Origin: Sphingopyxis sp.
GTDB taxonomy: Bacteria; Pseudomonadota; Alphaproteobacteria; Sphingomonadales; Sphingomonadaceae
DNA: 64,000 nucleotides
Reading direction: 5' to 3'
Assembly (NCBI GenBank): GCA_030148985.1
Contig: JASBSJ010000065.1
Coordinates: 62,001-126,000, forward strand
The notes under the pieces were generated by a model, which had not been told where the DNA came from, did no database searches, and worked only from the letters and a program-made list of their open reading frames with translations. The position numbers and the translations under genes are program-made. Of the stretch, positions 1 through 64,000 are shown piece after piece (position 1 is the stretch's first letter; every line of letters begins with the position of its first letter).

Positions 1-1
1 G

Positions 2-241
2 GCGATGGCGCGGCCGGTGGTGGCGAGCGCCGCCGCCGCGACGGGGATCGACGCTGCGCCGGGTGAGCATCTGCTCGTGGCCGACGATGCCGCGGCGATG
101 GCCGAGGCGGTCGGCGTGCTGTTCGACGATCGCACCGCGGCGGCACGCATGGGACAGGCGGCGCGCGCACAGATGATTGCGCGCTATGGCTGGGACGCGC
201 GCATGGCGCCGCTCGGCGCATTGCTGGGGTTGCCCGCATGA
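2..241 (+). CDS. Glycosyltransferase, C-terminal fragment (cut by window start)
   Basis: Only the last 79 residues are present and the gene enters from the left edge. The visible part has the AMARPVVAS segment found near the nucleotide-sugar binding site of GT-B (GT4-like) glycosyltransferases, followed by a helical tail ending RYGWDARMAPL, as is usual for this fold. Its stop overlaps the start of the exosortase gene by 4 bp (ATGA), so the two are probably co-transcribed. That context suggests a sugar transferase for the XrtA-linked exopolysaccharide, as in other Sphingomonadales. The donor and acceptor sugars cannot be told from this fragment. Confidence 0.75.
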   Translation, partial: AMARPVVASAAAATGIDAAPGEHLLVADDAAAMAEAVGVLFDDRTAAARMGQAARAQMIARYGWDARMAPLGALLGLPA

Positions 242-1716
242 CGCTTTGGCAGCGCCATCTCGCCGCGCTGGCGCTGCTCGCGGCGGCGATCCTGACGCTG
301 TTCTGGCGCGATGCCGCCGATATGGCGGGCATCTGGTGGAACAGTTCGACCTTTACCCATTGCCTGTTGATGGTGCCGATGATCGGCTGGCTGGTCGCGC
401 AGCGCACCCAATTGTTGCGGCCGCTGACCCCGGCCTTCTGGTGGCCGGCGCTGGTCTGGATGGCGGGCGCGGGGTTCGTCTGGATCGTCGGCGAGGCGGC
501 GGGGATCGCGCTGTTCCGGCAGCTTGGCCTTGTGCTGATGCTCCAGGGCGCGGTGGGCGTCGCGCTCGGCGAAAAGCTGGTGCGCGGTCTGCTCTTTCCG
601 CTCGCCTACATGCTGTTGCTCGTGCCCTTCGGCGAGGAACTGGTGCCGCTGCTCCAGACCTTTACCGCGCATATCAGCGTCGCGCTGCTCCACCTGTCAG
701 GATTGGAAGCGGCGATGCAGGGGGTGTTCATCACCACGCGCGCGGGCTTTTTCGAAGTCGCCGAGGAATGTTCGGGGGTCAATTTCCTGATCGCGATGCT
801 CGCCTATGCCGTGTTCGCGGCGCATCTGTGTTTCAAGAGCTGGACGCGGCGGATCGTCTTTGTCGCGGCGGCGCTCGCGACGACGATCCTTGCCAACGCG
901 CTGCGCGCCTATGGGACGATGCTCGCGGCGGAGATCTGGGGGATCGAGGCGGCGGGCGGGATCGACCATATTTTCTATGGCTGGATCTTTTTCGGCCTCG
1001 TCATCCTGATCGTGATGCTGGTGGCGCGGCGCTGGTTCGACCGGCCCGCGAATGACGTTGCGGTCGAAGTGCACGGGCTGGACGGACCAGTCCGTTTTGC
1101 CGGAACGGGCCGCACGGTGCTGACCGTCGCCTTGCTGTTGCCGCTGCTATTTGCCGGATGGGGGCTGCTCGTTGCCGGGCGCAGCGCGCCGTTGCCGCCG
1201 ACGATGGCGGTCGAGGCGCCGCCGGGCTGGCGCGACGTGCGCATGGCGGGAACCCCCTGGACGCCGCGCTTCGACGGCGCCGACCAGTGGCTTTTGCGGC
1301 ACTTTGCGAACGCGAAGGGGCAGGTAGTGACCGTCGCGATCGGCGGTTATGAGCGCCAGGCCGAGGGGCGCGAGGTCGTTGCGTTCGGGCAGGGCGCGGT
1401 CGACCTCGACAGCAAATGGGCGTGGAGCGCGGCGCTGCCCGCCGTCGATGGCGGCAAGACCGAGCGGTTGCTGCACCCCGGCCCGGTGCTGCGCGACGCC
1501 GCGACCTGGTATGTCGTCGGCGGCGCGGTGACGGGCAGCGCGCGGACGGCGAAACTCGCCGAATTGAAGGCACGGCTGACCGGCGGCGACCCGCGCGCGC
1601 TGTCGCTGATCGTGTCGAGCGAGGCGGGGCAGGGCGGGCGCGATGCGATCAGCGCCTTCGTTTCCGCGTCGGGCGGAGCCAAGGCGATGGCTGACCGCGC
1701 GCTCAAAAGCCGCTAG
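238..1716 (+). CDS. xrtA: Exosortase A fused to an EpsI-type domain
   Basis: A 492-residue polytopic membrane protein. Residues about 1-265 form a multi-helix exosortase core with the expected transpeptidase-like residues: Cys178 in EECSGVNF, Arg223 in ANALRAYG and His244 in GIDHIFYGW. After a further membrane segment near residue 295, residues about 315-492 form a soluble EpsI-like (DUF3485) domain, a fusion common in proteobacterial XrtA proteins. Family knowledge: exosortase A processes PEP-CTERM proteins at the inner membrane and is encoded with exopolysaccharide genes. No PEP-CTERM substrate gene lies in this window. It starts with ATG overlapping the upstream glycosyltransferase stop, and an amidotransferase gene follows 9 bp later. 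Confidence 0.93.
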   Translation: MTLWQRHLAALALLAAAILTLFWRDAADMAGIWWNSSTFTHCLLMVPMIGWLVAQRTQLLRPLTPAFWWPALVWMAGAGFVWIVGEAAGIALFRQLGLVLMLQGAVGVALGEKLVRGLLFPLAYMLLLVPFGEELVPLLQTFTAHISVALLHLSGLEAAMQGVFITTRAGFFEVAEECSGVNFLIAMLAYAVFAAHLCFKSWTRRIVFVAAALATTILANALRAYGTMLAAEIWGIEAAGGIDHIFYGWIFFGLVILIVMLVARRWFDRPANDVAVEVHGLDGPVRFAGTGRTVLTVALLLPLLFAGWGLLVAGRSAPLPPTMAVEAPPGWRDVRMAGTPWTPRFDGADQWLLRHFANAKGQVVTVAIGGYERQAEGREVVAFGQGAVDLDSKWAWSAALPAVDGGKTERLLHPGPVLRDAATWYVVGGAVTGSARTAKLAELKARLTGGDPRALSLIVSSEAGQGGRDAISAFVSASGGAKAMADRALKSR

Positions 1717-1725
1717 GGACCGCTT

Positions 1726-3621
1726 ATGTGCGGCATCGCGGGCATCTATCATCTTGAGACCGCGAAGCCGGTCGATCCTGCGCGGCTGCGCGCGATGCTC
1801 CAGCCGATGCAGCATCGCGGCCCCGACGGGTCGGGCGAATGGACCGCGCCCGGCGTCGGGCTGGGGCACCTGCGCCTCTCGATCATCGACATTGCGGGCA
1901 GCCCGCAGCCGATGGCGAGCGACGATGAGGCGGTGACGCTCACCTACAATGGCGAAATCTATAATTTCCGCGAGCTGCGCGCCGAACTGGAGGATCGCGG
2001 GCACCGCTTTCGCACCAGCGGCGATACCGAGGTCATCATCGCGGCGTGGCGGCAATGGGGGCCCGAATGCCTGGCGCGGCTCAATGGCATGTTCGCCTTT
2101 GCGATTCACGATCATGCGCGCGACTGCCTGTTCCTCGCGCGCGACCGGTTGGGGGTGAAGCCGCTGCACTATGCGCGGCTGTCGGACGGGTCGGTGGCGT
2201 TCGCGTCGGAGCTGAAAGGCCTGCTGCGCCACCCGTTGCTGCGGCAGGAGGCGAATTTCACGGCGGTCGAGGATTTCTTTGCGCTCGGTTATGTCCCCGA
2301 CGACAATTGCATCGTCGCGGGGGTCGAGAAGCTGCCCGCCGGCCATTATCTGCTGCTCGAACGCGGCAAGGGCGTGCCCGCCCCGACCTGCTGGTGGGCG
2401 CCCGATTTTTCGCGGCGAATCAAGGCGAGCGAAGGCGAGGCCGCCGAGCATCTGGTCCACCTGATGCGCGCCGCGGTGACCGACCGGATGGTTGCCGATG
2501 TACCGCTCGGCGCCTTTCTGTCGGGTGGGGTCGATTCGAGCGCGGTCGTCGCGCTGATGGCCGAGGCGAGCGCGAAGGCGGTCAAAACCTGCACGATCGG
2601 GTTCGATCAGGCGGCGCTCGACGAGACAGCCTATGCGCAGCAAATCGCCGAGCGGTTTGCGACCGACCACCGCACGCGCACTGTGGCGGCGGGCGATTTC
2701 GCGCTGATCGACACGATCGCCGACATGTTCGACGAACCCTTTGCCGACGCGAGCGCGCTGCCGACGTACCGGGTGTGCGAACTGGCGCGCGAAGAGGTGA
2801 CCGTGGCGCTGTCGGGCGACGGCGCCGACGAGGCGTTCGCGGGCTATCGCCGCCTGGTGTTCCAGCATCAGGAAGAAAAGCTGCGCGGGCTGATCCCCGG
2901 TTTCCTGCGTCGCGGCGTGCTCGGCCCCTTGTCGCATGTCTGGCCGCAGATGGACTGGGCGCCGCGTCCCCTGCGCGCGCGCGCGACGCTCGCCAGCCTG
3001 TCGAAGAGCGGCGCCGAAGGCTATGCCGAGGCGGTCGGGGTGACGGGGCCGGACCAGCGCGCGCGGCTGTTCAACGACGCCGCGCTCCGCGGTCTCGGCG
3101 ATCATGTCGCCGAGGCGCGATACTGGAAAGCGATGGCGGCGGCGCCCGCGCGCGAACCGCTCGACCGCGCGCAATATGCCGATCTGAAAATCTGGCTTCC
3201 CGGCGACATTTTGACCAAGACCGACCGGATGAGCATGGCCGTCAGCCTGGAGGCGCGCGAGCCTTTGCTCGATTACCGGCTCGTCGAATTCGCCGCCAGC
3301 CTGCCCGCGGCGATGCGCGTCAAGGGCGGCACAGGCAAGGCGATATTAAAGCAGGCAATGGAACGCTATCTGCCGCACGACATCCTCTATCGGCCCAAGA
3401 TGGGATTCGTGACGCCGGTGTCGGCATGGTTCCGCGGGGCGCTGGCACCGCAGGCAAAAGCGCTCGCGACCTCGTCGACGCTTGCACGGAGCGGCTGGTT
3501 CGACATGGCGGAGATCGAACGGATCGTCGCCGCGCACCAATCGGGGCGACGCGACCATGGGCGGCTGATCTGGCAATTTTTCATGCTGGAAAAGTCGCTG
3601 GCGAAGCTGTTCGGGATTTGA
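1726..3621 (+). CDS. XrtA-associated asparagine-synthase-like amidotransferase
   Basis: A 631-residue class II glutamine amidotransferase/asparagine synthase. It starts MCGIAGIYH, so Cys2 becomes the N-terminal nucleophile, followed by HRGPDGSG and YNGEIYNF of the glutaminase domain. The C-terminal synthetase domain has the PP-loop SGGVDSSAV from about residue 266 and LSGDGADEAFAGY further on. Family knowledge: this form (exosortase A system-associated amidotransferase 1) sits next to xrtA and probably amidates a sugar or peptide in exopolysaccharide synthesis rather than making free asparagine. It is the last gene of the XrtA run in this window; a 600-bp repeat-rich gap follows. Confidence 0.9.
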   Translation: MCGIAGIYHLETAKPVDPARLRAMLQPMQHRGPDGSGEWTAPGVGLGHLRLSIIDIAGSPQPMASDDEAVTLTYNGEIYNFRELRAELEDRGHRFRTSGDTEVIIAAWRQWGPECLARLNGMFAFAIHDHARDCLFLARDRLGVKPLHYARLSDGSVAFASELKGLLRHPLLRQEANFTAVEDFFALGYVPDDNCIVAGVEKLPAGHYLLLERGKGVPAPTCWWAPDFSRRIKASEGEAAEHLVHLMRAAVTDRMVADVPLGAFLSGGVDSSAVVALMAEASAKAVKTCTIGFDQAALDETAYAQQIAERFATDHRTRTVAAGDFALIDTIADMFDEPFADASALPTYRVCELAREEVTVALSGDGADEAFAGYRRLVFQHQEEKLRGLIPGFLRRGVLGPLSHVWPQMDWAPRPLRARATLASLSKSGAEGYAEAVGVTGPDQRARLFNDAALRGLGDHVAEARYWKAMAAAPAREPLDRAQYADLKIWLPGDILTKTDRMSMAVSLEAREPLLDYRLVEFAASLPAAMRVKGGTGKAILKQAMERYLPHDILYRPKMGFVTPVSAWFRGALAPQAKALATSSTLARSGWFDMAEIERIVAAHQSGRRDHGRLIWQFFMLEKSLAKLFGI

Positions 3622-3894
3622 CCCCGGTACGTCCGCCAGAGACGTGGGAGCTGCCAGTCGTTTCGGCCAAAGTTCAGGAAAGTTCAGCCTTGTGCGTCCG
3701 CCGGTTTGCCGCGCCTGTCGGACATGCGCGCCCGTATCCTGCGCACGCCCGCTGGCCGGGCGGTGATCGCTTTCGTCCACATATTAAAAGAGCCGGGATG
3801 AAGGCTGGCACAAGCGGGGCATGTAGGACAGCGTTTTTTTTTTCGTGGGGGATGTGCGGTTTTGAGTGGGGAGCGGACAATCACTGTCCAGCTT
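3622..3894. other. Non-coding stretch after the XrtA genes
   Basis: I see no convincing gene here. The stretch contains an uninterrupted T-tract near 3835-3843 just before the inverted repeat at 3895. The whole gap between 3621 and 4223 appears to be intergenic and repeat-rich. Confidence 0.5.
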
Positions 3895-3967
3895 CGTCAT
3901 CCCGGACGCGATCCGGGATCCATGACTTCAGCGCGGCTATGGATCCCGGATCAAGTCCGGGATGACG
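3895..3967. repeat. Long inverted repeat, REP-like
   Basis: Two arms of about 30 bp beginning CGTCATCCCGGAC are inverted around a short loop (CTTCAGCGCGGC region). The arms differ at only two positions, GC versus TT in the middle. The RNA could fold into a very stable hairpin. The motif with GATCCGGGATCCAT resembles interspersed palindromic elements common between genes in sphingomonad genomes. It may also end transcription of the XrtA operon. Confidence 0.8.
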
Positions 3968-3977
3968 ATGATGATAA

Positions 3978-4113
3978 TCCTCCCTGTGGCCGTAGGCCAT
4001 GGGGAGGGGGACCGCTCGCGCAGCGAGTGGTGGAGGGGCCGCGACGTCGGCGTTATTGCCCCTCCGTCAGCGCTTCGCGCTGCCACCTCCCCATCGCTGC
4101 GCGACAGGGAGGA
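3978..4113. repeat. Compound inverted repeat (TCCTCCCTGT...ACAGGGAGGA)
   Basis: The outer ends TCCTCCCTGT and ACAGGGAGGA are inverted copies. Each half also folds on itself (GGCCGTAGGCC, CGCTCGCGCAGCG and CAGCGCTTCGCGCTG cores). The right end (4085-4113) is the exact reverse complement of the copy at 34380-34408, so this is a dispersed element. Between 4114 and 4222 I see only the probable promoter region of the next gene. Confidence 0.8.
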
Positions 4114-4222
4114 TATTTATGTCCGCTATCGTTCGAATACGGCCATCTCATTCGGCTTGGCGTCACAAACCTCCGATCGAATCGCCACCCCATTTTAACG
4201 CTTCGCTGCTAATCTCTCGCCG

Positions 4223-5407
4223 ATGACGGTCCATCCTGCCTTTCCGGTCAGCAGCATCGACGCCGCGCCGCTGACGGTGCGCGTGGTCGATCCGCTGGCG
4301 CTGGCGCCGGGGCTGGCGGCGGCGTGGGACGGGCTGGCGAGCGAGGCGAGCGAGCCCAATCCCTTTGCCGAACGCTGGTGCCTGCAATCGGCGCTCCATC
4401 TGCTCGATCCCGAACGGCACGCGCGGTTGATCGTGGTGCAGGGCGGCGCCGACGGGCCGCTGATCGGCGTGATGCCGATCGAGTCGGCAGCGCGTTACGG
4501 ACGCCTGCCGCTTCGCCACGTGACCGGGTGGGCGCATCCCAATCATTTCCATGGGGCGCCGTTGGTGCGCGCCGGGTTCGAGCCGCTATTCTGGTCGATC
4601 CTGCTTGGCTGGTGCGATGCTGCGCCTTGGGCGAAGACGATGCTGCATGTGCCGCGACTGACCGAGGATGCGCCGCTTCACCGCGCGCTCGCCGACGTTG
4701 CGCGCCAGCGCGGCGAGGCGGCGGAAATCGTCCATCGCGAGGAGCGCGCGCTGCTTGAAAGCGAGCTGTCGCCCGCCGCCTATTGGGACGCCGCGGTGCG
4801 GGCGAAGAAGCGCAAGGAACTCAGGCGGCAGGCGAACCGGCTCGCCGAGGAGGGAGCGGTGCAATTTCGCCGATGGCAGGCGGACGAAGCGCCGGGTCCG
4901 TGGGTCGATGCCTTCCTGGAGCTGGAAGCGCGCGGCTGGAAGGGGCGCGCGGGTTCGGCGCTCGCGAGCCATAGCGACACCCAGGCCTGGTTTCGCGCGA
5001 TCGTGCCTGCCGCCGCCGCGGCGGGGCGGCTCGACATGCGCGCGCTCGACCTCGACGGACGGCCGCTCGCGATGCTCGTCAACTTCCTGTGCCCGCCCGG
5101 CGGCTTTTCGTTCAAGACCGCGTTCGACGAGGATTATGCCCGCTTTTCGCCTGGCGTCCTCTTGCAACAGGCGAATCTCGACCTGCTGGGCGACCCGCGG
5201 ATTGCATGGGTCGACAGCTGCGCGGCGCCCGGCCATCCGATGATCGACAGCGTCTGGCGCGAACGCCGTGCGCTCGTTTGGGTCAATGTTTCGCTGTCGG
5301 GTACGGCCGACCGATGGCGTTTCGCATGGCTGACGCGCGCCGAGCGGGCGTGGCGGCGCTGGAAGCGTGACCCGAAGCCGCAAATTGACGTAGAAAGCCC
5401 GACATGA
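4223..5407 (+). CDS. GNAT-fold acyltransferase, BioF2/FemAB-like
   Basis: A 394-residue soluble protein with the layout of the BioF2-like/Acetyltransf_6 family. An N-terminal half has the segment NPFAERWCLQSAL, and a central basic helix AKKRKELRRQANRL is typical where these proteins contact their substrate. A C-terminal GNAT half carries FSFKTAFDEDYARFSPGVLL. Relatives transfer acyl or aminoacyl groups in exopolysaccharide (CelD-like) or peptidoglycan (FemAB-like) synthesis. It lies 3' of the XrtA genes across a repeat-rich gap and overlaps the next gene by 4 bp. Substrate and donor are unknown; a link to exopolysaccharide decoration is inference from position. Confidence 0.75.
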   Translation: MTVHPAFPVSSIDAAPLTVRVVDPLALAPGLAAAWDGLASEASEPNPFAERWCLQSALHLLDPERHARLIVVQGGADGPLIGVMPIESAARYGRLPLRHVTGWAHPNHFHGAPLVRAGFEPLFWSILLGWCDAAPWAKTMLHVPRLTEDAPLHRALADVARQRGEAAEIVHREERALLESELSPAAYWDAAVRAKKRKELRRQANRLAEEGAVQFRRWQADEAPGPWVDAFLELEARGWKGRAGSALASHSDTQAWFRAIVPAAAAAGRLDMRALDLDGRPLAMLVNFLCPPGGFSFKTAFDEDYARFSPGVLLQQANLDLLGDPRIAWVDSCAAPGHPMIDSVWRERRALVWVNVSLSGTADRWRFAWLTRAERAWRRWKRDPKPQIDVESPT

Positions 5408-6270
5408 CCGCGCATCAAACGATCAGCCGCCCCGTCTTTCCTGCCGAAACGCTAGATCGCATGGCCGCGCTTTATCCCGCGCGGGCAGGGCTGCTCCATC
5501 ATCATCTGCCCGACCACCCGTTGCTGTCGATCGAGGCGCTGGCGGTGCTGGGCGAAAGCCTGCCGACAGGTGCGGTCGAATATAATCCCGGTAACCTGCC
5601 CGTCGGCATCCGGCCCGAGGACATCCCTTCGAACGGCCTGTCGATCGGTCAGACGATCCGCACGATCGACACCAACGGCAGCTGGGCCGTGCTCAAGAAT
5701 ATCGAGACGATGCCCGACTATTGTGCGCTGCTGATGGACCTGCTCGGCGAGCTGGAAGCGGTCGTTGTGCCGCGCACGGGGGCGATGCTGACGCCGCAGG
5801 GCTTTATCTTCATTTCGTCGCCGGGGTCGATCACGCCGTTCCACTTCGACCCGGAGCATAATATCCTGCTCCAGCTGCGCGGAACGAAGGTGATGAACGT
5901 CTGGCCCGCGGGCGATGAACGCTTTGCGCACCGCATCGAACATGAACGCTATCACACCGGCGGCCACCGCAACCTGCCGTGGGATGAAAGCTATCGCGGC
6001 GGCGAGCAGCAGGTGCCGCTCGGCCCCGGTGACGCCGTGCTGATGCCGGTGATGGCGCCGCATTTCGTCGCCAACGGCGATGCGCCGTCGATCTCGCTGT
6101 CGATCACCTGGCGCAGCGAATGGAGTTATCGCGAGGCCGAGGCGCACGCCGCCAACGCCGCGCTCCGTCGGTTGGGCATCGACGCCGCGATGCCGCCGCG
6201 CTGGCCGAATCATGCGCGTATCAGGAGCTTCGGATGGCGCGCCGCGCGCAAGCTGCGGATCGTTGAATAG
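5404..6270 (+). CDS. JmjC/cupin-like 2-oxoglutarate oxygenase family protein
   Basis: A 288-residue protein whose centre carries the double-stranded beta-helix signature SITPFHFDPEHNILLQLRG, with the HxD iron-binding pair, followed by KVMNVWPAGD. Further on, PLGPGDAVLMPVMAPHFVANG supplies the likely distal histidine. This matches the cupin_8/JmjC-like group of Fe(II)/2-oxoglutarate-dependent enzymes, some of which hydroxylate proteins. It is translationally coupled to the preceding acyltransferase by an ATGA overlap. The C-terminal tail is basic. The substrate cannot be inferred; a protein or glycan modification role is possible. Confidence 0.7.
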   Translation: MTAHQTISRPVFPAETLDRMAALYPARAGLLHHHLPDHPLLSIEALAVLGESLPTGAVEYNPGNLPVGIRPEDIPSNGLSIGQTIRTIDTNGSWAVLKNIETMPDYCALLMDLLGELEAVVVPRTGAMLTPQGFIFISSPGSITPFHFDPEHNILLQLRGTKVMNVWPAGDERFAHRIEHERYHTGGHRNLPWDESYRGGEQQVPLGPGDAVLMPVMAPHFVANGDAPSISLSITWRSEWSYREAEAHAANAALRRLGIDAAMPPRWPNHARIRSFGWRAARKLRIVE

Positions 6271-6351
6271 GCGCTGTGACAGATCGCTTTCAATTGGCAA
6301 CGATTGCGGTTATGGGCGCGCATCCTGATATTTTGAGCCCATAGAGGATCG

Positions 6352-6597
6352 ATGGCGAAAGAAGAACTTCTGGAAATGCGCGGCCAGGTGGTCGAACTGC
6401 TGCCCAACGCGATGTTTCGCGTCCGACTGGAAAATGACCACGAGATTCTGGGGCATACGGCCGGCAAGATGCGCAAGAACCGCATCCGCGTCCTCGTCGG
6501 CGACGAAGTGCTCGTCGAACTCACCCCCTATGACCTGACCAAGGGTCGGATCACCTATCGCTTCATGCCGGGTCGCGGCGGCCCAGGGCCGTCCTGA
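6352..6597 (+). CDS. infA: Translation initiation factor IF-1
   Basis: An 81-residue protein with the full IF-1 S1/OB fold: [20 protein letters not shown], then [19 protein letters not shown] and [11 protein letters not shown]-1 binds the 30S A site during initiation. It is slightly longer than the usual 72 residues because of a Gly/Pro-rich tail (GRGGPGPS). The maf gene follows 20 bp later. Confidence 0.98.
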
Positions 6598-6617
6598 CCG
6601 ACGCGGGAGCCGCCCGC

Positions 6618-7187
6618 GTGGCGCTGGTTCTCGCTTCCACTTCGCCGCGGCGTCTTGAGCTTCTGGCGCGCATTGGTGTGACGCCGGCGCGCATCGCCGC
6701 CCCCGAAATCGACGAGACGCCGCTGAAGGGCGAACTGCCGCGCGACTATGTCGCCCGGCTGGCGCGCGGCAAGGCGCTTGCGGTTGCGCGGGCGCCCGAC
6801 GAGGTCGTGCTCGCGGGCGACACGACGGTTGCGGTCGGGCGACGCATACTGGAAAAACCGGCCGACGAAGCCGATTTGCGGCGAATGCTGGGGCTGCTGT
6901 CGGGGCGGCGGCATCATGTCTGGTCGGGGGTCTGCGTCATCGGCGCCGACGATCGCGCGCGCGTTCGCGTCGTCGATACGATCGTCGCCTTCAAGGCGCT
7001 GTCTGCTGCCGAGATCGACGCCTATGTCGCGAGCGGCGAGGGGATGGGCAAGGCGGGCGGCTATGCGATTCAGGGTCGCGCCGAAACCTTTGTCCGTTTC
7101 CTGTCGGGCAGCCATTCGAACGTTGTCGGCCTGCCGCTCTTTGAAACGCGCAGCCTGCTGACCAGCGCGGGACTCCCGCTTGGCTGA
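6618..7187 (+). CDS. maf: Maf family nucleotide pyrophosphatase
   Basis: A 189-residue Maf/HAM1-like protein starting at GTG. It has the family N-terminus LASTSPRRLELLARIG, the catalytic-region motif EVVLAGDTTVAVG, and GKAGGYAIQGRA towards the C-terminus. Family members hydrolyse non-canonical or dTTP/UTP-type nucleoside triphosphates to the monophosphate. It sits between infA and an RNase E/G-like gene, whose start it overlaps by 8 bp. This is a conserved arrangement in alphaproteobacteria. Confidence 0.95.
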   Translation: MALVLASTSPRRLELLARIGVTPARIAAPEIDETPLKGELPRDYVARLARGKALAVARAPDEVVLAGDTTVAVGRRILEKPADEADLRRMLGLLSGRRHHVWSGVCVIGADDRARVRVVDTIVAFKALSAAEIDAYVASGEGMGKAGGYAIQGRAETFVRFLSGSHSNVVGLPLFETRSLLTSAGLPLG

Positions 7188-8172
7188 GTGGCTTTACGAG
7201 GCCGGAATCGGCGAGGTGCGCGCGGCGCTGGTCGAAGGCGGCCGGATTGTCGAGGCGCGGATCGAGCGCGAGAGCGAGGGCCCGCGCGTCGGCGCAGTCG
7301 TCGGCGCGAAGCTGATCGAGGCGCGGCGCGGTGGCAAGGGCGCGCTGGTTGCGCTCGACTGGCCCGGCGAGCCGCTGGCAACGCTGACCGGCTTGCCGCC
7401 TAGCACGTCGATCGGCGCGCGGATTGTGGTCGAGATCGGCCGCATGGCGCTCAGCGAACGCGGGCGCGATAAACCGGCGCGCGCGCGCATGGCCGATCCG
7501 GGCGCGGTGCTTGCCGACGGTCCCGACCTTGGCGCGCGCATTGCAGCGAGCGGCGCGCCCGTCACGACGCTGCATCCCACCGCTGCCGACCGGCTGGAGG
7601 AGGCGGGGTGGAGTGAGGTCATCGATTGCGTGCGCCGGGGGCATTGGTCCTTTGCGGGCGGCGCGCTGTGGGTCGACGCAACCCCGGCGATGGTGCTGAT
7701 CGACATCGACGGCGAGGGCGATCCGCTGGCGCTGGCACAGGCGGGCGCTGCCGAAGCCGCGGCGGTCATTCGCCGCTGCGACATCGGCGGATCGATCGGG
7801 ATCGATTTCCCGTCGCTGCCGGGCCGCGCCGAACGGCTGGCGATCGACGCCGCGATCGACGCCGCGCTGCCGCTGCCGTTCGAGCGCACCGCGGTCAACG
7901 GATTCGGCTTCATGCAGATCGTCCGGCGCCGCGAGCGGCCCTCGCTGATCGAACAGGTGCGGTTGGCCCCGGCGCAGACCGACGCGCTACTGCTGCTGCG
8001 GCAGGCGGAACGTGCGGTCGGGGCGGGCGTTTTGACGCTGACCGCGCGGCAGGCGGTGATCGACCTGATTGCGGCGCGTCCGCACTGGACCCAAATGTTG
8101 CAGGAACGCAGCGGCCGCCCGGTCCGGCTGGTCGCCGATGCCGCTGTCCAGGGAGCAGGCCATGCCCAGTAA
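7180..8172 (+). CDS. RNase E/G-like protein, short form without S1 domain
   Basis: A 330-residue protein with a TTG start overlapping maf by 8 bp. It has the RNase E/G family N-terminus (EWLYEAGIGEVRAALVEGG) and the acidic catalytic-core segment SIGIDFPSLPG preceded by VLIDIDGEGDPLALA. It lacks the S1 RNA-binding insert and the zinc-link/small domain of full RNase E or G (usually 450-1000 residues). This short version sits beside maf and yacG in many alphaproteobacteria and is annotated as ribonuclease. Whether it cleaves RNA alone is uncertain. Confidence 0.8.
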   Translation: MAEWLYEAGIGEVRAALVEGGRIVEARIERESEGPRVGAVVGAKLIEARRGGKGALVALDWPGEPLATLTGLPPSTSIGARIVVEIGRMALSERGRDKPARARMADPGAVLADGPDLGARIAASGAPVTTLHPTAADRLEEAGWSEVIDCVRRGHWSFAGGALWVDATPAMVLIDIDGEGDPLALAQAGAAEAAAVIRRCDIGGSIGIDFPSLPGRAERLAIDAAIDAALPLPFERTAVNGFGFMQIVRRRERPSLIEQVRLAPAQTDALLLLRQAERAVGAGVLTLTARQAVIDLIAARPHWTQMLQERSGRPVRLVADAAVQGAGHAQ

Positions 8173-8344
8173 AAGCCCGCGCTGTCCGCTGTGCGGCAAG
8201 CCGCGCGATGCCGCGTTCAAACCCTTTTGTAGCCGCAGTTGCCGCGACCGCGACCTGCTCAATTGGTTCGGCGAGGATTATCGCGTGCCCGCCGTTCAAG
8301 TGCCCGACGGCACCGCCGACGACGACCGTTTCGACGAAGGATAA
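8162..8344 (+). CDS. yacG: DNA gyrase inhibitor YacG (zinc-binding)
   Basis: A 60-residue protein whose ATG at 8162 lies within the end of the RNase-like gene (11-bp overlap). It carries the YacG zinc site with four cysteines: RCPLCGKP then PFCSRSCRDRDL, followed by NWFGEDYRVP. Family knowledge: YacG binds GyrB and blocks DNA binding by gyrase. The acidic tail is short and variable, as in homologues. Confidence 0.95.
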   Translation: MPSKSPRCPLCGKPRDAAFKPFCSRSCRDRDLLNWFGEDYRVPAVQVPDGTADDDRFDEG

Positions 8345-8429
8345 TTGACCAATAAAGGTGCTGGACAGGACGCAAAGCCCTGCCTATAGCCGCCGCTCGC
8401 CAGCGCGGCCGACCGGCCGCAAGCGCTTC

Positions 8430-8505
8430 GCCTGGGTAGCTCAGTTGGTAGAGCATGCGACTGAAAATCGCAGTGTCGGCGGTTCGATCCCGTCCCCAGG
8501 CACCA
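8430..8505 (+). tRNA. tRNA-Phe (anticodon GAA)
   Basis: A complete 76-nt cloverleaf. The acceptor stem GCCTGGG (8430-8436) pairs with CCCAGGC (8495-8501), and discriminator A and an encoded CCA follow. The D-loop has GCTCAGTTGGTAGAGC, the anticodon loop CTGAAAA gives GAA at 8463-8465, and the T-arm has GGTTCGATCC. It follows yacG. A decayed transposase and a catabolic island begin just after it, so it could mark an integration site, but I found no repeated copy of its 3' end. Confidence 0.97.
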
Positions 8506-8689
8506 TATCCCCGTAAAGTGTCGCGTTCCATATTCGCTGACTCAAGGGGTTCGTGAATAGCTGGGATTTTCCGCCCTTTTTGATATCATGCGCGCATGAA
8601 GGCAGACTTTTTATTCCAGTCTAGCAGACGCAAACTGCCGTGAATCCCACGAACATTGACTCTGGAATATCTGGACAACGTCAACTTGC

Positions 8690-9010
8690 CGCCAAAGTTT
8701 GCACGGGCGCAGCCGCCTTGCTCGACAGTTTGCCCAAAAGCGCAATGGATGCTGGCCGACCGGGGTTATGACGCCGACTGGTTCAGCGATGCCTTGCGGG
8801 AAAGGGCATCACTCTCTGCATCCCGAGTTGGAAAATACGGAACACGACCGTCAAAAACGACAAGTGTCGCTGAACGCGCCGCAGCCGCATCGAGATCATG
8901 TTCGGCCGCCTGAAAGACGGGCGTCGCGTCGCGACGCGCTATGATCGGCGCTCGAAGGTCTTCTTCTCCGCCGCCGCTCTCGCCGCTATCGTCATCTTCT
9001 GGCTCCGAAC
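8690..9010 (+). pseudogene. IS5-family transposase remnant, frameshifted
   Basis: Pieces of an IS5-type DDE transposase can be read in order only by changing frame. CTGAAALLDSLPK comes first, then in another frame AQWMLADRGYDADWFSDALRE. Back in the first frame come GITLCIPSWKIRN, an in-frame stop near 8873, and IEIMFGRLKDGRRVATRYDR up to IVIFWL. At least two frameshifts and a stop make it non-functional. I found no terminal inverted repeats. The surrounding DNA from 8510 to 9329 shows no other gene. Confidence 0.85.
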
Positions 9011-9329
9011 AATGAGTCCTGACGTTGATCGACATCGAGCGCGTCACAAATTCACCTTCAGTTCATCCCGCTTGCATTGACGTCTTTGCGCCTCAGCCAA
9101 GTCCTTCGGCAGCTATTCTTCCGTGCCTGGAAGCGGACATTAGATCGTGGCCGGGTCTGGGGCTCTGCTGCCATTCTTGCGAGACCTGCTCAACGGCAGG
9201 GTTCGCTCCAGAACCTGCCACCGTACATGCGCTAACCCGAGTACACACCGCGACCACAATTGGCCGGTTCAGGAGTTGGAGCGCATAGTGTGAATCTTTG
9301 ACAAACTGCCGTCCACAGCGATTGAAGCG

Positions 9330-10343
9330 TTAGTCCAGCTTTACCAGCAGCTTGCCCGTATTGCCGCTGGTGTACAGCAGGTTGAGCGCCTCTGGGGCAT
9401 TTTCGAGGCCATGGACCATGTGCACCGGCATCTTCAGCCTTCCGTCGCGCAGCCAGGTGGCCAGATCGGCAAGCACCGCCGGAAAAAGGTCCATATGATC
9501 GAGGATGACAAATCCGCGCACCGTCAGCCGGCGCATGATGAGGTTTCTGAACATGAAAGGCCCGGGCACCTTGCCGGCCGCGTTGTAGGTCGAGATCAAC
9601 CCGCAGACGACGAGTCGGCCGAAATCCTTCATGTGCGTAAGCGAGGCGTCAAGAATATCGCCGCCGACGTTTTCGAAGCACAAGTCGATGCCCTTGGGGC
9701 ACAGCTCTCCCAACCGATCGGCGACATTCTCGGTGCGATAGTTTATCGTGGCGTCGAAGCCCATTTCGCGGCGCAGCAGCGCACACTTCTCGTCCGAACC
9801 GGCAATGCCGATCACCCGCGCGCCGGCGATCTTCGCGATCTGGCCTACCAGCACGCCGACGGCACCTGCGGCACCGCTGACAACCACCGTCTCGCCGGAC
9901 CTCAGTCCGCCGATATGGTGGAGCCCGACATGCGCGGTGGGCCCGGCCACGCTCATCGTAGCGAAGGCTTCGGCCAGATCGATCCCGTCGAGCGCGGGAA
10001 ACGGGGCAAAGCCGGTGCCGTCGCTGACGATCAGGCTCGACCAAGTGTGAAGGCCACTTGCATGGCAGCCAACCGGATAATCCGGGTGGCGGCTGGCGAT
10101 GACCTCGCCGAAAACAAATCCGCGCATCGGCTCGCCGATCTGCACCGGCTCCATATAGATGTCCCAGTCACTCAGCCACACGCGGTTGGTGGCATCCAGC
10201 GAAAGATACAGCGTCCTGAGCAGGAACTGCCCATCGGCGAGATCGCCGACCGGCTCCTCGCGCCATTCGAACGTATCGCCGTTCACCTTTTCTGCCGGGC
10301 GTTCACGAAAATACCAGCGCTGCGCGGTCGTCTGGCGGTTCAT
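9330..10343 (-). CDS. Zinc-free MDR oxidoreductase (enone/alkenal reductase-like)
   Basis: A 337-residue medium-chain dehydrogenase/reductase lacking zinc-ligand cysteines. It has LSLDATNRVWLSD near the N-terminus, the nucleotide-binding motif VVSGAAGAVGVLVGQIAK, and CFENVGGDILDASL. This matches the NADP-dependent 2-alkenal/enone (CurA, leukotriene B4 dehydrogenase-like) group, which reduces C=C bonds conjugated to a carbonyl. The start is ATG at 10343, preceded by AGGAGAGG; a longer reading by 14 codons would overlap the Shine-Dalgarno sequence. It lies 19 bp downstream of the thiolase and is probably co-transcribed with it. Reduction of an unsaturated ketone before or during the island pathway is an inference. 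Confidence 0.85.
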   Translation of the reverse strand: MNRQTTAQRWYFRERPAEKVNGDTFEWREEPVGDLADGQFLLRTLYLSLDATNRVWLSDWDIYMEPVQIGEPMRGFVFGEVIASRHPDYPVGCHASGLHTWSSLIVSDGTGFAPFPALDGIDLAEAFATMSVAGPTAHVGLHHIGGLRSGETVVVSGAAGAVGVLVGQIAKIAGARVIGIAGSDEKCALLRREMGFDATINYRTENVADRLGELCPKGIDLCFENVGGDILDASLTHMKDFGRLVVCGLISTYNAAGKVPGPFMFRNLIMRRLTVRGFVILDHMDLFPAVLADLATWLRDGRLKMPVHMVHGLENAPEALNLLYTSGNTGKLLVKLD

Positions 10344-10362
10344 CGGCCTCTCCTCTTTTCTG

Positions 10363-11562
10363 TCATCCTGCGTGCCTTGCGACACGCTCGTAGATCGTCA
10401 CGATGCAGGCTCCGCCGAGGCCGATATTGTGCGCAAGCGCCAGTCGCGCGCCTTCGACCTGGCGGTTGCCAGCCAACCCGCGCAGCTGCCCCGCTAGTTC
10501 ATGACACTGGGCCAGCCCGGTGGCGCCCAGCGGATGCCCCTTTGCGAGCAACCCACCCGAGGGATTGACCACGACCTGCCCACCATAGCTGTTTTCGCCG
10601 TCGCGGATGAAACGCTCGGCCCCGCCTGGTTCGACGAGACCCAGCGATTCATAACAGAGCAGCTCGTTGCTGGTAAAGCAGTCATGCAGTTCGACGACAT
10701 CGATGTCGTCCGGGCCGACTCCGCTGGCCGCATAGACTTCAGCGGCGGCGCGGCGTGTCATGCCGGTGCCCACAGTCTCGCCAAGATCGGCACCGGCGAA
10801 GCTCTCCGGCCGGTCGGTTTCGCACCGCTGTGCCACGATCGCGACCCGATCATCGATACCGTGTCGGCGAGCGAACTGCGCCGAACACAGGATCGCCGCG
10901 GCCGCACCGCAGGTCGGCGGGCAACATTGCAGCCGGGTCAGCGGGCCGTAAAGGCGAGGAGGGGCTAGCACCTCCTCGACCGTTAGCGGGTTTCGGAAAA
11001 CGGCCAGCGGATTGTGAGCCGCGTGGCGGCGCGCCTTGCACGTGATCATCGCGAACACCTCGTCAGGCGCGCCATGACGCTGCTGATAGTCCAGCGCCGC
11101 ACCGCCGAACAGCCGCAGCGCCATGGGCGCATCCGATGGGCCAAAACGCTGATCGACGACGTTCAGAAATCGCGCCAACGGATCGGTGCGGTCATTATAT
11201 TGCGACTGAAGTGCGCCGGTGCGCATCTGCTCGAAGCCTAGCGCCAGCACGCATTGCGCCTCGCCTGCAAGGATCGCCTGCCGTGCCAGAAAGAGGGCCG
11301 ATGATCCCGATGCGCAGTTGTTGTTGACGTTGATCACGGGAATTCCGCTCATGCCAAGCGGATACAGGGCTGCCTGCCCTGCAGTGCTGTCGCCATAAAC
11401 ATAGCCGACATACGCCTGATCGATCTGTCCATAGTCGATCCCGGCCTGGCTCATCGCCTCGCTGATCGCGGCCAGCGCCATGGCGGTATAGTCCGGCGAA
11501 CGGGCAGGCGTGCAGAACGGCGTCATTCCCGTGCCGGCAACGATGATCGGGGTTTTGGTCAA
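10363..11562 (-). CDS. Thiolase, SCP2/lipid-transfer type
   Basis: A 399-residue thiolase-fold protein. It has the nucleophile region VNVNNNCASGSSALF (Cys near residue 83), the later HDCFTSNELLCYESLG, then NPSGGLLAKGHPLGATG with the catalytic histidine, and NIGLGGACIVTIYER. This is the SCP-x-like thiolase subgroup, which cleaves or forms beta-ketoacyl-CoA. The start is taken as TTG at 11562 because AGGAGAG lies just upstream and the protein then begins like its relatives (TKTPIIVAGTGMTPF). It is transcribed away from the LAL regulator gene, with a 17-bp palindrome between them. In this context it probably cleaves the beta-ketoacyl-CoA produced by the ligase at 21744. Confidence 0.88.
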   Translation of the reverse strand: MTKTPIIVAGTGMTPFCTPARSPDYTAMALAAISEAMSQAGIDYGQIDQAYVGYVYGDSTAGQAALYPLGMSGIPVINVNNNCASGSSALFLARQAILAGEAQCVLALGFEQMRTGALQSQYNDRTDPLARFLNVVDQRFGPSDAPMALRLFGGAALDYQQRHGAPDEVFAMITCKARRHAAHNPLAVFRNPLTVEEVLAPPRLYGPLTRLQCCPPTCGAAAAILCSAQFARRHGIDDRVAIVAQRCETDRPESFAGADLGETVGTGMTRRAAAEVYAASGVGPDDIDVVELHDCFTSNELLCYESLGLVEPGGAERFIRDGENSYGGQVVVNPSGGLLAKGHPLGATGLAQCHELAGQLRGLAGNRQVEGARLALAHNIGLGGACIVTIYERVARHAG

Positions 11563-11611
11563 TGCTCTCTCCTGCCTGGGCAGACCGTGCGAAATCTGCG
11601 GCACGGCTGAC

Positions 11612-11628
11612 CCACCCGAACGGGTGGG
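11612..11628. promoter_or_regulatory. Putative operator, copy A (CCACCCGAACGGGTGGG)
   Basis: A 17-bp inverted repeat in the divergent region, 50 bp before the thiolase start and 79 bp before the regulator start. It shares the pattern CYACCCNNNCGGGTGGG with sites at 14339 and 23334. The location suggests binding by the LAL regulator encoded next to it. Confidence 0.6.
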
Positions 11629-11706
11629 GTGGCGTTGCTGGAGCGAGCCGACTATCCTGTGCACAGCGCCCCATCGCTGCGACCAGAGGGCGCGAGGGGA
11701 GGGCCA

Positions 11707-14328
11707 ATGCCCGGAAAGACGAAATTCGATTTGCGGCGCGAAAAGCTGCTCGCGCGGATCGAAGGCGCCGCTGAAGCGCAACTGCTGCTGATCCATGCGC
11801 CCGCCGGTTTCGGCAAGTCCACGCTGCTGCGCCAGATTGCCGAACAGGCGCAGGACCAGGGATGCAGGGTTGGCTGGATCACGCCTATGTTGCGCGATGT
11901 CGAACTGCCACGGCTGGTCCAGCTGTTTTCCGCCGCCTGCGAAAGGCTGCTTGTGGAACAGAATGTTACTCAGACGCCGCGCGATCTGCCGGGGATGTTG
12001 GCTGCGCTGCAGGCCCCGGCATTGTTCGTTTTCGACGAGTATGACCAGTTTGCCGGGCCGGAAACCGATGCCTTTCTGGCGCGGGTGATCGAGACGCTGC
12101 CGACGGGCATCCGCATCGCCATCGCTTCGCGGGTCAAGCCCGATTTGGCGGCGGCGCGACTCAAGCTCAGCGGGCGGGCGATCGTCTTGGGCAGCATCGA
12201 CCTCCGCTTCGATCTGGGCGAGGCGCATCGGTTCTTCGCCGATCGGCCAGCTTTGGGGGCCGAAGAGGTGCGCCGCATCCACGCGCGGCTCGACGGATGG
12301 CCAGCCGCCTTTCAGTTCATCAGCCTGGCATTGCAATCTCCCAATGGTGCGAAAAGCGATGCGCTGGGCGAAGCGATGACCCACGACCTTGTCGATTATC
12401 TGGCGCAGGAAGTGTTCGCACGCCAGCCACCCGAGGTGCAGCAATTGCTGCTCGACGCGTGTCTGCCCGACCGCATCAATGCGCGGTTGCTGGAACATAT
12501 CACCGGTGGCGATGGTGCCGGCCTGCCGATCGACGTCCTGTCGATTGCGGGGCTGTTCCTCGATCCGGTCGATGGCGACCGGCAATGGTACAGGTTTCAT
12601 ACCCTGTTCGGCGACTTCTTGCGTGCGCGCTTCTGTGCCGCGACATCTCCTGAGGCGGTCGCGAAACGGCATCGGATGATCGCCGAATGGTTTGCCGCTG
12701 CAGATATGGCAGAAGCGGCGATCGATCACTTCCTCGCTGCCGGGCTTCAGCATGAAGCTGCTGATCTGCTCGAGACAATCGCGCAGCGTCTGGTAGGTGA
12801 GGAGCGGTTAGAGCTGCTGCTGACCCATGTCGAGCGGCTTGATCCGCAAACGTTCCTCGCGCGGCCATCGCTCGTCTCGCATGCGATCATCGCTTATGGT
12901 TTTCGCCGCGACTTTAGCCGCGCGCACCAGTTGCTGGACTGGATGCAGCACCACGAGCCCGACATCCCGTCGGATGCCCAGGCGGAAAGGGATGTCCTGC
13001 GCTGCTTCATTCTCGCGGCCGAAGACCATGTCGATGAGATGGGCGGGCATGCACGCGATGCGCTGCGCTGGCTGGCGGACTCGAGGCCGTTTTTCAAAGG
13101 GGTGGCGCTCAACGCCTATGCGTTCTGGTTGACCGCGCAGAACCAGTTTACCGAAGCTGCCGACCTTATGCTGCAGGCGCGCGCGCTGCATCAGGCGGCG
13201 GACAATTATTTCGGTGGAAGTTATGCCGAATCGATCCTCGGCAGCACCAAGATGTCGCAGGGTCAGGCCACCGAATGTGCGGTGCTGCTCGCGCGATCGC
13301 TGCAGGATGTGGAACAGCAGGCGCCGGGTGGAACCTGGGCGGGCGCGGTTGTTGCCGCGCATCTGGGCGATGCCTATTACGAGCTCAACCGTATCGCCGA
13401 GATGCGTGCGGTGATCGAAAAATACCTGCCGTTCATCCAGCAGCAGTGCATCGTCGATCCCTTGTGCCTGAGCACCGTTGCGCTGGCGCGCAGCGCGGCG
13501 ATGGAAGGCGACAGCGCCACCGCGCACGAGCTTTACGAAAGCCTGATCACCGCCGGGCATCGCTACGGCCTCGAGCGGCTGGTGACGTGCGGGCGGGCCG
13601 AGCTGGTGCGCGAGGCCACGCTTGCAGGCGATATAGAGGCAGCCGAACGGCGGATGCGCGCTCTGGGCCCCGAAGCGCGGCTTTCGACCGATGGCCGGCT
13701 GATCTTCGCCAGCGGCGAGACCGAGGCCCAGCGGATAACCTATCTGCGGCTGCTCGTTCATTCCAGGCGCCATGGCGAGGCCCGTGCCGGGCTGCAGAAT
13801 GAGATCCGCATTGCCAAGGTGCGTCGGCGTATCCGGCGGCTGGCCAAGCTCAAGACCCTCCTCGCCATCTCGCTGGAACAGGAGGGCAATCATCCGCTCG
13901 CAATGCGGATCATGATGAAGGCAGCGGGCAATGCGGCCCAGGGCGGGATGGTGCGGGTGATCCTGGACGAAGGGCCTGCAGCAATGCGCCTGATCAACGA
14001 GCTTGCGGCCGAACATTTCGCACAAAATCCCGCATGGGCAGTCGACCCGGTGGCGGCGCTGATTCGGCGCCTTGCCGATTCGCCCGATCTACAGTCGGAC
14101 GACACCCAGACGGTCTCGGGCCAACTGATCGAGCCGCTGACACCCCGCGAACTCGACCTGATCCGTTTTCTCGCGCGCGGCCACAGCAACACCGAACTGT
14201 CCGACCGACTGGCGGTCTCCGAAAACACGGTGAAATTCCATCTGCGCAACATCTATGCGAAGCTGGGCGCGAGCAATCGGATGCAGGCAGTGCAGGCTGC
14301 CCATCATTTTCAGCTCATCGAGCGATAA
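11707..14328 (+). CDS. MalT-type (LAL) LuxR-family transcriptional regulator
   Basis: An 873-residue regulator. A Walker A motif HAPAGFGKST lies near residues 29-38, LFVFDEYDQF supplies the Walker B region, and a long helical TPR-like middle follows. The C-terminal LuxR helix-turn-helix reads LTPRELDLIRFLARGHSNTE and SENTVKFHLRNIYAKLGASN. Proteins of this build (MalT, AlkS-like) are ATP-dependent activators that respond to a small inducer. The ATG at 11707 is chosen over an in-frame codon 78 bp upstream because GGGGAGGG precedes it and the upstream stretch would cover the palindrome. It is flanked on both sides by the catabolic genes it probably controls. Confidence 0.9.
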   Translation: MPGKTKFDLRREKLLARIEGAAEAQLLLIHAPAGFGKSTLLRQIAEQAQDQGCRVGWITPMLRDVELPRLVQLFSAACERLLVEQNVTQTPRDLPGMLAALQAPALFVFDEYDQFAGPETDAFLARVIETLPTGIRIAIASRVKPDLAAARLKLSGRAIVLGSIDLRFDLGEAHRFFADRPALGAEEVRRIHARLDGWPAAFQFISLALQSPNGAKSDALGEAMTHDLVDYLAQEVFARQPPEVQQLLLDACLPDRINARLLEHITGGDGAGLPIDVLSIAGLFLDPVDGDRQWYRFHTLFGDFLRARFCAATSPEAVAKRHRMIAEWFAAADMAEAAIDHFLAAGLQHEAADLLETIAQRLVGEERLELLLTHVERLDPQTFLARPSLVSHAIIAYGFRRDFSRAHQLLDWMQHHEPDIPSDAQAERDVLRCFILAAEDHVDEMGGHARDALRWLADSRPFFKGVALNAYAFWLTAQNQFTEAADLMLQARALHQAADNYFGGSYAESILGSTKMSQGQATECAVLLARSLQDVEQQAPGGTWAGAVVAAHLGDAYYELNRIAEMRAVIEKYLPFIQQQCIVDPLCLSTVALARSAAMEGDSATAHELYESLITAGHRYGLERLVTCGRAELVREATLAGDIEAAERRMRALGPEARLSTDGRLIFASGETEAQRITYLRLLVHSRRHGEARAGLQNEIRIAKVRRRIRRLAKLKTLLAISLEQEGNHPLAMRIMMKAAGNAAQGGMVRVILDEGPAAMRLINELAAEHFAQNPAWAVDPVAALIRRLADSPDLQSDDTQTVSGQLIEPLTPRELDLIRFLARGHSNTELSDRLAVSENTVKFHLRNIYAKLGASNRMQAVQAAHHFQLIER

Positions 14329-14338
14329 ATATCATATC

Positions 14339-14355
14339 CTACCCATCCGGGTGGG
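14339..14355. promoter_or_regulatory. Putative operator, copy B (CTACCCATCCGGGTGGG)
   Basis: Second copy of the 17-bp inverted-repeat pattern, 77 bp before the first carboxylase gene and just after the regulator stop. A separate 7-bp-stem hairpin (CGCGGGT/ACCCGCG, 14400-14418) lies in the leader between this site and the ATG. Confidence 0.6.
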
Positions 14356-14432
14356 CAGGCAGGCGGCAAGCTCCGGCAACACCATGAGCATCGAAACACC
14401 GCGGGTAGGAAACCCGCGCAAAGGGGGATGCC

Positions 14433-16295
14433 ATGGGCCTGCTGGTCAATATCGACAACGGCGGAACGCTGACTGACGTCTGCGCCTTTGACGGCACCAG
14501 AGTCTATCATGCCAAGACCCTCACCACGCCGCACGACCTCACCGAATGCCTGATGGCCGCACTTGCTGCTCTGGCACAACAGACCGATGCCGATGGCGAT
14601 CTGCTGCGGCTGGTCGGGTCGATCGATCATCTGCGCTATTCGACGACCCAGGGCACCAATGCCATCGCCCAGCGCAAGGGGCCAAGGCTGGGCCTCCTGG
14701 TGCAGACGGACGCGGACGCTCAGGCGCTGCGTGCGGGGTCGCCCGAACTGTATGAAACGCTGGTGGGTCGGCGCATGGCGGTGCTGGGGGGAGCAAGCGA
14801 CCGCGATGTGGTGCAGGCGGTCCGCGGGCTTGTCGCGGCGGGTGCGAGCCGGCTGGTGATCTGCCTTGCAGGGGATGAAGCCGCTGACGGCGAGATGCAT
14901 GTGCGGCGATTGCTCTATGCAGCTTTTCCCCGTCATCTGCTGGGCGCCGTGCCGCTGCTGTTTTCGACCGAGCTCGCGCCCGGGGCGGAGTTCAGCCGAC
15001 GTGGCTGGTCCAGCCTGCTGAACGCGTTTCTGCATCCTTCGATGGAACAGTTTCTCCACCATGCCGAGAACCGCCTGCGGCAGGAGCGGATTCGCAATCC
15101 GCTGCTCGTTTTCCGAAACGATGGCGGCTCGACCCGCGTGGCGCGCACCATCGCGCTTCACACTTATTCGTCCGGCCCCCGCGGCGGGGCCGAAGGCGGC
15201 GGCGTGATCGCGGCGCATTATGGGCTGGACCGCGTCGTGTCGATCGACATCGGCGGCACCACAACCGATCTGGCCCTGTTTGCCGGTGGTAAGGTGGCAG
15301 AACATGCCCTGGGCCATGTCGAAAGCGCGCCGATCGCCTTTCCGATGGCCGAGGTGCCCAGCCTTGCCGCCGGAGGCGGTTCGGTGCTGGCGGTAAGCGA
15401 CGGCAAGGTCACGGTCGGTCCCGAAAGCATGGGCGCGCTGCCGGGTCCAGCCTGCTTTGGACGTGGCGGTACCCAGGCTACGATAACCGATGTCATGTTG
15501 CTGACGGGCGTTATCGATCCGGCCAGCTATTTCGGCGGGCAGATGGTGCTCGATCGCGAGCGGGCGGAACGGGCCGTTCGCCAGCATCTTGCAGAGCCCC
15601 TTGGCGTGTCGATCGAGGAAGCGCTGGACCTTGCCGAGGCAGCCTATGACAGTGCGATTGCGGCATCGGTGGGCAGGCTGGCAGGGGAGGGCAGTGCCGA
15701 TGCGCTGCTGGCCTTTGGCGGTGCCGGGCCGATGAATGCCTGTGGGATTGCCGAGCGAGCCGCAATATCGCGGGTGCTGGTGCCGCGTTTTGCCGCCGTG
15801 TTCAGCGCGTTCGGCATCGGCTTCAGTCCCATCCGGCACGAGTATCGTTGCGAGCTTGCAAACTTTGCACCCGATCGCCTGGCCGAAGCGCAGGCCAAGC
15901 TCACCCGCAAGGCAGAACGGGGCATGCAGGGCGAGGGCTTCGATCTGGCAGATTGCACGATCGGTTGGCGCGTGGCGCGCAGCGACGGCACATCAGGGCT
16001 GGTCGAAGGCCAACCGGTGGATGCACCCGGAACGCTGGTGATGCATGTCGAACGCCCGATTGCGGTGCCGCAGCTAGGGCCGGCATCGGCTGACAGGCTG
16101 CGCCCCGCCAAGGCCAGCGCCACCCGCCAGGCGCGCGGCGCGCTGCCGCTCTACCGCATCGAAGAGATGGCGCCGGGCGATGGAGCCGATGGGCCATGCC
16201 TGATCGAGGAGCAGTTCTTCACCTGTCAGGTCCGTCCCGGCTGGCGCTTTGTCGTCACCGGCAACCACGACCTGATGATCGAACGCGAGGCTTGA
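14433..16295 (+). CDS. Ketone carboxylase subunit, HyuA-like (apc1 position)
   Basis: A 620-residue hydantoinase A/oxoprolinase-family protein. The N-terminal phosphate-binding motif reads DNGGTLTD (residues 8-15), altered from the usual DIGGTFTD; the second motif is canonical, SIDIGGTTTDLALF near residue 270. Then come GGGSVLAVSDGKVTVGPESM and ALLAFGGAGPMNACG. It is clearly shorter than the second HyuA-like gene at 16716. Size and position match the first subunit of acetophenone carboxylase (about 70 kDa), an ATP-dependent enzyme that carboxylates aryl ketones. The start follows AAAGGGGG. The altered first motif may mean this copy is structural rather than catalytic. Confidence 0.8.
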   Translation: MGLLVNIDNGGTLTDVCAFDGTRVYHAKTLTTPHDLTECLMAALAALAQQTDADGDLLRLVGSIDHLRYSTTQGTNAIAQRKGPRLGLLVQTDADAQALRAGSPELYETLVGRRMAVLGGASDRDVVQAVRGLVAAGASRLVICLAGDEAADGEMHVRRLLYAAFPRHLLGAVPLLFSTELAPGAEFSRRGWSSLLNAFLHPSMEQFLHHAENRLRQERIRNPLLVFRNDGGSTRVARTIALHTYSSGPRGGAEGGGVIAAHYGLDRVVSIDIGGTTTDLALFAGGKVAEHALGHVESAPIAFPMAEVPSLAAGGGSVLAVSDGKVTVGPESMGALPGPACFGRGGTQATITDVMLLTGVIDPASYFGGQMVLDRERAERAVRQHLAEPLGVSIEEALDLAEAAYDSAIAASVGRLAGEGSADALLAFGGAGPMNACGIAERAAISRVLVPRFAAVFSAFGIGFSPIRHEYRCELANFAPDRLAEAQAKLTRKAERGMQGEGFDLADCTIGWRVARSDGTSGLVEGQPVDAPGTLVMHVERPIAVPQLGPASADRLRPAKASATRQARGALPLYRIEEMAPGDGADGPCLIEEQFFTCQVRPGWRFVVTGNHDLMIEREA

Positions 16296-16301
16296 GTCCC
16301 C

Positions 16302-16712
16302 ATGAAGATATTCGTCACCGACGCACTCGTCATCGATCTTGACGCCGAGCAATGGGAATGCCGCGCGTGCGGCGGCGCCCTGGGTTCGGCGCGCGACAAC
16401 TACAAGCGCTTCATGGCGCTGCGACCGCGCGATCCGCGCGATATCCATGCGCCGATCATCGATCCCGATCGCTATGAATTCACCTTCGCGCCCGATCCGC
16501 AATGGCTGACTATCGTCGAATATTATTGCCCGCATTGCGGTCATCTTGCCGAGGCCGAATATCTGCCGCCTGGTCACCCGCCGGTGCACGACATCGAATT
16601 CGATATTGACGCGCTTAAGGCGCAATGGTCCGTGCGCGAGGCAACCGCCGCGCCCGTTCTGGGACCGGATTTCGTCGCACCGCCGCACCATCATCACAAA
16701 GGGGGGCATTGA
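16302..16712 (+). CDS. Ketone carboxylase small zinc-binding subunit (apc2 position)
   Basis: A 136-residue protein with two CxxC pairs, WECRACGGALG near residue 20 and YYCPHCGHLAEAEY near residue 75, fitting one zinc site. This resembles the gamma subunits of acetone/acetophenone carboxylases (about 15-20 kDa). The tail is histidine-rich (PPHHHHKGGH). It sits 6 bp after the first HyuA-like gene and 3 bp before the second, as in the apc operon. It probably holds the complex together. Confidence 0.8.
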   Translation: MKIFVTDALVIDLDAEQWECRACGGALGSARDNYKRFMALRPRDPRDIHAPIIDPDRYEFTFAPDPQWLTIVEYYCPHCGHLAEAEYLPPGHPPVHDIEFDIDALKAQWSVREATAAPVLGPDFVAPPHHHHKGGH

Positions 16713-16715
16713 GCC

Positions 16716-18872
16716 ATGCGGCGTGTTTCGGTCGATATCGGCGGCACCTTTACCGATTGCTTCCTGGTGTGGGACGATCAGTATGTCGCAGCCAAGGCGC
16801 TGACGACGCATCAGAATCTGGCTCTGGGCTTCAATGCTTCGCTGGCACAGGCCTATGCCCGTCTCGGGCTTGGGCTTGAAGACGTGATGGCCGAGGTCGA
16901 TAGTGTGCGCTACGCCACGACGCTCGGCACCAATGCGCTGATCGAGCGGCGCGGGCCGAAGGTGGGGCTGATCACCACCGCCGGGTTCGAGAGCAGCGTG
17001 CCGCTGAGCCGCGGGCGCGGCTATGGCGAAGGCCTGTCCGAACGGCTGCGCAAAGATCTGCCAATGGCGCAGCGTCCCGAGCCGATCGTGCCGATCCCGC
17101 TGATCGTCGGCATCCGCGAGCGGATGGCCGAAAATGGCGGCGTGATCATGGCGCTCGACGAGGACGACCTGCGCGCGCAAGTGCATCGGCTGGTCGATCG
17201 CGGCGCGCAGGCGTTCGTCGTCAGCCTGGTCAATTCGGTGGTCAATCCGGCGCACGAGCTGCGCGTCGAGGAGGTCATCCGCGAGGAATTTCCCGAGCAT
17301 ATGCTGGGTTCTGCGCCAATCATCCTTTCGCACAAGGTGGTTGGCCGCAAGGGCGAATATGTCCGCACCTCCTCGGCGATCCTCGACGCATTCCTGCACA
17401 AGGCGATGTACCTCGGCCTTTCCAGCCTGGAGCTCAACCTGCGCGAAAACGGGCACGAGCGGCCGATGCAGGTGGTGCACAATTCGGGCGGCATGGCGCA
17501 GCTCAATTCGACCGATGCGCTGCAGACGATCCACAGCGGCCCGGTCGCAGGCATCGCCGCGTCCGAGCATCTCGCCGCGGAGACCGATCTTGGCAACATC
17601 GTGTGCACCGATATGGGCGGTACCAGCTTCGACATCGGGCTGGTGGTCGAGGGGGGAATCAAGTTCTACGACTTCAATCCCGTCATCGACCGCTGGCTGG
17701 TCAATATCCCGATGGTTCATCTGGTGACACTGGGCGCGGGGGGCGGTTCGATCGCGCAGTTCGACCGGCTGCGCCAGACAGTATCGGTCGGGCCCAAAAG
17801 CGCCGGCTCCGATCCCGGCCCGGCATGTTATGACAAGGGCGGGCGCGATGCGACGGTGACCGATGCCGATCTGCTGCTCGGCTATCTGCGCGCGGACGAT
17901 TATGCTGGCGGGCGGATCACGCTCAGCGCCAAGCGCGCCGACAGCGTGATGCGGCGGACCTTGGGCGAGGTGCTGGGGATCGATACGATCGCGGCGGCCA
18001 AATTGGTCAAGCAGCGCGTCGACAACGACATGGCCAACGGCATTGCCACCGAATTGCGCGCACGCGGCTATGAGCCGGGCCAGTTCACCATGCTGGCCTA
18101 TGGCGGCAACGGCGCGCTGCATGCCTGCGGAATCGCCAATGCGATCGGCATCACCCGGGTACTCGTGCCGCCGTTCAGCTCGGTGTTCTCGGCAGTCGGC
18201 GCGGGCAATATGGACCAGCTCCACATCCACGAACGGTCATTGTACCTGCAGGTCTATGACAGCGGCAAACGCGCGCTAATGGACGACTTCGATGGTTTTA
18301 ATGCCATCGTCGCCGAGCTTGAGGCGCGCGGTCGCGCCGATCTGCTGCGGCAGGGTTTTGCCGAGGCCGACATCCGCTATCGGCTCGAGGTCGATCTGCG
18401 CTATGGTAACCAGCTCGCTCAGACCGCGGTGGTGGTGGGGCGCAACCGGATAGCCAATAGCCACGAGCTGCTCGAGCTGATTGCGTTGTTCGGGCATGAT
18501 TATGGTAAGCGCTACGGCGAGGGCAGCCAGTCGCCCGAGGCCGGAATTCGCATCAACACGGTGCGGGTGGCCTCCTATGTGACAAGCCCCAAATTGCGCT
18601 TTTCTGACATTCTCCCATCCGATGACAGCCTGCACGACGCGCCTGCACCCTCGGTGGTTCACCCGTGTCATTTCATCGGCTTCGAAGGCCCGGTGCAGAC
18701 AGGTTTTCACGTGCTCGAAGACCTCGATCTCGGCGCGGTGGTGCGTGGCCCTGCGGTGGTGACCTCGCAATCGACGACCTTTCTGGTCGAGCCGGGCTGG
18801 CAGCTTTCGGTAGGCCGTTATGGCGCGGGCTGGCTGCAGCGCAACGAGATTGCTTCAGGAGTGACCCCATGA
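16716..18872 (+). CDS. Ketone carboxylase subunit, HyuA-like (apc3 position)
   Basis: A 718-residue hydantoinase A/oxoprolinase-family protein with both ATP-binding motifs: SVDIGGTFTDCFLV at residues 5-18 and CTDMGGTSFDIGLVV near residue 299. It also has RYATTLGTNALIERRGPKVG and TLGAGGGSIAQFD. It belongs to the larger HyuA type of ketone carboxylases, where the ATPase-like subunit phosphorylates bicarbonate and/or the ketone enol. Its stop overlaps the start of the HyuB-like gene (ATGA), which supports fixed stoichiometry in a complex. Confidence 0.85.
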   Translation: MRRVSVDIGGTFTDCFLVWDDQYVAAKALTTHQNLALGFNASLAQAYARLGLGLEDVMAEVDSVRYATTLGTNALIERRGPKVGLITTAGFESSVPLSRGRGYGEGLSERLRKDLPMAQRPEPIVPIPLIVGIRERMAENGGVIMALDEDDLRAQVHRLVDRGAQAFVVSLVNSVVNPAHELRVEEVIREEFPEHMLGSAPIILSHKVVGRKGEYVRTSSAILDAFLHKAMYLGLSSLELNLRENGHERPMQVVHNSGGMAQLNSTDALQTIHSGPVAGIAASEHLAAETDLGNIVCTDMGGTSFDIGLVVEGGIKFYDFNPVIDRWLVNIPMVHLVTLGAGGGSIAQFDRLRQTVSVGPKSAGSDPGPACYDKGGRDATVTDADLLLGYLRADDYAGGRITLSAKRADSVMRRTLGEVLGIDTIAAAKLVKQRVDNDMANGIATELRARGYEPGQFTMLAYGGNGALHACGIANAIGITRVLVPPFSSVFSAVGAGNMDQLHIHERSLYLQVYDSGKRALMDDFDGFNAIVAELEARGRADLLRQGFAEADIRYRLEVDLRYGNQLAQTAVVVGRNRIANSHELLELIALFGHDYGKRYGEGSQSPEAGIRINTVRVASYVTSPKLRFSDILPSDDSLHDAPAPSVVHPCHFIGFEGPVQTGFHVLEDLDLGAVVRGPAVVTSQSTTFLVEPGWQLSVGRYGAGWLQRNEIASGVTP

Positions 18873-21094
18873 CCAGTTCCAGCGACAAGGTGAACGAATT
18901 TCTGCAGGACGCCACGCTGTTCCTGGCACCCGATCCAGAGATCATGAACAACCACGGCTTTGCCCCGCGCTCGGCGCTTGAGGAGCGGTGCATGGCGAAG
19001 GAGAGTGATCCCGCCCGGATCGAGATCGTCCGCGAGCGGCTGATGGCCGGTGCCAATGAGAGCTTCGAGATGCTCGAGAACATGGGCGCGGCGCCGGGCG
19101 CGAAATGGGGTGATTGCGTTTCGGCGATGTTCACCGCTTCGGGCGATCTCAGCCTCGCCAGCACAGGCGGTGTCGTGATTTTCGTCAATCTGGTCCAATA
19201 TCCGATCAAGTTCATCAACAAATATTGGAAGAACGATCCCAGCGTCGGTGTGCGCGAGGGTGATGCCTTTCTGGTCAACGATGCGCACTATGGCCAGGCG
19301 CACAATACCGACCAGTCGCTGATGATGCCGGTGTTCTGGGAAGGCGAGCACGTCGCCTGGGTCGGCGCGACCGTGCACGAGGGCGAGAATGGCGCGATCG
19401 AACCCGGCGGCATGCCGTCGATCGCCGAGCAGACCTGGGATGAGGGGCTCAAGATGCCGCCGTTTCGGGTCGCCGAAAATTATGTGCTGCGCCGCGACAT
19501 CGTCACCTTCCTGCAGAATTCGGTGCGCGAGCCCAAGCTGCAATATGCCGATATGAAGGTGAAGATGTACACCTGCCGCAGGCTGGAGCAGCGCATCCAC
19601 GAGGCGATCGCCGAGTTCGGCGTGGAAGCGGTGGTCGCCTGTCTGCGGCGCAACCTTGAGGATACCGATGCCGAGGTGCGGCGCAGGCTGAAGGAATGGC
19701 CCGACGGCACCACCCGCCATGCCTGGTGGACCGATGGCACGCTGCGCGAAAATGCGCTGATCAAGATCAATCTGGCGGTTACCAAGAAGGACGACGTGCT
19801 GACCTTCGACTATCGCGGATCGTCGCCCGAGTTCGCCAACCGCGCCAACAACACCCTCGACATCACGCTCAAGGGCATGCTTTCGCAGCTGATGCTTGCC
19901 TATGTTTGGCCCGATCTGCCGCGCAACCAGGCGGTGCTCAATTCGGTGCGCTTCATCTTCGACGAGCATTCGATCATGCGCCCTGCGCCGACCGCGCCGA
20001 TCTCGCAATGCATGATGTCGGTGTTCACCTCGTGGAGCGTCGCGCAGGTCTCGGTGATGAAGTTCCTCTATTGCGTGCCGGACAAATACACCCGGGTGAT
20101 CGCGCCCTGGTATTGCATGATCAACACCTTCCTGTTCGGCGGGCTGACCCAGCATGGCGAGATGGTGGGCAATGTCTGCGCCGACATCAACGGCATGGGC
20201 GGCGGCGCGCTGGCGGATCGCGACGGTCAGCAGAGCTGCGCGCCGATCTTTGCCACCATGGCGGATCTTGGCGAGCAGGAGTTCATGGAGGAGGAGATGC
20301 CGTTCGTGCAGCTCGTCTCCAAGAAGCTGATGCGCGACAATCAGGGCTTTGGGCGGCAACGCGGCGGCATGGGCTATCAGATGATGCTGGCACTGCGCGA
20401 CAGCCCGGCCTGGGGCTTCATGCTGACCGCGATCGGATCGAAATTCCCCAACGTGCCGGGCCTGTTCGGCGGCTATGGTTGTCCGACCTATCCGCTGGCG
20501 CGCGTACGCGGCATCGACGTGTTCGAGGCGATGCGCACCGACCCCGGCCAGTTCCGCTATTCGATAGCCGAGATGATGAACGAGCAACCATTTCCCGAGG
20601 CGCAATACAGCACCCACCCGATGTCGCTGCCTTATGCGCTGGCTGCGCGAGGCGAACTGTACATGATTGCACAGGGCACCGGCGGCGGCTTCGGCGATCC
20701 GCTCGAGCGCGACCCGGCGGACGTGATGCGCGACCATGAGGAGGATCTGGTCTCCGACGAGGTTGCGTGGCGCATCTATCGCGTGGTGTTCGACCCCCAG
20801 ACCCGGATCGTCGATGAAGAGGCGACAGCGAAAGCGCGCCAGGCGGTGCGCGATGAGCGGCTGGCGGGTGCAATGAGCTATGACGATTATTGTGCGCAGC
20901 ATGTCACCGCCAAGCCACCCGCGCATCTGCCTTATTATGGCAGTTGGGACGATACCAAGACGCTCTATGCGGGTAGCCCGGATGTGAGCTTTCCCGCAGG
21001 TGAGGCCGGCCCGCCGATCATCATGCCGCATCCACTGCAGGTACGGATCGACGCGCTCGAACGGCAGCTTGCTGCGCTGCAGACTGCAGGCTGA
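18869..21094 (+). CDS. Ketone carboxylase subunit, HyuB-like (apc4 position)
   Basis: A 741-residue hydantoinase B/oxoprolinase-family protein. Recognisable parts are DAFLVNDAHYGQAHNTD, FDYRGSSPEFANRANNT, RGGMGYQMML and GTGGGFGDPLERDP near the C-terminus. The ATG at 18869 overlaps the stop of the preceding subunit. Family knowledge: the HyuB-type subunit carries the carboxylation or amidohydrolase site. It is longer than the HyuB at 49232 (627 residues) and has an N-terminal extension, which fits the acetophenone-carboxylase type rather than a hydantoinase. Confidence 0.85.
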   Translation: MTSSSDKVNEFLQDATLFLAPDPEIMNNHGFAPRSALEERCMAKESDPARIEIVRERLMAGANESFEMLENMGAAPGAKWGDCVSAMFTASGDLSLASTGGVVIFVNLVQYPIKFINKYWKNDPSVGVREGDAFLVNDAHYGQAHNTDQSLMMPVFWEGEHVAWVGATVHEGENGAIEPGGMPSIAEQTWDEGLKMPPFRVAENYVLRRDIVTFLQNSVREPKLQYADMKVKMYTCRRLEQRIHEAIAEFGVEAVVACLRRNLEDTDAEVRRRLKEWPDGTTRHAWWTDGTLRENALIKINLAVTKKDDVLTFDYRGSSPEFANRANNTLDITLKGMLSQLMLAYVWPDLPRNQAVLNSVRFIFDEHSIMRPAPTAPISQCMMSVFTSWSVAQVSVMKFLYCVPDKYTRVIAPWYCMINTFLFGGLTQHGEMVGNVCADINGMGGGALADRDGQQSCAPIFATMADLGEQEFMEEEMPFVQLVSKKLMRDNQGFGRQRGGMGYQMMLALRDSPAWGFMLTAIGSKFPNVPGLFGGYGCPTYPLARVRGIDVFEAMRTDPGQFRYSIAEMMNEQPFPEAQYSTHPMSLPYALAARGELYMIAQGTGGGFGDPLERDPADVMRDHEEDLVSDEVAWRIYRVVFDPQTRIVDEEATAKARQAVRDERLAGAMSYDDYCAQHVTAKPPAHLPYYGSWDDTKTLYAGSPDVSFPAGEAGPPIIMPHPLQVRIDALERQLAALQTAG

Positions 21095-21747
21095 TGGACC
21101 GGCTGTGGATCGACGCGCATGATTATGGCGTGCGGCTGCTGCGCGGCGGTAGCGAGCCATGGCTTGTCCCTGCGACATTGGGGCCGTTCTGCGGCGAGCT
21201 TGTCGGTCTGCTGCAGCCCTACCGCCTTGTGGTGCCGGTTGCGCCGCTGCTGCGTGCGGATATGGACGATGAGGTCGATACCGCAGCCGCGCTGGAGAGC
21301 ATCGTGGACTCCAGTGCGTTCGCGCTGGCGCTGGAGACGGGACTTGCGACGCTAGCGCACGGGGCGGGCGCAGGGCTGCTGGTGCCGATGCTTCCTGGCC
21401 CGACGATGCTGGGCTGCAATGCGGACGACGAGGATGCGCTGGACGATTGCCTTGCCACGCTTGGTGCCGTGCTGCGCCTTATGCTTGGGGTTCGCTTGAG
21501 CGGGGCGATTCTGATCGACGAGCCCGATCCCATCGCACGCGAAGCGATGGGTCCGCTGCATCGGATCGCGAAGCATGGCGGCGTGGATCTGCGGATCCTG
21601 GGCGAGGGGCTCGTCTCGGTCGGCTGGAACGCGCTTGAAGGGGTTGCCGCCGCGCGCGAGACGCAGGTGAGGGTGCCCGCCGATGTCGAGCCCGAAGCGG
21701 TGCTCGCGCGGCTGGCGGCGCTACGGTCGCCGGAGCGCGGATCATGA
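21094..21747 (+). CDS. Unknown protein in apc5 position of the carboxylase operon
   Basis: A 217-residue soluble, acidic, Ala/Leu-rich protein that I do not recognise as a known family. It starts one base inside the stop of the HyuB-like gene and overlaps the ligase start by 4 bp, so it is certainly part of the operon. In the acetophenone carboxylase operon this position holds the fifth, loosely bound subunit needed for activity, but that protein is larger (about 34 kDa versus about 23 kDa here). I see no catalytic motif. There are conserved-looking patches LLVPMLPGPTMLGCN and LSGAILIDEPDPIA. Assignment as a subunit is by position only. Confidence 0.6.
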   Translation: MDRLWIDAHDYGVRLLRGGSEPWLVPATLGPFCGELVGLLQPYRLVVPVAPLLRADMDDEVDTAAALESIVDSSAFALALETGLATLAHGAGAGLLVPMLPGPTMLGCNADDEDALDDCLATLGAVLRLMLGVRLSGAILIDEPDPIAREAMGPLHRIAKHGGVDLRILGEGLVSVGWNALEGVAAARETQVRVPADVEPEAVLARLAALRSPERGS

Positions 21748-23312
21748 GCCTGTTGTTTCACGACGCGTTCGATTTTCTGGTTCGGTCGCGCCCTGATCAG
21801 CTCTGCATCGTCGACGACGCGCGCAGCCTGACGTTCGCCGAAGCGGGTGCGGAGGTGAACCGGATCGCGCACGGGTTGCGCGCCATCGGCCTCACCAAGG
21901 GCGACCGGTTCGGCTATCTCGCCAAGAACAACGCTGACATGTGGCTGATGTATCTGGCGGCTGCGCGCACCGGAATCGTCCCGGTTCCGCTCAACTACCG
22001 GCTCGCGCCTGCCGAGTGGCGGCATATCCTGATCGACGCGCATGCCAGGGCGTTGTTCGTCGGGACGGGTCATGACGCGCAAGTGGCGCAGATCGCCGAT
22101 GATCTCCCGGAAGTTGGCACGCTGGTCTCGTTCGACGGTACGCTGGAGGGCGCACTGCATTATGCGACCTGGCTCGCGGAGCAGCCCGGCACGCCGATGG
22201 CATCAGCGACGAGCGCTGAGGACATCTTCTACCAGATGTACACCAGCGGAACGACCGGCCTGCCCAAGGGGGTGCTGGTCAGCCACGCCAATTATGCCGC
22301 CAACATCAGCCAATGCCTGCAGATGATCACGCGATTGCCCGATGCCGGCGGGACTGCGGTTGTCGTCACCCCGCTCTATCATGCCGCCGCGGTGTGGATT
22401 GCGGCCTTCTGCACCGCGCGCGGGCTGACCATCCATCTCAAGACGGATTTCGACCCGCACGACGTCGTCGATACGCTCGAGCGCGAGCGGGCGCGCTTCA
22501 CCTTCCTGGTGCCCGCGATGATTCAGGCGTGCCTGACGCAGGTCGATGACATCGCAGAGCGCGACTGGTCGCATCTCGGCCTGTTGATGTATGGCGCATC
22601 GCCGATTGCCGAAGATGTGCTGCGCCGCGCGATCGCTGTGTTCGGCTGCGATGTCTATCAGGCCTATGGCATGACCGAGACCACCGCGATCCTCAGCCTG
22701 TTGGGAGCCGACGAGCATCGCCGCGCGCTGGCGGGCGAGGAGCATCTGCTGCTCGCGTGCGGCCGCGCGCTGCCCGGCACCGAGATCGTGATCGCGGGCG
22801 AGGACGACGCGCCGTTGCCACCAGGCGCGGTCGGCCAGATTCTTGCGCGCGGGCCGCAGATCGTTCCCGGCTATGCCAACCTGCCTGAGGCCACCGCCGC
22901 CTTTCTCGATCGCGGCTGGGCGCATACTGGCGATGCCGGCGAGATTGACGCCGAGGGCTATGTCTATATCCGCGACCGCATCAAGGACATGGTGGTGAGC
23001 GGCGGCGAGAACATCTATCCGCGCGAGATCGAGAACGTGCTGTTCGATCACCCGCTGATCGTTGACGCTGCCGTCATCGGCGTGCCCGATGAACGCTTCG
23101 GCGAGGCCTTGCTCGCCTTTGTCGTCACTGCCGGCGATGTCGCTATAGCGGCCCAGGAGGTGATCGCCTTCTGCCGCGAGCGACTGGGCGGATACAAGGT
23201 TCCGCGCCGGATCGAACAGGTGGAGACGCTGCCGCGCAACGCCAGCGGCAAGGTGCTCAAGCACGAGCTGCGCGCGCCTTATTGGGCGGCCTCAGGCCGC
23301 ATGGTGGGTTGA
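21744..23312 (+). CDS. Acyl-CoA ligase (AMP-forming), beta-keto-acid ligase candidate
   Basis: A 522-residue ANL-superfamily enzyme. The P-loop is YTSGTTGLPKGVLVSH near residue 165, then YQAYGMTETTAIL, the hinge region YIRDRIKDMVVSGGENIYPR, and the C-terminal lysine in PRNASGKVLKHELR. It activates a carboxylic acid to its CoA ester through an acyl-adenylate. The operon position directly after the carboxylase genes mirrors the benzoylacetate-CoA ligase step of aryl ketone degradation, so the likely substrate is the beta-keto acid made by the carboxylase. The exact acid is not readable from sequence. Confidence 0.88.
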   Translation: MSLLFHDAFDFLVRSRPDQLCIVDDARSLTFAEAGAEVNRIAHGLRAIGLTKGDRFGYLAKNNADMWLMYLAAARTGIVPVPLNYRLAPAEWRHILIDAHARALFVGTGHDAQVAQIADDLPEVGTLVSFDGTLEGALHYATWLAEQPGTPMASATSAEDIFYQMYTSGTTGLPKGVLVSHANYAANISQCLQMITRLPDAGGTAVVVTPLYHAAAVWIAAFCTARGLTIHLKTDFDPHDVVDTLERERARFTFLVPAMIQACLTQVDDIAERDWSHLGLLMYGASPIAEDVLRRAIAVFGCDVYQAYGMTETTAILSLLGADEHRRALAGEEHLLLACGRALPGTEIVIAGEDDAPLPPGAVGQILARGPQIVPGYANLPEATAAFLDRGWAHTGDAGEIDAEGYVYIRDRIKDMVVSGGENIYPREIENVLFDHPLIVDAAVIGVPDERFGEALLAFVVTAGDVAIAAQEVIAFCRERLGGYKVPRRIEQVETLPRNASGKVLKHELRAPYWAASGRMVG

Positions 23313-23333
23313 ATCGAACGAAGAATGTCACGC

Positions 23334-23350
23334 CTACCCTTTCGGGTGGG
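23334..23350. promoter_or_regulatory. Putative operator, copy C (CTACCCTTTCGGGTGGG)
   Basis: Third copy of the 17-bp pattern CYACCCNNNCGGGTGGG. It lies 21 bp after the ligase stop and 130 bp before the TonB receptor start, implying that the receptor has its own promoter under the same regulator. Confidence 0.55.
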
Positions 23351-23480
23351 GGTGTTTGGCAGGGCATGATTATCCCGTGATCAGGCGGGGCCCGACAAAC
23401 CTGCTCAATACTGCCCGAGGCGCAAAAAGCGTCCGGGGTGCCGCATTCGGCAGCGAATGACATCTAGGGGAGAATGCACG

Positions 23481-25733
23481 ATGGCTAGCCTGAAATCCTA
23501 TCTGTTTGCCGGATGCGCCATGGCGGCGATGCTGGTGAGCGCGCCGGCGCATGCGCAGGAGGCCGACACGCGGGCCGAGCCCCAGAGCGGGATTGCCGAT
23601 ATCGTGGTGACCGCACAGCGCCGCTCGGAATCGCTGCAGGACGTGCCGCTCGCGGTGTCCGCGCTCGATGCCGACCGCATCCGCGAGGCGGGCTTCAACG
23701 ATGTCGAGGATCTGAGCTCGACCGTGCCCAATCTCAATATTTCGGCGCTGTGGGGAACCTCCAACCCCAAGATCTTCATGCGCGGCATCGGCAACAACAA
23801 TTTCAACCAGACCGCCGAAAGCAAGGTCGCGGTCTATCTCGACCAGGTCTATCTCTCGGCGCCGTCGGGACAATTATTCCAGATGTACGACCTCGACCGG
23901 ATCGAAGTGCTTCGCGGGCCGCAGGGCACGCTGTACGGCAAGAACGCCACCGGCGGCGCGATCTCGGTATATTCCAAACTGCCCGGCGACGAGGTCGAGG
24001 GCTATGTCCGCGCCGGCTATGGCAATTACGACGCGTTCGAACTGGAAAGCGCGGTGACGCTACCGCTGTCCAGCACGCTTTCGGCGCGGGTCGCCGGCAC
24101 CTGGTCCAAGCGCGACGGCTATGTCACCGATGTGCGCGACGGATCGCGGGTCAACGATGCCGACCAATGGGCGGCGCGCGGCATCTTGCGCTGGCAGCCA
24201 TCGTCCGATGTCGACATCAAGCTGAATTTCCACGGCGGCGGATCGGATTCGACCCATAACAACAGCGTGCATCGCGGCATCTTCGATCCGGCGCAGTTGG
24301 CGCTTGGCAATTTCGTCAAGCTGCCCGCCGATGCCATCATCGCGCGCAACGGGGTCGATATCCTGGGCTATCGCGATCCCAATTCCGACCCCTATGTCAA
24401 CGAATATGAAGGCGAGACCTTCGCCAAGATCGACCTTTTCGGGGTGTCGCTGGTCGGCGATTTCACGCTCGGCAACGGCTATACGCTGACCTCGGTCACC
24501 GGGTACGAGCATTCCAAGCGGCATGTGCTGCAGGAGGGCAATGGCGCGCCCAGCACGATCTTCACGATCAACTGGGGACCATCCGACTTCAAGACCTATT
24601 CGCAGGAATTGCGCCTTGCTTCGCCCGATGACGGCAGCTTCAGCTGGCTGATCGGCGGCTTCGTGTTCCACGAAAAGGGCGTGGTCAACAATTTCTACAA
24701 CCTCACTTCGGTCGCCTTCGCGCTTAGCGTTGATGCCTTCGACCAGGATTATGTGCAGAAGACCGACACCTATGCCGCCTTTGCGCAGGGCACGCTCGAG
24801 CTTGCCGACCAGCTCAACCTGACGATCGGCGGACGCATCAACCATGAAAAGCGCACGCTCGATCACACCGTGTTCGCGACCGACACCGCGCGTGTCTCGC
24901 TGCTGCCCGGACCGCTGTTCGACCTGCAGCTTGAGGAAAGCTGGACCGAATGGTCCGGCCGCATCGCGCTCGATTACACGATTGCCGAAGATGTCCTGGT
25001 GTTCGCCAGCGTCAACCGCGGCTTTACCAGCGGCGGCTTCAACACCGGCGCGTTCAACGATCCGGTTGGGGCGCAGCGCACCTTCGATCCGGAAACAGTG
25101 ATCAGCTATGAGGCGGGGATCAAGTCCACCCTGCTGGATCGTCGCTTGAAGCTGAACGCCACCGCATTCCTGTATGATTATAGCGACCTGCAGGTGTTCA
25201 CCTTCACTGCCGGCGGGTTGCAGTTCATCGAGAACGCCTCCAACGCCCAGATCAAGGGCATCGAGTTCGAGATGCAGACGGTCCCGGTCGATAATCTGGA
25301 ACTGGGGGCCAGCCTTGGCTTTCTGAAGAGCGAATATCGCAACTTCACCCGCGCCACCGGCGGCGTGGTCGAGGATCTCAGCGGCAACCGGCTGATCGGG
25401 GCGCCCAACACCCAGATCAATCTGGTCGGCAAATATACGGTGCCCACCGATGTCGGCGATTTCTGGCTGCGCGGCGATTATAGCTATACCGGCAACCGCT
25501 TCTATGACGAGCGCCAGCTGCGCGAGCTGAGCAGCGAAGGTGGTACCAGCAACCTCAACGCATCAATCGGCTATACCGGGCTGGACGAAACGCTGGAGCT
25601 GACATTGTGGGTCAAGAATCTGACCAAGGAGGTCAGTATCATCGACGTGGTCGAGGTCGGGCTCTTTGGTTACCAGAATGTCTGGTACAACATGCCGCGG
25701 ACCTATGGCGTGAGCCTCGAATATCGGTTCTGA
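23481..25733 (+). CDS. TonB-dependent outer membrane receptor
   Basis: A 750-residue receptor. A signal peptide ends near AHAQ at residue 26, followed by a TonB box-like IADIVVTAQRR and a plug domain with FMRGIGNNNFNQ and RIEVLRGPQGTLYGKNATGG. A 22-strand barrel ends in SLEYRF. The start is ATG at 23481, preceded by AGGGGAGAA. It is the last gene of the ketone island and has a copy of the putative operator in front, so it probably imports the island's substrate or a precursor rather than iron. The substrate is unknown. Confidence 0.92.
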   Translation: MASLKSYLFAGCAMAAMLVSAPAHAQEADTRAEPQSGIADIVVTAQRRSESLQDVPLAVSALDADRIREAGFNDVEDLSSTVPNLNISALWGTSNPKIFMRGIGNNNFNQTAESKVAVYLDQVYLSAPSGQLFQMYDLDRIEVLRGPQGTLYGKNATGGAISVYSKLPGDEVEGYVRAGYGNYDAFELESAVTLPLSSTLSARVAGTWSKRDGYVTDVRDGSRVNDADQWAARGILRWQPSSDVDIKLNFHGGGSDSTHNNSVHRGIFDPAQLALGNFVKLPADAIIARNGVDILGYRDPNSDPYVNEYEGETFAKIDLFGVSLVGDFTLGNGYTLTSVTGYEHSKRHVLQEGNGAPSTIFTINWGPSDFKTYSQELRLASPDDGSFSWLIGGFVFHEKGVVNNFYNLTSVAFALSVDAFDQDYVQKTDTYAAFAQGTLELADQLNLTIGGRINHEKRTLDHTVFATDTARVSLLPGPLFDLQLEESWTEWSGRIALDYTIAEDVLVFASVNRGFTSGGFNTGAFNDPVGAQRTFDPETVISYEAGIKSTLLDRRLKLNATAFLYDYSDLQVFTFTAGGLQFIENASNAQIKGIEFEMQTVPVDNLELGASLGFLKSEYRNFTRATGGVVEDLSGNRLIGAPNTQINLVGKYTVPTDVGDFWLRGDYSYTGNRFYDERQLRELSSEGGTSNLNASIGYTGLDETLELTLWVKNLTKEVSIIDVVEVGLFGYQNVWYNMPRTYGVSLEYRF

Positions 25734-26206
25734 CCGAATATCTCCCGCACGAGCAAGGATCGTTAGAGCAAGTCGGCAAGCGTAGCGGCTAGCGTCCTCG
25801 CGACCTGTGTGCTGTCGGGCAGGGGTTGCGTCGCCTGGCTCCCATTGGGGCGTTCCAGCGGCCGTGGGCCGGCCCCGCTGCTGGGTAAATGCCAGCCATT
25901 TGCCCTCTTGCCCTTCGAAGGTGGCATTCGCCTGTCGGCCAGATCGAGCCGATTGGCGGCCGGGCGACAATGCGCCTCATGCCGGACGTTTCTTTATCGA
26001 TCGTCCGTGCCCGAAAACAGGCGCTGAGTTTGCGCGCGGGCATTGTCAGCTTCGGTGCTGCTCGGCATCAGGAACATATAGCATTTGGCGCTACAGCCTT
26101 GGGGCCGACCGCAGTCCGATCGCCCGGTCAATATCAATTGCCAATGCCCAAACTCGGCCCTAAGGGCAATTTGATAATACCTCGCAATAACATTCGAGCC
26201 GGTGAC
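25734..26206. other. Non-coding stretch before the PepSY gene
   Basis: I find no gene I can support in this 470-bp gap. Reading frames through it lack recognisable proteins and overlap each other. It probably holds the end of the receptor transcript and the promoter for the PepSY operon. The AT-richer part at 26170-26195 (TTTGATAATACC...CAATAACATT) could be a promoter or metal-regulator site, but no clear Fur consensus is visible. Confidence 0.4.
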
Positions 26207-27373
26207 ATGCAGCGATCGACGATCAGAATCTGGTTTCTGATTCACAAGTGGACGAGCATCGTCTGCACCGTCTTTCTGTTGATGTTGTGCGTCACCGGGC
26301 TGCCGCTGATCTTTCATCACGAAATCGACGAATTGACCGAGGATGCACCGCAGTTCGGGATGCCCGGCGTCGGGTCATCGGGTACAGCGCCCGGCCTTCG
26401 TCCGCTCGACGAGATGCTGGATCGGGCGCTGGCGGCGCGTCCCGGCGAGGTGCCGGTCTTCATGGCGTTCGACAATGATCAGCCGTCGATGACGATCACA
26501 ACTGCGCCGCGTCCAGACTCGCCCGCCGAGGATATGACGATCCTGCTCTTCGACCGTTCGACGGGGCAGGCGACCGGTGCGGTTGACGAAAGCGGGGTGA
26601 TGCACTTCCTGCTTCAACTGCACACGGATATGTTCCTCGGGCTGCCCGGCATGCTGTTTCTGGGATTGATGGGGCTGTTGTTTCTTGCCGCGATCGTTTC
26701 GGGGGTCGTCCTCTACGCTCCGTTCATGCGCAAACTCGATTTCGGCACCTTGCGCACTTCGCGCAGCCGCCGGGTCAAATGGCTCGACTATCACAATCTG
26801 CTCGGCATCGTCGCACTCGCGTGGATGACCGTTGTCGGCGCCACCGGCGTCATCAATGCGCTCGCGACACCGATCTTCCAATATTGGCAGATGACCGACC
26901 TCGCTGCGATGACCAAAGCTTATGCCGGAAAGGGCGCCGTCGCGCCCGACCGCTATGGCTCGATCGACAAAGCCATGGCAGCGGCCCGGGCCGCAATTCC
27001 TGGCAACAATCCGCAGTTTATCGCCTTCCCCGGCGGCGCATTCAGCAGCAAGCATCATTACGCCGTCTTTTTTCAGGGCGATACCCCGCTCACCGAACGG
27101 CTGCTCACCTCGGCGCTGGTCGATGCCGAGACCGGCGAGTTCACCGACGCCCGCCCGATGCCCTGGTATGTGAAAGCGCTCGCGCTGTCGCAGCCGCTGC
27201 ACTTTGGCGATTATGGGGGGCTGCCGCTTAAAATCCTGTGGGCGACCCTCACCCTGTTCACGATCATCATCCTGGGTTCAGGACTCTACCTGTGGCTCGG
27301 CAGGCGACGCTCGAGCACCGACGCGCTGGTGCGCGAGGTTGAGAGCGGGGGGACGCTGGTGCCTGCCGAATGA
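26207..27373 (+). CDS. PepSY-associated transmembrane protein
   Basis: A 388-residue inner-membrane protein. The first helix is IVCTVFLLMLCVTGLPLIFH near residue 20, and GLMGLLFLAAIVSGVVLY lies in the middle. A basic segment follows with WLDYHNLLGIVALAWM, and a last helix ends LYLWLGRR. This is the PepSY_TM (PiuB-like) family, typically placed beside TonB receptors and thought to reduce or transfer metal or siderophore complexes. The ATG at 26207 is chosen because it precedes the basic RSTIRIWFLIHKW start found in homologues. It overlaps the 59-aa gene, and a TonB receptor follows. Confidence 0.85.
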   Translation: MQRSTIRIWFLIHKWTSIVCTVFLLMLCVTGLPLIFHHEIDELTEDAPQFGMPGVGSSGTAPGLRPLDEMLDRALAARPGEVPVFMAFDNDQPSMTITTAPRPDSPAEDMTILLFDRSTGQATGAVDESGVMHFLLQLHTDMFLGLPGMLFLGLMGLLFLAAIVSGVVLYAPFMRKLDFGTLRTSRSRRVKWLDYHNLLGIVALAWMTVVGATGVINALATPIFQYWQMTDLAAMTKAYAGKGAVAPDRYGSIDKAMAAARAAIPGNNPQFIAFPGGAFSSKHHYAVFFQGDTPLTERLLTSALVDAETGEFTDARPMPWYVKALALSQPLHFGDYGGLPLKILWATLTLFTIIILGSGLYLWLGRRRSSTDALVREVESGGTLVPAE

Positions 27374-27549
27374 AGAAACATCACCGCCTGCGCGCGATCT
27401 TTGCGGCGCCATTGCTCCTCACGCTCGTCAGCATGGCCGGCCTGGTCGTTGCGTTGACCGGCGACGGCCTTCGCGATGCCGTCTCGTGGGGCGCGCTCCT
27501 TGTCCCCATTCTCGCGGTCGGCTGGGCGATGAAGGCCCGCCGTACCTGA
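27370..27549 (+). CDS. Small membrane protein, 59 aa
   Basis: A short gene whose ATG overlaps the PepSY stop (ATGA). It begins MKKHHRLRAIFAAP and has two hydrophobic stretches, LLLTLVSMAGLVVALTG and WGALLVPILAVGWAM, ending in KARRT. That is a positively charged N-terminus, two helices and a positively charged C-terminus. Such small proteins accompany PepSY_TM proteins in sphingomonads and may be a partner subunit. No catalytic residue is visible. Confidence 0.7.
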   Translation: MKKHHRLRAIFAAPLLLTLVSMAGLVVALTGDGLRDAVSWGALLVPILAVGWAMKARRT

Positions 27550-27587
27550 TATTCTGCGGGGATTCCCGCCAGCATAAGGACCAAGAC

Positions 27588-29759
27588 ATGAACCCCATCG
27601 GCACCCGCGCCATGCTCGCGCTAACGGCCAGCACCGCCATGCTCGCGATCGCCACTCCCGCCACCGCGCAAGACAGCGACGACATCATTGTGACCGCGCA
27701 GCGCAACAACGAAACCGAAGTTACCGCCGGCGGCAATGTTGGTGTGTTCGGCGACAAGGCGGCTTCCGACGTGCCGTTCAGCGTCCGCTCATACAATGAA
27801 GCCCTGATCCTCAACCAACAGCCCGATACGCTGGGCGAAGTTCTCGAAAACGACCCGACGATCCGTACAACGCTCGGCTTTGGCACCGCGGCCGAGGTCT
27901 TCGTGATCCGCGGCTTTGCGCTCAATTCGGACGATATTGGCTTTGACGGGCTTTACGGCATCACCCCGCGCCAGCTGGTCGCGCCCGAGCTTTTCTCCTC
28001 GGTTCAGGTCATCAACGGCGCCAGCGCCTTTCTGAACGGCGCCGCACCGGGCGGCAGCGGGATCGGCGGCAGCGTCAACCTGATTCCCAAAAGCGCTGAC
28101 CGCGACCTCACCCGCGCGACGATTGGCTACACCTCCGACGCCCATTTCGGCGGCGCGTTCGACGTCGCGCGGCGGTTCGGCGGCAATGGCGAATGGGGCG
28201 TGCGCTTCAACGGCTCCGCGCGCCGCGGCGACATCGCAATCGATGACGAGTTCCACTCAAGCTATGTGTTCGGCGGCACGATCGACTATGCCAGCGGCCC
28301 GCTCCGCCTCGCGCTCAACGCCAATTACCAGCGCCTGCGCCACCAGAACTGGCGCCCGAAGGTCGCGGTCAGCACCGCCATCCCGCGCGTGCCCGACGCC
28401 GATACCAACTATGGCCAGCCATGGGCAGTGATCCAGACCGAGGATGTGTTCGGCGCCTTCAATCTCGAATATGATCTGGCCGACAATGCGCTTTTCTATG
28501 CCCGCATCGGCGCGCGCGACGGGTCGGAGGAGCAGACTACCGCGTCGATCACCGTCAACGATCCGATCACCGGCGCATCGACAGCCAGCGGATCCTATGT
28601 CCCGCGCACCGACAATAATGAGGCTGCAACTACCGGCTTGCGGATCAAACTCGCTGGAGGGGGCATCACGCATGAAATCAACTTCGGCGGCACGGTGAGT
28701 TGGCAGGTCAACCGGAATGCCTATGATTTCTCGCTGACCAGCTATGCCACCAACCTCTATGATCCGGTCGTCGTGGCGGCGCCTGCGCCCGGCCAATTTG
28801 TCGGCGGTGACATCGACGACCCCTTTCCGATCGGTCGCAACCGCGTCGCGAGCATGTTCGCTTCGAACACCCTTGGCCTATGGGACGACCGAATTTTGCT
28901 GACCGGCGGGCTGCGCCTGCAACAGATCAAGGTCAAATCCTACGCCTATGCGGACGGCGCGCTGGTCAGCACCTATAGCGAGGACGCGATCACCCCCGTC
29001 GTCGGGCTGGTCGTCAAGCCCGCCGAAGGGTTGTCGCTCTATGCCAACCGCATCGAAGGATTGATGCAGGGCGCGACGGCAGGGGCTACTGGGATCGATC
29101 CCGACACCGGCTTGACGTTGCCGATCATCAACGCCGGCGATGTGCTGCCGCCCTTTAAATCCGTGCAATATGAAGTCGGTGGCAAGCTGACGCTTGGCGC
29201 CATCGACCTCGGCCTTGCACTGTTTCAAATCGATCGCCCCAATGCGATCGTCCTGCGCGATACCGCCAATCCCGGCTTCCTGCGCTTCGGTCCCTTTGGC
29301 GAACAGCGTAACCGCGGCGTCGAGCTGACTTTTGCGGGCGCGTTGATGGCCGGGTTGCGACTGATCGGCGGCGTGTCGGTCAACGATCCCGAACTGCGCC
29401 GTACCCCCGGCGGCGTGAACGAGGGCAATGACCCGACGGGCATCCCCGAATGGCTGGCCAACGCCAATATCGAATGGGACTTGCCGTTCGTCCCCGGCCT
29501 GACGCTGACCGGCCGCGTCGTCCATACGGGCGCACAGGCGGTGAACGAGATCAACACGCTGGAAATCGAGGACTGGACGCGTTTCGACCTTGGCATGCGT
29601 TTCGTCACGGTCGTGGCCGACAAGCCGCTGACACTGCGCTTCAACGTCGATAATGTTGCAAACCAGCGCTATTGGGCGTCGGCGTTCAGCAGCTTTGGCA
29701 CCCAATTGCTGCAAGGGACACCGCGCACCTTCAAGGCGTCGGCCTCGATCGACTTCTGA
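27588..29759 (+). CDS. TonB-dependent siderophore-type receptor
   Basis: A 723-residue receptor. A signal peptide ends ATPATAQ near residue 26, and the TonB box-like DDIIVTAQR follows. A plug with VFVIRGFALNSDDIGFDG and GGSGIGGSVNLIPKSA leads to a barrel ending ASASIDF. The plug pattern (VPFSVRSYNEALI, RGF motif) is that of ferric-siderophore receptors. The start is ATG at 27588 after AAGGACC. It follows the PepSY protein and the small membrane protein, an arrangement common in iron uptake. A short hairpin (27556-27569) lies in the leader. It ends 3 bp from the convergent peptidase gene. Confidence 0.9.
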   Translation: MNPIGTRAMLALTASTAMLAIATPATAQDSDDIIVTAQRNNETEVTAGGNVGVFGDKAASDVPFSVRSYNEALILNQQPDTLGEVLENDPTIRTTLGFGTAAEVFVIRGFALNSDDIGFDGLYGITPRQLVAPELFSSVQVINGASAFLNGAAPGGSGIGGSVNLIPKSADRDLTRATIGYTSDAHFGGAFDVARRFGGNGEWGVRFNGSARRGDIAIDDEFHSSYVFGGTIDYASGPLRLALNANYQRLRHQNWRPKVAVSTAIPRVPDADTNYGQPWAVIQTEDVFGAFNLEYDLADNALFYARIGARDGSEEQTTASITVNDPITGASTASGSYVPRTDNNEAATTGLRIKLAGGGITHEINFGGTVSWQVNRNAYDFSLTSYATNLYDPVVVAAPAPGQFVGGDIDDPFPIGRNRVASMFASNTLGLWDDRILLTGGLRLQQIKVKSYAYADGALVSTYSEDAITPVVGLVVKPAEGLSLYANRIEGLMQGATAGATGIDPDTGLTLPIINAGDVLPPFKSVQYEVGGKLTLGAIDLGLALFQIDRPNAIVLRDTANPGFLRFGPFGEQRNRGVELTFAGALMAGLRLIGGVSVNDPELRRTPGGVNEGNDPTGIPEWLANANIEWDLPFVPGLTLTGRVVHTGAQAVNEINTLEIEDWTRFDLGMRFVTVVADKPLTLRFNVDNVANQRYWASAFSSFGTQLLQGTPRTFKASASIDF

Positions 29760-29762
29760 CGG

Positions 29763-31931
29763 TTAGCCGACGCAGCGCATCGCAAAGGCCCAGAACAGCG
29801 CATATTCGGCATATTCGCTTTTCAGGTCGGCGCTGCCCTGATGGCCGCTGTCCATATCGGTCAGCAGCATCGCCGGGTTGCCGCTGGTCGAGCGATGGCG
29901 GACTTCGGCGACCAGTTTGGCCGGTTCCCAATAGGCGACGCGGTCGTCCTTGAGCCCGGCCGTGCATAGCAAGGGCGGGTAGGGGGCTCCTCGGACATTC
30001 TCATAGGGCGAGATCGACGCGATATAGTCATAGGCCCGCTGCTCGGCGAGCGGGTCACCCCAGTCGGGACGGAACAGTGGCACGAGCGGGTGGCTCGCAT
30101 CGCTCATCGTGTTGAGCATGTCGACGAACGGGACTTTTGCGATCACTCCGCCCCACAGGGCCGGGGCGATGTTCATGCTCGCGCCGACGAGTAACCCGCC
30201 AGCGGACAAGCCATAGGCGACGACCTTGCCCTTTGCCGAATAGCCCTGCTCACACAAATGTTCGGCGCAGGCGATGAAATCGGTAAAGCTGTTGCGCTTG
30301 GTGAATTTGCGCCCGCCGAGGAACCAGCGGCGCCCTTTTTCGGACCCGCCGCGGACATGCGCAATCGCATAGCGCCAGCCCTGATCGACGAGCGCGAGTG
30401 CCGGGATCGAGAAGTGCGGGTCGCTGTTCACGCCATAAGCGCCATAGCCATATTGCAGCAGCGGTGCCGTGCCGTCCTTTGCCATGCCGCGCCGCGACAA
30501 CAGGGTGATTGGTACCATCTCGCCGTCGGTTGCGGGGGCCATCAGCCGCTCGACCTCATAATCGTCGGGATCGAAATTCGCGATCTGTTGTTGCTGGACC
30601 ACCGTCTGCTTGCCGCTGCTCAGATCGACCATGATCCAGCGACGCGGCGATTTGGGCGATTCATGGACGATCATCACCGATCGGGCGGCATAGGCCTGCT
30701 CACCGGGCAGTTCGATCGCATAGGCCGGATCGTCGAACGCAATGCTCTTTTCGCTGCCGTCGGTGTGCTGGATCACCAGCCGGTGCAAACCATCGGCGCG
30801 CTCCAGCCGCACGAGCGCGGTTTTGAAGGGCTGGATCTGCAATATTGGCGTTCCGGCGCGGTGCGGCACAAGCGTGGCGAGGATATGGAAATCAGCGGGA
30901 TCGAGGCGCAGCAATTTCATATCGAACGCATCATCGGCGTCGGTGGTCGCCACCAGCGCGCCATCCCATTCGTCGATTTCGTAGCGCACACCGTTCTGGC
31001 GCGGCCACACCACCCGTGGGTCGCCCGTTTCATCGGCGGCGGAAATCAGGCGCACTTCGGCGGTTTCGGGGCCGGACAGCGTCAGCGCGATGAAGCCGTC
31101 GGCGGCGGTGCGCTTCACCCCCATGAAGATCGCGGGGTTTTTTTCCTCATAAACCAGCGCGGTGGTCTTGCCATCGACCGAGGTACGGTAGAGCCGCGTC
31201 GGCCGATTGCGCGCGTCGCGCCAGATCCAGAACAGCCACCGCGACGACGGGGCAAAGGCCAGCCCGCCATAGCCATAGGCATCCTTGTCGACGAGGGTCC
31301 GCACTTCGCCGCTGACGTTATCGCGAATGACGATCCGGTGGCGGTCGTTGCCGATGACATCCTCGGCCCAGGCGAAATAGCGGTGGTCGGGGCTCGGCTG
31401 ATGGCCGGTGCTGCGGAAATAGGGTTCGCTCGCGGCGCGCTGGCTTTCATCGACCAGCGTCTCGGCCGCGCTGCCGACCTTGGTGCGGATGTAGATCGGG
31501 TGCGCAGCCTCCGCAGGCATCGCGGATGAATAGGCCCAGCCGTCGCGTTCCAGCGCGGGCGCCTGTACAGACCCCGCCGACCTTGCCAGCATCGCCTCCA
31601 CCAGCGCCTCCTGCGCGGCGCGCACCGGTTGCAGCACCGCTTCGGCATAGGCATTTTCGTCGGCGAGCATCTTGGCGACCGGTCCCGGCAAGTTACCGCG
31701 ATTGCGCTCGCCATCGGAAGGTATGAATTTCATCCATGAATAGGCGTCGTCGCGAGTGCGGCCAAGCTGCGCGATGATATGCAAAATCCGCGGCGACTGT
31801 GGCGGCGTCACGGCGGGCCAGCGCGGCTTGCCCTGCGCCGCGGCCCACTGCGGCCGGCCGGCGAGCAGCAGCGCCGCAGCTGCGGCCCCGCCCAGAAACT
31901 GCCGCCGCGCCTTGTTACCGAGCCCGTTCAT
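29763..31931 (-). CDS. S9 family prolyl oligopeptidase, Tat-exported
   Basis: A 722-residue oligopeptidase B/prolyl oligopeptidase-like serine peptidase. The N-terminus has a twin-arginine signal, ARRQFLGGAAAAALLLAG, with Arg9-Arg10, so it is exported folded. A beta-propeller precedes the hydrolase domain, which carries the nucleophile Ser576 in YGLSAGGLLVGA, the aspartate in GLKDDRVAYWEP and the histidine in DMDSGHQGSAD. It cleaves short peptides after proline or basic residues; specificity cannot be told here. It is divergent from the TonB receptor at 32170, and together they may handle peptide uptake and processing in the periplasm. Confidence 0.9.
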   Translation of the reverse strand: MNGLGNKARRQFLGGAAAAALLLAGRPQWAAAQGKPRWPAVTPPQSPRILHIIAQLGRTRDDAYSWMKFIPSDGERNRGNLPGPVAKMLADENAYAEAVLQPVRAAQEALVEAMLARSAGSVQAPALERDGWAYSSAMPAEAAHPIYIRTKVGSAAETLVDESQRAASEPYFRSTGHQPSPDHRYFAWAEDVIGNDRHRIVIRDNVSGEVRTLVDKDAYGYGGLAFAPSSRWLFWIWRDARNRPTRLYRTSVDGKTTALVYEEKNPAIFMGVKRTAADGFIALTLSGPETAEVRLISAADETGDPRVVWPRQNGVRYEIDEWDGALVATTDADDAFDMKLLRLDPADFHILATLVPHRAGTPILQIQPFKTALVRLERADGLHRLVIQHTDGSEKSIAFDDPAYAIELPGEQAYAARSVMIVHESPKSPRRWIMVDLSSGKQTVVQQQQIANFDPDDYEVERLMAPATDGEMVPITLLSRRGMAKDGTAPLLQYGYGAYGVNSDPHFSIPALALVDQGWRYAIAHVRGGSEKGRRWFLGGRKFTKRNSFTDFIACAEHLCEQGYSAKGKVVAYGLSAGGLLVGASMNIAPALWGGVIAKVPFVDMLNTMSDASHPLVPLFRPDWGDPLAEQRAYDYIASISPYENVRGAPYPPLLCTAGLKDDRVAYWEPAKLVAEVRHRSTSGNPAMLLTDMDSGHQGSADLKSEYAEYALFWAFAMRCVG

Positions 31932-32169
31932 CGCGATCCTCCCGTTGGGTCCATAGGCGCCCAGTCTATGCGCGTCCCCTCATGGCTTACTGTGCCGATC
32001 AGGCCCGCCAATCCAGCGATCGGGCAAATCCCGAACCGATCAGCGCCATGGCGATGCCGCCCGCTGGCCCGATACGGCGCGATTCTGGCCCGACCTTCGC
32101 CGACACGCGCTTTGAACCTGATAGTTTCACCCTCGGAATTGCATCGCAATCGCAATCAGGGAGGCAAGC

Positions 32170-34368
32170 ATGTCCAAAGCAGCCATAAAGCGCGTCGTAA
32201 TCTGCAGCATCTCGGTGCTGGCTCTCACCCAAGGCTCGGGCGCGATGGCGCAGGACGCGGCGAGCGACGATAGCGAAATTGTCGTCACAGCGGCCAAGCG
32301 CGAACAATCGGTTCGCGACGTGGCAGGTTCGGTCGCCGCGGTGAGCGAAGCGACGTTGCAGAAACTCAACGCGCAGAGCCTTTCCGATTATATCACCCGC
32401 GTCCCCGGCGTCGTCTTTAATGACTATCAGCCGGGCGTGTCCGAAGTCGTTATCCGCGGCATCGCATCGACGACATATCACGAAGCGAACCAGGCGACGA
32501 CGGGTTATTATCTCAACGAAATCCCGCTGATCGAACCCGGCTTCCCGCTTGTCATCCCCGACGTCGACAGCTTCGACGTCAGCCGCGTCGAGGTGCTGCG
32601 CGGACCGCAGGGCACCTTGTTCGGATCGTCGTCGCTGGGCGGTGCGATCAACTATGTGGTGAACGAGGCCGATCCGGGCAGCTTTGACATCGGCGCCGAA
32701 GGCCAGCTGGCGTCGACCAAGGGGGCCGGCGAAATAAGCTATGCCGCCAAGGCGATGGTCAACCTGCCGATCGTGACCGACAAGCTTGCGGTGCGCCTCG
32801 TCGCGCTCCAGCGCGTTGATGCCGGCTACCTCGACAACACTTTGCTGGGCGAAAATGGCAGCAATGACCTGCGTGTCCGTGGCCTGCGCGGTTCGATCGT
32901 CTTCACGCCGACCGAGAGCACGCGCATTTCGGCGCTCAGCATGTATCAGGAATATGATCTCGACGATCAGACCTATGTGCTGTTCGGTCCACCCAAAACC
33001 TTTGACCGCGCAACCAACGTCGCCGAGTTTCAGGACACCGATTTCATGCTGCACAGCCTGCGGATCGAGCAGGATCTGGGCTTTGCGACCCTGACTGCAG
33101 TCGGCAGCTACACCGAAAAGAACGCCAATCTTGCGTTCGACAACTCGATCTTCGGAGGCAACGACCCGCGTACCAATACGCCCGAACTCGCGAGCAGCAG
33201 GGGCAAGTCGAAAACCGACTATGCCGAACTGCGGCTCGCCTCGCCCGATGGCGGCCGGTTCCGCTGGCTGCTTGGCGCCAACTATACGCGGCTGCGCTCC
33301 AGCAACACCGACGGCACCTTCATTGAGGGAATCGGCGATTATATCGACGCCAACCCGGGGCTGTTCGGCGGCCAGTCGGGCGACACGCTGGCGCCCGGCG
33401 ACCTCGCAACGCGCACCGTCAGCAGCAACCGCGTCACCGAAAAAGCGGTCTTCGGCGAGGCATCTTTCGACATTGTCGATACGCTGACGCTGACGCTCGG
33501 CGGCCGCCTGTTCGAATATCGTTCGCGCCCTCGGCTGCAATATCTGCCCAATGCGAACCTGATCGCGCCCTTTGACTATGCGCCTGCGGCGAGCAAGGAT
33601 TCGGATTTTATTCCCAAGGTGTCATTGACCTGGAAACCCAATGACGACGTCATGGTCTATGGCCTTTATTCCGAAGGTTTCCGCATCGGCGGTATCAATG
33701 TCTATTCGGCGGCGACGCCGGGCCTGCCGCTCAGCTTCGAAAGCGATACGACGAAGAATTTCGAAATCGGGACGCGCTTCGACCTGATCGACAAGACGCT
33801 GACCGTCGATGTCACCGCCTATCACATCGATTGGGACAATGTGCAGGCGCGCCTGTTCACGCCGGTCGATTTCAACGCCTACACAGTCAATGGTGGCGGC
33901 GCCGACGTCGATGGGGTCGAGATCAGCCTGACGCTGCGCCCGACGCGCAATCTGACCTTTGCCTCGAATATCTCGTATAACGACGCGCGCTTGTCGCAGC
34001 TGCTGCCCGACAGCTTCGCGCCGGGCGGCGGCTATGCCAAAGGGACGCAGTTGCCGGGGGCGTCGGACTGGATCCTTGCCAACAGCATCGACCTCAATTT
34101 TCCCGACTCACCGATGAAGCCGCGCGTCGGTATCGCGCACCGTTATCTGTCGGCGGCGCCGGTGGCGTTTGGCGCGGCGCTTGAGAAGGGTGATTTCCAT
34201 ATCGTCGATCTCAACGCCGCTTTCACCGTGGCGGATCGGATCGAACTCGGGTTGTTCGCGAAGAACCTGTTCAACCAGTACGGCATCCTCAACGCCCCCT
34301 TCTCGTTCGCGGGGTCGGTCACACGGCCGCGCACGATCGGGGCAAGCCTGCGGTTCAGTCTGGATTGA
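32170..34368 (+). CDS. TonB-dependent outer membrane receptor
   Basis: A 732-residue receptor. A signal peptide ends GSGAMAQ near residue 27, with EIVVTAAKREQSVRDV as the TonB box and plug entry. Further on are VVIRGIASTTYHEANQ and VEVLRGPQGTLFGSSSLGGA, and a barrel ends ASLRFSLD. It belongs to the broad OMR group expanded in sphingomonads, which take up sugars, peptides or aromatics. AGGGAGG precedes the ATG. It is divergent from the S9 peptidase with a 238-bp shared promoter region; that region contains the small inverted repeat ATTGC-ATC-GCAAT at 32138-32150. The substrate is unknown. Confidence 0.92.
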   Translation: MSKAAIKRVVICSISVLALTQGSGAMAQDAASDDSEIVVTAAKREQSVRDVAGSVAAVSEATLQKLNAQSLSDYITRVPGVVFNDYQPGVSEVVIRGIASTTYHEANQATTGYYLNEIPLIEPGFPLVIPDVDSFDVSRVEVLRGPQGTLFGSSSLGGAINYVVNEADPGSFDIGAEGQLASTKGAGEISYAAKAMVNLPIVTDKLAVRLVALQRVDAGYLDNTLLGENGSNDLRVRGLRGSIVFTPTESTRISALSMYQEYDLDDQTYVLFGPPKTFDRATNVAEFQDTDFMLHSLRIEQDLGFATLTAVGSYTEKNANLAFDNSIFGGNDPRTNTPELASSRGKSKTDYAELRLASPDGGRFRWLLGANYTRLRSSNTDGTFIEGIGDYIDANPGLFGGQSGDTLAPGDLATRTVSSNRVTEKAVFGEASFDIVDTLTLTLGGRLFEYRSRPRLQYLPNANLIAPFDYAPAASKDSDFIPKVSLTWKPNDDVMVYGLYSEGFRIGGINVYSAATPGLPLSFESDTTKNFEIGTRFDLIDKTLTVDVTAYHIDWDNVQARLFTPVDFNAYTVNGGGADVDGVEISLTLRPTRNLTFASNISYNDARLSQLLPDSFAPGGGYAKGTQLPGASDWILANSIDLNFPDSPMKPRVGIAHRYLSAAPVAFGAALEKGDFHIVDLNAAFTVADRIELGLFAKNLFNQYGILNAPFSFAGSVTRPRTIGASLRFSLD

Positions 34369-34379
34369 AATTGAAGACT

Positions 34380-34408
34380 TCCTCCCTGTCGCGCAGCGAT
34401 GGGGAGGA
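34380..34408. repeat. Dispersed palindromic repeat, second copy
   Basis: The 29-bp element begins TCCTCCCTGTCGCGCAGC and ends GATGGGGAGGA. It is the exact reverse complement of 4085-4113. It lies between the convergent receptor and HDAC-like genes, where it could act as a bidirectional terminator. Confidence 0.8.
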
Positions 34409-34413
34409 TAGAC

Positions 34414-35418
34414 TCAGAACCCCGACAGAAACGCCGCGACGTTCTTCCCCAGGTCGCCAACGGCATAGCCGCCCTCCATCACCACCAGCGTCGGTAGCCC
34501 GAGCGCGGCTATTGCCGCAGCCATCTCGACATAATCGGGCCGCTCCAGCTTGAAGCTGGAAATCGGGTCATTGCTGTGGGTATCGGCGCCGAACGAGACG
34601 ATCAGACAGCGCGCGCGCCAATCGGCGATTGCCCCCAGTGCGGTGTCGAGTGCGGGACGATAAGCAGCGCCGTCGGTGCCGCGCGGCAACGGCAGGTTCA
34701 GCGTCGTCCCTTCGCCCGCCCCTTCACCGCGCTCGTCGGCATGGCCCCAGTAAAAGGGGTAGTCGGTCACCGGATCGGCGTGGATCGAGGCGAAAAAGAC
34801 GCCGCCGTCTTCGTAGAAGATGTCCTGCGTGCCATTGCCATGATGATAATCGATGTCCAGGATCGCGACCGGCCCAAGCCCCAGCGCATCCGCCTGACGC
34901 GCGGCGATCGCAGCATTATTGAGGTAGCAATAGCCGCCCATATAATCGCGTCCGGCATGGTGGCCGGGCGGGCGGCACAGCGCGAAGGCGTGGCGATCAC
35001 CTTCTTTCAGGCGATCGAGCGCGGTCAGCGCGCATTGCGCGGACCAATAGGCCGATTCCCAGGTTCCGGCCGCAATCGGCGTCGAGGCATCGAAGCTATA
35101 GGCGCCGATGTCGGCGTCGATCCGCGCAAATTTCAGCGGCCGCCGTCGCACCACCGGAAAACTGTAGCCGATCGCATCGCCCTGACGCCCCGCCGCTTGC
35201 CAGCCGTCCCAGGCGCGTTCGAGGAAGGCGAGATAGTCGGCGTCATGCACCGCCAGCAGCGGCGCCATGCCGAAATCGCGCACCGGCTGCCAATCGGCCA
35301 TTGCCGCAACGATCGACCGCGGCCGTTCGATATTCTCGGCATAGGGGACAAACTCCCCATTGTGCAGCTCGCGTTCGGGGGCGTGCAGCGCCTGCCGGTC
35401 GTCAAAAAACAGCTTCAC
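34414..35418 (-). CDS. Histone-deacetylase-family amidohydrolase (acetylpolyamine type)
   Basis: A 334-residue arginase/HDAC-fold enzyme. It has CRPPGHHAGRDYMGGYCYLN with the two catalytic histidines, the zinc-binding DIDYHHGNGTQDIFY, and SFGADTHSNDP with a further zinc aspartate. The N-terminus KLFFDDRQALHAPERE matches acetylpolyamine amidohydrolases, which remove acetyl groups from polyamines or similar small amines. I place the start at GTG 35418, which overlaps the stop of the PaiB-like gene; an ATG at 35442 would add eight residues. The neighbouring PaiB-like gene also hints at polyamine or acylated-amine metabolism. Confidence 0.85.
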   Translation of the reverse strand: MKLFFDDRQALHAPERELHNGEFVPYAENIERPRSIVAAMADWQPVRDFGMAPLLAVHDADYLAFLERAWDGWQAAGRQGDAIGYSFPVVRRRPLKFARIDADIGAYSFDASTPIAAGTWESAYWSAQCALTALDRLKEGDRHAFALCRPPGHHAGRDYMGGYCYLNNAAIAARQADALGLGPVAILDIDYHHGNGTQDIFYEDGGVFFASIHADPVTDYPFYWGHADERGEGAGEGTTLNLPLPRGTDGAAYRPALDTALGAIADWRARCLIVSFGADTHSNDPISSFKLERPDYVEMAAAIAALGLPTLVVMEGGYAVGDLGKNVAAFLSGF

Positions 35419-35993
35419 CTTTGTGCCTGTCCTTCCATCCATGCCGCCAGCGCCGGGTCGGGATGGCGTGCGACGATCTCGGCAAAGCCCTGCGCGCTTT
35501 CATCCTGGCCGAGCTTGAAGACGGGATCGGCGCTGCGGACATGGGCGCGAAAAGCGATGATGTGCGTCAGCATCGGGGCATAGCGCGGACCGAGGCGAGC
35601 GGTCGACCACTTGCTACCCTCCATCGCCGAGACCAGCCGTTCGATTGCATGATGTGTTTCATCGCCGACAAACTCGACCTCGACCCGGTAGCGCAGTACC
35701 GCATAATTCCATGTCGGCGCCCAGTCGGGCTTGGAGACGAGCGACGGCGAAATATAAGCCGCAGGGCCGTTGAACAGGATCAGTCCGTGCGGATCGGCGC
35801 GAAAATCGGTGACCAGCGGGTTACCGAGCGCGCAGTGACCGAACAGCGCGGCGACATTGCCGTCTTCGTCAATCTCGGCGAGCAGCGGCAGCGGGCTGGC
35901 GTTGAACTGGCGCGAGACGAGCCAGCCGAGCGGATAGTCGGCGATCAATCGCGCGCTGTCGGCGGATTCGCGCGGATCAAACGGGTGTGACAT
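35415..35993 (-). CDS. PaiB-like FMN-binding protein
   Basis: A 192-residue protein of the PaiB/FMN-binding split-barrel family. It starts MSHPFDPRE, then has YPLGWLVS and the segment GHCALGNPL, with ALFNGP-type strands (ILFNGPAAYISPSLV). A C-terminal helix carries KLGQDESAQGF. Family members are called negative transcriptional regulators of protease production after Bacillus PaiB, but many are probably flavin reductases or oxidases. ATG 35993 is preferred to a longer arginine-rich extension. It overlaps the esterase gene upstream by 17 bp and the HDAC-like gene downstream by 4 bp. Confidence 0.82.
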   Translation of the reverse strand: MSHPFDPRESADSARLIADYPLGWLVSRQFNASPLPLLAEIDEDGNVAALFGHCALGNPLVTDFRADPHGLILFNGPAAYISPSLVSKPDWAPTWNYAVLRYRVEVEFVGDETHHAIERLVSAMEGSKWSTARLGPRYAPMLTHIIAFRAHVRSADPVFKLGQDESAQGFAEIVARHPDPALAAWMEGQAQR

Positions 35994-36945
35994 GCCCGAT
36001 TGTCCTGCCGATCCACGCCGCCTGATCGTCAAGCGCGCGGGCCGCGAGCGGCGCGATCGACATCGCTTCGAGGAAGCTGTGCGTGGCGCCCGCATAAACA
36101 TGGCTTTCGGTCGCGACCCCCGCGTCGGTCAGCCGCGCGGCGAAGGCATGATTGCTGTCGGCCAATATGTCGCATTCGGCGATCGCGACAAAAGCAGGTG
36201 GCAAGCCCGTCAGCTTGGCACGCAGCGGCGCGACCAATGGATCATTCAGTTGCGAGGGATCGGCAACATAATTGTCCCAGAATATATCCATCTCATCCGC
36301 CTCGAGCGAATAGTCGCCCTGTCCGAAACGCGCATAGCTCGGCGTATGTTCGGGCGCAAAGGCGCCATAGTTGAGGATCATCGCGGCGGGCATTGATCGA
36401 CCGGCGTCACGGCGCAGCAAACAGGTCGCAACCGACAGGTTGGCGCCCGCCGAATCGCCGCCAATAAACACCCGCTCGGCATCGAGGCTCAGCCGCGCTG
36501 CATTTGCCGCGATCCAGTCGAGCGCCGCCGAGCATTCGTGCAGCGCCACCGGAAATTTATGCTCGGGCGACAGGCTGTAATCGATGCCGATCACGGCGAC
36601 GCCCGCGCGCGCCGCATATTCGCGCATCAGCCGATCGTGCGTGTCGATACTGAACAAGGTCCAGCCGCCGCCGTGGATGTACAGCATCACCGGCAGCACC
36701 GCGTCTGCCATCGGGCGATGCAGCCGCAGGCGAATGCCGTTCATGTCCATATCGACGCTTTCGGCCATGATCGGGCCGTTCTCGCGCCATGGTTTGCGGA
36801 CCCGCTCGGCAACCGCGCGGCGCGTTGTCATGTCCGATCCGGGTGGGGCGGCATGGGTCACATAAGCGGCGTTGATCGCATCGACGAACCGCCGGATATC
36901 GGGGTCGACCAGGTCATCCTGCATGGCATTCAAGCCGTTCGACAT
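35977..36945 (-). CDS. Alpha/beta hydrolase, hormone-sensitive-lipase family esterase
   Basis: A 322-residue esterase. The oxyanion motif is HGGGWTLFS, and the nucleophile elbow GGDSAGANLSV holds the serine. The aspartate is probably in AECDILADSNHAF and the histidine in YAGATHSFLE. These identify family IV (HSL) carboxylesterases, which cleave short acyl esters. The start at 36945 follows GGAAGGAA. It leads a leftward three-gene operon with the PaiB-like and HDAC-like genes and is divergent from the AraC regulator at 37120, the obvious candidate to control it. Confidence 0.88.
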   Translation of the reverse strand: MSNGLNAMQDDLVDPDIRRFVDAINAAYVTHAAPPGSDMTTRRAVAERVRKPWRENGPIMAESVDMDMNGIRLRLHRPMADAVLPVMLYIHGGGWTLFSIDTHDRLMREYAARAGVAVIGIDYSLSPEHKFPVALHECSAALDWIAANAARLSLDAERVFIGGDSAGANLSVATCLLRRDAGRSMPAAMILNYGAFAPEHTPSYARFGQGDYSLEADEMDIFWDNYVADPSQLNDPLVAPLRAKLTGLPPAFVAIAECDILADSNHAFAARLTDAGVATESHVYAGATHSFLEAMSIAPLAARALDDQAAWIGRTIGHVTPV

Positions 36946-37119
36946 CCTGATATTCCTTCCCGGAGCGCTTCTTTCGGCCCTGATAGCTTTTGACGACGTC
37001 TTCCTATCGACCGTTCGGGCCAAACACCACATGGTGCAGGCCATTAGCCCTATTGCCACTGGCCAGGGCCCAGCGCGGCCTATAGCGTGGTATCAGCCGA
37101 TATTTGTGGAGAATGGGCC

Positions 37120-37878
37120 ATGAAGCACAGCGTCGACGTTCTTTCGTTCGATCGCCCGGTCATCGCGCTGCAGGATGAATATCCCGCTGGCTTCGTCGAT
37201 CCGATGCACAGCCATGACCATGTCCAGATCCTCTACGCGTCTGCCGGGGTGATGTCGGTCCGCACCCCCGAAACCAGCTTCGTCATCCCGCCGCAGCGCG
37301 CCGTCTGGCTGCCCGCAGGGATGCGGCACGAGGTGGCATGCCGCGGTCCGGTGTCGCTCCGCACCTTATATTTGCCGAGCGCGCCGGGAGAGGAGGCGCG
37401 AACGTGCCGCGTCTTTGAAGTATCGAACCTGCTGAAATCGCTTATCCTCGAAGTCGTCGATTTCCCGCCGCTCTACGACATCGCGGGCCGCGAAGGGCGC
37501 ATCATCGGTCTGTTGCTCGACGAGATCGAACGGATGCCCAATGCGCCCTATCAGGTATCGATGCCGTCCGACCCGCGGCTGCTGCGCGTGTGCAACGCGA
37601 TCCTGGGCGATCCGTCGGATCCGCGCGATATCGACGATTGGGCCGATCTCGCCGCGATGGGGCGCCGAACCTTCACGCGCAGTTTCAAGCAGGAGACCGG
37701 CATGGGGCTCGCGGTGTGGCGCCAGCAGGTGCGGTTGATGGAAGCCCTGTCGCTGCTCGCCGCCGGCGCGTCGATCACCCAGGTCACCTACGAGGTCGGC
37801 TATGACAGCCCCAGCGGCTTCGCCGCCATGTTCCGCCGCGCCTTTGGCGTGCCGCCGAGTCAGTATCTGAAAGATTGA
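37120..37878 (+). CDS. AraC-family transcriptional regulator
   Basis: A 252-residue regulator. The N-terminal cupin sensor domain has PMHSHDHVQILYASAGVM and VIPPQRAVWLPAG. The C-terminal AraC helix-turn-helix pair includes RRTFTRSFKQETGMGLAVW and VGYDSPSGFAAMFRRAFG. The ATG at 37120 follows GGAGAATGG. It is divergent from the esterase operon, with 174 bp between the starts, and probably regulates that operon. The IS3 remnant begins immediately after its stop. Confidence 0.9.
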   Translation: MKHSVDVLSFDRPVIALQDEYPAGFVDPMHSHDHVQILYASAGVMSVRTPETSFVIPPQRAVWLPAGMRHEVACRGPVSLRTLYLPSAPGEEARTCRVFEVSNLLKSLILEVVDFPPLYDIAGREGRIIGLLLDEIERMPNAPYQVSMPSDPRLLRVCNAILGDPSDPRDIDDWADLAAMGRRTFTRSFKQETGMGLAVWRQQVRLMEALSLLAAGASITQVTYEVGYDSPSGFAAMFRRAFGVPPSQYLKD

Positions 37879-37879
37879 G

Positions 37880-38077
37880 TCAATGCCACCCGATCCCGAC
37901 ATCGCCGTCGCAGGCCAGCACCGCGTTCGACGTCAGCTCCGTGTCGTTGTCGCTGACGATCATCTTCGGCGCACCGTCAGCCCTTCCTCGCGATAGAGCC
38001 GCTGCCTCTTCTTGCGGTTGATGGTGATGCCGTCCCGGAGAAGCGGGAAATGCAGGCGGCGATAGCCGAACACCGAC
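37880..38077 (-). pseudogene. IS3-family transposase (OrfB) remnant
   Basis: The minus strand encodes FGYRRLHFPLLRDGIT and INRKKRQRLYREE, a typical IS3 OrfB segment. It then jumps after a large internal deletion to KMIVSDNDTELTSNAVLA from the catalytic core (SDN with the second acidic residue), ending GIGWH. No start, OrfA or terminal repeats are present. It is a relic between the AraC gene and the SEL1 cluster. Confidence 0.8.
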
Positions 38078-38120
38078 GCTGCTGCGCCTGATCGAGTTTA
38101 AGCTCCCCACCGGCTGGGCC

Positions 38121-39491
38121 CTATTCGAATTTGTCGAAATGCGCGCGGCGGACGGCCTCCGCCATTACCGGATTGAGCGCCTTGATCGCTGCGGCTTTCT
38201 TTTCCCAGAAGACCGCATCCGGGGTCTGGACCCGGCCGCCCGGTGTGCCGCGTCCCGCACGGTGCATGGCGGCAGCCTGTTCGGCGCCATCAAGCTGGCT
38301 GTTGTTGGCGGCCTTTTCGAAGAGCGCGAGCGCAAAAGCTTCGTTCTTTGCCACGCCGCGCCCTTCGCGGTAGGCGTAGGCGGCGGTCACCTGGGCGGGG
38401 CCGAACCCCGCCAGTGCCGCCTTGGCGGCATATTCAAAGCCCTGGACATGATCGGCCGGGATGGAGCGTCCCGAAAGCAGTTCGAAGCCAAGGCCATAGG
38501 CCGCCAATATGCTGCCTGCATCGACCGCGCGTTTCATGTAGAAGACATATTTTCCGGGGTCTTTGGCGACCGTTCCGCCGCTGCCGGTACGTCCGGTGAG
38601 ATATATGTCGGCCAGCTTTCGGCTGGCCAGAATGTCGCCGCGACCGGACAGGTTGGAAAGGATCGTGACCGCCTGATCAAGATTAGGCTCCAGCAACCAT
38701 TGCGGCTTTGCGCGCTCGGCACTGTTCGCGGCATAGTCGGAAAAGCTGAAAGGCTTGTCTGCGCCCTGCTGTTCGCGGGCTGGTGCGGGGACGGCAATGC
38801 CCGTTTGCAAGGCGCCCGCCAGTAAATGGCTGGCTTCATCGCCGGGCCGCGGGTGCGCCACCAATGCAAACGCGACCGCTTTGGCGATCATATCGCGCTT
38901 CTCTGTGCGGTAGAGCGCGAAGATCTCGGGCCGCTTCTTGCTCCCATGACCTAGTTTCATCAGCTTTTTATGATCGGTTTTGAGCTCGCCGCCATCTTCG
39001 CAAAAGCTGCAAAAGCCGGGCTTGAAGGCGAGGCGTACATAGCCGGCGACCGCGTCGCGATCGCCGGCCTCGGCCCCTTGCCGATAATAATCGAGCGATT
39101 CATCGAGATCGCGCATGCCATATTCGACCGACTCGGCGAGCAGCCCGACGCGCGCGAAGGCGGGCGCATATTTCTGGCCCATCGCCATCGCGTAATATTT
39201 CATCATATTTTCCCGAATCTTGTCGCGCGACCAGCTTTCGCCAAGCAGATCATCGCGAATGCGGTCGGCGAACCGCACCTGCGCGGCGGCCTTTCCCGCG
39301 TCGGCTTCGGCCTTCAGCGCGAGGATGTCGGGCTTGGCGTACCAGGCCTTGACCCGTGCCTCCGACGCTTTCAGCGCTTCGGGCGAAACGCTGCCTATGC
39401 CGATCGCAAGATCGCCCGATTGTGAATGCGCCGGTACGGCGACCATCGCCAGCACCAGACCAAGGGCAAGCCGCCCGTTCAAGATAGCCAT
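38121..39491 (-). CDS. Secreted SEL1-repeat protein
   Basis: A 456-residue protein. Its signal peptide MAILNGRLALGLVLAMVAVPAHS ends near residue 23. Several SEL1/TPR-like helical repeats follow, for example GKYVFYMKRAVDAGSILAAYG and QVTAAYAYREGRGVAKNEAF. A CSFC pair occurs in GFCSFCEDGG. SEL1 repeats mediate protein-protein contacts. ATG 39491 with AGGGAG upstream gives the signal peptide. It is the last gene of the leftward six-gene cluster and lies 7 bp after the gene before it. No enzymatic motif is visible. Confidence 0.75.
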   Translation of the reverse strand: MAILNGRLALGLVLAMVAVPAHSQSGDLAIGIGSVSPEALKASEARVKAWYAKPDILALKAEADAGKAAAQVRFADRIRDDLLGESWSRDKIRENMMKYYAMAMGQKYAPAFARVGLLAESVEYGMRDLDESLDYYRQGAEAGDRDAVAGYVRLAFKPGFCSFCEDGGELKTDHKKLMKLGHGSKKRPEIFALYRTEKRDMIAKAVAFALVAHPRPGDEASHLLAGALQTGIAVPAPAREQQGADKPFSFSDYAANSAERAKPQWLLEPNLDQAVTILSNLSGRGDILASRKLADIYLTGRTGSGGTVAKDPGKYVFYMKRAVDAGSILAAYGLGFELLSGRSIPADHVQGFEYAAKAALAGFGPAQVTAAYAYREGRGVAKNEAFALALFEKAANNSQLDGAEQAAAMHRAGRGTPGGRVQTPDAVFWEKKAAAIKALNPVMAEAVRRAHFDKFE

Positions 39492-39498
39492 TGCCCGT

Positions 39499-40464
39499 TC
39501 ACTCCCTGTTTGCGCCCGTTGCGCGTGTTTCCTGCGTCGCCGAAGCGCCGTTTGCGCGGCTGCACGATTGGTCATGGCCAAGGCTGCACGCCCTTGCGAA
39601 TGCCGTTTCGGCGCCGCCGGGATTGCGGATGTTGGCCGGTCCGTCGCGCAGCAAGCTGCCGAGGTTGAAACAAGCATTGGGTTCGCCCGCTTCGCACGCC
39701 CGTTGCAGCAGCGCCTCCGCGCGGCGATGATCGGCGGTGCCGGTCATGCCGTTCATCCAGATCACGCCCATATTGTCACAGGCGCGCATCGAACCGTCGG
39801 TACAGGCTCGGTCGAGCAATCCGGCGGCGCGCGTAATATCCGCCGGTCCCGCCTCGCCGACCATCAGCATATAGCCGAAATTGGCGCAGCCCTCGGCGCT
39901 GCGTGCCTCGCAAGCGGCTTCGAACATCCGTCGCGCACCGGAGAGGTCGCGCGGTCCGCCTTCGCCAAATTTCATCATGGCGGCGGCATTGTTGCATCCG
40001 CCGGCAAGCTTGCCGTCGCATGCTTTCGTGAAAAGCGCGCGCGCATCGGCCAGAGCGGCCGTTGCGCCGGACCTGCTGTAACGCATCTGCCCGAGATTAT
40101 AGCAGCCGCCTGCATAACCCGCGTCGCACGATTGCCGGAAATGGCGCGCTGCTGCGGCGAGGTCAGGCGGACCACCGACACCATCTTGCAGCAAGGCGCC
40201 GAGGAAATTGCAGCTCATCGCATCGTCTGCGGCACAGGCTTTTGCGGCGTAGCGGCGCGCGGCGGCATAGTCCTGGGCGACATCCTTGCCTTCATAAAGG
40301 CGTATCGCTTCGCGTCGGCACGCCTTTGCATCGCGCTGAATGTCGCACGCTGCTGCATTGTCCGTCGCCTCAACCTTCTCCGCAGCGGTTGCTTCGGCGT
40401 TGGCACCAACGCAGGCGACCAAGAGCGACGAAAGGATGGCGAGCCTTGCGATTGATACCGTCAT
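39499..40464 (-). CDS. Cysteine-rich secreted SEL1/Hcp-like repeat protein
   Basis: A 321-residue protein with a signal peptide (LAILSSLLVACVGANA). Repeats of about 36 residues follow, each with a pair of cysteines: for example ACAADDAMSCNFLG, SCDAGYAGGCYNLG, ACDGKLAGGCNNAA and ACEARSAEGCANFG. The pattern ACxxGxxxxCxNLG with GxGGxxD linkers is that of Helicobacter Hcp-type SEL1 proteins, where each cysteine pair forms a disulfide. It is therefore probably periplasmic or extracellular. GGAGGA precedes the ATG, and its start overlaps the stop of the next upstream gene. Confidence 0.82.
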   Translation of the reverse strand: MTVSIARLAILSSLLVACVGANAEATAAEKVEATDNAAACDIQRDAKACRREAIRLYEGKDVAQDYAAARRYAAKACAADDAMSCNFLGALLQDGVGGPPDLAAAARHFRQSCDAGYAGGCYNLGQMRYSRSGATAALADARALFTKACDGKLAGGCNNAAAMMKFGEGGPRDLSGARRMFEAACEARSAEGCANFGYMLMVGEAGPADITRAAGLLDRACTDGSMRACDNMGVIWMNGMTGTADHRRAEALLQRACEAGEPNACFNLGSLLRDGPANIRNPGGAETAFARACSLGHDQSCSRANGASATQETRATGANRE

Positions 40465-41660
40465 TGCCGATCCTCCTTCGCCGGCATCGGGGCATTGGCC
40501 CACGCGAGGCTCGCCCTGATGTCGCCGATCTTCTGCTTTTGAACGCCGGGGGTGCGGCCGATGTCCAGAAACTCGGTCCACTCCTTGCCCTTAACGCGAT
40601 AAGCCAGCGTGGCCGTGTGATCATCGGCTGCGCGGCCCAGCTGGGTCTGGTGGGCGGCGGGCAGGGTGAATTCCGCCGCGCCAACCGCCGTGTTGCCGCT
40701 GCCGCTTTGCTTCGCAAGCGGCAGGCGGCTGCCGTCGGACAGGCGCAGTTCAAGCTCGTCGATATTGCTCTTCATCCGCGCAACCCAGCGTCCGGTGCGG
40801 GTGATGTACATCATGCCGCGGGGGTCGAAGGTGCCGGGCCGCGACAGGTGAAAGAAGACCACCTCCTTGTCCGCCCGGTCGAGGATGCGATAGACGTTCA
40901 AGCCCGCCGACAGCCGCGATCCCGTAAACCCGCCCCGGCGCGACCGCCATACCCCCAGTTCGAGCGACAGCGGCCGCAGCGCCACGCGCGTCCCGGCCGA
41001 GGTTAACACGCGCTTCGGTCCAGGCCCCTTTTGAAACATCAAAAGCAGGTCTTCGCTGTGCAAAAGCGATTCATATCCGGCCTGCATCAGCGCCGAATAT
41101 TTCGTCCGTTTGCATTCCACGTCGATCATCGCGGCAAAGTCTTTCGACAGCGCTTCGAACTCCGCCTTGCGCGGGTCATCGACATAGTGGCGCAGGACGG
41201 CGTTGGCGGGATAGGACCATTCCATTTTGCTGAGCGCGGCATATTCCCCGTCGACCTGGCAATCCTTCGGCTCGCTGCTGACCTTGCTCGGCGCAGCGAT
41301 CAGCGCGTCGGCGACCAGTCTGGCGCTGTCTATCAGCTTCCATGGGTCCGGACGGGCGGCGCGCGTCAGGCATCCGCGCCATTCGGATTTGCCCTTATCG
41401 AAACTCGCGATCCTGGCCCATTGTTCGGCTTTCAGCGCGCGTCGCAAATCGGATTTCACCGTGAAGCGCAGTCGTACGAGCGCGCGATAGGCGCCCAGAG
41501 TGAACAGGTCACAGCCTTCGTTCGCGCCCAGCGCATAGTCGGTAAGGGCGTAAAGATTGGCGAGTGACTGAACATGCTGAGCATTGCCCGCCTGCGCGGC
41601 AGCCGGTGGAGCTTGTCCGACGAGGGCGAGCGATGCGACGAGCGCGGCAGTTTTGTTCAC
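40461..41660 (-). CDS. Secreted protein of unknown function
   Basis: A 399-residue protein with a GTG start and signal peptide (MNKTAALVASLALVG...AAAQ). I do not recognise a domain. The first half is helical with scattered cysteines (GCDLF, RGCLTR, KDCQVDG, DVECKRT). The second half looks beta-rich with SLELGVWRSRRGG and GTFDPRGMMYITRTGRWVAR. The operon context with SEL1/Hcp-like proteins and a 4-bp overlap with the downstream gene suggest a shared envelope function. Confidence 0.6.
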   Translation of the reverse strand: MNKTAALVASLALVGQAPPAAAQAGNAQHVQSLANLYALTDYALGANEGCDLFTLGAYRALVRLRFTVKSDLRRALKAEQWARIASFDKGKSEWRGCLTRAARPDPWKLIDSARLVADALIAAPSKVSSEPKDCQVDGEYAALSKMEWSYPANAVLRHYVDDPRKAEFEALSKDFAAMIDVECKRTKYSALMQAGYESLLHSEDLLLMFQKGPGPKRVLTSAGTRVALRPLSLELGVWRSRRGGFTGSRLSAGLNVYRILDRADKEVVFFHLSRPGTFDPRGMMYITRTGRWVARMKSNIDELELRLSDGSRLPLAKQSGSGNTAVGAAEFTLPAAHQTQLGRAADDHTATLAYRVKGKEWTEFLDIGRTPGVQKQKIGDIRASLAWANAPMPAKEDRQ

Positions 41661-41672
41661 GATCTTTCCTTA

Positions 41673-42497
41673 TCAGTCGGGCATGGCGCGCGAAGGGCGC
41701 GATCGATGCGTTTTGATCGGCTGCGTTTCCTCGAACCGGATGGATGCGACCTCCATCCAGTTGCCGCGCGGCATGTCGAAGTCGATGAACATGATGCCGC
41801 CGGTCGCGCAGCAGCCGCCGTCGCTGGCCCGTTTCACCGGAACCGCAGCGAACATCTCGCGAAAATCGAACTGCACCCCACCGCCCTGCGAAAAGCCGTC
41901 GGGAAGCAGTGCGGCGGCTTCATCGAGCAGGTCGTTGACGTCGAAACTGGTCCAGCCCTGGTCATGGCGCGACAACAATATGTCGGCATTGCCCGCCCCG
42001 CTGCCCGCCCGTCGGCCGGGTGCGTGGAGCAGCATCAAATCCTTGCTGTTCTCGACCAGTGCGGGCGGTGCGAACCAGCCATCGGTCTGGCGCGCGGCAA
42101 GGATCGTCCAGTCGAGCGCACCGGCGCCTTCGGCAATCACCAGCATTTCGACCCGCGGGCCATCTTTCGGAAACAGGGCCATATGCTGCCATGTCAACGG
42201 CCGTCCCTGTTCGACCGACATGATGCTGCCGAACGCCATCGGGTAGCAGCGCGCCTCGCTGCGATAGAGGCATTGGCTCTCGAGCCCAGTCAGCATGTCC
42301 TGATCGATCCGGACAGCGCGCTCGACGTCTTCGGCGGTGCATCCGCTCTGATATTTGCCGTCCGGACAAACATATATGGTCGGGCCGTTGAATTCCTGCG
42401 GGACATCAACCGTACCAGCATCGCTCTCGGCTTTGGCGCTCACGGACATAAGGTTTAGCGCCGCAGCCGCGATGCCCGTCCACCAAAGACCGGTCAT
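41673..42497 (-). CDS. Secreted protein of unknown function
   Basis: A 274-residue protein starting MTGLWWTGIAAAALNLMSVS, a signal peptide cleaved near AKAES. The mature part has cysteines in YVCPDGKYQSGC and SQCLYRSEARCY, and a distinctive SDGGCCATGGIMFIDFDMPR near the C-terminus. No known domain is recognised. It overlaps the upstream SEL1 gene by 4 bp and ends 12 bp before the next gene, so it is part of the cluster. Confidence 0.6.
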   Translation of the reverse strand: MTGLWWTGIAAAALNLMSVSAKAESDAGTVDVPQEFNGPTIYVCPDGKYQSGCTAEDVERAVRIDQDMLTGLESQCLYRSEARCYPMAFGSIMSVEQGRPLTWQHMALFPKDGPRVEMLVIAEGAGALDWTILAARQTDGWFAPPALVENSKDLMLLHAPGRRAGSGAGNADILLSRHDQGWTSFDVNDLLDEAAALLPDGFSQGGGVQFDFREMFAAVPVKRASDGGCCATGGIMFIDFDMPRGNWMEVASIRFEETQPIKTHRSRPSRAMPD

Positions 42498-43393
42498 GCG
42501 GTGATCTGTCCGGCCAATGTGCAGCCGTCCTTGATGCCAAGCTTGCAACCCAGTCCGAAATAGCGCTTCGCGGCTGCCTTGTCGGCGGGGCCGCCCTGGC
42601 CGTCGCGCGACATGATCCCCGCGTTCATACACGCGCCGGCATTGCCCGTATTGCAGGCCTTGCCAAAGCTTGACCGCGCGCCCGTCAGATCTTTCGCGAC
42701 ACCGGCGCCATTATATTGCGCCCCACCATATTCGAGGCACCCGTCGGATTTCCCGGCCTTGCACGACAGGTCGAACGATTTCGCCGCGCCCGCCGCGTCG
42801 ACCGGACCGCCCTGACCGTCGCGTTGCAAAAGCGCGAGTGCGTAGCAGCCGTCCGCGGCGTTTCCGGGGCAGGATCGGGACAAATATTGCCGCGCCTTTG
42901 CCATGTCGGGTCCGCCGCCGACCCGGCCATGGAAATAGCTTGTCCCAAGGTCGTAGCAGGCGTTGGCGAGCCTGGCGTTGCACGCCGTGGTCAGCGGTGC
43001 GATCGCGCCGGCCGGATCCGGTGCTCCGCCCGATCCGGATTTCAGCATCGATCCATAGACTTCACAGGATTTGGCGATGCTTTTGGTGCAGCCTTGGCGA
43101 TAGGCGCGGCGCGCCAACGGCAGGTCTTTGGCGCCGCCCTGGCCCTTGAATGCCATCGCGCCCAGATTGTTGCATGCTGCACCATTGCCATCGGTGAAGC
43201 AGCCGAGCTCATATTTCGTGCGGGCGGTAGCGAAATCGCCCGAATTAAAGGCCGCCTGCGCTTCCATGCTGGCGCCGCTGCCGCCCGCTTCGACCGTCAC
43301 CTTGTCGCTGGCCTGCGCGGTCGCCGCACCGGGCGTCAGCGCGGCCCCCGCCATCGCGGCCAACGCCGCCAGTGCGATTGTAAATGCTCTCAT
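42494..43393 (-). CDS. Cysteine-rich secreted SEL1/Hcp-like repeat protein
   Basis: A 299-residue protein with a signal peptide (MRAFTIALAALAAMAGAALT, cleaved near ATAQA). At least six disulfide-type SEL1 repeats follow: CFTDGNGAACNNLG, GCTKSIAKSCEVYG, ACNARLANACYDLG, SCPGNAADGCYALA, SCKAGKSDGCLEYG and ACNTGNAGACMNAG. It is a close structural analogue of the protein at 39499. GxGGxxD linkers recur between repeats. It is probably periplasmic. The ATG at 43393 is preferred because it gives the signal peptide. Confidence 0.82.
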   Translation of the reverse strand: MRAFTIALAALAAMAGAALTPGAATAQASDKVTVEAGGSGASMEAQAAFNSGDFATARTKYELGCFTDGNGAACNNLGAMAFKGQGGAKDLPLARRAYRQGCTKSIAKSCEVYGSMLKSGSGGAPDPAGAIAPLTTACNARLANACYDLGTSYFHGRVGGGPDMAKARQYLSRSCPGNAADGCYALALLQRDGQGGPVDAAGAAKSFDLSCKAGKSDGCLEYGGAQYNGAGVAKDLTGARSSFGKACNTGNAGACMNAGIMSRDGQGGPADKAAAKRYFGLGCKLGIKDGCTLAGQITA

Positions 43394-43409
43394 GTCGATG
43401 GCCCCCCTG

Positions 43410-44495
43410 TTATTGGCAAACCGGGTGGCTGCTGCCGAGGCGGCGGCTTCCGGTGCAATTATATGATCGGTATCGGTCGCGGGTTTGCTTCGCGATTTCG
43501 GCGCTGCTGGGCGTGCGAACGGGCTGGAAAGACGGCGACCGTCTGCCGGACGAATAATTGCCGCCCGCCGACCGGTTCTGCGCCTGCCAGCGCCGCGTGC
43601 TGGCGCCGGGCATGTTGGTGCAATTGTAAATCCCGCAGTCCTGCCCGCGTTTGCGTTTCGCGATCTCCGATGCGGCGATTCCGGCGACCGGCCCGGAGGG
43701 GAACCAATATTCCAGGACGTAAAGATGATCCTTGAATATGCCCGACATTGCGCCGGCGCGCGCGGCGGCCAGCGTGGCCGTTTCGGCCTGTGACTTCGAC
43801 CGGCTGTAATAGAGCGCATAATAGAGCGCGCTGTCGTAATTGCGCTCGGCCATGAAGCTTTCGAATACCGCTTGCTTCTTTGCCTGCGCCTCCTGCGCCG
43901 CCCGGCGCGAGGCCTGCTGCCGCGCTTCGATGGCGTGTCTGCGATCGCGGAGCTGCGTGCCGAACTGACAGATCTCGCGGCTGGAAGGGTCGCCGGGTTT
44001 GCAGGCATTCAGCGCGATCTGCTCGGCGGGCAGATAATCGTCCATATTGTAGAGGATGCGGGCCAGGTCGATGCACGATTGCCGATTGCCGAAATCGCAA
44101 TTCACCCGGCGATAGCGAAGCGCCTTTGCCGCATCGAATTGCTCCGATGCGCCGTCGGTGAAGATGGCTTCGGCGACCTCGCAGCCGTCGCGGTCCTGCG
44201 CCGAGCAGGCACGGACGGCGAAATTTCCGGCGCTGGCCAGGTCGCGTTCCACCTCGCCTTCGCCCGCAAAGAAAATCAGCGCCAACCGCCCGCATGCCGC
44301 CGGTTCATTAGCGGCGCAGGCCGTCTGCAGGTATCGAAGGCTCAAAAACGGATCATAGTCGGCGTGCGCTGGGTCGGACAAAGTCCGGCCCGCTGCCCAG
44401 CAAGCTGATGTGTCGCCGGAATCGCAAAGCTGGCTGGTTTCGGCCAGGGTTGACTCGACATCGGTGGCGTGCGCCGCCCCGTTGTACCAAAGCAT
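43410..44495 (-). CDS. Secreted SEL1-like protein with unclear start
   Basis: 361 residues are counted from ATG 44495. Cysteine-paired SEL1-like repeats occupy the N-terminal half (CDSGDTSACWAAG, ACAANEPAACGRLA, CDFGNRQSCIDLA). An Ala/Gln/Arg-rich helix (EARQQASRRAAQEAQAKKQA) and a Ser/Arg-rich tail with CxxxNCT motifs (DCGIYNCTN, YNCTGS) follow. From this ATG the signal peptide is cut short and no Shine-Dalgarno sequence is seen. Reading 18 codons further up to an ATT at 44549, just after GGAGGAAG (44554-44561), gives a full signal peptide (KEAVGILITILLMLWYNGAA). It is the first gene of the cluster. Confidence 0.65.
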   Translation of the reverse strand: MLWYNGAAHATDVESTLAETSQLCDSGDTSACWAAGRTLSDPAHADYDPFLSLRYLQTACAANEPAACGRLALIFFAGEGEVERDLASAGNFAVRACSAQDRDGCEVAEAIFTDGASEQFDAAKALRYRRVNCDFGNRQSCIDLARILYNMDDYLPAEQIALNACKPGDPSSREICQFGTQLRDRRHAIEARQQASRRAAQEAQAKKQAVFESFMAERNYDSALYYALYYSRSKSQAETATLAAARAGAMSGIFKDHLYVLEYWFPSGPVAGIAASEIAKRKRGQDCGIYNCTNMPGASTRRWQAQNRSAGGNYSSGRRSPSFQPVRTPSSAEIAKQTRDRYRSYNCTGSRRLGSSHPVCQ

Positions 44496-44764
44496 GAGCA
44501 GAATCGTGATCAGGATACCGACGGCTTCCTTCGACGCTATCGTGAAAATCTCACTTCCTCCGGGCTGCCTGTACTTGCCGCGCCGACTACGCTGCCGCCG
44601 AGCGAAACTGATTTTAAGGCGGCGGCGCCATTGGCCTTATCGGTCAAGACGCCGCCGGCTGCCGGCGGTGGGTCGCAGATTGCCGTCAGCGACTGCAATT
44701 CAGTCGAATTGCTCGTTCGTTTCATCCTCCATATGGAGGAAGCCGAAGATTTATTCGCAGAATT

Positions 44765-45847
44765 TCAGTTCGGTGTCGTCGCGCCGATGCGGCCGACCAG
44801 GCCAGCCAGATCGGCCTGCCGCGACGCGCCGGTCTTTTCCAGCACACGGCGAAGCTGACTTCGCACCGTGCTGATTGCGACCCCGCCCGCAGCGGCGATG
44901 TCGTCGGGCGTGTCGCCGCGGGCGATGCCGCTGGCGACGCGGGCTTCCGATGGCGTCAGATCGAACAACGACCGCATCAATGTTGCCGACGGAACCCGGT
45001 CCGACGCCACAGGGACCAGAAACAGCAGGGCATAGCTGTCGCCGAACACATCATGTGCGCTGCGGCGAACCGGGATCATGTGTGCGACTTGTTGGGGGAC
45101 ACCCAGGCTGTCACGGATCGGAAAGGAACGAACCCCTTCGTCCGATTCGGCGGCCAGCGCTTCCAGCGCGTCCCTTAAAATGCGGTCGGCTTGGCGGTCG
45201 GCCAGGCGCAGCCGCCCTTGCGCGCCCCATATGACATGCGGTTCCGCCGCGCTCGCCAGCGGGCTGCTTTCCGCCACTTCGCCGCCCATGCGGAGCAGGA
45301 AGGCGGGGAGTTGGAGGGCGGCGAGCGCCTCGGCTGCGCCCTGCGCGCGCTTATATTGCAGGCGGGCGCTGACCAGCGCGCTGCGGACGAGATGCGGGCG
45401 CAGCTTGTTGAGCTGGTCGATGGTTGCCGAATCGATCGGTCCATCGTCGAAGGCGCGCTCGACGCTGAACACGATATTGTCGCCGGTCGGGACCGACACC
45501 GCCGTTCCCGCCGACCACCCCAATCCGCGCGGCCGGAAAAAGTCGCGATAGATCGGGTCGGCGTCCAGTTCCTGATCGCTCCAGAAATCATGTTCGGAGA
45601 AAAAGGAGGGTGAGTCCTGCCCCATCAGGCATACACGGCGGCTGCACTTCCCGAACCAGCCGTCCTCGACATAGGCCGCAAAAATGTCAGCGACGCTCTC
45701 CGACGCGGTCCAGTTCAGCGCCTTGCGGGCGGAAAACAGCAGGCCACCCGCTGACCCGGAAAGTCCGGCGACCTCATCCAGAACCGCAGGCCACGCCTCC
45801 GGCATGACGGAACATTCATATATTCGATCAACAAGCTCATCTTGCAT
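44765..45847 (-). CDS. LuxR-family helix-turn-helix regulator
   Basis: A 360-residue regulator. The unassigned N-terminal sensor region begins MQDELVDRIYECSVMPEAWP, which resembles other sphingomonad LuxR proteins with a PAS/GAF-like front. The C-terminal DNA-binding domain reads LTPSEARVASGIARGDTPDD and ISTVRSQLRRVLEKTGASRQ. It lies 269 bp upstream of the SEL1 cluster on the same strand and 134 bp downstream of the large catabolic operon. It may control the SEL1 cluster. The ligand is unknown. Confidence 0.85.
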   Translation of the reverse strand: MQDELVDRIYECSVMPEAWPAVLDEVAGLSGSAGGLLFSARKALNWTASESVADIFAAYVEDGWFGKCSRRVCLMGQDSPSFFSEHDFWSDQELDADPIYRDFFRPRGLGWSAGTAVSVPTGDNIVFSVERAFDDGPIDSATIDQLNKLRPHLVRSALVSARLQYKRAQGAAEALAALQLPAFLLRMGGEVAESSPLASAAEPHVIWGAQGRLRLADRQADRILRDALEALAAESDEGVRSFPIRDSLGVPQQVAHMIPVRRSAHDVFGDSYALLFLVPVASDRVPSATLMRSLFDLTPSEARVASGIARGDTPDDIAAAGGVAISTVRSQLRRVLEKTGASRQADLAGLVGRIGATTPN

Positions 45848-45981
45848 TTTTAACTCCCCACCATCGACATCATTCTTCTATCGGGCGGGAAAAATTGCAA
45901 GTTTTGGAAAGATTTTTTCGATTGGACGGCGGTTTTGTTGCGCCGATCCGATCAAGACATCTCATGGCAAATGCGTTTCGG

Positions 45982-46581
45982 TCAGTGGCGAACCCAAAGA
46001 GGAAGGGGCGCTGGCGGACGGCGTTCGCTCGTTTCGTGGGCTCGAATCCGGTCCGCCCTTGCAAGGGTGAGTCCGATTTCGTCGAGGCCGTTGAGCAGGC
46101 AATGCTTCCGGAAAGGATCGAGTTCGAACCGGAAGCAGCCCCCGGCCGATGTTGTCAGGAGCTGCGCCCGTAGATCGATCTCGATCGTCCCGTGCCGCGC
46201 GGTTTCCATCAAACCGTCGATTGTCGCCGGCGGAAGGCAGATTGTGAGGATGCCGTTCTTGAAGGCGTTGCTGGCAAAAATGTCGGAAAAGCTCGGCGCC
46301 ACGATGGCTTTGATGCCGAAATCGCGCAGCGCCCAGGCGGCATGTTCGCGGCTCGACCCGCAACCGAAATTGTCGCCCGCGATCAGGATGGGGCTGCCCG
46401 CAAAAGCGGGATCGTTCAGGATATGTGCCGGCTCCTTTCGCAGGCATTCGAATGCGCCGCGGCCAAGACCCTGGCGGCTGATCGTTTTCAGCCATTCGGC
46501 CGAAATGATCACGTCGGTATCGCAATTCTTCATCCCGAACGGATAGGCGTTGCCCGAAATATGGGTGAGGGGTTCGGCCAT
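45982..46581 (-). CDS. leuD: LeuD-type (iso)propylmalate dehydratase small subunit, copy 1
   Basis: A 199-residue aconitase-swivel-domain protein: NCDTDVIISAEWL near the N-terminus, the core GDNFGCGSSREHAAWALRDFG, and IFASNAFKNGIL. It pairs with the large subunit gene 2 bp upstream. Family members add or remove water on diacids (isopropylmalate, citraconate, dimethylmaleate). No leuA or leuB is near and it ends a catabolic operon, so a catabolic hydratase is more likely than leucine synthesis. The start MAEPLTHISG at 46581 is chosen over a longer arginine-rich reading. Confidence 0.88.
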   Translation of the reverse strand: MAEPLTHISGNAYPFGMKNCDTDVIISAEWLKTISRQGLGRGAFECLRKEPAHILNDPAFAGSPILIAGDNFGCGSSREHAAWALRDFGIKAIVAPSFSDIFASNAFKNGILTICLPPATIDGLMETARHGTIEIDLRAQLLTTSAGGCFRFELDPFRKHCLLNGLDEIGLTLARADRIRAHETSERRPPAPLPLWVRH

Positions 46582-46583
46582 GA

Positions 46584-48020
46584 TTATGCTCCCACGAGAT
46601 CGCGAACATCGGTCAGGTGACCGGTGACGGCAGCCGCCGCAGCCATCGCAGGCGAGACGAGATGGGTGCGTGCGCCCGGTCCCTGACGCCCCATGAAGTT
46701 GCGGTTGCTGGTCGAGGCGCAATGCTCGCCAGCGGGTACCTTGTCGGGATTCATGCCGAGACAGGCCGAGCAGCCGGGCTCGCGCCATTCGAAGCCCGCA
46801 TCGATGAAGATTTTGGCAAGGCCCTCGGCCTCAGCCTGCTGTTTGACGAGGCCCGATCCGGGCACGGCGAGCGCCTGACGGATGGTGTCGGCGACGCGGC
46901 GGCCCTTCAGAACTTCCGCCGCCGCCCTTAGATCTTCGATTCGGCTGTTGGTGCAGCTGCCGATGAAGATGTGCTGGATGGCGATGTCTTGCATGCGCTG
47001 CCCGGCAGACAGGCCCATATAATCGAGGGCCTTTGCCGCTGCTTCGCGGCGCGACGGCTGCGCAAAGCTTTCGGGATCGGGCACGACGCCGTCGATGGGC
47101 ACCACATCCTCGGGACTGGTGCCCCAAGTCACATTGGGCCGAATGGTGGACGCGTCGATGACGACAGACGCATCGAATGTCGCGCCCTCGTCGGTATAAA
47201 GGTCGCGCCAACGCGCGAGTTCGCGGTCCCAGTCGACCCCGTCGGGCGCCATCGCGCGGCCCTTCACATAGGCAAAGGTCTTGTCGTCGGGAGCGAACAG
47301 TCCGGAGCGGGCGCCGGCCTCGATCGACATGTTCGCGATAGTCAGGCGACCTTCGATCGACATCTGGGACAAGCACGCGCCGCGATATTCGATGACATGG
47401 CCGGTGCCGCCGCCGGCGCCGAGATGGCCGACGATGGCGAGCGCGACGTCCTTTGGGCTGACGCCCGGGCTCAGTTCGCCCTCGAGCCGCACTTCCATCG
47501 TCTTCGACTGTTTGAGAAGCAGCGTCTGCGTCGCCAGCACATGCTCGACCTCCGACGTGCCGATGCCAAAGCCCAACGCGCCAAGGGCGCCGTGCGATGA
47601 GGTGTGGCTGTCGCCGCAAACGACGGTTGTGCCGGGCAGGGTGAAGCCCTGTTCGGGCCCAACCACATGGACGATGCCCTGAAAAAGATCCGCGTCGCCG
47701 ATATAGGGAACCTCGAATTCGGCGACATTGGCTTCGAGCGCGGCCAGCTGGGCCGCGCTGTCCGCATCCTCGATCGGCACGCGGTTGCCGCTGGCATCGC
47801 GGCGCGCCGTGGTCGGCAGATTATGGTCCGGCACGGCGAGCGTCAGGTCGGGCCGACGCACGCGGCGCCCCGCCACGCGCAGACCCTCAAACGCCTGCGC
47901 GCTGGTGACTTCGTGCACCAGGTGGCGATCGATATAGATCAGGCATGTCCCGTCATCGCGTCGTTCGATGACGTGGGCGTCCCAGATTTTCTCATACAGC
48001 GTACGCGGCGCGTTCGTCAT
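46584..48020 (-). CDS. leuC: LeuC-type dehydratase large subunit, copy 1
   Basis: A 478-residue aconitase-superfamily protein. It has the three cluster cysteines, in [34 protein letters not shown] and [13 protein letters not shown], for a [4Fe-4S] centre. The C-terminus has [16 protein letters not shown]. Together with the small subunit downstream it forms a hydro-lyase. A second LeuCD pair lies in the same operon at 54743-56754. The start overlaps the CoA-transferase stop by 4 bp. The substrate is probably a maleate-type diacid of the pathway (inference). Confidence 0.92.
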
Positions 48021-49231
48021 ATCGTCTTGGCGTCCTTGAGTGTAGCGATCTCGGCCTCGCTCAACCCGAGCAGGTCGCGATAGACTTCGTCATTATGCTG
48101 GCCGATCGTGGTCGGGGCGAGGGTGCGGATGCTGCTGGGCGTATCGGACAAGAACGGAAAGGCGTTCTGCATCTTGAACTTGCCCCAGCGTTCGCTCTCC
48201 ACTTCGACCAGCGCGTCGCGCGCCGCGAAATGGGGATCTTCCAGCATCTCCGGCGCGCGATAGATTTTGCCCGCCGGAACGCTGTGTTCGATCATCAGCG
48301 CTTCGAGTTCATCGACGGTCAGCGTGCGCGTCCATTCGGCGATGATCTCGTCGAGTTCGCGCAGATGACGCGCGCGGGCTATATGGGTGGCATAGCGTTC
48401 GTCGCTGGCCAGTTCCGGACGACCCATTGCGGTGCACAGCCGCGCGAAAACCGCGTCCTGATTGGCGCCGATCAGATATTCGCCGTCGCTGGTGGGATAG
48501 ACATTCGACGGCGAAACACCCTCGAGAATCGATCCCGTGCGCTTTCGGATATGGCCCGAAATCAGATATTCGGGGACGAGGCTCTCCATGACTTGCAGCA
48601 CGGCTTCATAAAGCGCGCTGTCGACCACCTGGCCCTTGCCGGTGCGTTCGCGGGCGTGGAGCGCCGCCAGCGCGCCAAGGCAGCCATAGGTCGCGGCCAG
48701 GCTGTCGCCGATTGAGACGCCCATGCGGCTCGGCGCGCGGTCGGGATCGCCGACGATATAGCGCCAGCCGCCCATGGCTTCGCCGATACCGCCAAAGCCG
48801 GCGCGGCTCGAATAGGGCCCGGTCTGGCCATAGCCCGAAACGCGGACGATGATCAGGCGCGGGTTGATCGCATGGAGCGTGTCGGGGCCAAGGCCCCATT
48901 TCTCCATCGTCCCAGGCTTGAAATTCTCGATCAGGATATCGGTATCCTTGATCAGGCGGCGCACGATGTCCTGACCTTCGGGGATGCGAAGGTTGGCGGT
49001 GACGGACTTCTTGTTGCGCGCGACGACTTCCCACCACAGCTTCGCGTCGCCGTGGCCCCAGTTGCGCATTGGATCGCCGCCGCCCTTGCCGTCGATTTCC
49101 GGCGGCTCGACCTTGATGATTTCGGCGCCCATGTCGCCGAGCAACTGGCCGCAGAAGGGGCCGGCGATGAGCTGGCCCAGTTCGACGACCCGGATATCCT
49201 GAAGGGCGCCTTCCTTGATGTTATCGGTCAC
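48017..49231 (-). CDS. Class III CoA-transferase (CaiB/BaiF family)
   Basis: A 404-residue CaiB/BaiF protein with a GTG start. The N-terminus is [23 protein letters not shown], then [18 protein letters not shown] and [14 protein letters not shown]. The segment [15 protein letters not shown] carries the aspartate that forms the acyl anhydride in this family. It moves CoA between carboxylic acids. It follows the HyuB gene directly and precedes LeuC. With the HMG-CoA-lyase-like gene it suggests activation of a hydroxy-diacid, such as a citramalate-type product, before cleavage. Confidence 0.9.
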
Positions 49232-51115
49232 TTATATTTCCTGTTCTGCGGCTTTCTGGTGCGCCCAGCGGGGCTGGAGGGGGGCGGGCAGGCCGGTCTC
49301 GGCCTCGCAATTGGCGCGCAGCGTTTCGATGTCAGGGCCAAAATCGAACACGCCAAGCGCGGGGCGCTCGGCGCGAAGCCTGGTGCGAAGTGCTTCGGTT
49401 GCTGCGGTATCGACGGTGCCGTCTGCTGCAATCACAACGCCATAAGCGCGCGCGCCCTCGACGGTGACGAGGCCCTGGCCGATTTCCCTGGCCACGATCG
49501 CTGGATCGCGCTCAAGCGCGTCGCCCCAGCCGCCACCCCCCCATGTGATGAAGTGGAGCACGTCGTTAGCGTCGACCTTTACGTCCTCGACCTTGTTGCC
49601 GAGTATGACTTGTGAGCCGTCGGCCTTGTCGAGCAGCTTGCGCGCCCGCGCACCGGGCTTGCCGCCGTTGACGCCCCAGGGCGGCACGAACCAACGATCG
49701 TCATGCAGCGCGATCACGCCCGGTTCGAGGAAGCGATAGGACATGATAATGCCGTTACCGCCGCGGTGGAGACCGGCGCCGCCCGAGTCCGCGACCGTCT
49801 CGTAACGCTCGATCACGAGCGGGAAGTAGCGTTCGAGGAATTCGTTCGGGACGTTGGTGAAGCCTGGCCAAAGCGAGTGCCCATCGGGTCCATCGCCCAT
49901 CGGACGACCGGGGATACCGCCGAAACCGATCTGGAACAGCTGGAACCATTCGTCCTTCCTGTCAGTGCCGGCATAGAAGAGGTGCGGCGATGACGAGAAG
50001 CCCGCGGCGTTTAGGAATTCCGGGGTCTTCTGGCCAAGCAGGCCGCCCAATATGTCGAAGATGCGGCCAAGTGCGTGGGTGCGGCCGGAAAGCGCTGCCG
50101 GGAATTTCGGTTTGAGCAGCGAGCCTTCCGGAATGCGGACGTCGATCAGGTCATAGAAGCCGTCGTTGACCATGATCTGCGGGTCGAAGACCATGATCAT
50201 GTAGATACCGAAGAACATCTTGAACATATTTTCGTTCATGTAGAAGTTGATCGATGCGGACGACTGCGGATCGGTGCCGGCAAAGTCGAGAATGACCTTA
50301 TCGCCTTCGCGCCACATCGTGCACTTCAGCGCATAGGGACCAAAGCCCATGCCGTCGTCGCAGAGATAATCGGTGAAGCTGACCTTCTCTTCCGAAATGG
50401 CCTGACCCAGCAGGGTCTTCATCGCGCGATAGTTGCGGGCCAGCAGTTCGCCGGTGGCCGAGGTATAGCTGTCGATACCGAAACGATCGGCCATTTCCTC
50501 GACGCGGCGGGCGGCGACGCGGCACGATGCGATCAGTGCGTTGAGGTCGGCGGCGCACCATTCCGGCGTGCGCGACTGGTGGAGCACCAGCCTGACCATG
50601 TCCTCATTATATTCGCCCTTGCGATAGATCTTCACCGGCGGGATGCGCACCCCTTCCTGGAAGATGTTGGTCGCGTGGATCGGCATCGATCCGGGGACCA
50701 TGCCGCCGATGTCGGACTGGTGGCCGAACATCGCGGTGTAGGCGAGCAGGCGGCCGTCCTTGAAGACGGGAAGGAGGACAAGCCAGTCGTTCGAGTGGCT
50801 GATCGCGCCTTCGACCGAATAAGGGTCCGAAAGCAGGAACATGTCGCCTTCTTCGATCGTGCCGTCATAGCCACGAAGAAAGCCGCCGATGAAGCTGCCG
50901 AACTGGCCGACGATCATGCGGCCTTCGTGATCGGCGATCAGCGGGAAGGCATCGCCCTGTTCGCGAATGCCGGGCGACATAGCGGTGCGGACGAGTGTCG
51001 CATCCATCTCGATGCGCGCATTGCGCAGCGCGTTTTCGATGATGTCGAGCGTGACGGGATCGATGGCGACCTTGTTGAAGGGCGCATCGTTGGTCTGGAT
51101 GATCCGTGCGGGCAT
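49232..51115 (-). CDS. Hydantoinase B/oxoprolinase-family protein (HyuB)
   Basis: A 627-residue HyuB protein. Recognisable parts are ATLVRTAMSPGIREQGDAFP, FLLSDPYSVEGAISHSNDW, ILDFAGTDPQSSASINFYMN, and HFITWGGGGWGDALERDPA at the C-terminus. The start MPARIIQTND at 51115 follows AAAGGAGGA. With the adjacent HyuA gene it forms an ATP-dependent cyclic-amide hydrolase or carboxylase. Here, beside an amidase and an isomerase, opening of a cyclic amide or imide is plausible. It is distinct from the longer HyuB-like carboxylase subunit at 18869. Confidence 0.9.
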   Translation of the reverse strand: MPARIIQTNDAPFNKVAIDPVTLDIIENALRNARIEMDATLVRTAMSPGIREQGDAFPLIADHEGRMIVGQFGSFIGGFLRGYDGTIEEGDMFLLSDPYSVEGAISHSNDWLVLLPVFKDGRLLAYTAMFGHQSDIGGMVPGSMPIHATNIFQEGVRIPPVKIYRKGEYNEDMVRLVLHQSRTPEWCAADLNALIASCRVAARRVEEMADRFGIDSYTSATGELLARNYRAMKTLLGQAISEEKVSFTDYLCDDGMGFGPYALKCTMWREGDKVILDFAGTDPQSSASINFYMNENMFKMFFGIYMIMVFDPQIMVNDGFYDLIDVRIPEGSLLKPKFPAALSGRTHALGRIFDILGGLLGQKTPEFLNAAGFSSSPHLFYAGTDRKDEWFQLFQIGFGGIPGRPMGDGPDGHSLWPGFTNVPNEFLERYFPLVIERYETVADSGGAGLHRGGNGIIMSYRFLEPGVIALHDDRWFVPPWGVNGGKPGARARKLLDKADGSQVILGNKVEDVKVDANDVLHFITWGGGGWGDALERDPAIVAREIGQGLVTVEGARAYGVVIAADGTVDTAATEALRTRLRAERPALGVFDFGPDIETLRANCEAETGLPAPLQPRWAHQKAAEQEI

Positions 51116-51137
51116 GGTTTGGGTCCTCCTTTTCGGA

Positions 51138-53186
51138 TCAGGCGAGGTTGATGAGGATGTTGCCGACCGCGTCGACGGTCGCGACGCATCCGGTTTCGAC
51201 AAGCGTGGTCGAGTCCATCTCGATTACGATCGCAGGACCGGGGATGATGTCGCCCTGGCGCAGCTTTGCGCGGTCATAGATCGCCCCGTCCTGCATGGCG
51301 CCGTCCATCCACAATTGATGATCGCGGATTTTGGCGCCTTCCGGATTGCCGTCGCCTTTTGGCAATTCGGCAGCCGGCAGGTCGAGCGTCTGTCCGAGCG
51401 CCACGGCGCGCAGGTTTACCAGTTCATGCTCTGCGTCCATGTTGAAGGTGAAGAGCCGGTGATGCTCGGTGTCGAAGCGTTGGGTGATACCGGCGATGCC
51501 GTTTGCGGCGATCTCTTCGAGCGTCACTTCCATAGGGACTTCGAAAGCCTGGCCGGCGTAGCGCACGTCGATTTCGAAGAGGATCGTCACATCGTCGGGC
51601 GCGATGCCTTCGCTTTCGAGTTCACCGCGAGTCTGGGCCGCCATTTCGTCGAGAATTGTGGTGAGATCATCGAGGGTCGTCTGCGACGCGAGGCGCGAGA
51701 AGCTGCGGCCGGTTTCGGTCCGCATCCGCGTGGTTGCGTCACCCAGCGCGCAGAGCACGCCCGGCGATACCGGCGAAACGGCGGGCCAGCTGCCCATCAG
51801 ACGGGCGACCGCGTTGACGTGGAGCGGACCGGCACCGCCAAAGCCCATCAGCGCGAAGTCGCGCGGATCATAGCCCTGCTGGACCGAGATCATGCGCAGT
51901 GCGCCGAACATATTCTCGTTGGCGATGTCGATGATACCGCGTGCGGCGGCGTATAGATCGATGCCGAGCGCGTCGGCGATTGTCTGCACCGCCTTGGTGG
52001 CATTTTCCTTGTCGAGCTTGAAGGTGCCGCCGAGCAGCGCTTCGGGCAGATAGCCGAGCACAACGTTGGCGTCGGTCACCGTCGGCTGCGTGCCGCCCTT
52101 GCCATATGCTACGGGCCCTGGAACTGCGCCGGCCGACTGCGGACCGACGCGCAGCGCGCCGGTGAGTTCTGGCACATAGGCGATCGAGCCGCCGCCTGCG
52201 CCGACCGTCTTCACGTCGAGCGCCGATGCGCGGACCGCAAGGTGGCCGACCTCGGTGGTGCGAACGCGGCGGGCTTCGAGATTTTCAATCAGCGCCACGT
52301 CGGTCGAGGTGCCGCCGACGTCGAGGGTCAGGATGTTCTTGATGCCAGCGTTACGGCCGACCCAGATCGCGCCGGTGACGCCGCCCGCAGGGCCGGACAT
52401 CAACAGCGAAACAGGATGTTCTTCCGACTTTTCCGACGTCATAAGGCCGCCGTCCGAACGGAGCAGCGACAGCTTGCCTGCCATGCCGGCGCCGCGCAGG
52501 CGGTCGCGCAGGTTGCGCACATAACGGCCGACGACGGGGCGGACCGCAGCATTGGCTACGGTGGTTAGCGTCCGCTCATATTCCTGCATCTCGGGCAGGA
52601 CGATGTGGCTGAGCGAGACCGGAACGTCGGGCATGATTTCGGCGGCCAGTTCGGCGACGCGGGTCTCGTGCGCGCCGTTCATATAAGCGTTCATCAGGCT
52701 GACGGTCAGCGCTTCGATGCCCTGCGCTTTCAGCTTTTCGAGCTGGGCGCGGATGTCGCCATCGTCAATCGGGCGCAGTTCGACGCCCAGTGCGGTGATG
52801 CGGCCCTTGATTTCGAACGTGTCTTCGAGCGCTGCCAGCGGCTGCGGCTTTGGCCAGACGATCCAGCCGGCGAGGCCGCCGGGGACGAACGAACGGGCGA
52901 TCTGCATGACCTGTCGATAACCTTCGGTGACGATCAGGCCGACGCGGGCGCCTTTGCCTTCGAGCACGGCGTTGGTGGCGACGGTGGTGCCGTGCAGGAA
53001 GACTTCGATGTCGGCAGCCGTGATGTCCGCCTTGTCGCAAATGGCGGTGACGCCATTCAGAATGCCTTCCGAACTGTCATGCGGGGTGGAAGGGGTCTTG
53101 TGACGCCAGAACTGGCCCGTATCCTCCTTGAAGAGCAACAGGTCGGTGAAGGTTCCGCCGACGTCGACGCCGAGACGATAGGTCAT
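51138..53186 (-). CDS. Hydantoinase A/oxoprolinase-family protein (HyuA)
   Basis: A 682-residue HyuA protein. The N-terminal ATP motif is LGVDVGGTFTDLLLFK, followed by FLHGTTVATNAVLEGKGARV. The second nucleotide motif is LTLDVGGTSTDVALIE, and VGAGGGSIAYVPELTGAL and DFALMGFGGAGPLHVNAVA follow. It is the ATP-using partner of the HyuB 22 bp downstream. The single HyuA/HyuB pair without a small zinc subunit fits a hydantoinase/oxoprolinase arrangement rather than a ketone carboxylase. The substrate is unknown. Confidence 0.92.
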   Translation of the reverse strand: MTYRLGVDVGGTFTDLLLFKEDTGQFWRHKTPSTPHDSSEGILNGVTAICDKADITAADIEVFLHGTTVATNAVLEGKGARVGLIVTEGYRQVMQIARSFVPGGLAGWIVWPKPQPLAALEDTFEIKGRITALGVELRPIDDGDIRAQLEKLKAQGIEALTVSLMNAYMNGAHETRVAELAAEIMPDVPVSLSHIVLPEMQEYERTLTTVANAAVRPVVGRYVRNLRDRLRGAGMAGKLSLLRSDGGLMTSEKSEEHPVSLLMSGPAGGVTGAIWVGRNAGIKNILTLDVGGTSTDVALIENLEARRVRTTEVGHLAVRASALDVKTVGAGGGSIAYVPELTGALRVGPQSAGAVPGPVAYGKGGTQPTVTDANVVLGYLPEALLGGTFKLDKENATKAVQTIADALGIDLYAAARGIIDIANENMFGALRMISVQQGYDPRDFALMGFGGAGPLHVNAVARLMGSWPAVSPVSPGVLCALGDATTRMRTETGRSFSRLASQTTLDDLTTILDEMAAQTRGELESEGIAPDDVTILFEIDVRYAGQAFEVPMEVTLEEIAANGIAGITQRFDTEHHRLFTFNMDAEHELVNLRAVALGQTLDLPAAELPKGDGNPEGAKIRDHQLWMDGAMQDGAIYDRAKLRQGDIIPGPAIVIEMDSTTLVETGCVATVDAVGNILINLA

Positions 53187-53197
53187 TGGGAGGGTCC

Positions 53198-54106
53198 TTA
53201 GGCTTTGGGGGGCGGGAAGGGGCCAGCACGGCTGACGAGCGCGGGCGGTTGCGCCTGCATCACGTCACCCAGCCACTTTGCGGTCTCGATCGTCTTGACG
53301 AGGTCGTAGCCAGTGGCGACGTCCGAACGGTCGAGCATATAGAGAAGGTCTTCGGTGGCGATGTTGCCGGTCGCCATCGGCGCGAACGGGCACCCGCCGA
53401 TGCCGCCGACCGAGCTGTCGAGCGTGGCAGCACCCGCCTCGATCGCGGCCCAGGCATTGGCGATGCCGCTGCCTCGGGTGTTGTGTAGATGGACGCGAAC
53501 GGGGATAGCTCCGATCGCTTCGCGGACACGCCCGACAAGCGCGAACACTTGTTGCGGCGCCGCCACTCCGATGGTGTCGGCCAGCGCGATTTCGACCGGG
53601 CGCGCTTCGGCGATGCGGCTGGCCAGCGCCACCACATGATCGGGGCTGACTTCGCCTTCGAACGGGCAGCCAAAGGCGGCGCCGATGGTGACCTGCGCCC
53701 GCCGGCCTTCGCTGTTGGCAAAGCGGACAACATCAGCCGCCATTTCAGCCGAGTCGATTGAGGTCTGACCCTGATTGCGACCCGCAAAACTGTCGGTCGC
53801 TACGCACACCGCGCCCAGTTCCCTGACCTTGGTGTCCAGCGCCCGCAGCGCGCCCTTCTTGTTCATGACCAGACCGATGGTGGTGACATCATCGGGCAGC
53901 GAGAGGCCTGCAATCACCGCTTCGGCATCGGCCATTTGCGGCACACGATCGGGACGCGCAAAGCTGGCAACCTCCAGGCGGCGGGCGCCTGCGGCCACCA
54001 TGCGGTTGATCAGGTCAATCTTTTGTTCGGTCGAAAAGATCTGCTTTTCGTTCTGCAGACCGTCGCGCGCCGAAACTTCGACAATCTCGATCTGACGGGC
54101 AATCAT
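53198..54106 (-). CDS. HMG-CoA-lyase-family acyl-CoA lyase
   Basis: A 302-residue TIM-barrel lyase. It has EIVEVSARDGLQNEKQ with the catalytic Arg14-Asp15 pair, the metal-binding HLHNTRGSG, and the active-site loop GGIGGCPFAPMATGN with the conserved cysteine. HMG-CoA lyase homologues also include (R)-citramalyl-CoA lyase. Since a CoA-transferase and two LeuCD hydratases are in the same operon, cleavage of a citramalyl-CoA-like thioester to acetyl- or propionyl-CoA plus a 2-keto acid is a reasonable inference. It overlaps the amidase gene by 4 bp. Confidence 0.9.
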   Translation of the reverse strand: MIARQIEIVEVSARDGLQNEKQIFSTEQKIDLINRMVAAGARRLEVASFARPDRVPQMADAEAVIAGLSLPDDVTTIGLVMNKKGALRALDTKVRELGAVCVATDSFAGRNQGQTSIDSAEMAADVVRFANSEGRRAQVTIGAAFGCPFEGEVSPDHVVALASRIAEARPVEIALADTIGVAAPQQVFALVGRVREAIGAIPVRVHLHNTRGSGIANAWAAIEAGAATLDSSVGGIGGCPFAPMATGNIATEDLLYMLDRSDVATGYDLVKTIETAKWLGDVMQAQPPALVSRAGPFPPPKA

Positions 54107-54753
54107 GTGGCCGAATCCGCAGTCGTGCGCGACAGGCCGTCCAGGAAGGTGATCGCTTCCTCCTCGCTTACCACGTCCGCATATTTCGCATCCATGTCGA
54201 ACAGATTGGCGTTGTGCGGATCGGGGTGGCGGTCGCCGCAGGCGTCGGCGACGACGGCGGTACGGAAACCGTGGGACATCGCGTCGACGCAGGTGGCGCG
54301 CACGCATCCGCTGGTCGAAACACCCGCCAGCAGCACGCTATCGATTCCAGCCGCGGTGAGCGTCGAGGCGAGCGAGGTGCCGAAAAAGGCGCTCGGATAT
54401 TGTTTCGAGATGACCAGTTCTTCGCGGCGCGGTTCGAGCCCGTCGGCCCATGCACCAAATTCGCCCCCTTCGATGAAATAGCGCAGCGGCTTCGACTTTT
54501 CGAAAAAGCGTCCGCCGTCGATGGTCGATGGGTGATAGACGACGTTGGTCAGGATCACCGGAACGCCCGCTGCTGAAGCGGCCACGCGCACGCGCAGCGC
54601 GGATTCAAGCGATGCGTTGCTGCCCATATAAAGATCGCAGGCCGGATCATAATATCCACGGCACAGATCGATCAGGATCAGCGCTGGCTTCGTTCCAAAG
54701 CCCACGCGGCGGCCAAAGGCGCGCTTATAGTTTTCCGTCAGATCATCGGACAT
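54103..54753 (-). CDS. Isochorismatase-family amidohydrolase (N-carbamoylsarcosine amidase / maleamate amidase type)
   Basis: A 216-residue cysteine hydrolase. The catalytic triad regions are PALILIDLCRGYYD (Asp29), VISKQYPSAFFGT (Lys) and AGVSTSGCVRATCVDAM (nucleophile Cys). Relatives hydrolyse N-carbamoylsarcosine or maleamate. The start MSDDLTENYK at 54753 has GGAG just upstream; an ATG 12 bp earlier is possible. The gene overlaps LeuD copy 2. Maleamate amidase (NicF) belongs to this family, which fits the neighbouring isomerase and monooxygenase. Confidence 0.88.
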   Translation of the reverse strand: MSDDLTENYKRAFGRRVGFGTKPALILIDLCRGYYDPACDLYMGSNASLESALRVRVAASAAGVPVILTNVVYHPSTIDGGRFFEKSKPLRYFIEGGEFGAWADGLEPRREELVISKQYPSAFFGTSLASTLTAAGIDSVLLAGVSTSGCVRATCVDAMSHGFRTAVVADACGDRHPDPHNANLFDMDAKYADVVSEEEAITFLDGLSRTTADSAT

Positions 54754-55351
54754 CGGATGCTCCATAAAGCCAGGGTTGGACAAGGCGCTGCGCGTTTTCG
54801 AAGGCGGCCAGACGGTCCTCTTCATTGGCGAGGATAAGGTCGATGTCGTCCCATCCATTGAGCAGCCGTTCGCGGTGCGCGGGTGGGATGGCGAAGGGGA
54901 AAATCTTGTCGCCCGCCCGGATTTCCTGGGCTTCGAGATCGACGGTGATCGGGCTCTCGATGGCAGCCAGTTCGTTGATGATGATGCGGGGCGGGGTGAT
55001 CGCCAGCACGCCGTTGCGCAGGCAGTTGGCGGCGAAAATTTCGCCCAGGCTTTTGGCAATCACACAGCGAATGCCAAAACCGGTGAGCGACCAGACCGCC
55101 TGTTCGCGGCTCGATCCACAGCCGAAATCGGCGCCGGCGAGGAGAATTTGGGCCCCTTTGTACTGCGGATCGTTGGCGGGGTGCGGCAGCTCGGAGCCAT
55201 CGGCCGCAACGCGCTGGTCGGCAAAGAAATAACGACCCATTTCGCCACGCTGCATCAGCAGCAGGAAGCGCGCCGGGAAGATGACGTCGGTGTCGATCCG
55301 GTCTTCGAGAACCGGCAGTATTTTCGACGTGATCGAGGTGAAGGGGGTCAC
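54743..55351 (-). CDS. leuD: LeuD-type dehydratase small subunit, copy 2
   Basis: A 202-residue aconitase-swivel protein with a GTG start. It has DRIDTDVIFPARFLL, the core GADFGCGSSREQAVWSLTGFG, and IFAANCLRNGVLAI. It differs clearly from copy 1 at 45982, so it is not a recent duplication. It is coupled to its large subunit (4-bp overlap) and overlaps the amidase gene. A catabolic diacid hydratase role is inferred. Confidence 0.88.
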   Translation of the reverse strand: MTPFTSITSKILPVLEDRIDTDVIFPARFLLLMQRGEMGRYFFADQRVAADGSELPHPANDPQYKGAQILLAGADFGCGSSREQAVWSLTGFGIRCVIAKSLGEIFAANCLRNGVLAITPPRIIINELAAIESPITVDLEAQEIRAGDKIFPFAIPPAHRERLLNGWDDIDLILANEEDRLAAFENAQRLVQPWLYGASDVR

Positions 55352-56754
55352 GCCATCACCTCGCGAACGTCAACGATATGGCCGGTGACCGCCGCCGCCG
55401 CGGCCATCGCCGGGCTCATCAAATGGGTGCGGCCGTTGCGGCCCTGACGCCCCTCGAAATTGCGGTTCGACGTCGATGCGCAGCGCTCGCCTGGGGCGAG
55501 GCGATCATTGTTCATCGCGACGCACATCGAGCAACCCGAATGGCGCCATTCAAAGCCCGCTTCGAGGAAGATGCGGTCGAGTCCCTCGTCCTCGGCTTGG
55601 CGTTTCACCGCAGTCGAGCCGGGGACGACGATGGCCTGCGTGTTGTCCGCAATCCGGCGGCCCCTGGCCACTTCGGCGGCGATCCGCAGATCCTCGATCC
55701 GGCCATTGGTGCACGATCCGATAAACACCTTGTCGACGCCGATGTCGTGGAGCGCCTCGCCAGCCGCCAGGCCCATATAGTCGAGTGCGCGCGCCCAGCG
55801 GCGAGCTTCGCCTTCGTTCGGGGCGTCCTTGGGATCGGGAACCCGTCCGAGGACCGGCAGCGCGTCCTGCGGGCTGGTCCCCCAGGTCACATGCGGTGCG
55901 AGCGTGCCGACGTCGAGGCCGATCGACTTGTCGAAGGCGGCGTCCGCATCGCTCGCCAGCGTGCGCCAATAGGTGACGGCCTGGTCGAACAGTTCGCCCT
56001 GCGGTGCGTAGGGGCGGCCCTCCAGATAGGCGTAGGTTACGTCGTCAGGGGCGATCATGCCGACGCGGGCGCCGCCCTCGATCGACATGTTGCACAGCGT
56101 CATCCGCGCGGCCATCGACATCTGCTCGACTGCGGGTCCGCGATATTCGATGGCATGACCGGTGGCGAAGCCCACGCCGTTCTGACCGATCAACGCGAGC
56201 GCATAATCCTTGGCACCAACCCATTTTTGCGGCGTTCCGTCGAGGCGCACTTCCAGATTCTTCGACTTTTGCTGCACAAGGCACTGCGCCGCGATGACCG
56301 TCGCGCAGTCGGTCGCGCCGATACCGAAGGCCAGCGCGCCGAACGCCCCGTGGGTCGAGGTGTGGCTATCGCCGCAAGCCAGGGTGATGCCGGGTAGCGT
56401 AAACCCTTGTTCGGGCCCAATGACGTGCACGATCCCCTGACGCTGGTCTTCCAGATCGATATAGGCGAGGCCAAAATCGGCCGCATTCTTCTGGAGCGCT
56501 GTTATCTGGGCCGCAGCCATTGGGTCGGCGATCTCGCCGCCACGGCTGTCCGTCGGAACTGCATGATCGGGGACCGCCAAATGCGCCTCGGGCCGACGTG
56601 CGCTGCGGCCGCTTTCACGGAGCGACACGAAGGATTGATGCGTGCTCGTTTCCTGAAGAAGGTGCCGGTCCACGTAAAGCAGAGCAGCGCCATCGCCATA
56701 GTCGCGGATGACATGGTTTTGCCAAAGCTTGTCGTACAGCGTCCGTCCGCTCAT
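55348..56754 (-). CDS. leuC: LeuC-type dehydratase large subunit, copy 2
   Basis: A 468-residue aconitase-superfamily protein with the [4Fe-4S] cysteines in ACGDSHTSTHGAFG, FIGSCTNGRIEDLRIAAEVA and HSGCSMCVAMNNDRL, and NRNFEGRQGRNGRTHL near the end. It forms the second LeuCD hydro-lyase of the operon. Two such enzymes in one operon suggest two hydration or isomerisation steps, or two related diacids. It overlaps the dehydrogenase gene by 4 bp. Confidence 0.92.
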   Translation of the reverse strand: MSGRTLYDKLWQNHVIRDYGDGAALLYVDRHLLQETSTHQSFVSLRESGRSARRPEAHLAVPDHAVPTDSRGGEIADPMAAAQITALQKNAADFGLAYIDLEDQRQGIVHVIGPEQGFTLPGITLACGDSHTSTHGAFGALAFGIGATDCATVIAAQCLVQQKSKNLEVRLDGTPQKWVGAKDYALALIGQNGVGFATGHAIEYRGPAVEQMSMAARMTLCNMSIEGGARVGMIAPDDVTYAYLEGRPYAPQGELFDQAVTYWRTLASDADAAFDKSIGLDVGTLAPHVTWGTSPQDALPVLGRVPDPKDAPNEGEARRWARALDYMGLAAGEALHDIGVDKVFIGSCTNGRIEDLRIAAEVARGRRIADNTQAIVVPGSTAVKRQAEDEGLDRIFLEAGFEWRHSGCSMCVAMNNDRLAPGERCASTSNRNFEGRQGRNGRTHLMSPAMAAAAAVTGHIVDVREVMA

Positions 56755-57776
56755 CCGCCGTCACCGATCTCGATGATCAGTCGGCCGACATCCTTGGCCT
56801 CCTCGCTCGCGAGCAGGGCAAAAGCCTCGCCGACGCGGTCGAGCGGGAAGCGATCATTGACCGTTTGACGCAGGCTAAGGCGGCCGCTGGCAATCAGGTC
56901 CAGCGCCTGTTCCTGATGATGTCCGGCGCGGATACCGACCAGGCGCAGCTCGCGCTCGACGACATCCCATGCGGTCAGCTTGAGCTCGCCGCCCCCCGTG
57001 ACGGCGACGATTGCGCCGGGTGCGGCCACGGCAAAGGCCTGCTCCAAGCCCCAGTCGGACGCCGTGGTTTCCATGACCGCCGCAAATCCGCCCGGCTGGT
57101 GGGCGAGGGCGCGTTCTTTCAGGTCTTCGCCATGGCTCGCGATCGGCAGGACATGCGCGCCATAGCTCGCCGCCATGTCGCAACGCTTGCCGGTGCCCCC
57201 GAGCGCGACGATGTTGAAGCCGAGCGCCGCGGCGGTCGCAACCGCGCCGAGGCCCATGGCACCGACGCCGACGATGGCGACGGTGTCGCCGTCCTTCAGA
57301 CCCATCTGCTCGAAGGCATTGAGCGCATCGACGATGCCCGCGAGCATCGACGCATCTTCGAACGTAACCGCGTCAGGAAGGACGGCGAGCTTGCACGCCG
57401 AGACGAGGGTGAATTCTTCGCAGCAAGTCTGCCGTGCCGGTTTTTTGAATGCTGGGTCAAGGCACAAATTGGTACGGCCCGTTTCGCAATTGTTGCACGT
57501 CCCACAATGATCGAGCGCAAGCGCCGCCACGCGGTCGCCCGGCTTCAGGCCGGTAACATCAGGGCCCAGCGCTTCGACAACGCCCGAAAAATCCGCGCCG
57601 ATCCCGACGGGATAGGCGGTGACATAGCGGCCATAACGGTTGAGGTAGGTGCCGACGTCGGTGCCATAAGGGGCGTAACTCATCACCCGCACCAGCGCCT
57701 GGCCGGGGCCGGGCACGGGTACGGGCAGATCGATGATACGAAGGTCGGCCGGGCCGAACAGCTGGGCAGCGCGCAT
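56751..57776 (-). CDS. MDR-family dehydrogenase lacking usual catalytic zinc ligands
   Basis: A 341-residue medium-chain dehydrogenase. The structural zinc site is present as CGTCNNCETGRTNLC, and the cofactor motif is VAIVGVGAMGLGAVATAA. The catalytic zinc ligands normally in CGTDxH and GHE are replaced: the sequence reads YGTDVGTYLNRYG and GIGADFSGVVEALG. So it may be catalytically altered or use another mechanism. The start MRAAQLFGPAD at 57776 abuts the cupin gene stop. Confidence 0.85.
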   Translation of the reverse strand: MRAAQLFGPADLRIIDLPVPVPGPGQALVRVMSYAPYGTDVGTYLNRYGRYVTAYPVGIGADFSGVVEALGPDVTGLKPGDRVAALALDHCGTCNNCETGRTNLCLDPAFKKPARQTCCEEFTLVSACKLAVLPDAVTFEDASMLAGIVDALNAFEQMGLKDGDTVAIVGVGAMGLGAVATAAALGFNIVALGGTGKRCDMAASYGAHVLPIASHGEDLKERALAHQPGGFAAVMETTASDWGLEQAFAVAAPGAIVAVTGGGELKLTAWDVVERELRLVGIRAGHHQEQALDLIASGRLSLRQTVNDRFPLDRVGEAFALLASEEAKDVGRLIIEIGDGG

Positions 57777-58531
57777 CAGTTGGCGGTCTCCGGAGCAAAC
57801 AGCCAGACAATCGCGGTGCAACCCTCGACGCTCGACAGCGCGCCGAAAATCTCGGTGCCCGCCGGTCCGGCGCTGTAATCGCCCTGCTCAAAAACCGCCT
57901 TTTGGCCAGTGATGCTGCCGGAAAGGATACAGGCCTCCCAGCCAGCGGGCCGGGCGCTGTCCGCGCCGTCCCAACCCGCCGGAACCTGCACCATGATCGT
58001 GCGAGCGCCGTTGCGTTCGTCGCGGGACAGCGGGCGGATGCGCCAGTCGGCAGGAAATTCCGCGTCGGCGATCCATTCGACGTCGTCGACTTTCAAACTG
58101 GAAAGATGTCCCCGCCCGTCGTCATAGGCGGGCAGGGGATATTCGTCGGGCTCGGCCGGTTCGTGGACGAGCAGCAGTTCGAGTGGGCCATCGCTACGGA
58201 TCAGTGCGGTCGTCCCCTCTTCAGATCGTTCGTCATGGCCGTGGACGATCTGCGCGGGACGGAAGAAATAATCGCCGGCATGCCAATAATGAGTGCCCCC
58301 GACGGTTACCGATCCTTCGAGCATGAACACTTCTTCGAAGGCGTGGTGATAATGCGCGACGCCGCCGCCGTGCCAGCCCACCGGAATGTCGACCAAGGCG
58401 GTGACAAACCCGGTGGCCTCGTCATATCCCAGCCGCTTGCGGCGAATGCCGTGCGTGCCAAGGGCTTCCCACTCCAGATCGGACGGGCGGACGCGGCCAA
58501 GCGGCTCGGCGATCATCTGGGGCGCGGCCAT
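57776..58531 (-). CDS. Double-cupin protein
   Basis: A 251-residue protein with two cupin-like halves. The first has the metal-binding pattern GGVAHYHHAFEEVFMLEGSV and YFFRPAQIVHGHDE. The second (IMVQVPAGWDGADSARPAGW) has lost most histidines. Relatives include ring-cleavage or lyase-type cupins and proteins of unknown role. The start MAAPQMIAEPL at 58531 lies 2 bp from the racemase-family gene stop. It could be the ring-opening dioxygenase or a hydrolase of the pathway; this cannot be settled from sequence. Confidence 0.75.
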   Translation of the reverse strand: MAAPQMIAEPLGRVRPSDLEWEALGTHGIRRKRLGYDEATGFVTALVDIPVGWHGGGVAHYHHAFEEVFMLEGSVTVGGTHYWHAGDYFFRPAQIVHGHDERSEEGTTALIRSDGPLELLLVHEPAEPDEYPLPAYDDGRGHLSSLKVDDVEWIADAEFPADWRIRPLSRDERNGARTIMVQVPAGWDGADSARPAGWEACILSGSITGQKAVFEQGDYSAGPAGTEIFGALSSVEGCTAIVWLFAPETAN

Positions 58532-58533
58532 GC

Positions 58534-59310
58534 TCAAAACTCGCTCATCAGGCGGCCAAAGCCATAGACTTTGTCGTTGATGCCGTTGGCGCGCAGCGCA
58601 TGCCAATAGGTCGCCGTGTTGATCGCGATCACCGGTTTGCCGAGATAGAGTTCGGCCGCGGCGGCTTCGCGGATCGCCGAGACGTTGGTGCCGCACTGGA
58701 TGATCGCATCGACGTCGTCGCCGTCGAGCGCCTTGAAGGTATCGATGACCTGGCGCGGCGTGACTTCGGCGATCGCGCGCCACGACGGGCACTGCAGCGC
58801 GATGTCGCGGACCGTTTCGAAGCCGTGGTCGGCGAAGAAGTTTTTCACTTCGGCGTTGGCGGTGGGATAATAGGGCGAGAAGAAGGCGATCTTCTTGATG
58901 TTGCCATAGGCTTTCAGCGCTGCCGCGGTGGCTTCCGAACCAGTCGATACGCCGACGCCCGATACGCGCTCGACATTCTCGCGCCACTTCACCGCGCCAT
59001 CCGCGCCGCCAAAAAAGGTGACGGCCGACATGCCCATGACCAGATAATTGGGCGCGGCGGTCATCACGCCTTCAACGGCGGCAATGGTATTGTTGCTGAT
59101 TTCCCACGCCCCGGCCATGAAGGTTTCGTTCGAGACGGCTTGGGCGTTGTCGACGATGATGCGGCTGTAATGGTTGGTGATGCCGTGGACGCGCAGATCG
59201 TCGAAGTCAGGCTGCACATGGGTGTTGGTCGACGGCCCCAGGACGCCGAACTTCATGCGATAGCCCTGAATATCGGCGTTGCGACGGATTGGATTGCTCG
59301 TGTCGGTCAT
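58534..59310 (-). CDS. Asp/Glu racemase-superfamily enzyme (maleate isomerase / arylmalonate decarboxylase-like)
   Basis: A 258-residue protein of the aspartate racemase / maleate isomerase superfamily: FGVLGPSTNTHVQPDFDDLR at the N-terminus, and the C-terminal IIQCGTNVSAIREAA with Cys206 and KPVIAINTATYWHALRANG. The first catalytic cysteine of maleate isomerase, expected around the segment MGMSAVT near residue 94, is missing, while the second is kept. That single-cysteine layout is that of arylmalonate decarboxylase. It overlaps the monooxygenase gene by 4 bp. Confidence 0.85.
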   Translation of the reverse strand: MTDTSNPIRRNADIQGYRMKFGVLGPSTNTHVQPDFDDLRVHGITNHYSRIIVDNAQAVSNETFMAGAWEISNNTIAAVEGVMTAAPNYLVMGMSAVTFFGGADGAVKWRENVERVSGVGVSTGSEATAAALKAYGNIKKIAFFSPYYPTANAEVKNFFADHGFETVRDIALQCPSWRAIAEVTPRQVIDTFKALDGDDVDAIIQCGTNVSAIREAAAAELYLGKPVIAINTATYWHALRANGINDKVYGFGRLMSEF

Positions 59311-60500
59311 GCCACTTTCTCCGCATCTTGAAGGCTTTCGAACATCGACTGGCGCAGCAGATAGGCGCGGCGCAGCTCGGGATCGGCGTGAACCGCAGCC
59401 ATCTGCTCCATCCGCGCGCGGTGCGATTCGCCCCGGCCCTGTTCGATGAAGGCCTTGTTCGCGATGGTCTGCGCTTGGATGAACTCGCGCGTCGCGTGAC
59501 GGCGCTGGCGGTCGAAGATTCCCAGGACGTCGGCGTTGGCGTCCTTGCGAAGAATTTTCCACAATTTGTCGGCGAGGTTCCAGGCATCATGGATGCCGCT
59601 GTTCATCCCGAAGCCGCCAAGGGGGTTGTTGAGGTGCGCAGCGTCGCCGATCAGCATCGCGCGGCCCTGAACAAAGCGCTCCGCGACGCGCTGGTGAACG
59701 CGGTAAATCGTGCGATGGACCGTCTCGATGGCTTTGCCCGGCACGATGCGACCGAACACTTCGGCGACACGTTCGTCGCCGGTCAGCAATTCGTCCGAAT
59801 CGTTGACGTCGGCGGGCACAAGCACGCGCCACAGGCCGGGCACGCGGAGCAGCACGAGCCATTCGTCGGGATCCGACATATAGTTCACATAGGCGAGATC
59901 GGTGATATCCTCTTCGATCGCATAGTGGGTCGAAAGGCTCAGGAACTTCTCGTCATAGGTGAAGCCCTCAAAGCCGATGCCGAGATTCCTGCGGACGACC
60001 GAGCGCGAGCCGTCGGCACCGATCGCGAATTTTGACCGGATCTGCTTCTCGACGCCATGGTCACGGATTGTCGTCGTGACGCCTTCGGCATCCTGTTCGA
60101 TCGCGATGACCTCGCAATTGAAGCGCACTTCGGCGTTCGCGGTTCCCGGCAGACGCTCGGTGAGCAGCTTCGACATATGGTGCTGTTCGCATTGCAGACG
60201 GAATGGAAAGCGCGTGTGATCGGCGATTTCCCTCAGGTCGAATTCGACATATTCGCCGCTGCGGCGATCACGCATCTGGTAAACGGGCGCCTTCAGCCCG
60301 CGGTCGATCAGCGGCTGGGCCGCGTCGATTTCATCGAGCATCTCGATCGAAGCCGAGTGAAAGGTTGACGCACGCAAGTCGTGCGCGCACGCGGCCTCGG
60401 ATTCACAGATGATGACATTGATTCCCATCGTGGCCAACCGCGTTGCGGCTACAGATCCCACCGGCCCGGCCCCGGCGATGACGACTTCCGTTTGTTGCAC
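59307..60500 (-). CDS. FAD-dependent aromatic-ring monooxygenase
   Basis: A 397-residue class A flavin hydroxylase. It has VVIAGAGPVGSVAATRLATM (FAD GxGxxG), AIGADGSRSVVRRN (DG motif) and AMLIGDAAHLNNPLGGFGMN (GD motif). These enzymes hydroxylate aromatic or pyridine rings using NAD(P)H; 6-hydroxynicotinate 3-monooxygenase is one example. A GTG at 60500 preceded by AGAGGG is the most likely start (VQQTEVVIAG); an ATG 39 bp upstream is also open. It is the first gene of the 13-gene operon and is divergent from the IclR gene. Confidence 0.9.
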   Translation of the reverse strand: MQQTEVVIAGAGPVGSVAATRLATMGINVIICESEAACAHDLRASTFHSASIEMLDEIDAAQPLIDRGLKAPVYQMRDRRSGEYVEFDLREIADHTRFPFRLQCEQHHMSKLLTERLPGTANAEVRFNCEVIAIEQDAEGVTTTIRDHGVEKQIRSKFAIGADGSRSVVRRNLGIGFEGFTYDEKFLSLSTHYAIEEDITDLAYVNYMSDPDEWLVLLRVPGLWRVLVPADVNDSDELLTGDERVAEVFGRIVPGKAIETVHRTIYRVHQRVAERFVQGRAMLIGDAAHLNNPLGGFGMNSGIHDAWNLADKLWKILRKDANADVLGIFDRQRRHATREFIQAQTIANKAFIEQGRGESHRARMEQMAAVHADPELRRAYLLRQSMFESLQDAEKVA

Positions 60501-60590
60501 TGAACACCCTCTTGCGACACGACGCCTCTGCGCCGCCATTGGCGCCACTCTTGAACCGACGAGGGCAAGTCGCCACCGGACCGTGGTCTT

Positions 60591-60609
60591 TTGTTCGTCT
60601 AGCGAATAT
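60591..60609. promoter_or_regulatory. Putative IclR operator, copy 1 (TTGTTCGTCTAGCGAATAT)
   Basis: A 19-bp motif with the inverted core TTCG-TCTAG-CGAA in the divergent region between the monooxygenase and IclR genes. Sixteen of 19 bases match the site at 62749-62767. Location and shape fit an IclR-family operator. Confidence 0.55.
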
Positions 60610-60656
60610 GGGGTGTTGGGACTCGCCCGGCCGTCGGGTGCGATAGGCTGCCAATC

Positions 60657-61457
60657 ATGAGCGACGATAATTCCATCCGATCGATCTCGCGCGCACTCGC
60701 GGTCCTCCGCGTGATCAACCGGTCCAGCGCGTTGACGCTGACCGAAATCGCGAGTGCGGCGGAGCTTCCCTATCCGACGGCGCTGCGCATCGTCCGTGCG
60801 CTGGTCGATGAAGGGGTCATCGAGCGCGAGCCCAACCGGAAGCGCTATCGTCCAACTCCCCTGATCCAGGCGCTGGCATATGGGTTTCAGAATCACGACC
60901 GGCTGGTCGTCACGGCGCGACCGCATATCGAGGCGCTGACCGAACAGGTGCATTGGCCGATCAGCATCGTGACGAGGGTCGGCAATTCCATGGTCGTTCG
61001 CGATTCGACGAGCGCGCAAACCCCGTTGACCTTCAACCATTATTATCCGGGATGGCAGGTTCCGCTCACCGTCTCGGCGTCAGGCCGGGCATTTCTTGCC
61101 CACGCCGGTCCCGAGGTGCGCCGCCAACTCGTCGCGCACTACAGATCGATCGCGACCAGCGCTGAGTTCGCGACACTCAAGGCGTTCGAAGAGGAAGGGG
61201 AGGCGCAGCGCATCCTCGAGCAAGGCTATGCGGCGGTGGCGCGAACGGGTTACTCCGCGAATCCGGGACGCACCTCGTCGATCGCCGTGCCGCTTTTCAT
61301 CGGCGACGAACTGGCGGGCACGGTGACGCTCGTTTTCTTTTCCGCCGCGATGCCGCTCGCTGCGGCCGTCGAACGCTTCGTCGCCCCGCTGTGTGCGACA
61401 GCAGCCGCCATCGGTGCCGACATGGCGGCTTTACCGGATAATCTATTGGACGATTGA
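60657..61457 (+). CDS. IclR-family transcriptional regulator
   Basis: A 266-residue regulator. The N-terminal winged helix has SISRALAVLRVINR and LTLTEIASAAELPYPTALRI with VRALVDEGVIEREPNRKRY. The C-terminal effector domain has TVSASGRAFLAHAG, GYSANPGRTSSIAVPLF and LAGTVTLVFFSAAM. IclR proteins usually control adjacent aromatic or organic-acid catabolic genes. It is divergent from the operon start at 60500 and convergent, with a 15-bp overlap, with the MFS gene. Confidence 0.93.
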   Translation: MSDDNSIRSISRALAVLRVINRSSALTLTEIASAAELPYPTALRIVRALVDEGVIEREPNRKRYRPTPLIQALAYGFQNHDRLVVTARPHIEALTEQVHWPISIVTRVGNSMVVRDSTSAQTPLTFNHYYPGWQVPLTVSASGRAFLAHAGPEVRRQLVAHYRSIATSAEFATLKAFEEEGEAQRILEQGYAAVARTGYSANPGRTSSIAVPLFIGDELAGTVTLVFFSAAMPLAAAVERFVAPLCATAAAIGADMAALPDNLLDD

Positions 61458-62666
61458 TGCCGGCTGCGGGCGGACGATGGCCAGCTGCCGAAACAGGGTC
61501 GACGCGATAATCGCGACCGCAAGCAAGCCGCTGCAAAGCGCAAAGGCCCACTGATAGCTGCCGAAATAGTCGGCCGCCGACGCCGCGATCCACACGCCGC
61601 TGCCCGAGGACAGCGCCTCGAACACAATGAATCCTCCTGCGATCCGTCCCAGGTTCGGGCCTGCGAAAACTTCGGAGATGACGACCTGGGTCAGCACGTA
61701 GCAGCCGGCCCAGCCCATGCCGAGCAGCGCAAGGCCGACGAAGACAATTGACGGATTGGCGAGCGTCAGGATGACGGCACCGGTCAACAGGATGAGCTGC
61801 TGGCTTGTCCAGACCTGGAAGGTTCCCCAGCGTTCTGCCGCCATCCCCACCAGAACCTTGCCGAACAGGCCGACGATAAACACGGTGCTGACCCCGGTCG
61901 CGGTCAGTCGCGCCGACAGGCCGATATCCTGCAGATAGAGGAACAGGTTGAGAAGGAAGGCGGTCGAGGCGAAAAATGTCGCAAAGATTGCGACCAGCAG
62001 CAGCCCGATCGCCAGCGGGCCGCGGCGATAGGCGGTCGATGGCGAGGTGGTCTTGGCTGCTTCCGGGTTCAGCGTCTCGCCGACGCGGAGCCGCGGCAAA
62101 AGATATGCTGCGACCGGCCATATAACCAAGGGCAGGATCGCCAGCCCGGTGAGAACCTGACGCCAGTCATAATGTTCGAGCGCCAGAACGATCAGGCCGG
62201 GGAAGACGGCCGCCCCGATGCTCGTTCCTGACAGGGCAACCGATATTGCCAGTGCACGCCGCTCCTCGAAGCATTGCCGAACCATGAGTACGACGATCAC
62301 AACGTGCGCGCTGGCATAGCACATGCCCAGAACGGCATAGAGGACATAGATCTGGTTGATCGACGTCGCGTGACTATAGGCCATCAGGGCGATGGCGAGC
62401 AGGACCAGGCCCGACAGAACGATTGTTCGCGGGCGCAGGCGGGTCGTCAGGAATCCAATGCCCAGGCCCGAGAGTCCGGAAGCAAACAAGAATATGCTCT
62501 CGCGTAGCTTCAGGTCGCCGCGCGAGACGTTGAGGCTTTCCAGCAGCGTCTTGTCGAGCGCAGGAAGACCCGACGTGATCACGCCGTGGCAAACCGTCAT
62601 GACCAGAAGCAAGGCGACGATCATCGCCCATCCGCTTTTTTCGCGTCCCGTTATTTCTGCCGTCAT
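61443..62666 (-). CDS. MFS transporter
   Basis: A 407-residue, 12-helix major facilitator protein. The first helix is AMIVALLLVMTVCHGVITSG. The second half of the N-terminal bundle has LSGLGIGFLTTRLRPRTIVL, matching the MFS loop 2-3 motif, and later VGLFGKVLVGMAAERWG repeats it. It probably imports the pathway substrate (an organic acid or heterocycle). It is divergent from the lyase gene at 62865, with the second copy of the IclR-like motif between them. Confidence 0.9.
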   Translation of the reverse strand: MTAEITGREKSGWAMIVALLLVMTVCHGVITSGLPALDKTLLESLNVSRGDLKLRESIFLFASGLSGLGIGFLTTRLRPRTIVLSGLVLLAIALMAYSHATSINQIYVLYAVLGMCYASAHVVIVVLMVRQCFEERRALAISVALSGTSIGAAVFPGLIVLALEHYDWRQVLTGLAILPLVIWPVAAYLLPRLRVGETLNPEAAKTTSPSTAYRRGPLAIGLLLVAIFATFFASTAFLLNLFLYLQDIGLSARLTATGVSTVFIVGLFGKVLVGMAAERWGTFQVWTSQQLILLTGAVILTLANPSIVFVGLALLGMGWAGCYVLTQVVISEVFAGPNLGRIAGGFIVFEALSSGSGVWIAASAADYFGSYQWAFALCSGLLAVAIIASTLFRQLAIVRPQPASIVQ

Positions 62667-62748
62667 GAATTTAACACCGCCTTATTGGTAGGTACCCGGC
62701 TAACACATGCTGGCTTCTCGGCAGCGCTGTACCATGCGGCATGAAGCG

Positions 62749-62767
62749 TTGTTCACCTGGCGAATAT
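62749..62767. promoter_or_regulatory. Putative IclR operator, copy 2 (TTGTTCACCTGGCGAATAT)
   Basis: Near-identical to the motif at 60591-60609 (16 of 19 bases) and placed in the 198-bp divergent region between the MFS transporter and the lyase gene, about 98 bp before the lyase start. Confidence 0.55.
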
Positions 62768-62864
62768 TTGTCCGTCGATGCGTTGTCCCACCGAGGGCTG
62801 CGGTCGAGACATGGCGAACTACCCGCGATCCAGGCTGGGTGGCGGATACACGGAGCCTTCGTCA

Positions 62865-63728
62865 ATGACCAAATCAACCTTGCGTGCTCGCCTCGCCGCG
62901 GGCGACTTCATTCTGGCGCCTGGCATTCAGGACATGATCACGGCGGTGATCGCGAATGATTTCGGCTTCGATGCGGTTTACGGGACCGGGTATTGGCTCA
63001 CGGCATCGGCGCATGGCATTCCCGACGCGGGCATTGCTTCGGTCACCCAGATGGTGGACCGCATGGCGACGCTGGTCGAAACGTCGACTGCGCCCGTTAT
63101 CGCCGACGCGGATACGGGATATGGCGGACTGCTCAACGTCCATCACACGGTGCGCGCCTATGAAAAGGCAGGTGTCGAGGGCGTCCAGATCGAGGATCAG
63201 GAATTCCCCAAGAAGTGCGGCCATGTGCCCGGCAAGCGTGTCGTATCGCTCGAGGAAATGGTGCTGCGTATCCAGGTGGCCTGCGACGCGCGGCAGAATG
63301 ACGACACGCTGATCATCGCGCGTACCGACGCGGGCCAGATCGAGGGATTCGACGGCGTGATGCGCCGCATGGAAGCCTATGCCAAGGCGGGGGCGGACGT
63401 CCTGTTCCCCGAGGCGCTCACCTCGGAAGAGGAGATGGCAACCGTCTGCAAGGCGTTCGACCAGCCCGTGCTGGCGAATATGGCGTCGGGCGGCGTCACG
63501 CCGATTCTGACCAAGGATGAACTGCAGAAACTTGGCTTCCAGATCGCGATCTTCCCGGCGTTGACCAGCCTTGCATCGGCCGCGGCGGTGCACGGCGCGT
63601 TGGCCGCCCTGCGCGACAAGGGGACGGGCACCGATCCTTCGGTTCCACTCTATGATTTCCGCAAGTTCTGCGACCAGATCGGCTTTCCGGCCGTGTGGGA
63701 ATTTGACGCGCGCTGGGCGCGCGACTGA
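62865..63728 (+). CDS. Isocitrate lyase/PEP mutase-superfamily C-C lyase
   Basis: A 287-residue TIM-barrel lyase. It has FDAVYGTGYWLTASAHGIPD, the metal-binding PVIADADTGYGG, the catalytic loop KKCGHVPGKRVVSLEEM and IIARTDAGQIEGFD. The KKCGH motif identifies a lyase (2-methylisocitrate, dimethylmalate or carboxyvinyl-type) rather than a mutase. Such enzymes split a 2-hydroxy diacid into a 2-keto acid and a monoacid. ATG 62865 (MTKSTLRARL) is chosen; upstream in-frame codons give an unlikely Cys/Arg-rich extension. It probably acts after a LeuCD hydratase. Confidence 0.88.
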   Translation: MTKSTLRARLAAGDFILAPGIQDMITAVIANDFGFDAVYGTGYWLTASAHGIPDAGIASVTQMVDRMATLVETSTAPVIADADTGYGGLLNVHHTVRAYEKAGVEGVQIEDQEFPKKCGHVPGKRVVSLEEMVLRIQVACDARQNDDTLIIARTDAGQIEGFDGVMRRMEAYAKAGADVLFPEALTSEEEMATVCKAFDQPVLANMASGGVTPILTKDELQKLGFQIAIFPALTSLASAAAVHGALAALRDKGTGTDPSVPLYDFRKFCDQIGFPAVWEFDARWARD

Positions 63729-63774
63729 GCTTTGTAACACACACATTCAATCCAACATCAGATCAGGAGTATTT

Positions 63775-64000
63775 ATGGCGGTTTGGCTGAAGCGCGGTGC
63801 GCCACAACAAGAGCGTGCCGACATCCAAAAAAGCGTTTCGGAAACGGTCGAACGCATTCTCGAAGATATCCAGATGCGCGGCGACGCAGCGGTACGCGAA
63901 CTGTCGCAGAAGTTCGACGGCTGGAATCCCGAATCGCTGGTTCTGAGCGATCGTGAAAAGCAGGACTGCCTCGACCAGCTGTCGAGCCAGGATCTGAAGG
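63775..64000 (+). CDS. Histidinol-dehydrogenase-like protein, N-terminal fragment (cut by window end)
   Basis: 75 residues are visible, beginning MAVWLKRGAPQQERADI, then VERILEDIQMRGDAAVREL and SQKFDGW. The DIxxRGDAAVRELSxKFDGW pattern is that of HisD-family NAD-dependent dehydrogenases. Catabolic paralogues oxidise sulfo- or other alcohols to acids in two steps. The start follows TCAGGAGT. It lies 46 bp after the lyase and is probably co-transcribed. The rest of the gene is outside the window. Confidence 0.82.
   Translation, partial: MAVWLKRGAPQQERADIQKSVSETVERILEDIQMRGDAAVRELSQKFDGWNPESLVLSDREKQDCLDQLSSQDLK

Follow-up and report, generated by a model that had tools for sequence, protein, structure and literature searches.

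Five-subunit carboxylation of a ketone is best described for acetophenone carboxylase (Apc) of Aromatoleum aromaticum EbN1, where ApcABCDE is followed by a benzoylacetate-CoA ligase; as of 2017, no second Apc-type enzyme had been characterised (both from the available text of PMC5214803). The AdiRS two-component system was predicted to be its regulator in EbN1, and the thiolase was then still unknown (PMC4729919, available part). Acetone carboxylase, AcxABC (5M45, 5SVB), belongs to the same family, has a gamma subunit and likewise carboxylates a ketone at the expense of ATP, but it has three subunits and lacks alpha' and epsilon (PMC5214803, same portion). A third route, the Acv/Hpe acetovanillone pathway of Sphingobium SYK-6 and Rhodococcus GD02, resembles the present locus in being a ketone carboxylation of aerobic catabolism, with a sphingomonad as one host, but its carboxylase contains biotin and acts once the phenol is phosphorylated; the acv genes are homologous to hpe, and the EbN1 enzyme is stated not to be homologous to HpeCBA (PMC9618137, available text), so an acetovanillone carboxylase was dropped as a candidate. 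Our literature search recognised no paper testing any member of the clade described below and none on phytone ketone carboxylation; the part of PMC7888143 that was available mentions neither acetophenone nor apc.

The window, i.e., the whole 64-kb stretch of DNA analysed here, shares with EbN1 the subunit set, gene order, ATP motifs, zinc cysteines, beta metal site, epsilon fold family and a ligase after the operon. It differs in a longer beta and a short epsilon, and in carrying a dedicated SCP2 thiolase, an enone-reductase-type gene, a LAL regulator and a receptor. The nearest named relative is a Sphingopyxis MAG, in keeping with the sphingomonad-like genome proposed in a preliminary description of this DNA.

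Gene content of the region

Ten genes occupy positions 9330-25733, and the ORF list for the 64-kb window and Pfam agree with the gene set, order, overlaps and sizes given previously (620, 136, 718, 741 and 217 amino acids, then ligase and receptor, plus thiolase and reductase). At the left end, on the minus strand, lies a PGR/curcumin-reductase-type MDR gene (9330-10385; ADH_N_2, 98.7 bits), resembling NADPH-dependent double-bond (enone) reductases. Its PDB matches include prostaglandin, 2-alkenal and pulegone reductases, and the CurA model gives 299 bits, under the cut-off of 440; the enone reductase assignment is thus a putative one at the family level. The protein is 73% and 71% identical to those at the same position in the related loci L015 and L109, and 58% to that of L016. 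Also on the minus strand, a 399-amino acid SCP2/SCPx-type thiolase with a TTG start is encoded at 10363-11562 (PRK08256 lipid-transfer protein, 615 bits, cut-off 436); the mechanically called ORF has 796 amino acids (10363-12753), and homology is confined to about the last 399. The top PDB match is the SCP2-thiolase type-1 6HSJ at 421 bits, followed by benzoylsuccinyl-CoA thiolase at 205 bits.

The remaining genes lie on the plus strand. The first encodes a MalT-like LuxR regulator of the LAL type (11629-14328; GerE 61.6 bits, TPR_MalT 59.9 bits, PRK04841 263 bits and below its cut-off of 537), the real start of which may be slightly downstream of the first GTG. The five carboxylase genes follow: alpha', the ApcA-like second ATP-binding ASKHA subunit (14433-16295); gamma, an ApcB/AcxC-like zinc subunit with two CxxC motifs (16302-16712); alpha, the ApcC-like proposed ketone kinase (16716-18872); beta, which is ApcD/HyuB-like (18869-21094); and epsilon, a shortened ApcE-like member of the uroporphyrinogen-decarboxylase fold family (21094-21747). 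Downstream are an AMP-forming acyl-CoA ligase of 522 amino acids (21744-23312; PRK06187 487.8 bits, cut-off 476), which has fatty-acyl- and feruloyl-CoA synthetases as its closest PDB entries and is expected to activate a 3-oxo acid, and a TonB-dependent outer-membrane receptor of 758 amino acids (23457-25733; TonB_dep_Rec 134 bits, Plug 69 bits). Over the main matched stretch, the receptor is 74% identical to its counterpart at the same position in L015 and 73% to that in L109, where the locus ends within the gene.

Carboxylase subunits and active-site residues

Pfam scores are far above chance: Acetone_carb_G reaches 127 bits (cut-off 21), the Hydantoinase_A matches have 203 and 240 bits, and Hydantoinase_B has 287 bits. 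Acetophenone carboxylase (5L9W) is the top solved relative of all four core subunits, with the same gene order, which bears out the likeness to apc1-5 plus ligase first noted from the gene arrangement. Alpha' gives 303 bits against the 5L9W alpha chain, gamma 107 against the beta chain (43 against Acx), alpha 523 against the gamma chain (Acx 285, oxoprolinase 278, hydantoinase 263), and beta 271 against the delta chain (Acx 148, hydantoinase chain of 6YRA 99). Acx thus scores lower, and the three-gene acxABC arrangement without alpha' is not that of the window operon. Gamma is 136 amino acids long here, compared with 129 (Apc) and 168 (Acx); for beta the lengths are 741, 684 and 776, respectively.

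All four zinc cysteines of gamma (C20, C23, C76 and C79) and the complete beta metal site (D65/H123/D126/H148) are retained. Alpha' carries the phosphate motifs DNGGTLTD and DIGGTTTD together with a PGP motif; along the bicarbonate-site lining proposed for Apc, only D274 is kept, E248 being replaced by S and K281 by D. RERMAENG is present in the window sequence, and the consensus of seven clade rows is RERVDxxG. None of the subunits reached the NCBIfam ApcA-D equivalog cut-offs (344.5/1250, 125.5/250, 538.9/1500 and 312.1/1500 bits).

Phylogeny of alpha and the proposed ketone pocket

The HyuA phylogeny, which the preliminary description had set in advance as a test that could refute it, places the window alpha in the Apc branch, separate from Acx, hydantoinases and oxoprolinases, with an SH-aLRT of 96 (54 rows, including 5L9W_B) from a quick method without bootstrap and in the presence of long branches, that of Acx being the longest. 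The tree rows were 75 of 99 prepared; the distant loci L054-L094 are represented by 15 of their 41, selected by hand, and four loci were excluded, L010 and L031 for a stop within the matched stretch and L028 and L050 as truncated. Within the branch, the window falls in a clade sister to true Apc, whose neighbours are L045 and L048. Rows of the window clade come from Pseudomonadota, Actinomycetota, Campylobacterota and haloarchaea, a range suggesting that biotin-free ketone carboxylation is widespread. It holds five-gene Apc-like clusters from Neorhizobium petrolearium, Cupriavidus necator N-1, Rhodococcus jostii RHA1, Helicobacter suis and Halorientalis (47-63% identity in alpha, same gene order), none of which we found with a measured activity.

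The residues proposed to form the acetophenone pocket, L81, F281, N282, P285, I333, Q344 and T345, correspond to T, I, H, P, I, H and L in the window; two of the seven are kept and five changed, whereas L045 and L048 retain more of the Apc pocket. The pattern T-[I/V/L]-H-P-I-H-L occurs in 24 of 31 clade rows, the other seven varying, and the pocket is near-identical to that of the window in the Apc-like clusters compared, which did not include C. necator. With the ApcA-D cut-offs missed by far and most of the pocket changed, an assignment of this Apc-type enzyme as acetophenone carboxylase proper is not supported. The histidine pocket makes use of aryl versus alkyl ketones a testable matter. 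Reading the substrate directly from the pocket was tried and rejected, as the seven residues fail to separate the window from clade members that lie beside CoA-transferases.

The epsilon subunit

The 217-residue epsilon protein has no Pfam or NCBIfam match. Against an HMM of the clade epsilons it gives E 1.2e-14, and a profile-profile comparison gives 99.8%; the AF2 model has a pLDDT of 90.6. That model yields weak TIM-barrel matches, with ApcE absent among the 50 matches listed, but the longer relative from L018 has ApcE (9FOU) as its best fold matches. In a sequence search up to E 10, a profile built from 24 epsilon proteins matched no PDB chain, and a direct sequence link between the window epsilon and ApcE was dropped on this null search and the weak model matches. 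Further comparisons with epsilon gave 4.8% for L045 alone and 34% when only the four window-group epsilons were set against the equivalent genes (neither significant), 93.4% for L045 plus L014, and 96.4% for the sphingomonad genes alone. The window protein is a member of an epsilon family, its link to the ApcE fold running through relatives. The window-group profile recognises the Neorhizobium, Cupriavidus, RHA1 and H. suis proteins and is marginal in Halorientalis (E 0.019). Epsilon genes (26 relatives plus L010) were chosen by hand, and none was picked in several clade loci, e.g., L023, L024, L025, L033 and L037.

Related loci and the nature of the ketone

The same ten-gene arrangement is found in L015 and, with one extra gene, in L109; the flanks are unlike. 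Among loci no shorter than 18 kb (33 of 42 in the clade and 16 of 41 of the hydantoinase type), an activating gene of any kind accompanies 21 of the 33 in the clade and 3 of the 16 of the hydantoinase type (Fisher p 0.005); when the three query-source loci are left out, the clade count is 18 of 30 (p 0.012). No activating gene was found in 12 of the 33. Together with the homology, the tree and the intact metal and zinc ligands, these recurrent neighbours argue for the previously claimed succession of carboxylase, CoA ligase and thiolase.

The ketone is probably neither acetophenone nor plain acetone, and we lean slightly towards an aliphatic or enone-derived compound. A five-subunit acetone or butanone carboxylase, whose pathway would yield acetoacetate (or 2-methylacetoacetate) and then acetyl-CoA, is an unlikely alternative; in its favour, pocket residues are nearly constant across a clade in which several members adjoin genes for handling such products. 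Among five loci scanned, acetoacetate-CoA ligase (TIGR01217) exceeds its curated cut-off in L010, L016 (the next relative) and L052, and 3-oxoacid CoA-transferase (TIGR02429) does so in L021 and L035; H. bizzozeronii genes annotated as acetophenone carboxylase adjoin scoAB (PMC3234257, available text). Several of the five-gene clusters named above likewise differ from the window in their neighbouring genes, which encode a CoA-transferase, an acetoacetate-CoA ligase or another AMP-ligase, and in having sigma-54/Fis or HTH-domain regulators. The window, L015 and L109 instead carry a long-chain-type ligase and an SCP2 thiolase, and a small volatile ketone should need neither the enone-reductase-type gene nor the TonB receptor that are present.

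Somewhat less probable still is an acetophenone (aryl methyl ketone) pathway as in Aromatoleum, ending in aroyl-CoA and acetyl-CoA. The identical five-gene order with ligase and the top solved relative are those of Apc (PMC5214803, as available), but the missed equivalog cut-offs and the altered pocket count against it, as does a ligase closest to fatty-acyl- and feruloyl-CoA synthetases. In addition, L109 has an acyl-CoA-dehydrogenase-family gene (no model above cut-off) between ligase and receptor, which fits a saturated acyl-CoA. An ATP-dependent cyclic-amide hydrolase (hydantoinase, oxoprolinase or lactamase) shares the HyuA/HyuB families but is most improbable, as such systems have two genes only, without gamma, alpha' or epsilon (hydantoinases; PMC5214803, same portion), and an alpha inside the Hyd branch, where the window alpha does not fall, and a ligase and thiolase would be senseless for such an enzyme.

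Proposed pathway

What the computations show is homology, gene order, tree branch, ligands, epsilon family and common palindrome. The block is best read as a single regulon for ketone breakdown, and ATP-dependent Apc-type carboxylation is assigned as its mechanism with good confidence. The compound would be taken up by the outer-membrane TonB receptor and, were it an enone, its C=C bond would presumably be saturated by the MDR. Alpha would then phosphorylate the ketone in its enol form, and alpha' would form carboxyphosphate from bicarbonate, two ATP being spent as in the mechanism proposed for Apc. Beta and gamma would hold the complex together, and epsilon, as an ApcE-type TIM barrel, may assist the joining of CO2 and enol. 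The AMP-ligase is predicted to convert the resulting 3-oxo acid to its CoA thioester, and the SCP2-type thiolase to cleave the 3-oxoacyl-CoA into acyl-CoA and acetyl-CoA. If the carboxylated carbon bore a methyl group (an alpha-methyl-substituted ketone), propionyl-CoA would be released in place of acetyl-CoA.

More tentatively, the clade may be a second broad group of five-subunit ketone carboxylases with a two-histidine pocket, of which a sphingomonad subgroup shifted from acetone-like ketones towards larger ones, alpha-substituted or derived from enones, such as terpenoid ketones or others made by plants. Such an enzyme might carboxylate an internal carbon, the SCP2-type thiolase cleaving a 2-branched 3-oxoacyl-CoA, under one LAL regulator and a newly recognised operator.

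A palindrome shared by three transcription units

The palindrome YACCCN4GGGTGGG occurs three times: ahead of the thiolase and regulator genes as a pair, ahead of the carboxylase operon, and ahead of the receptor gene. Site 1, CCACCCGAACGGGTGGG (11611-11628), lies where the thiolase and regulator genes diverge and is at the same position in L015 and L109; site 2, CTACCCATCCGGGTGGG (14339-14355), is 77 bases 5' of the alpha' start and shared in position with L015, no counterpart being found before alpha' in L109 or L016; site 3, CTACCCTTTCGGGTGGG (23334-23350), precedes the receptor gene, as in L015 and L109. The 2.94 Mb assembly, of a genome 73% complete, has no further site, and all three sites in the L015 genome also fall within its island. 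Genome G100 has two sites outside its island and G077 one, away from its cluster; the reversed-pattern control gave none in four of five genomes and two in G077. Across loci, with the LAL loci listed by hand, the palindrome is missing in 4 of 10 with a LAL-type match and present in 3 of 32 without.

Because an operator-like palindrome is common to its transcription units, a self-contained regulon with its own regulator, receptor and thiolase, as first claimed from gene content, is supported at the level of sequence. We infer that the palindrome is a newly recognised putative operator under LAL control; the LAL regulator would sense the pathway and bind ACCC-N4-GGGT before the three units. A pathway that seems to bring along a regulator, an operator and genes for uptake and cleavage allows its substrate to be sought through inducers of three defined promoters, and the putative operator could serve as a ketone biosensor.

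Genomic setting

A genomic island bounded by att repeats was considered and rejected: the tRNA-Phe 3' end (8481-8505) is not repeated elsewhere in the window at up to three mismatches or in the assembly at up to two. Similarity to G001, a genome of the same genus (39.8 kb compared), ends exactly at the tRNA-Phe end, 8505; beyond it, G001 gave short receptor-gene matches only. The spot is therefore variable, but its origin as an island made by an integrase is not supported. Elsewhere in the same window, a hydantoinase-type gene pair sits at 49232-53186.

Gene content of the block

The window (G000:C83:62001-126000, from a parent assembly of 2.94 Mb that is 73% complete) carries ten genes between positions 9330 and 25733. 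An enone-reductase-type (MDR) gene and a thiolase gene lie on the minus strand; the plus strand carries a LuxR/MalT-type (LAL) regulator, the five genes of the carboxylase, an AMP-ligase, and a TonB receptor. The coordinates and sizes in the preliminary description were correct, with two refinements: the thiolase occupies 10363-11562 (minus strand), with TTG as its start codon within a more extended reading frame, and the regulator occupies 11629-14328 (plus strand).

The same ten genes are found in two relatives, L015 and L109, with different flanks in both; in L109 a further gene, of the acyl-CoA-dehydrogenase family, separates the ligase from the receptor. A third, L016, combines the five subunits with the reductase, the regulator, and an acetoacetate-CoA ligase, with no thiolase or receptor match within the stretch examined. 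The carboxylase gamma gene was found in none of 24 other genomes of the genus; across the order, 16 of 396 genomes (own included) matched it at E 0.001, 13 of those at more than 100 bits. Similarity to a same-genus genome (G001) stops at 8505, the last base of tRNA-Phe. The gene block looks like an accessory module. Past tRNA-Phe, G+C drops from 66-69% to 61-66%, and by eye the 800 bases 3' of it (8430-9330 region) resemble IS5-type transposase remnants.

Identity of the carboxylase

Each core subunit was compared against all PDB chains, and the top match of all four was acetophenone carboxylase (Apc, 5L9W). For alpha it scored 523 bits, versus 285 for acetone carboxylase (Acx), 278 for oxoprolinase, and 263 for hydantoinase; the values for beta and gamma were 271 and 107 bits versus 148 and 43 for Acx, and alpha' matched 5L9W at 303 bits. 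All four Zn cysteines of gamma and all four beta metal ligands (D65, H123, D126, and H148) are conserved in the window.

The preliminary description had proposed a ketone carboxylase and named clustering with hydantoinases or oxoprolinases as the contrary outcome; the tree places the window apart from both, and the ketone-carboxylase kinship stands. In this tree, built from 75 rows of alpha and alpha' (quick method, support as SH-aLRT, long branches flagged), the window alpha and 5L9W_B share a 54-row branch (SH-aLRT 96), with Acx, hydantoinase, and oxoprolinase outside. The window, L015, L109, and L016 form a group with support 100, enclosed by a 39-row clade (support 99) whose sister is a 14-row group with true Apc.

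Missed equivalogs and an altered pocket speak against acetophenone carboxylase proper: the window subunits fell below cut-off for all four ApcA-D equivalog models, and of seven alpha residues proposed in PMC5214803 to line the acetophenone pocket, the window, with T I H P I H L at these positions, retains two. The pattern T-[I/V/L]-H-P-I-H-L occurs in 24 of 31 clade rows, making its two histidines a mark of most clade members; L045 and L048, tree neighbours of Apc, have a pocket closer to that of Apc.

The fifth gene

The 217-amino acid product of the fifth gene has no match in Pfam or NCBIfam. Genes 3' of beta in many other clade members constitute one family, for which 26 relatives, plus L010, were picked by hand. 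A profile of 24 family proteins, leaving out the window group, recovered that whole group (L016 at E 1e-32, the window at 1e-14, and also L015 and L109), whereas 1000 shuffles gave E 0.008 at best; in the reverse search, 23 of the 24 exceeded the inclusion threshold, with Halorientalis at 0.019, and profile-profile comparison of group and family gave 99.8%. The structure model of the window's own protein is of good quality (pLDDT 90.6), and its top PDB matches are generic TIM barrels. With the model of the longer L018 epsilon (pLDDT 94.1), the solved ApcE (9FOU) took ranks 1-3 (E 2e-6 to 3e-6, TM 0.61-0.65 by query length), followed by uroporphyrinogen decarboxylases.

On the Apc side of the tree, candidate ApcE-like genes lie within or 3' of the operon: in the gamma/alpha gap in six sphingomonad loci, in the alpha'/gamma gap in L014, and 3' of beta in L045. 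The L045 protein has a match to 9FOU at 1e-17. Three of six scanned had a URO-D Pfam match. Eight such genes as a set aligned with the epsilon family at 97.7%, with controls at no more than 0.2% (20 column-shuffled) and 0.1% (reversed). Because of the family profiles, the L018 fold match, and this alignment, we assign the fifth gene as a shortened ApcE-type subunit, the step from window to ApcE running through its relatives.

A shared palindrome

The palindrome YACCCNNNNGGGTGGG is present three times in the window, before the thiolase/regulator pair (11611-11628), the carboxylase operon (14340-14355), and the receptor gene (23335-23350). There were no matches in 100 shuffles of the window, and no further exact matches in the rest of the assembly. 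All three sites in the L015 genome lie inside the island at the corresponding places; the sole site in G412, the L016 genome, is inside the island before the MDR-regulator pair; two of the four sites in G100, the L109 genome, are inside its island, and the sole site in genome G077 is outside. The reversed pattern gave none in four of five genomes and two in G077. A site before alpha' is lacking in L109 and L016; L010, L025, L030, and L052 carry looser forms at that place. Among 42 clade loci, a site occurred in 6 of 10 with a LAL-type match versus 3 of 32 without (p 0.002). Given this distribution, the reductase, thiolase, carboxylase, ligase, and receptor are one unit tied by the palindrome, and we infer that the LAL protein is its likely binder.

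Chemistry and substrate

Activation of a 3-oxo acid is the next need of a ketone carboxylase, not of a hydantoinase. Counting loci of at least 18 kb, a nearby activating gene (CoA-transferase, acetoacetate-CoA ligase, or AMP-ligase) was found in 21 of 33 clade loci versus 3 of 16 hydantoinase-type loci (p 0.005), and in 18 of 30 clade loci after removal of query-source loci (p 0.012). In the loci scanned, the acetoacetate-CoA ligases (three) and the 3-oxoacid CoA-transferases (two) exceeded curated cut-offs. The window AMP-ligase belongs to the long-chain type; the closest match of the thiolase is SCP2-thiolase type 1 (421 bits), with bacterial benzoylsuccinyl-CoA thiolase at 205. SCPx cleaves 2-methyl-branched 3-oxoacyl-CoAs; the SCP2-type thiolase, together with the enone-reductase-type gene and the receptor, suggests a larger ketone, possibly alpha-substituted or enone-derived.

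The chemistry, gene order, and Apc-like operons elsewhere are already known from PMC5214803, PMC3234257, and PMC4729919. Searches of open-access papers turned up no study that could be recognised as an experiment on a clade member. Within the reach of these searches, three points are new: the split into two clades with the pocket residues that mark it, the assignment of epsilon in this clade, and the palindrome-defined regulon.

Other loci and clusters

L113-L119, from the same order, represent a second Apc-like type inside the 14-row group; all seven have AMP-ligase, thiolase, and TonB receptor matches, and six (none found in L114) an ApcE/URO-D-related gene in the gamma/alpha gap. CobW/G3E GTPase-like genes lie near clade members (L009, L017, L018, L020, L021, L022, L026, L032, L034, and L040), which suggests metal delivery to the carboxylase; several of these loci also have a sigma-54/Fis-type regulator. 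Two Helicobacter Apc-type clusters (L035 and L037) adjoin 3-oxoacid CoA-transferase-like genes and branch inside actinobacterial rows; the selection of epsilon-like genes gave one for L035 and none for L037. The clusters were likely acquired by transfer, and the enzyme is perhaps acetone-type.

A second catabolic-looking cluster in the window (45982-61040, minus strand) contains a hydantoinase/lactamase-type pair (49232-51202 and 51138-53186, minus strand), a CaiB-type CoA-transferase, two aconitase/LeuC-type genes, one Aconitase_C gene, and HMG-CoA-lyase-like, isochorismatase, Amdase-like, and FAD monooxygenase genes; no gamma gene was seen in it, and it perhaps serves N-heterocycle or lactam degradation. 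Three close-set Sel1-repeat ORFs (38121-39677, 39499-40581, and 42494-44008) occupy 38121-44008 on the minus strand.
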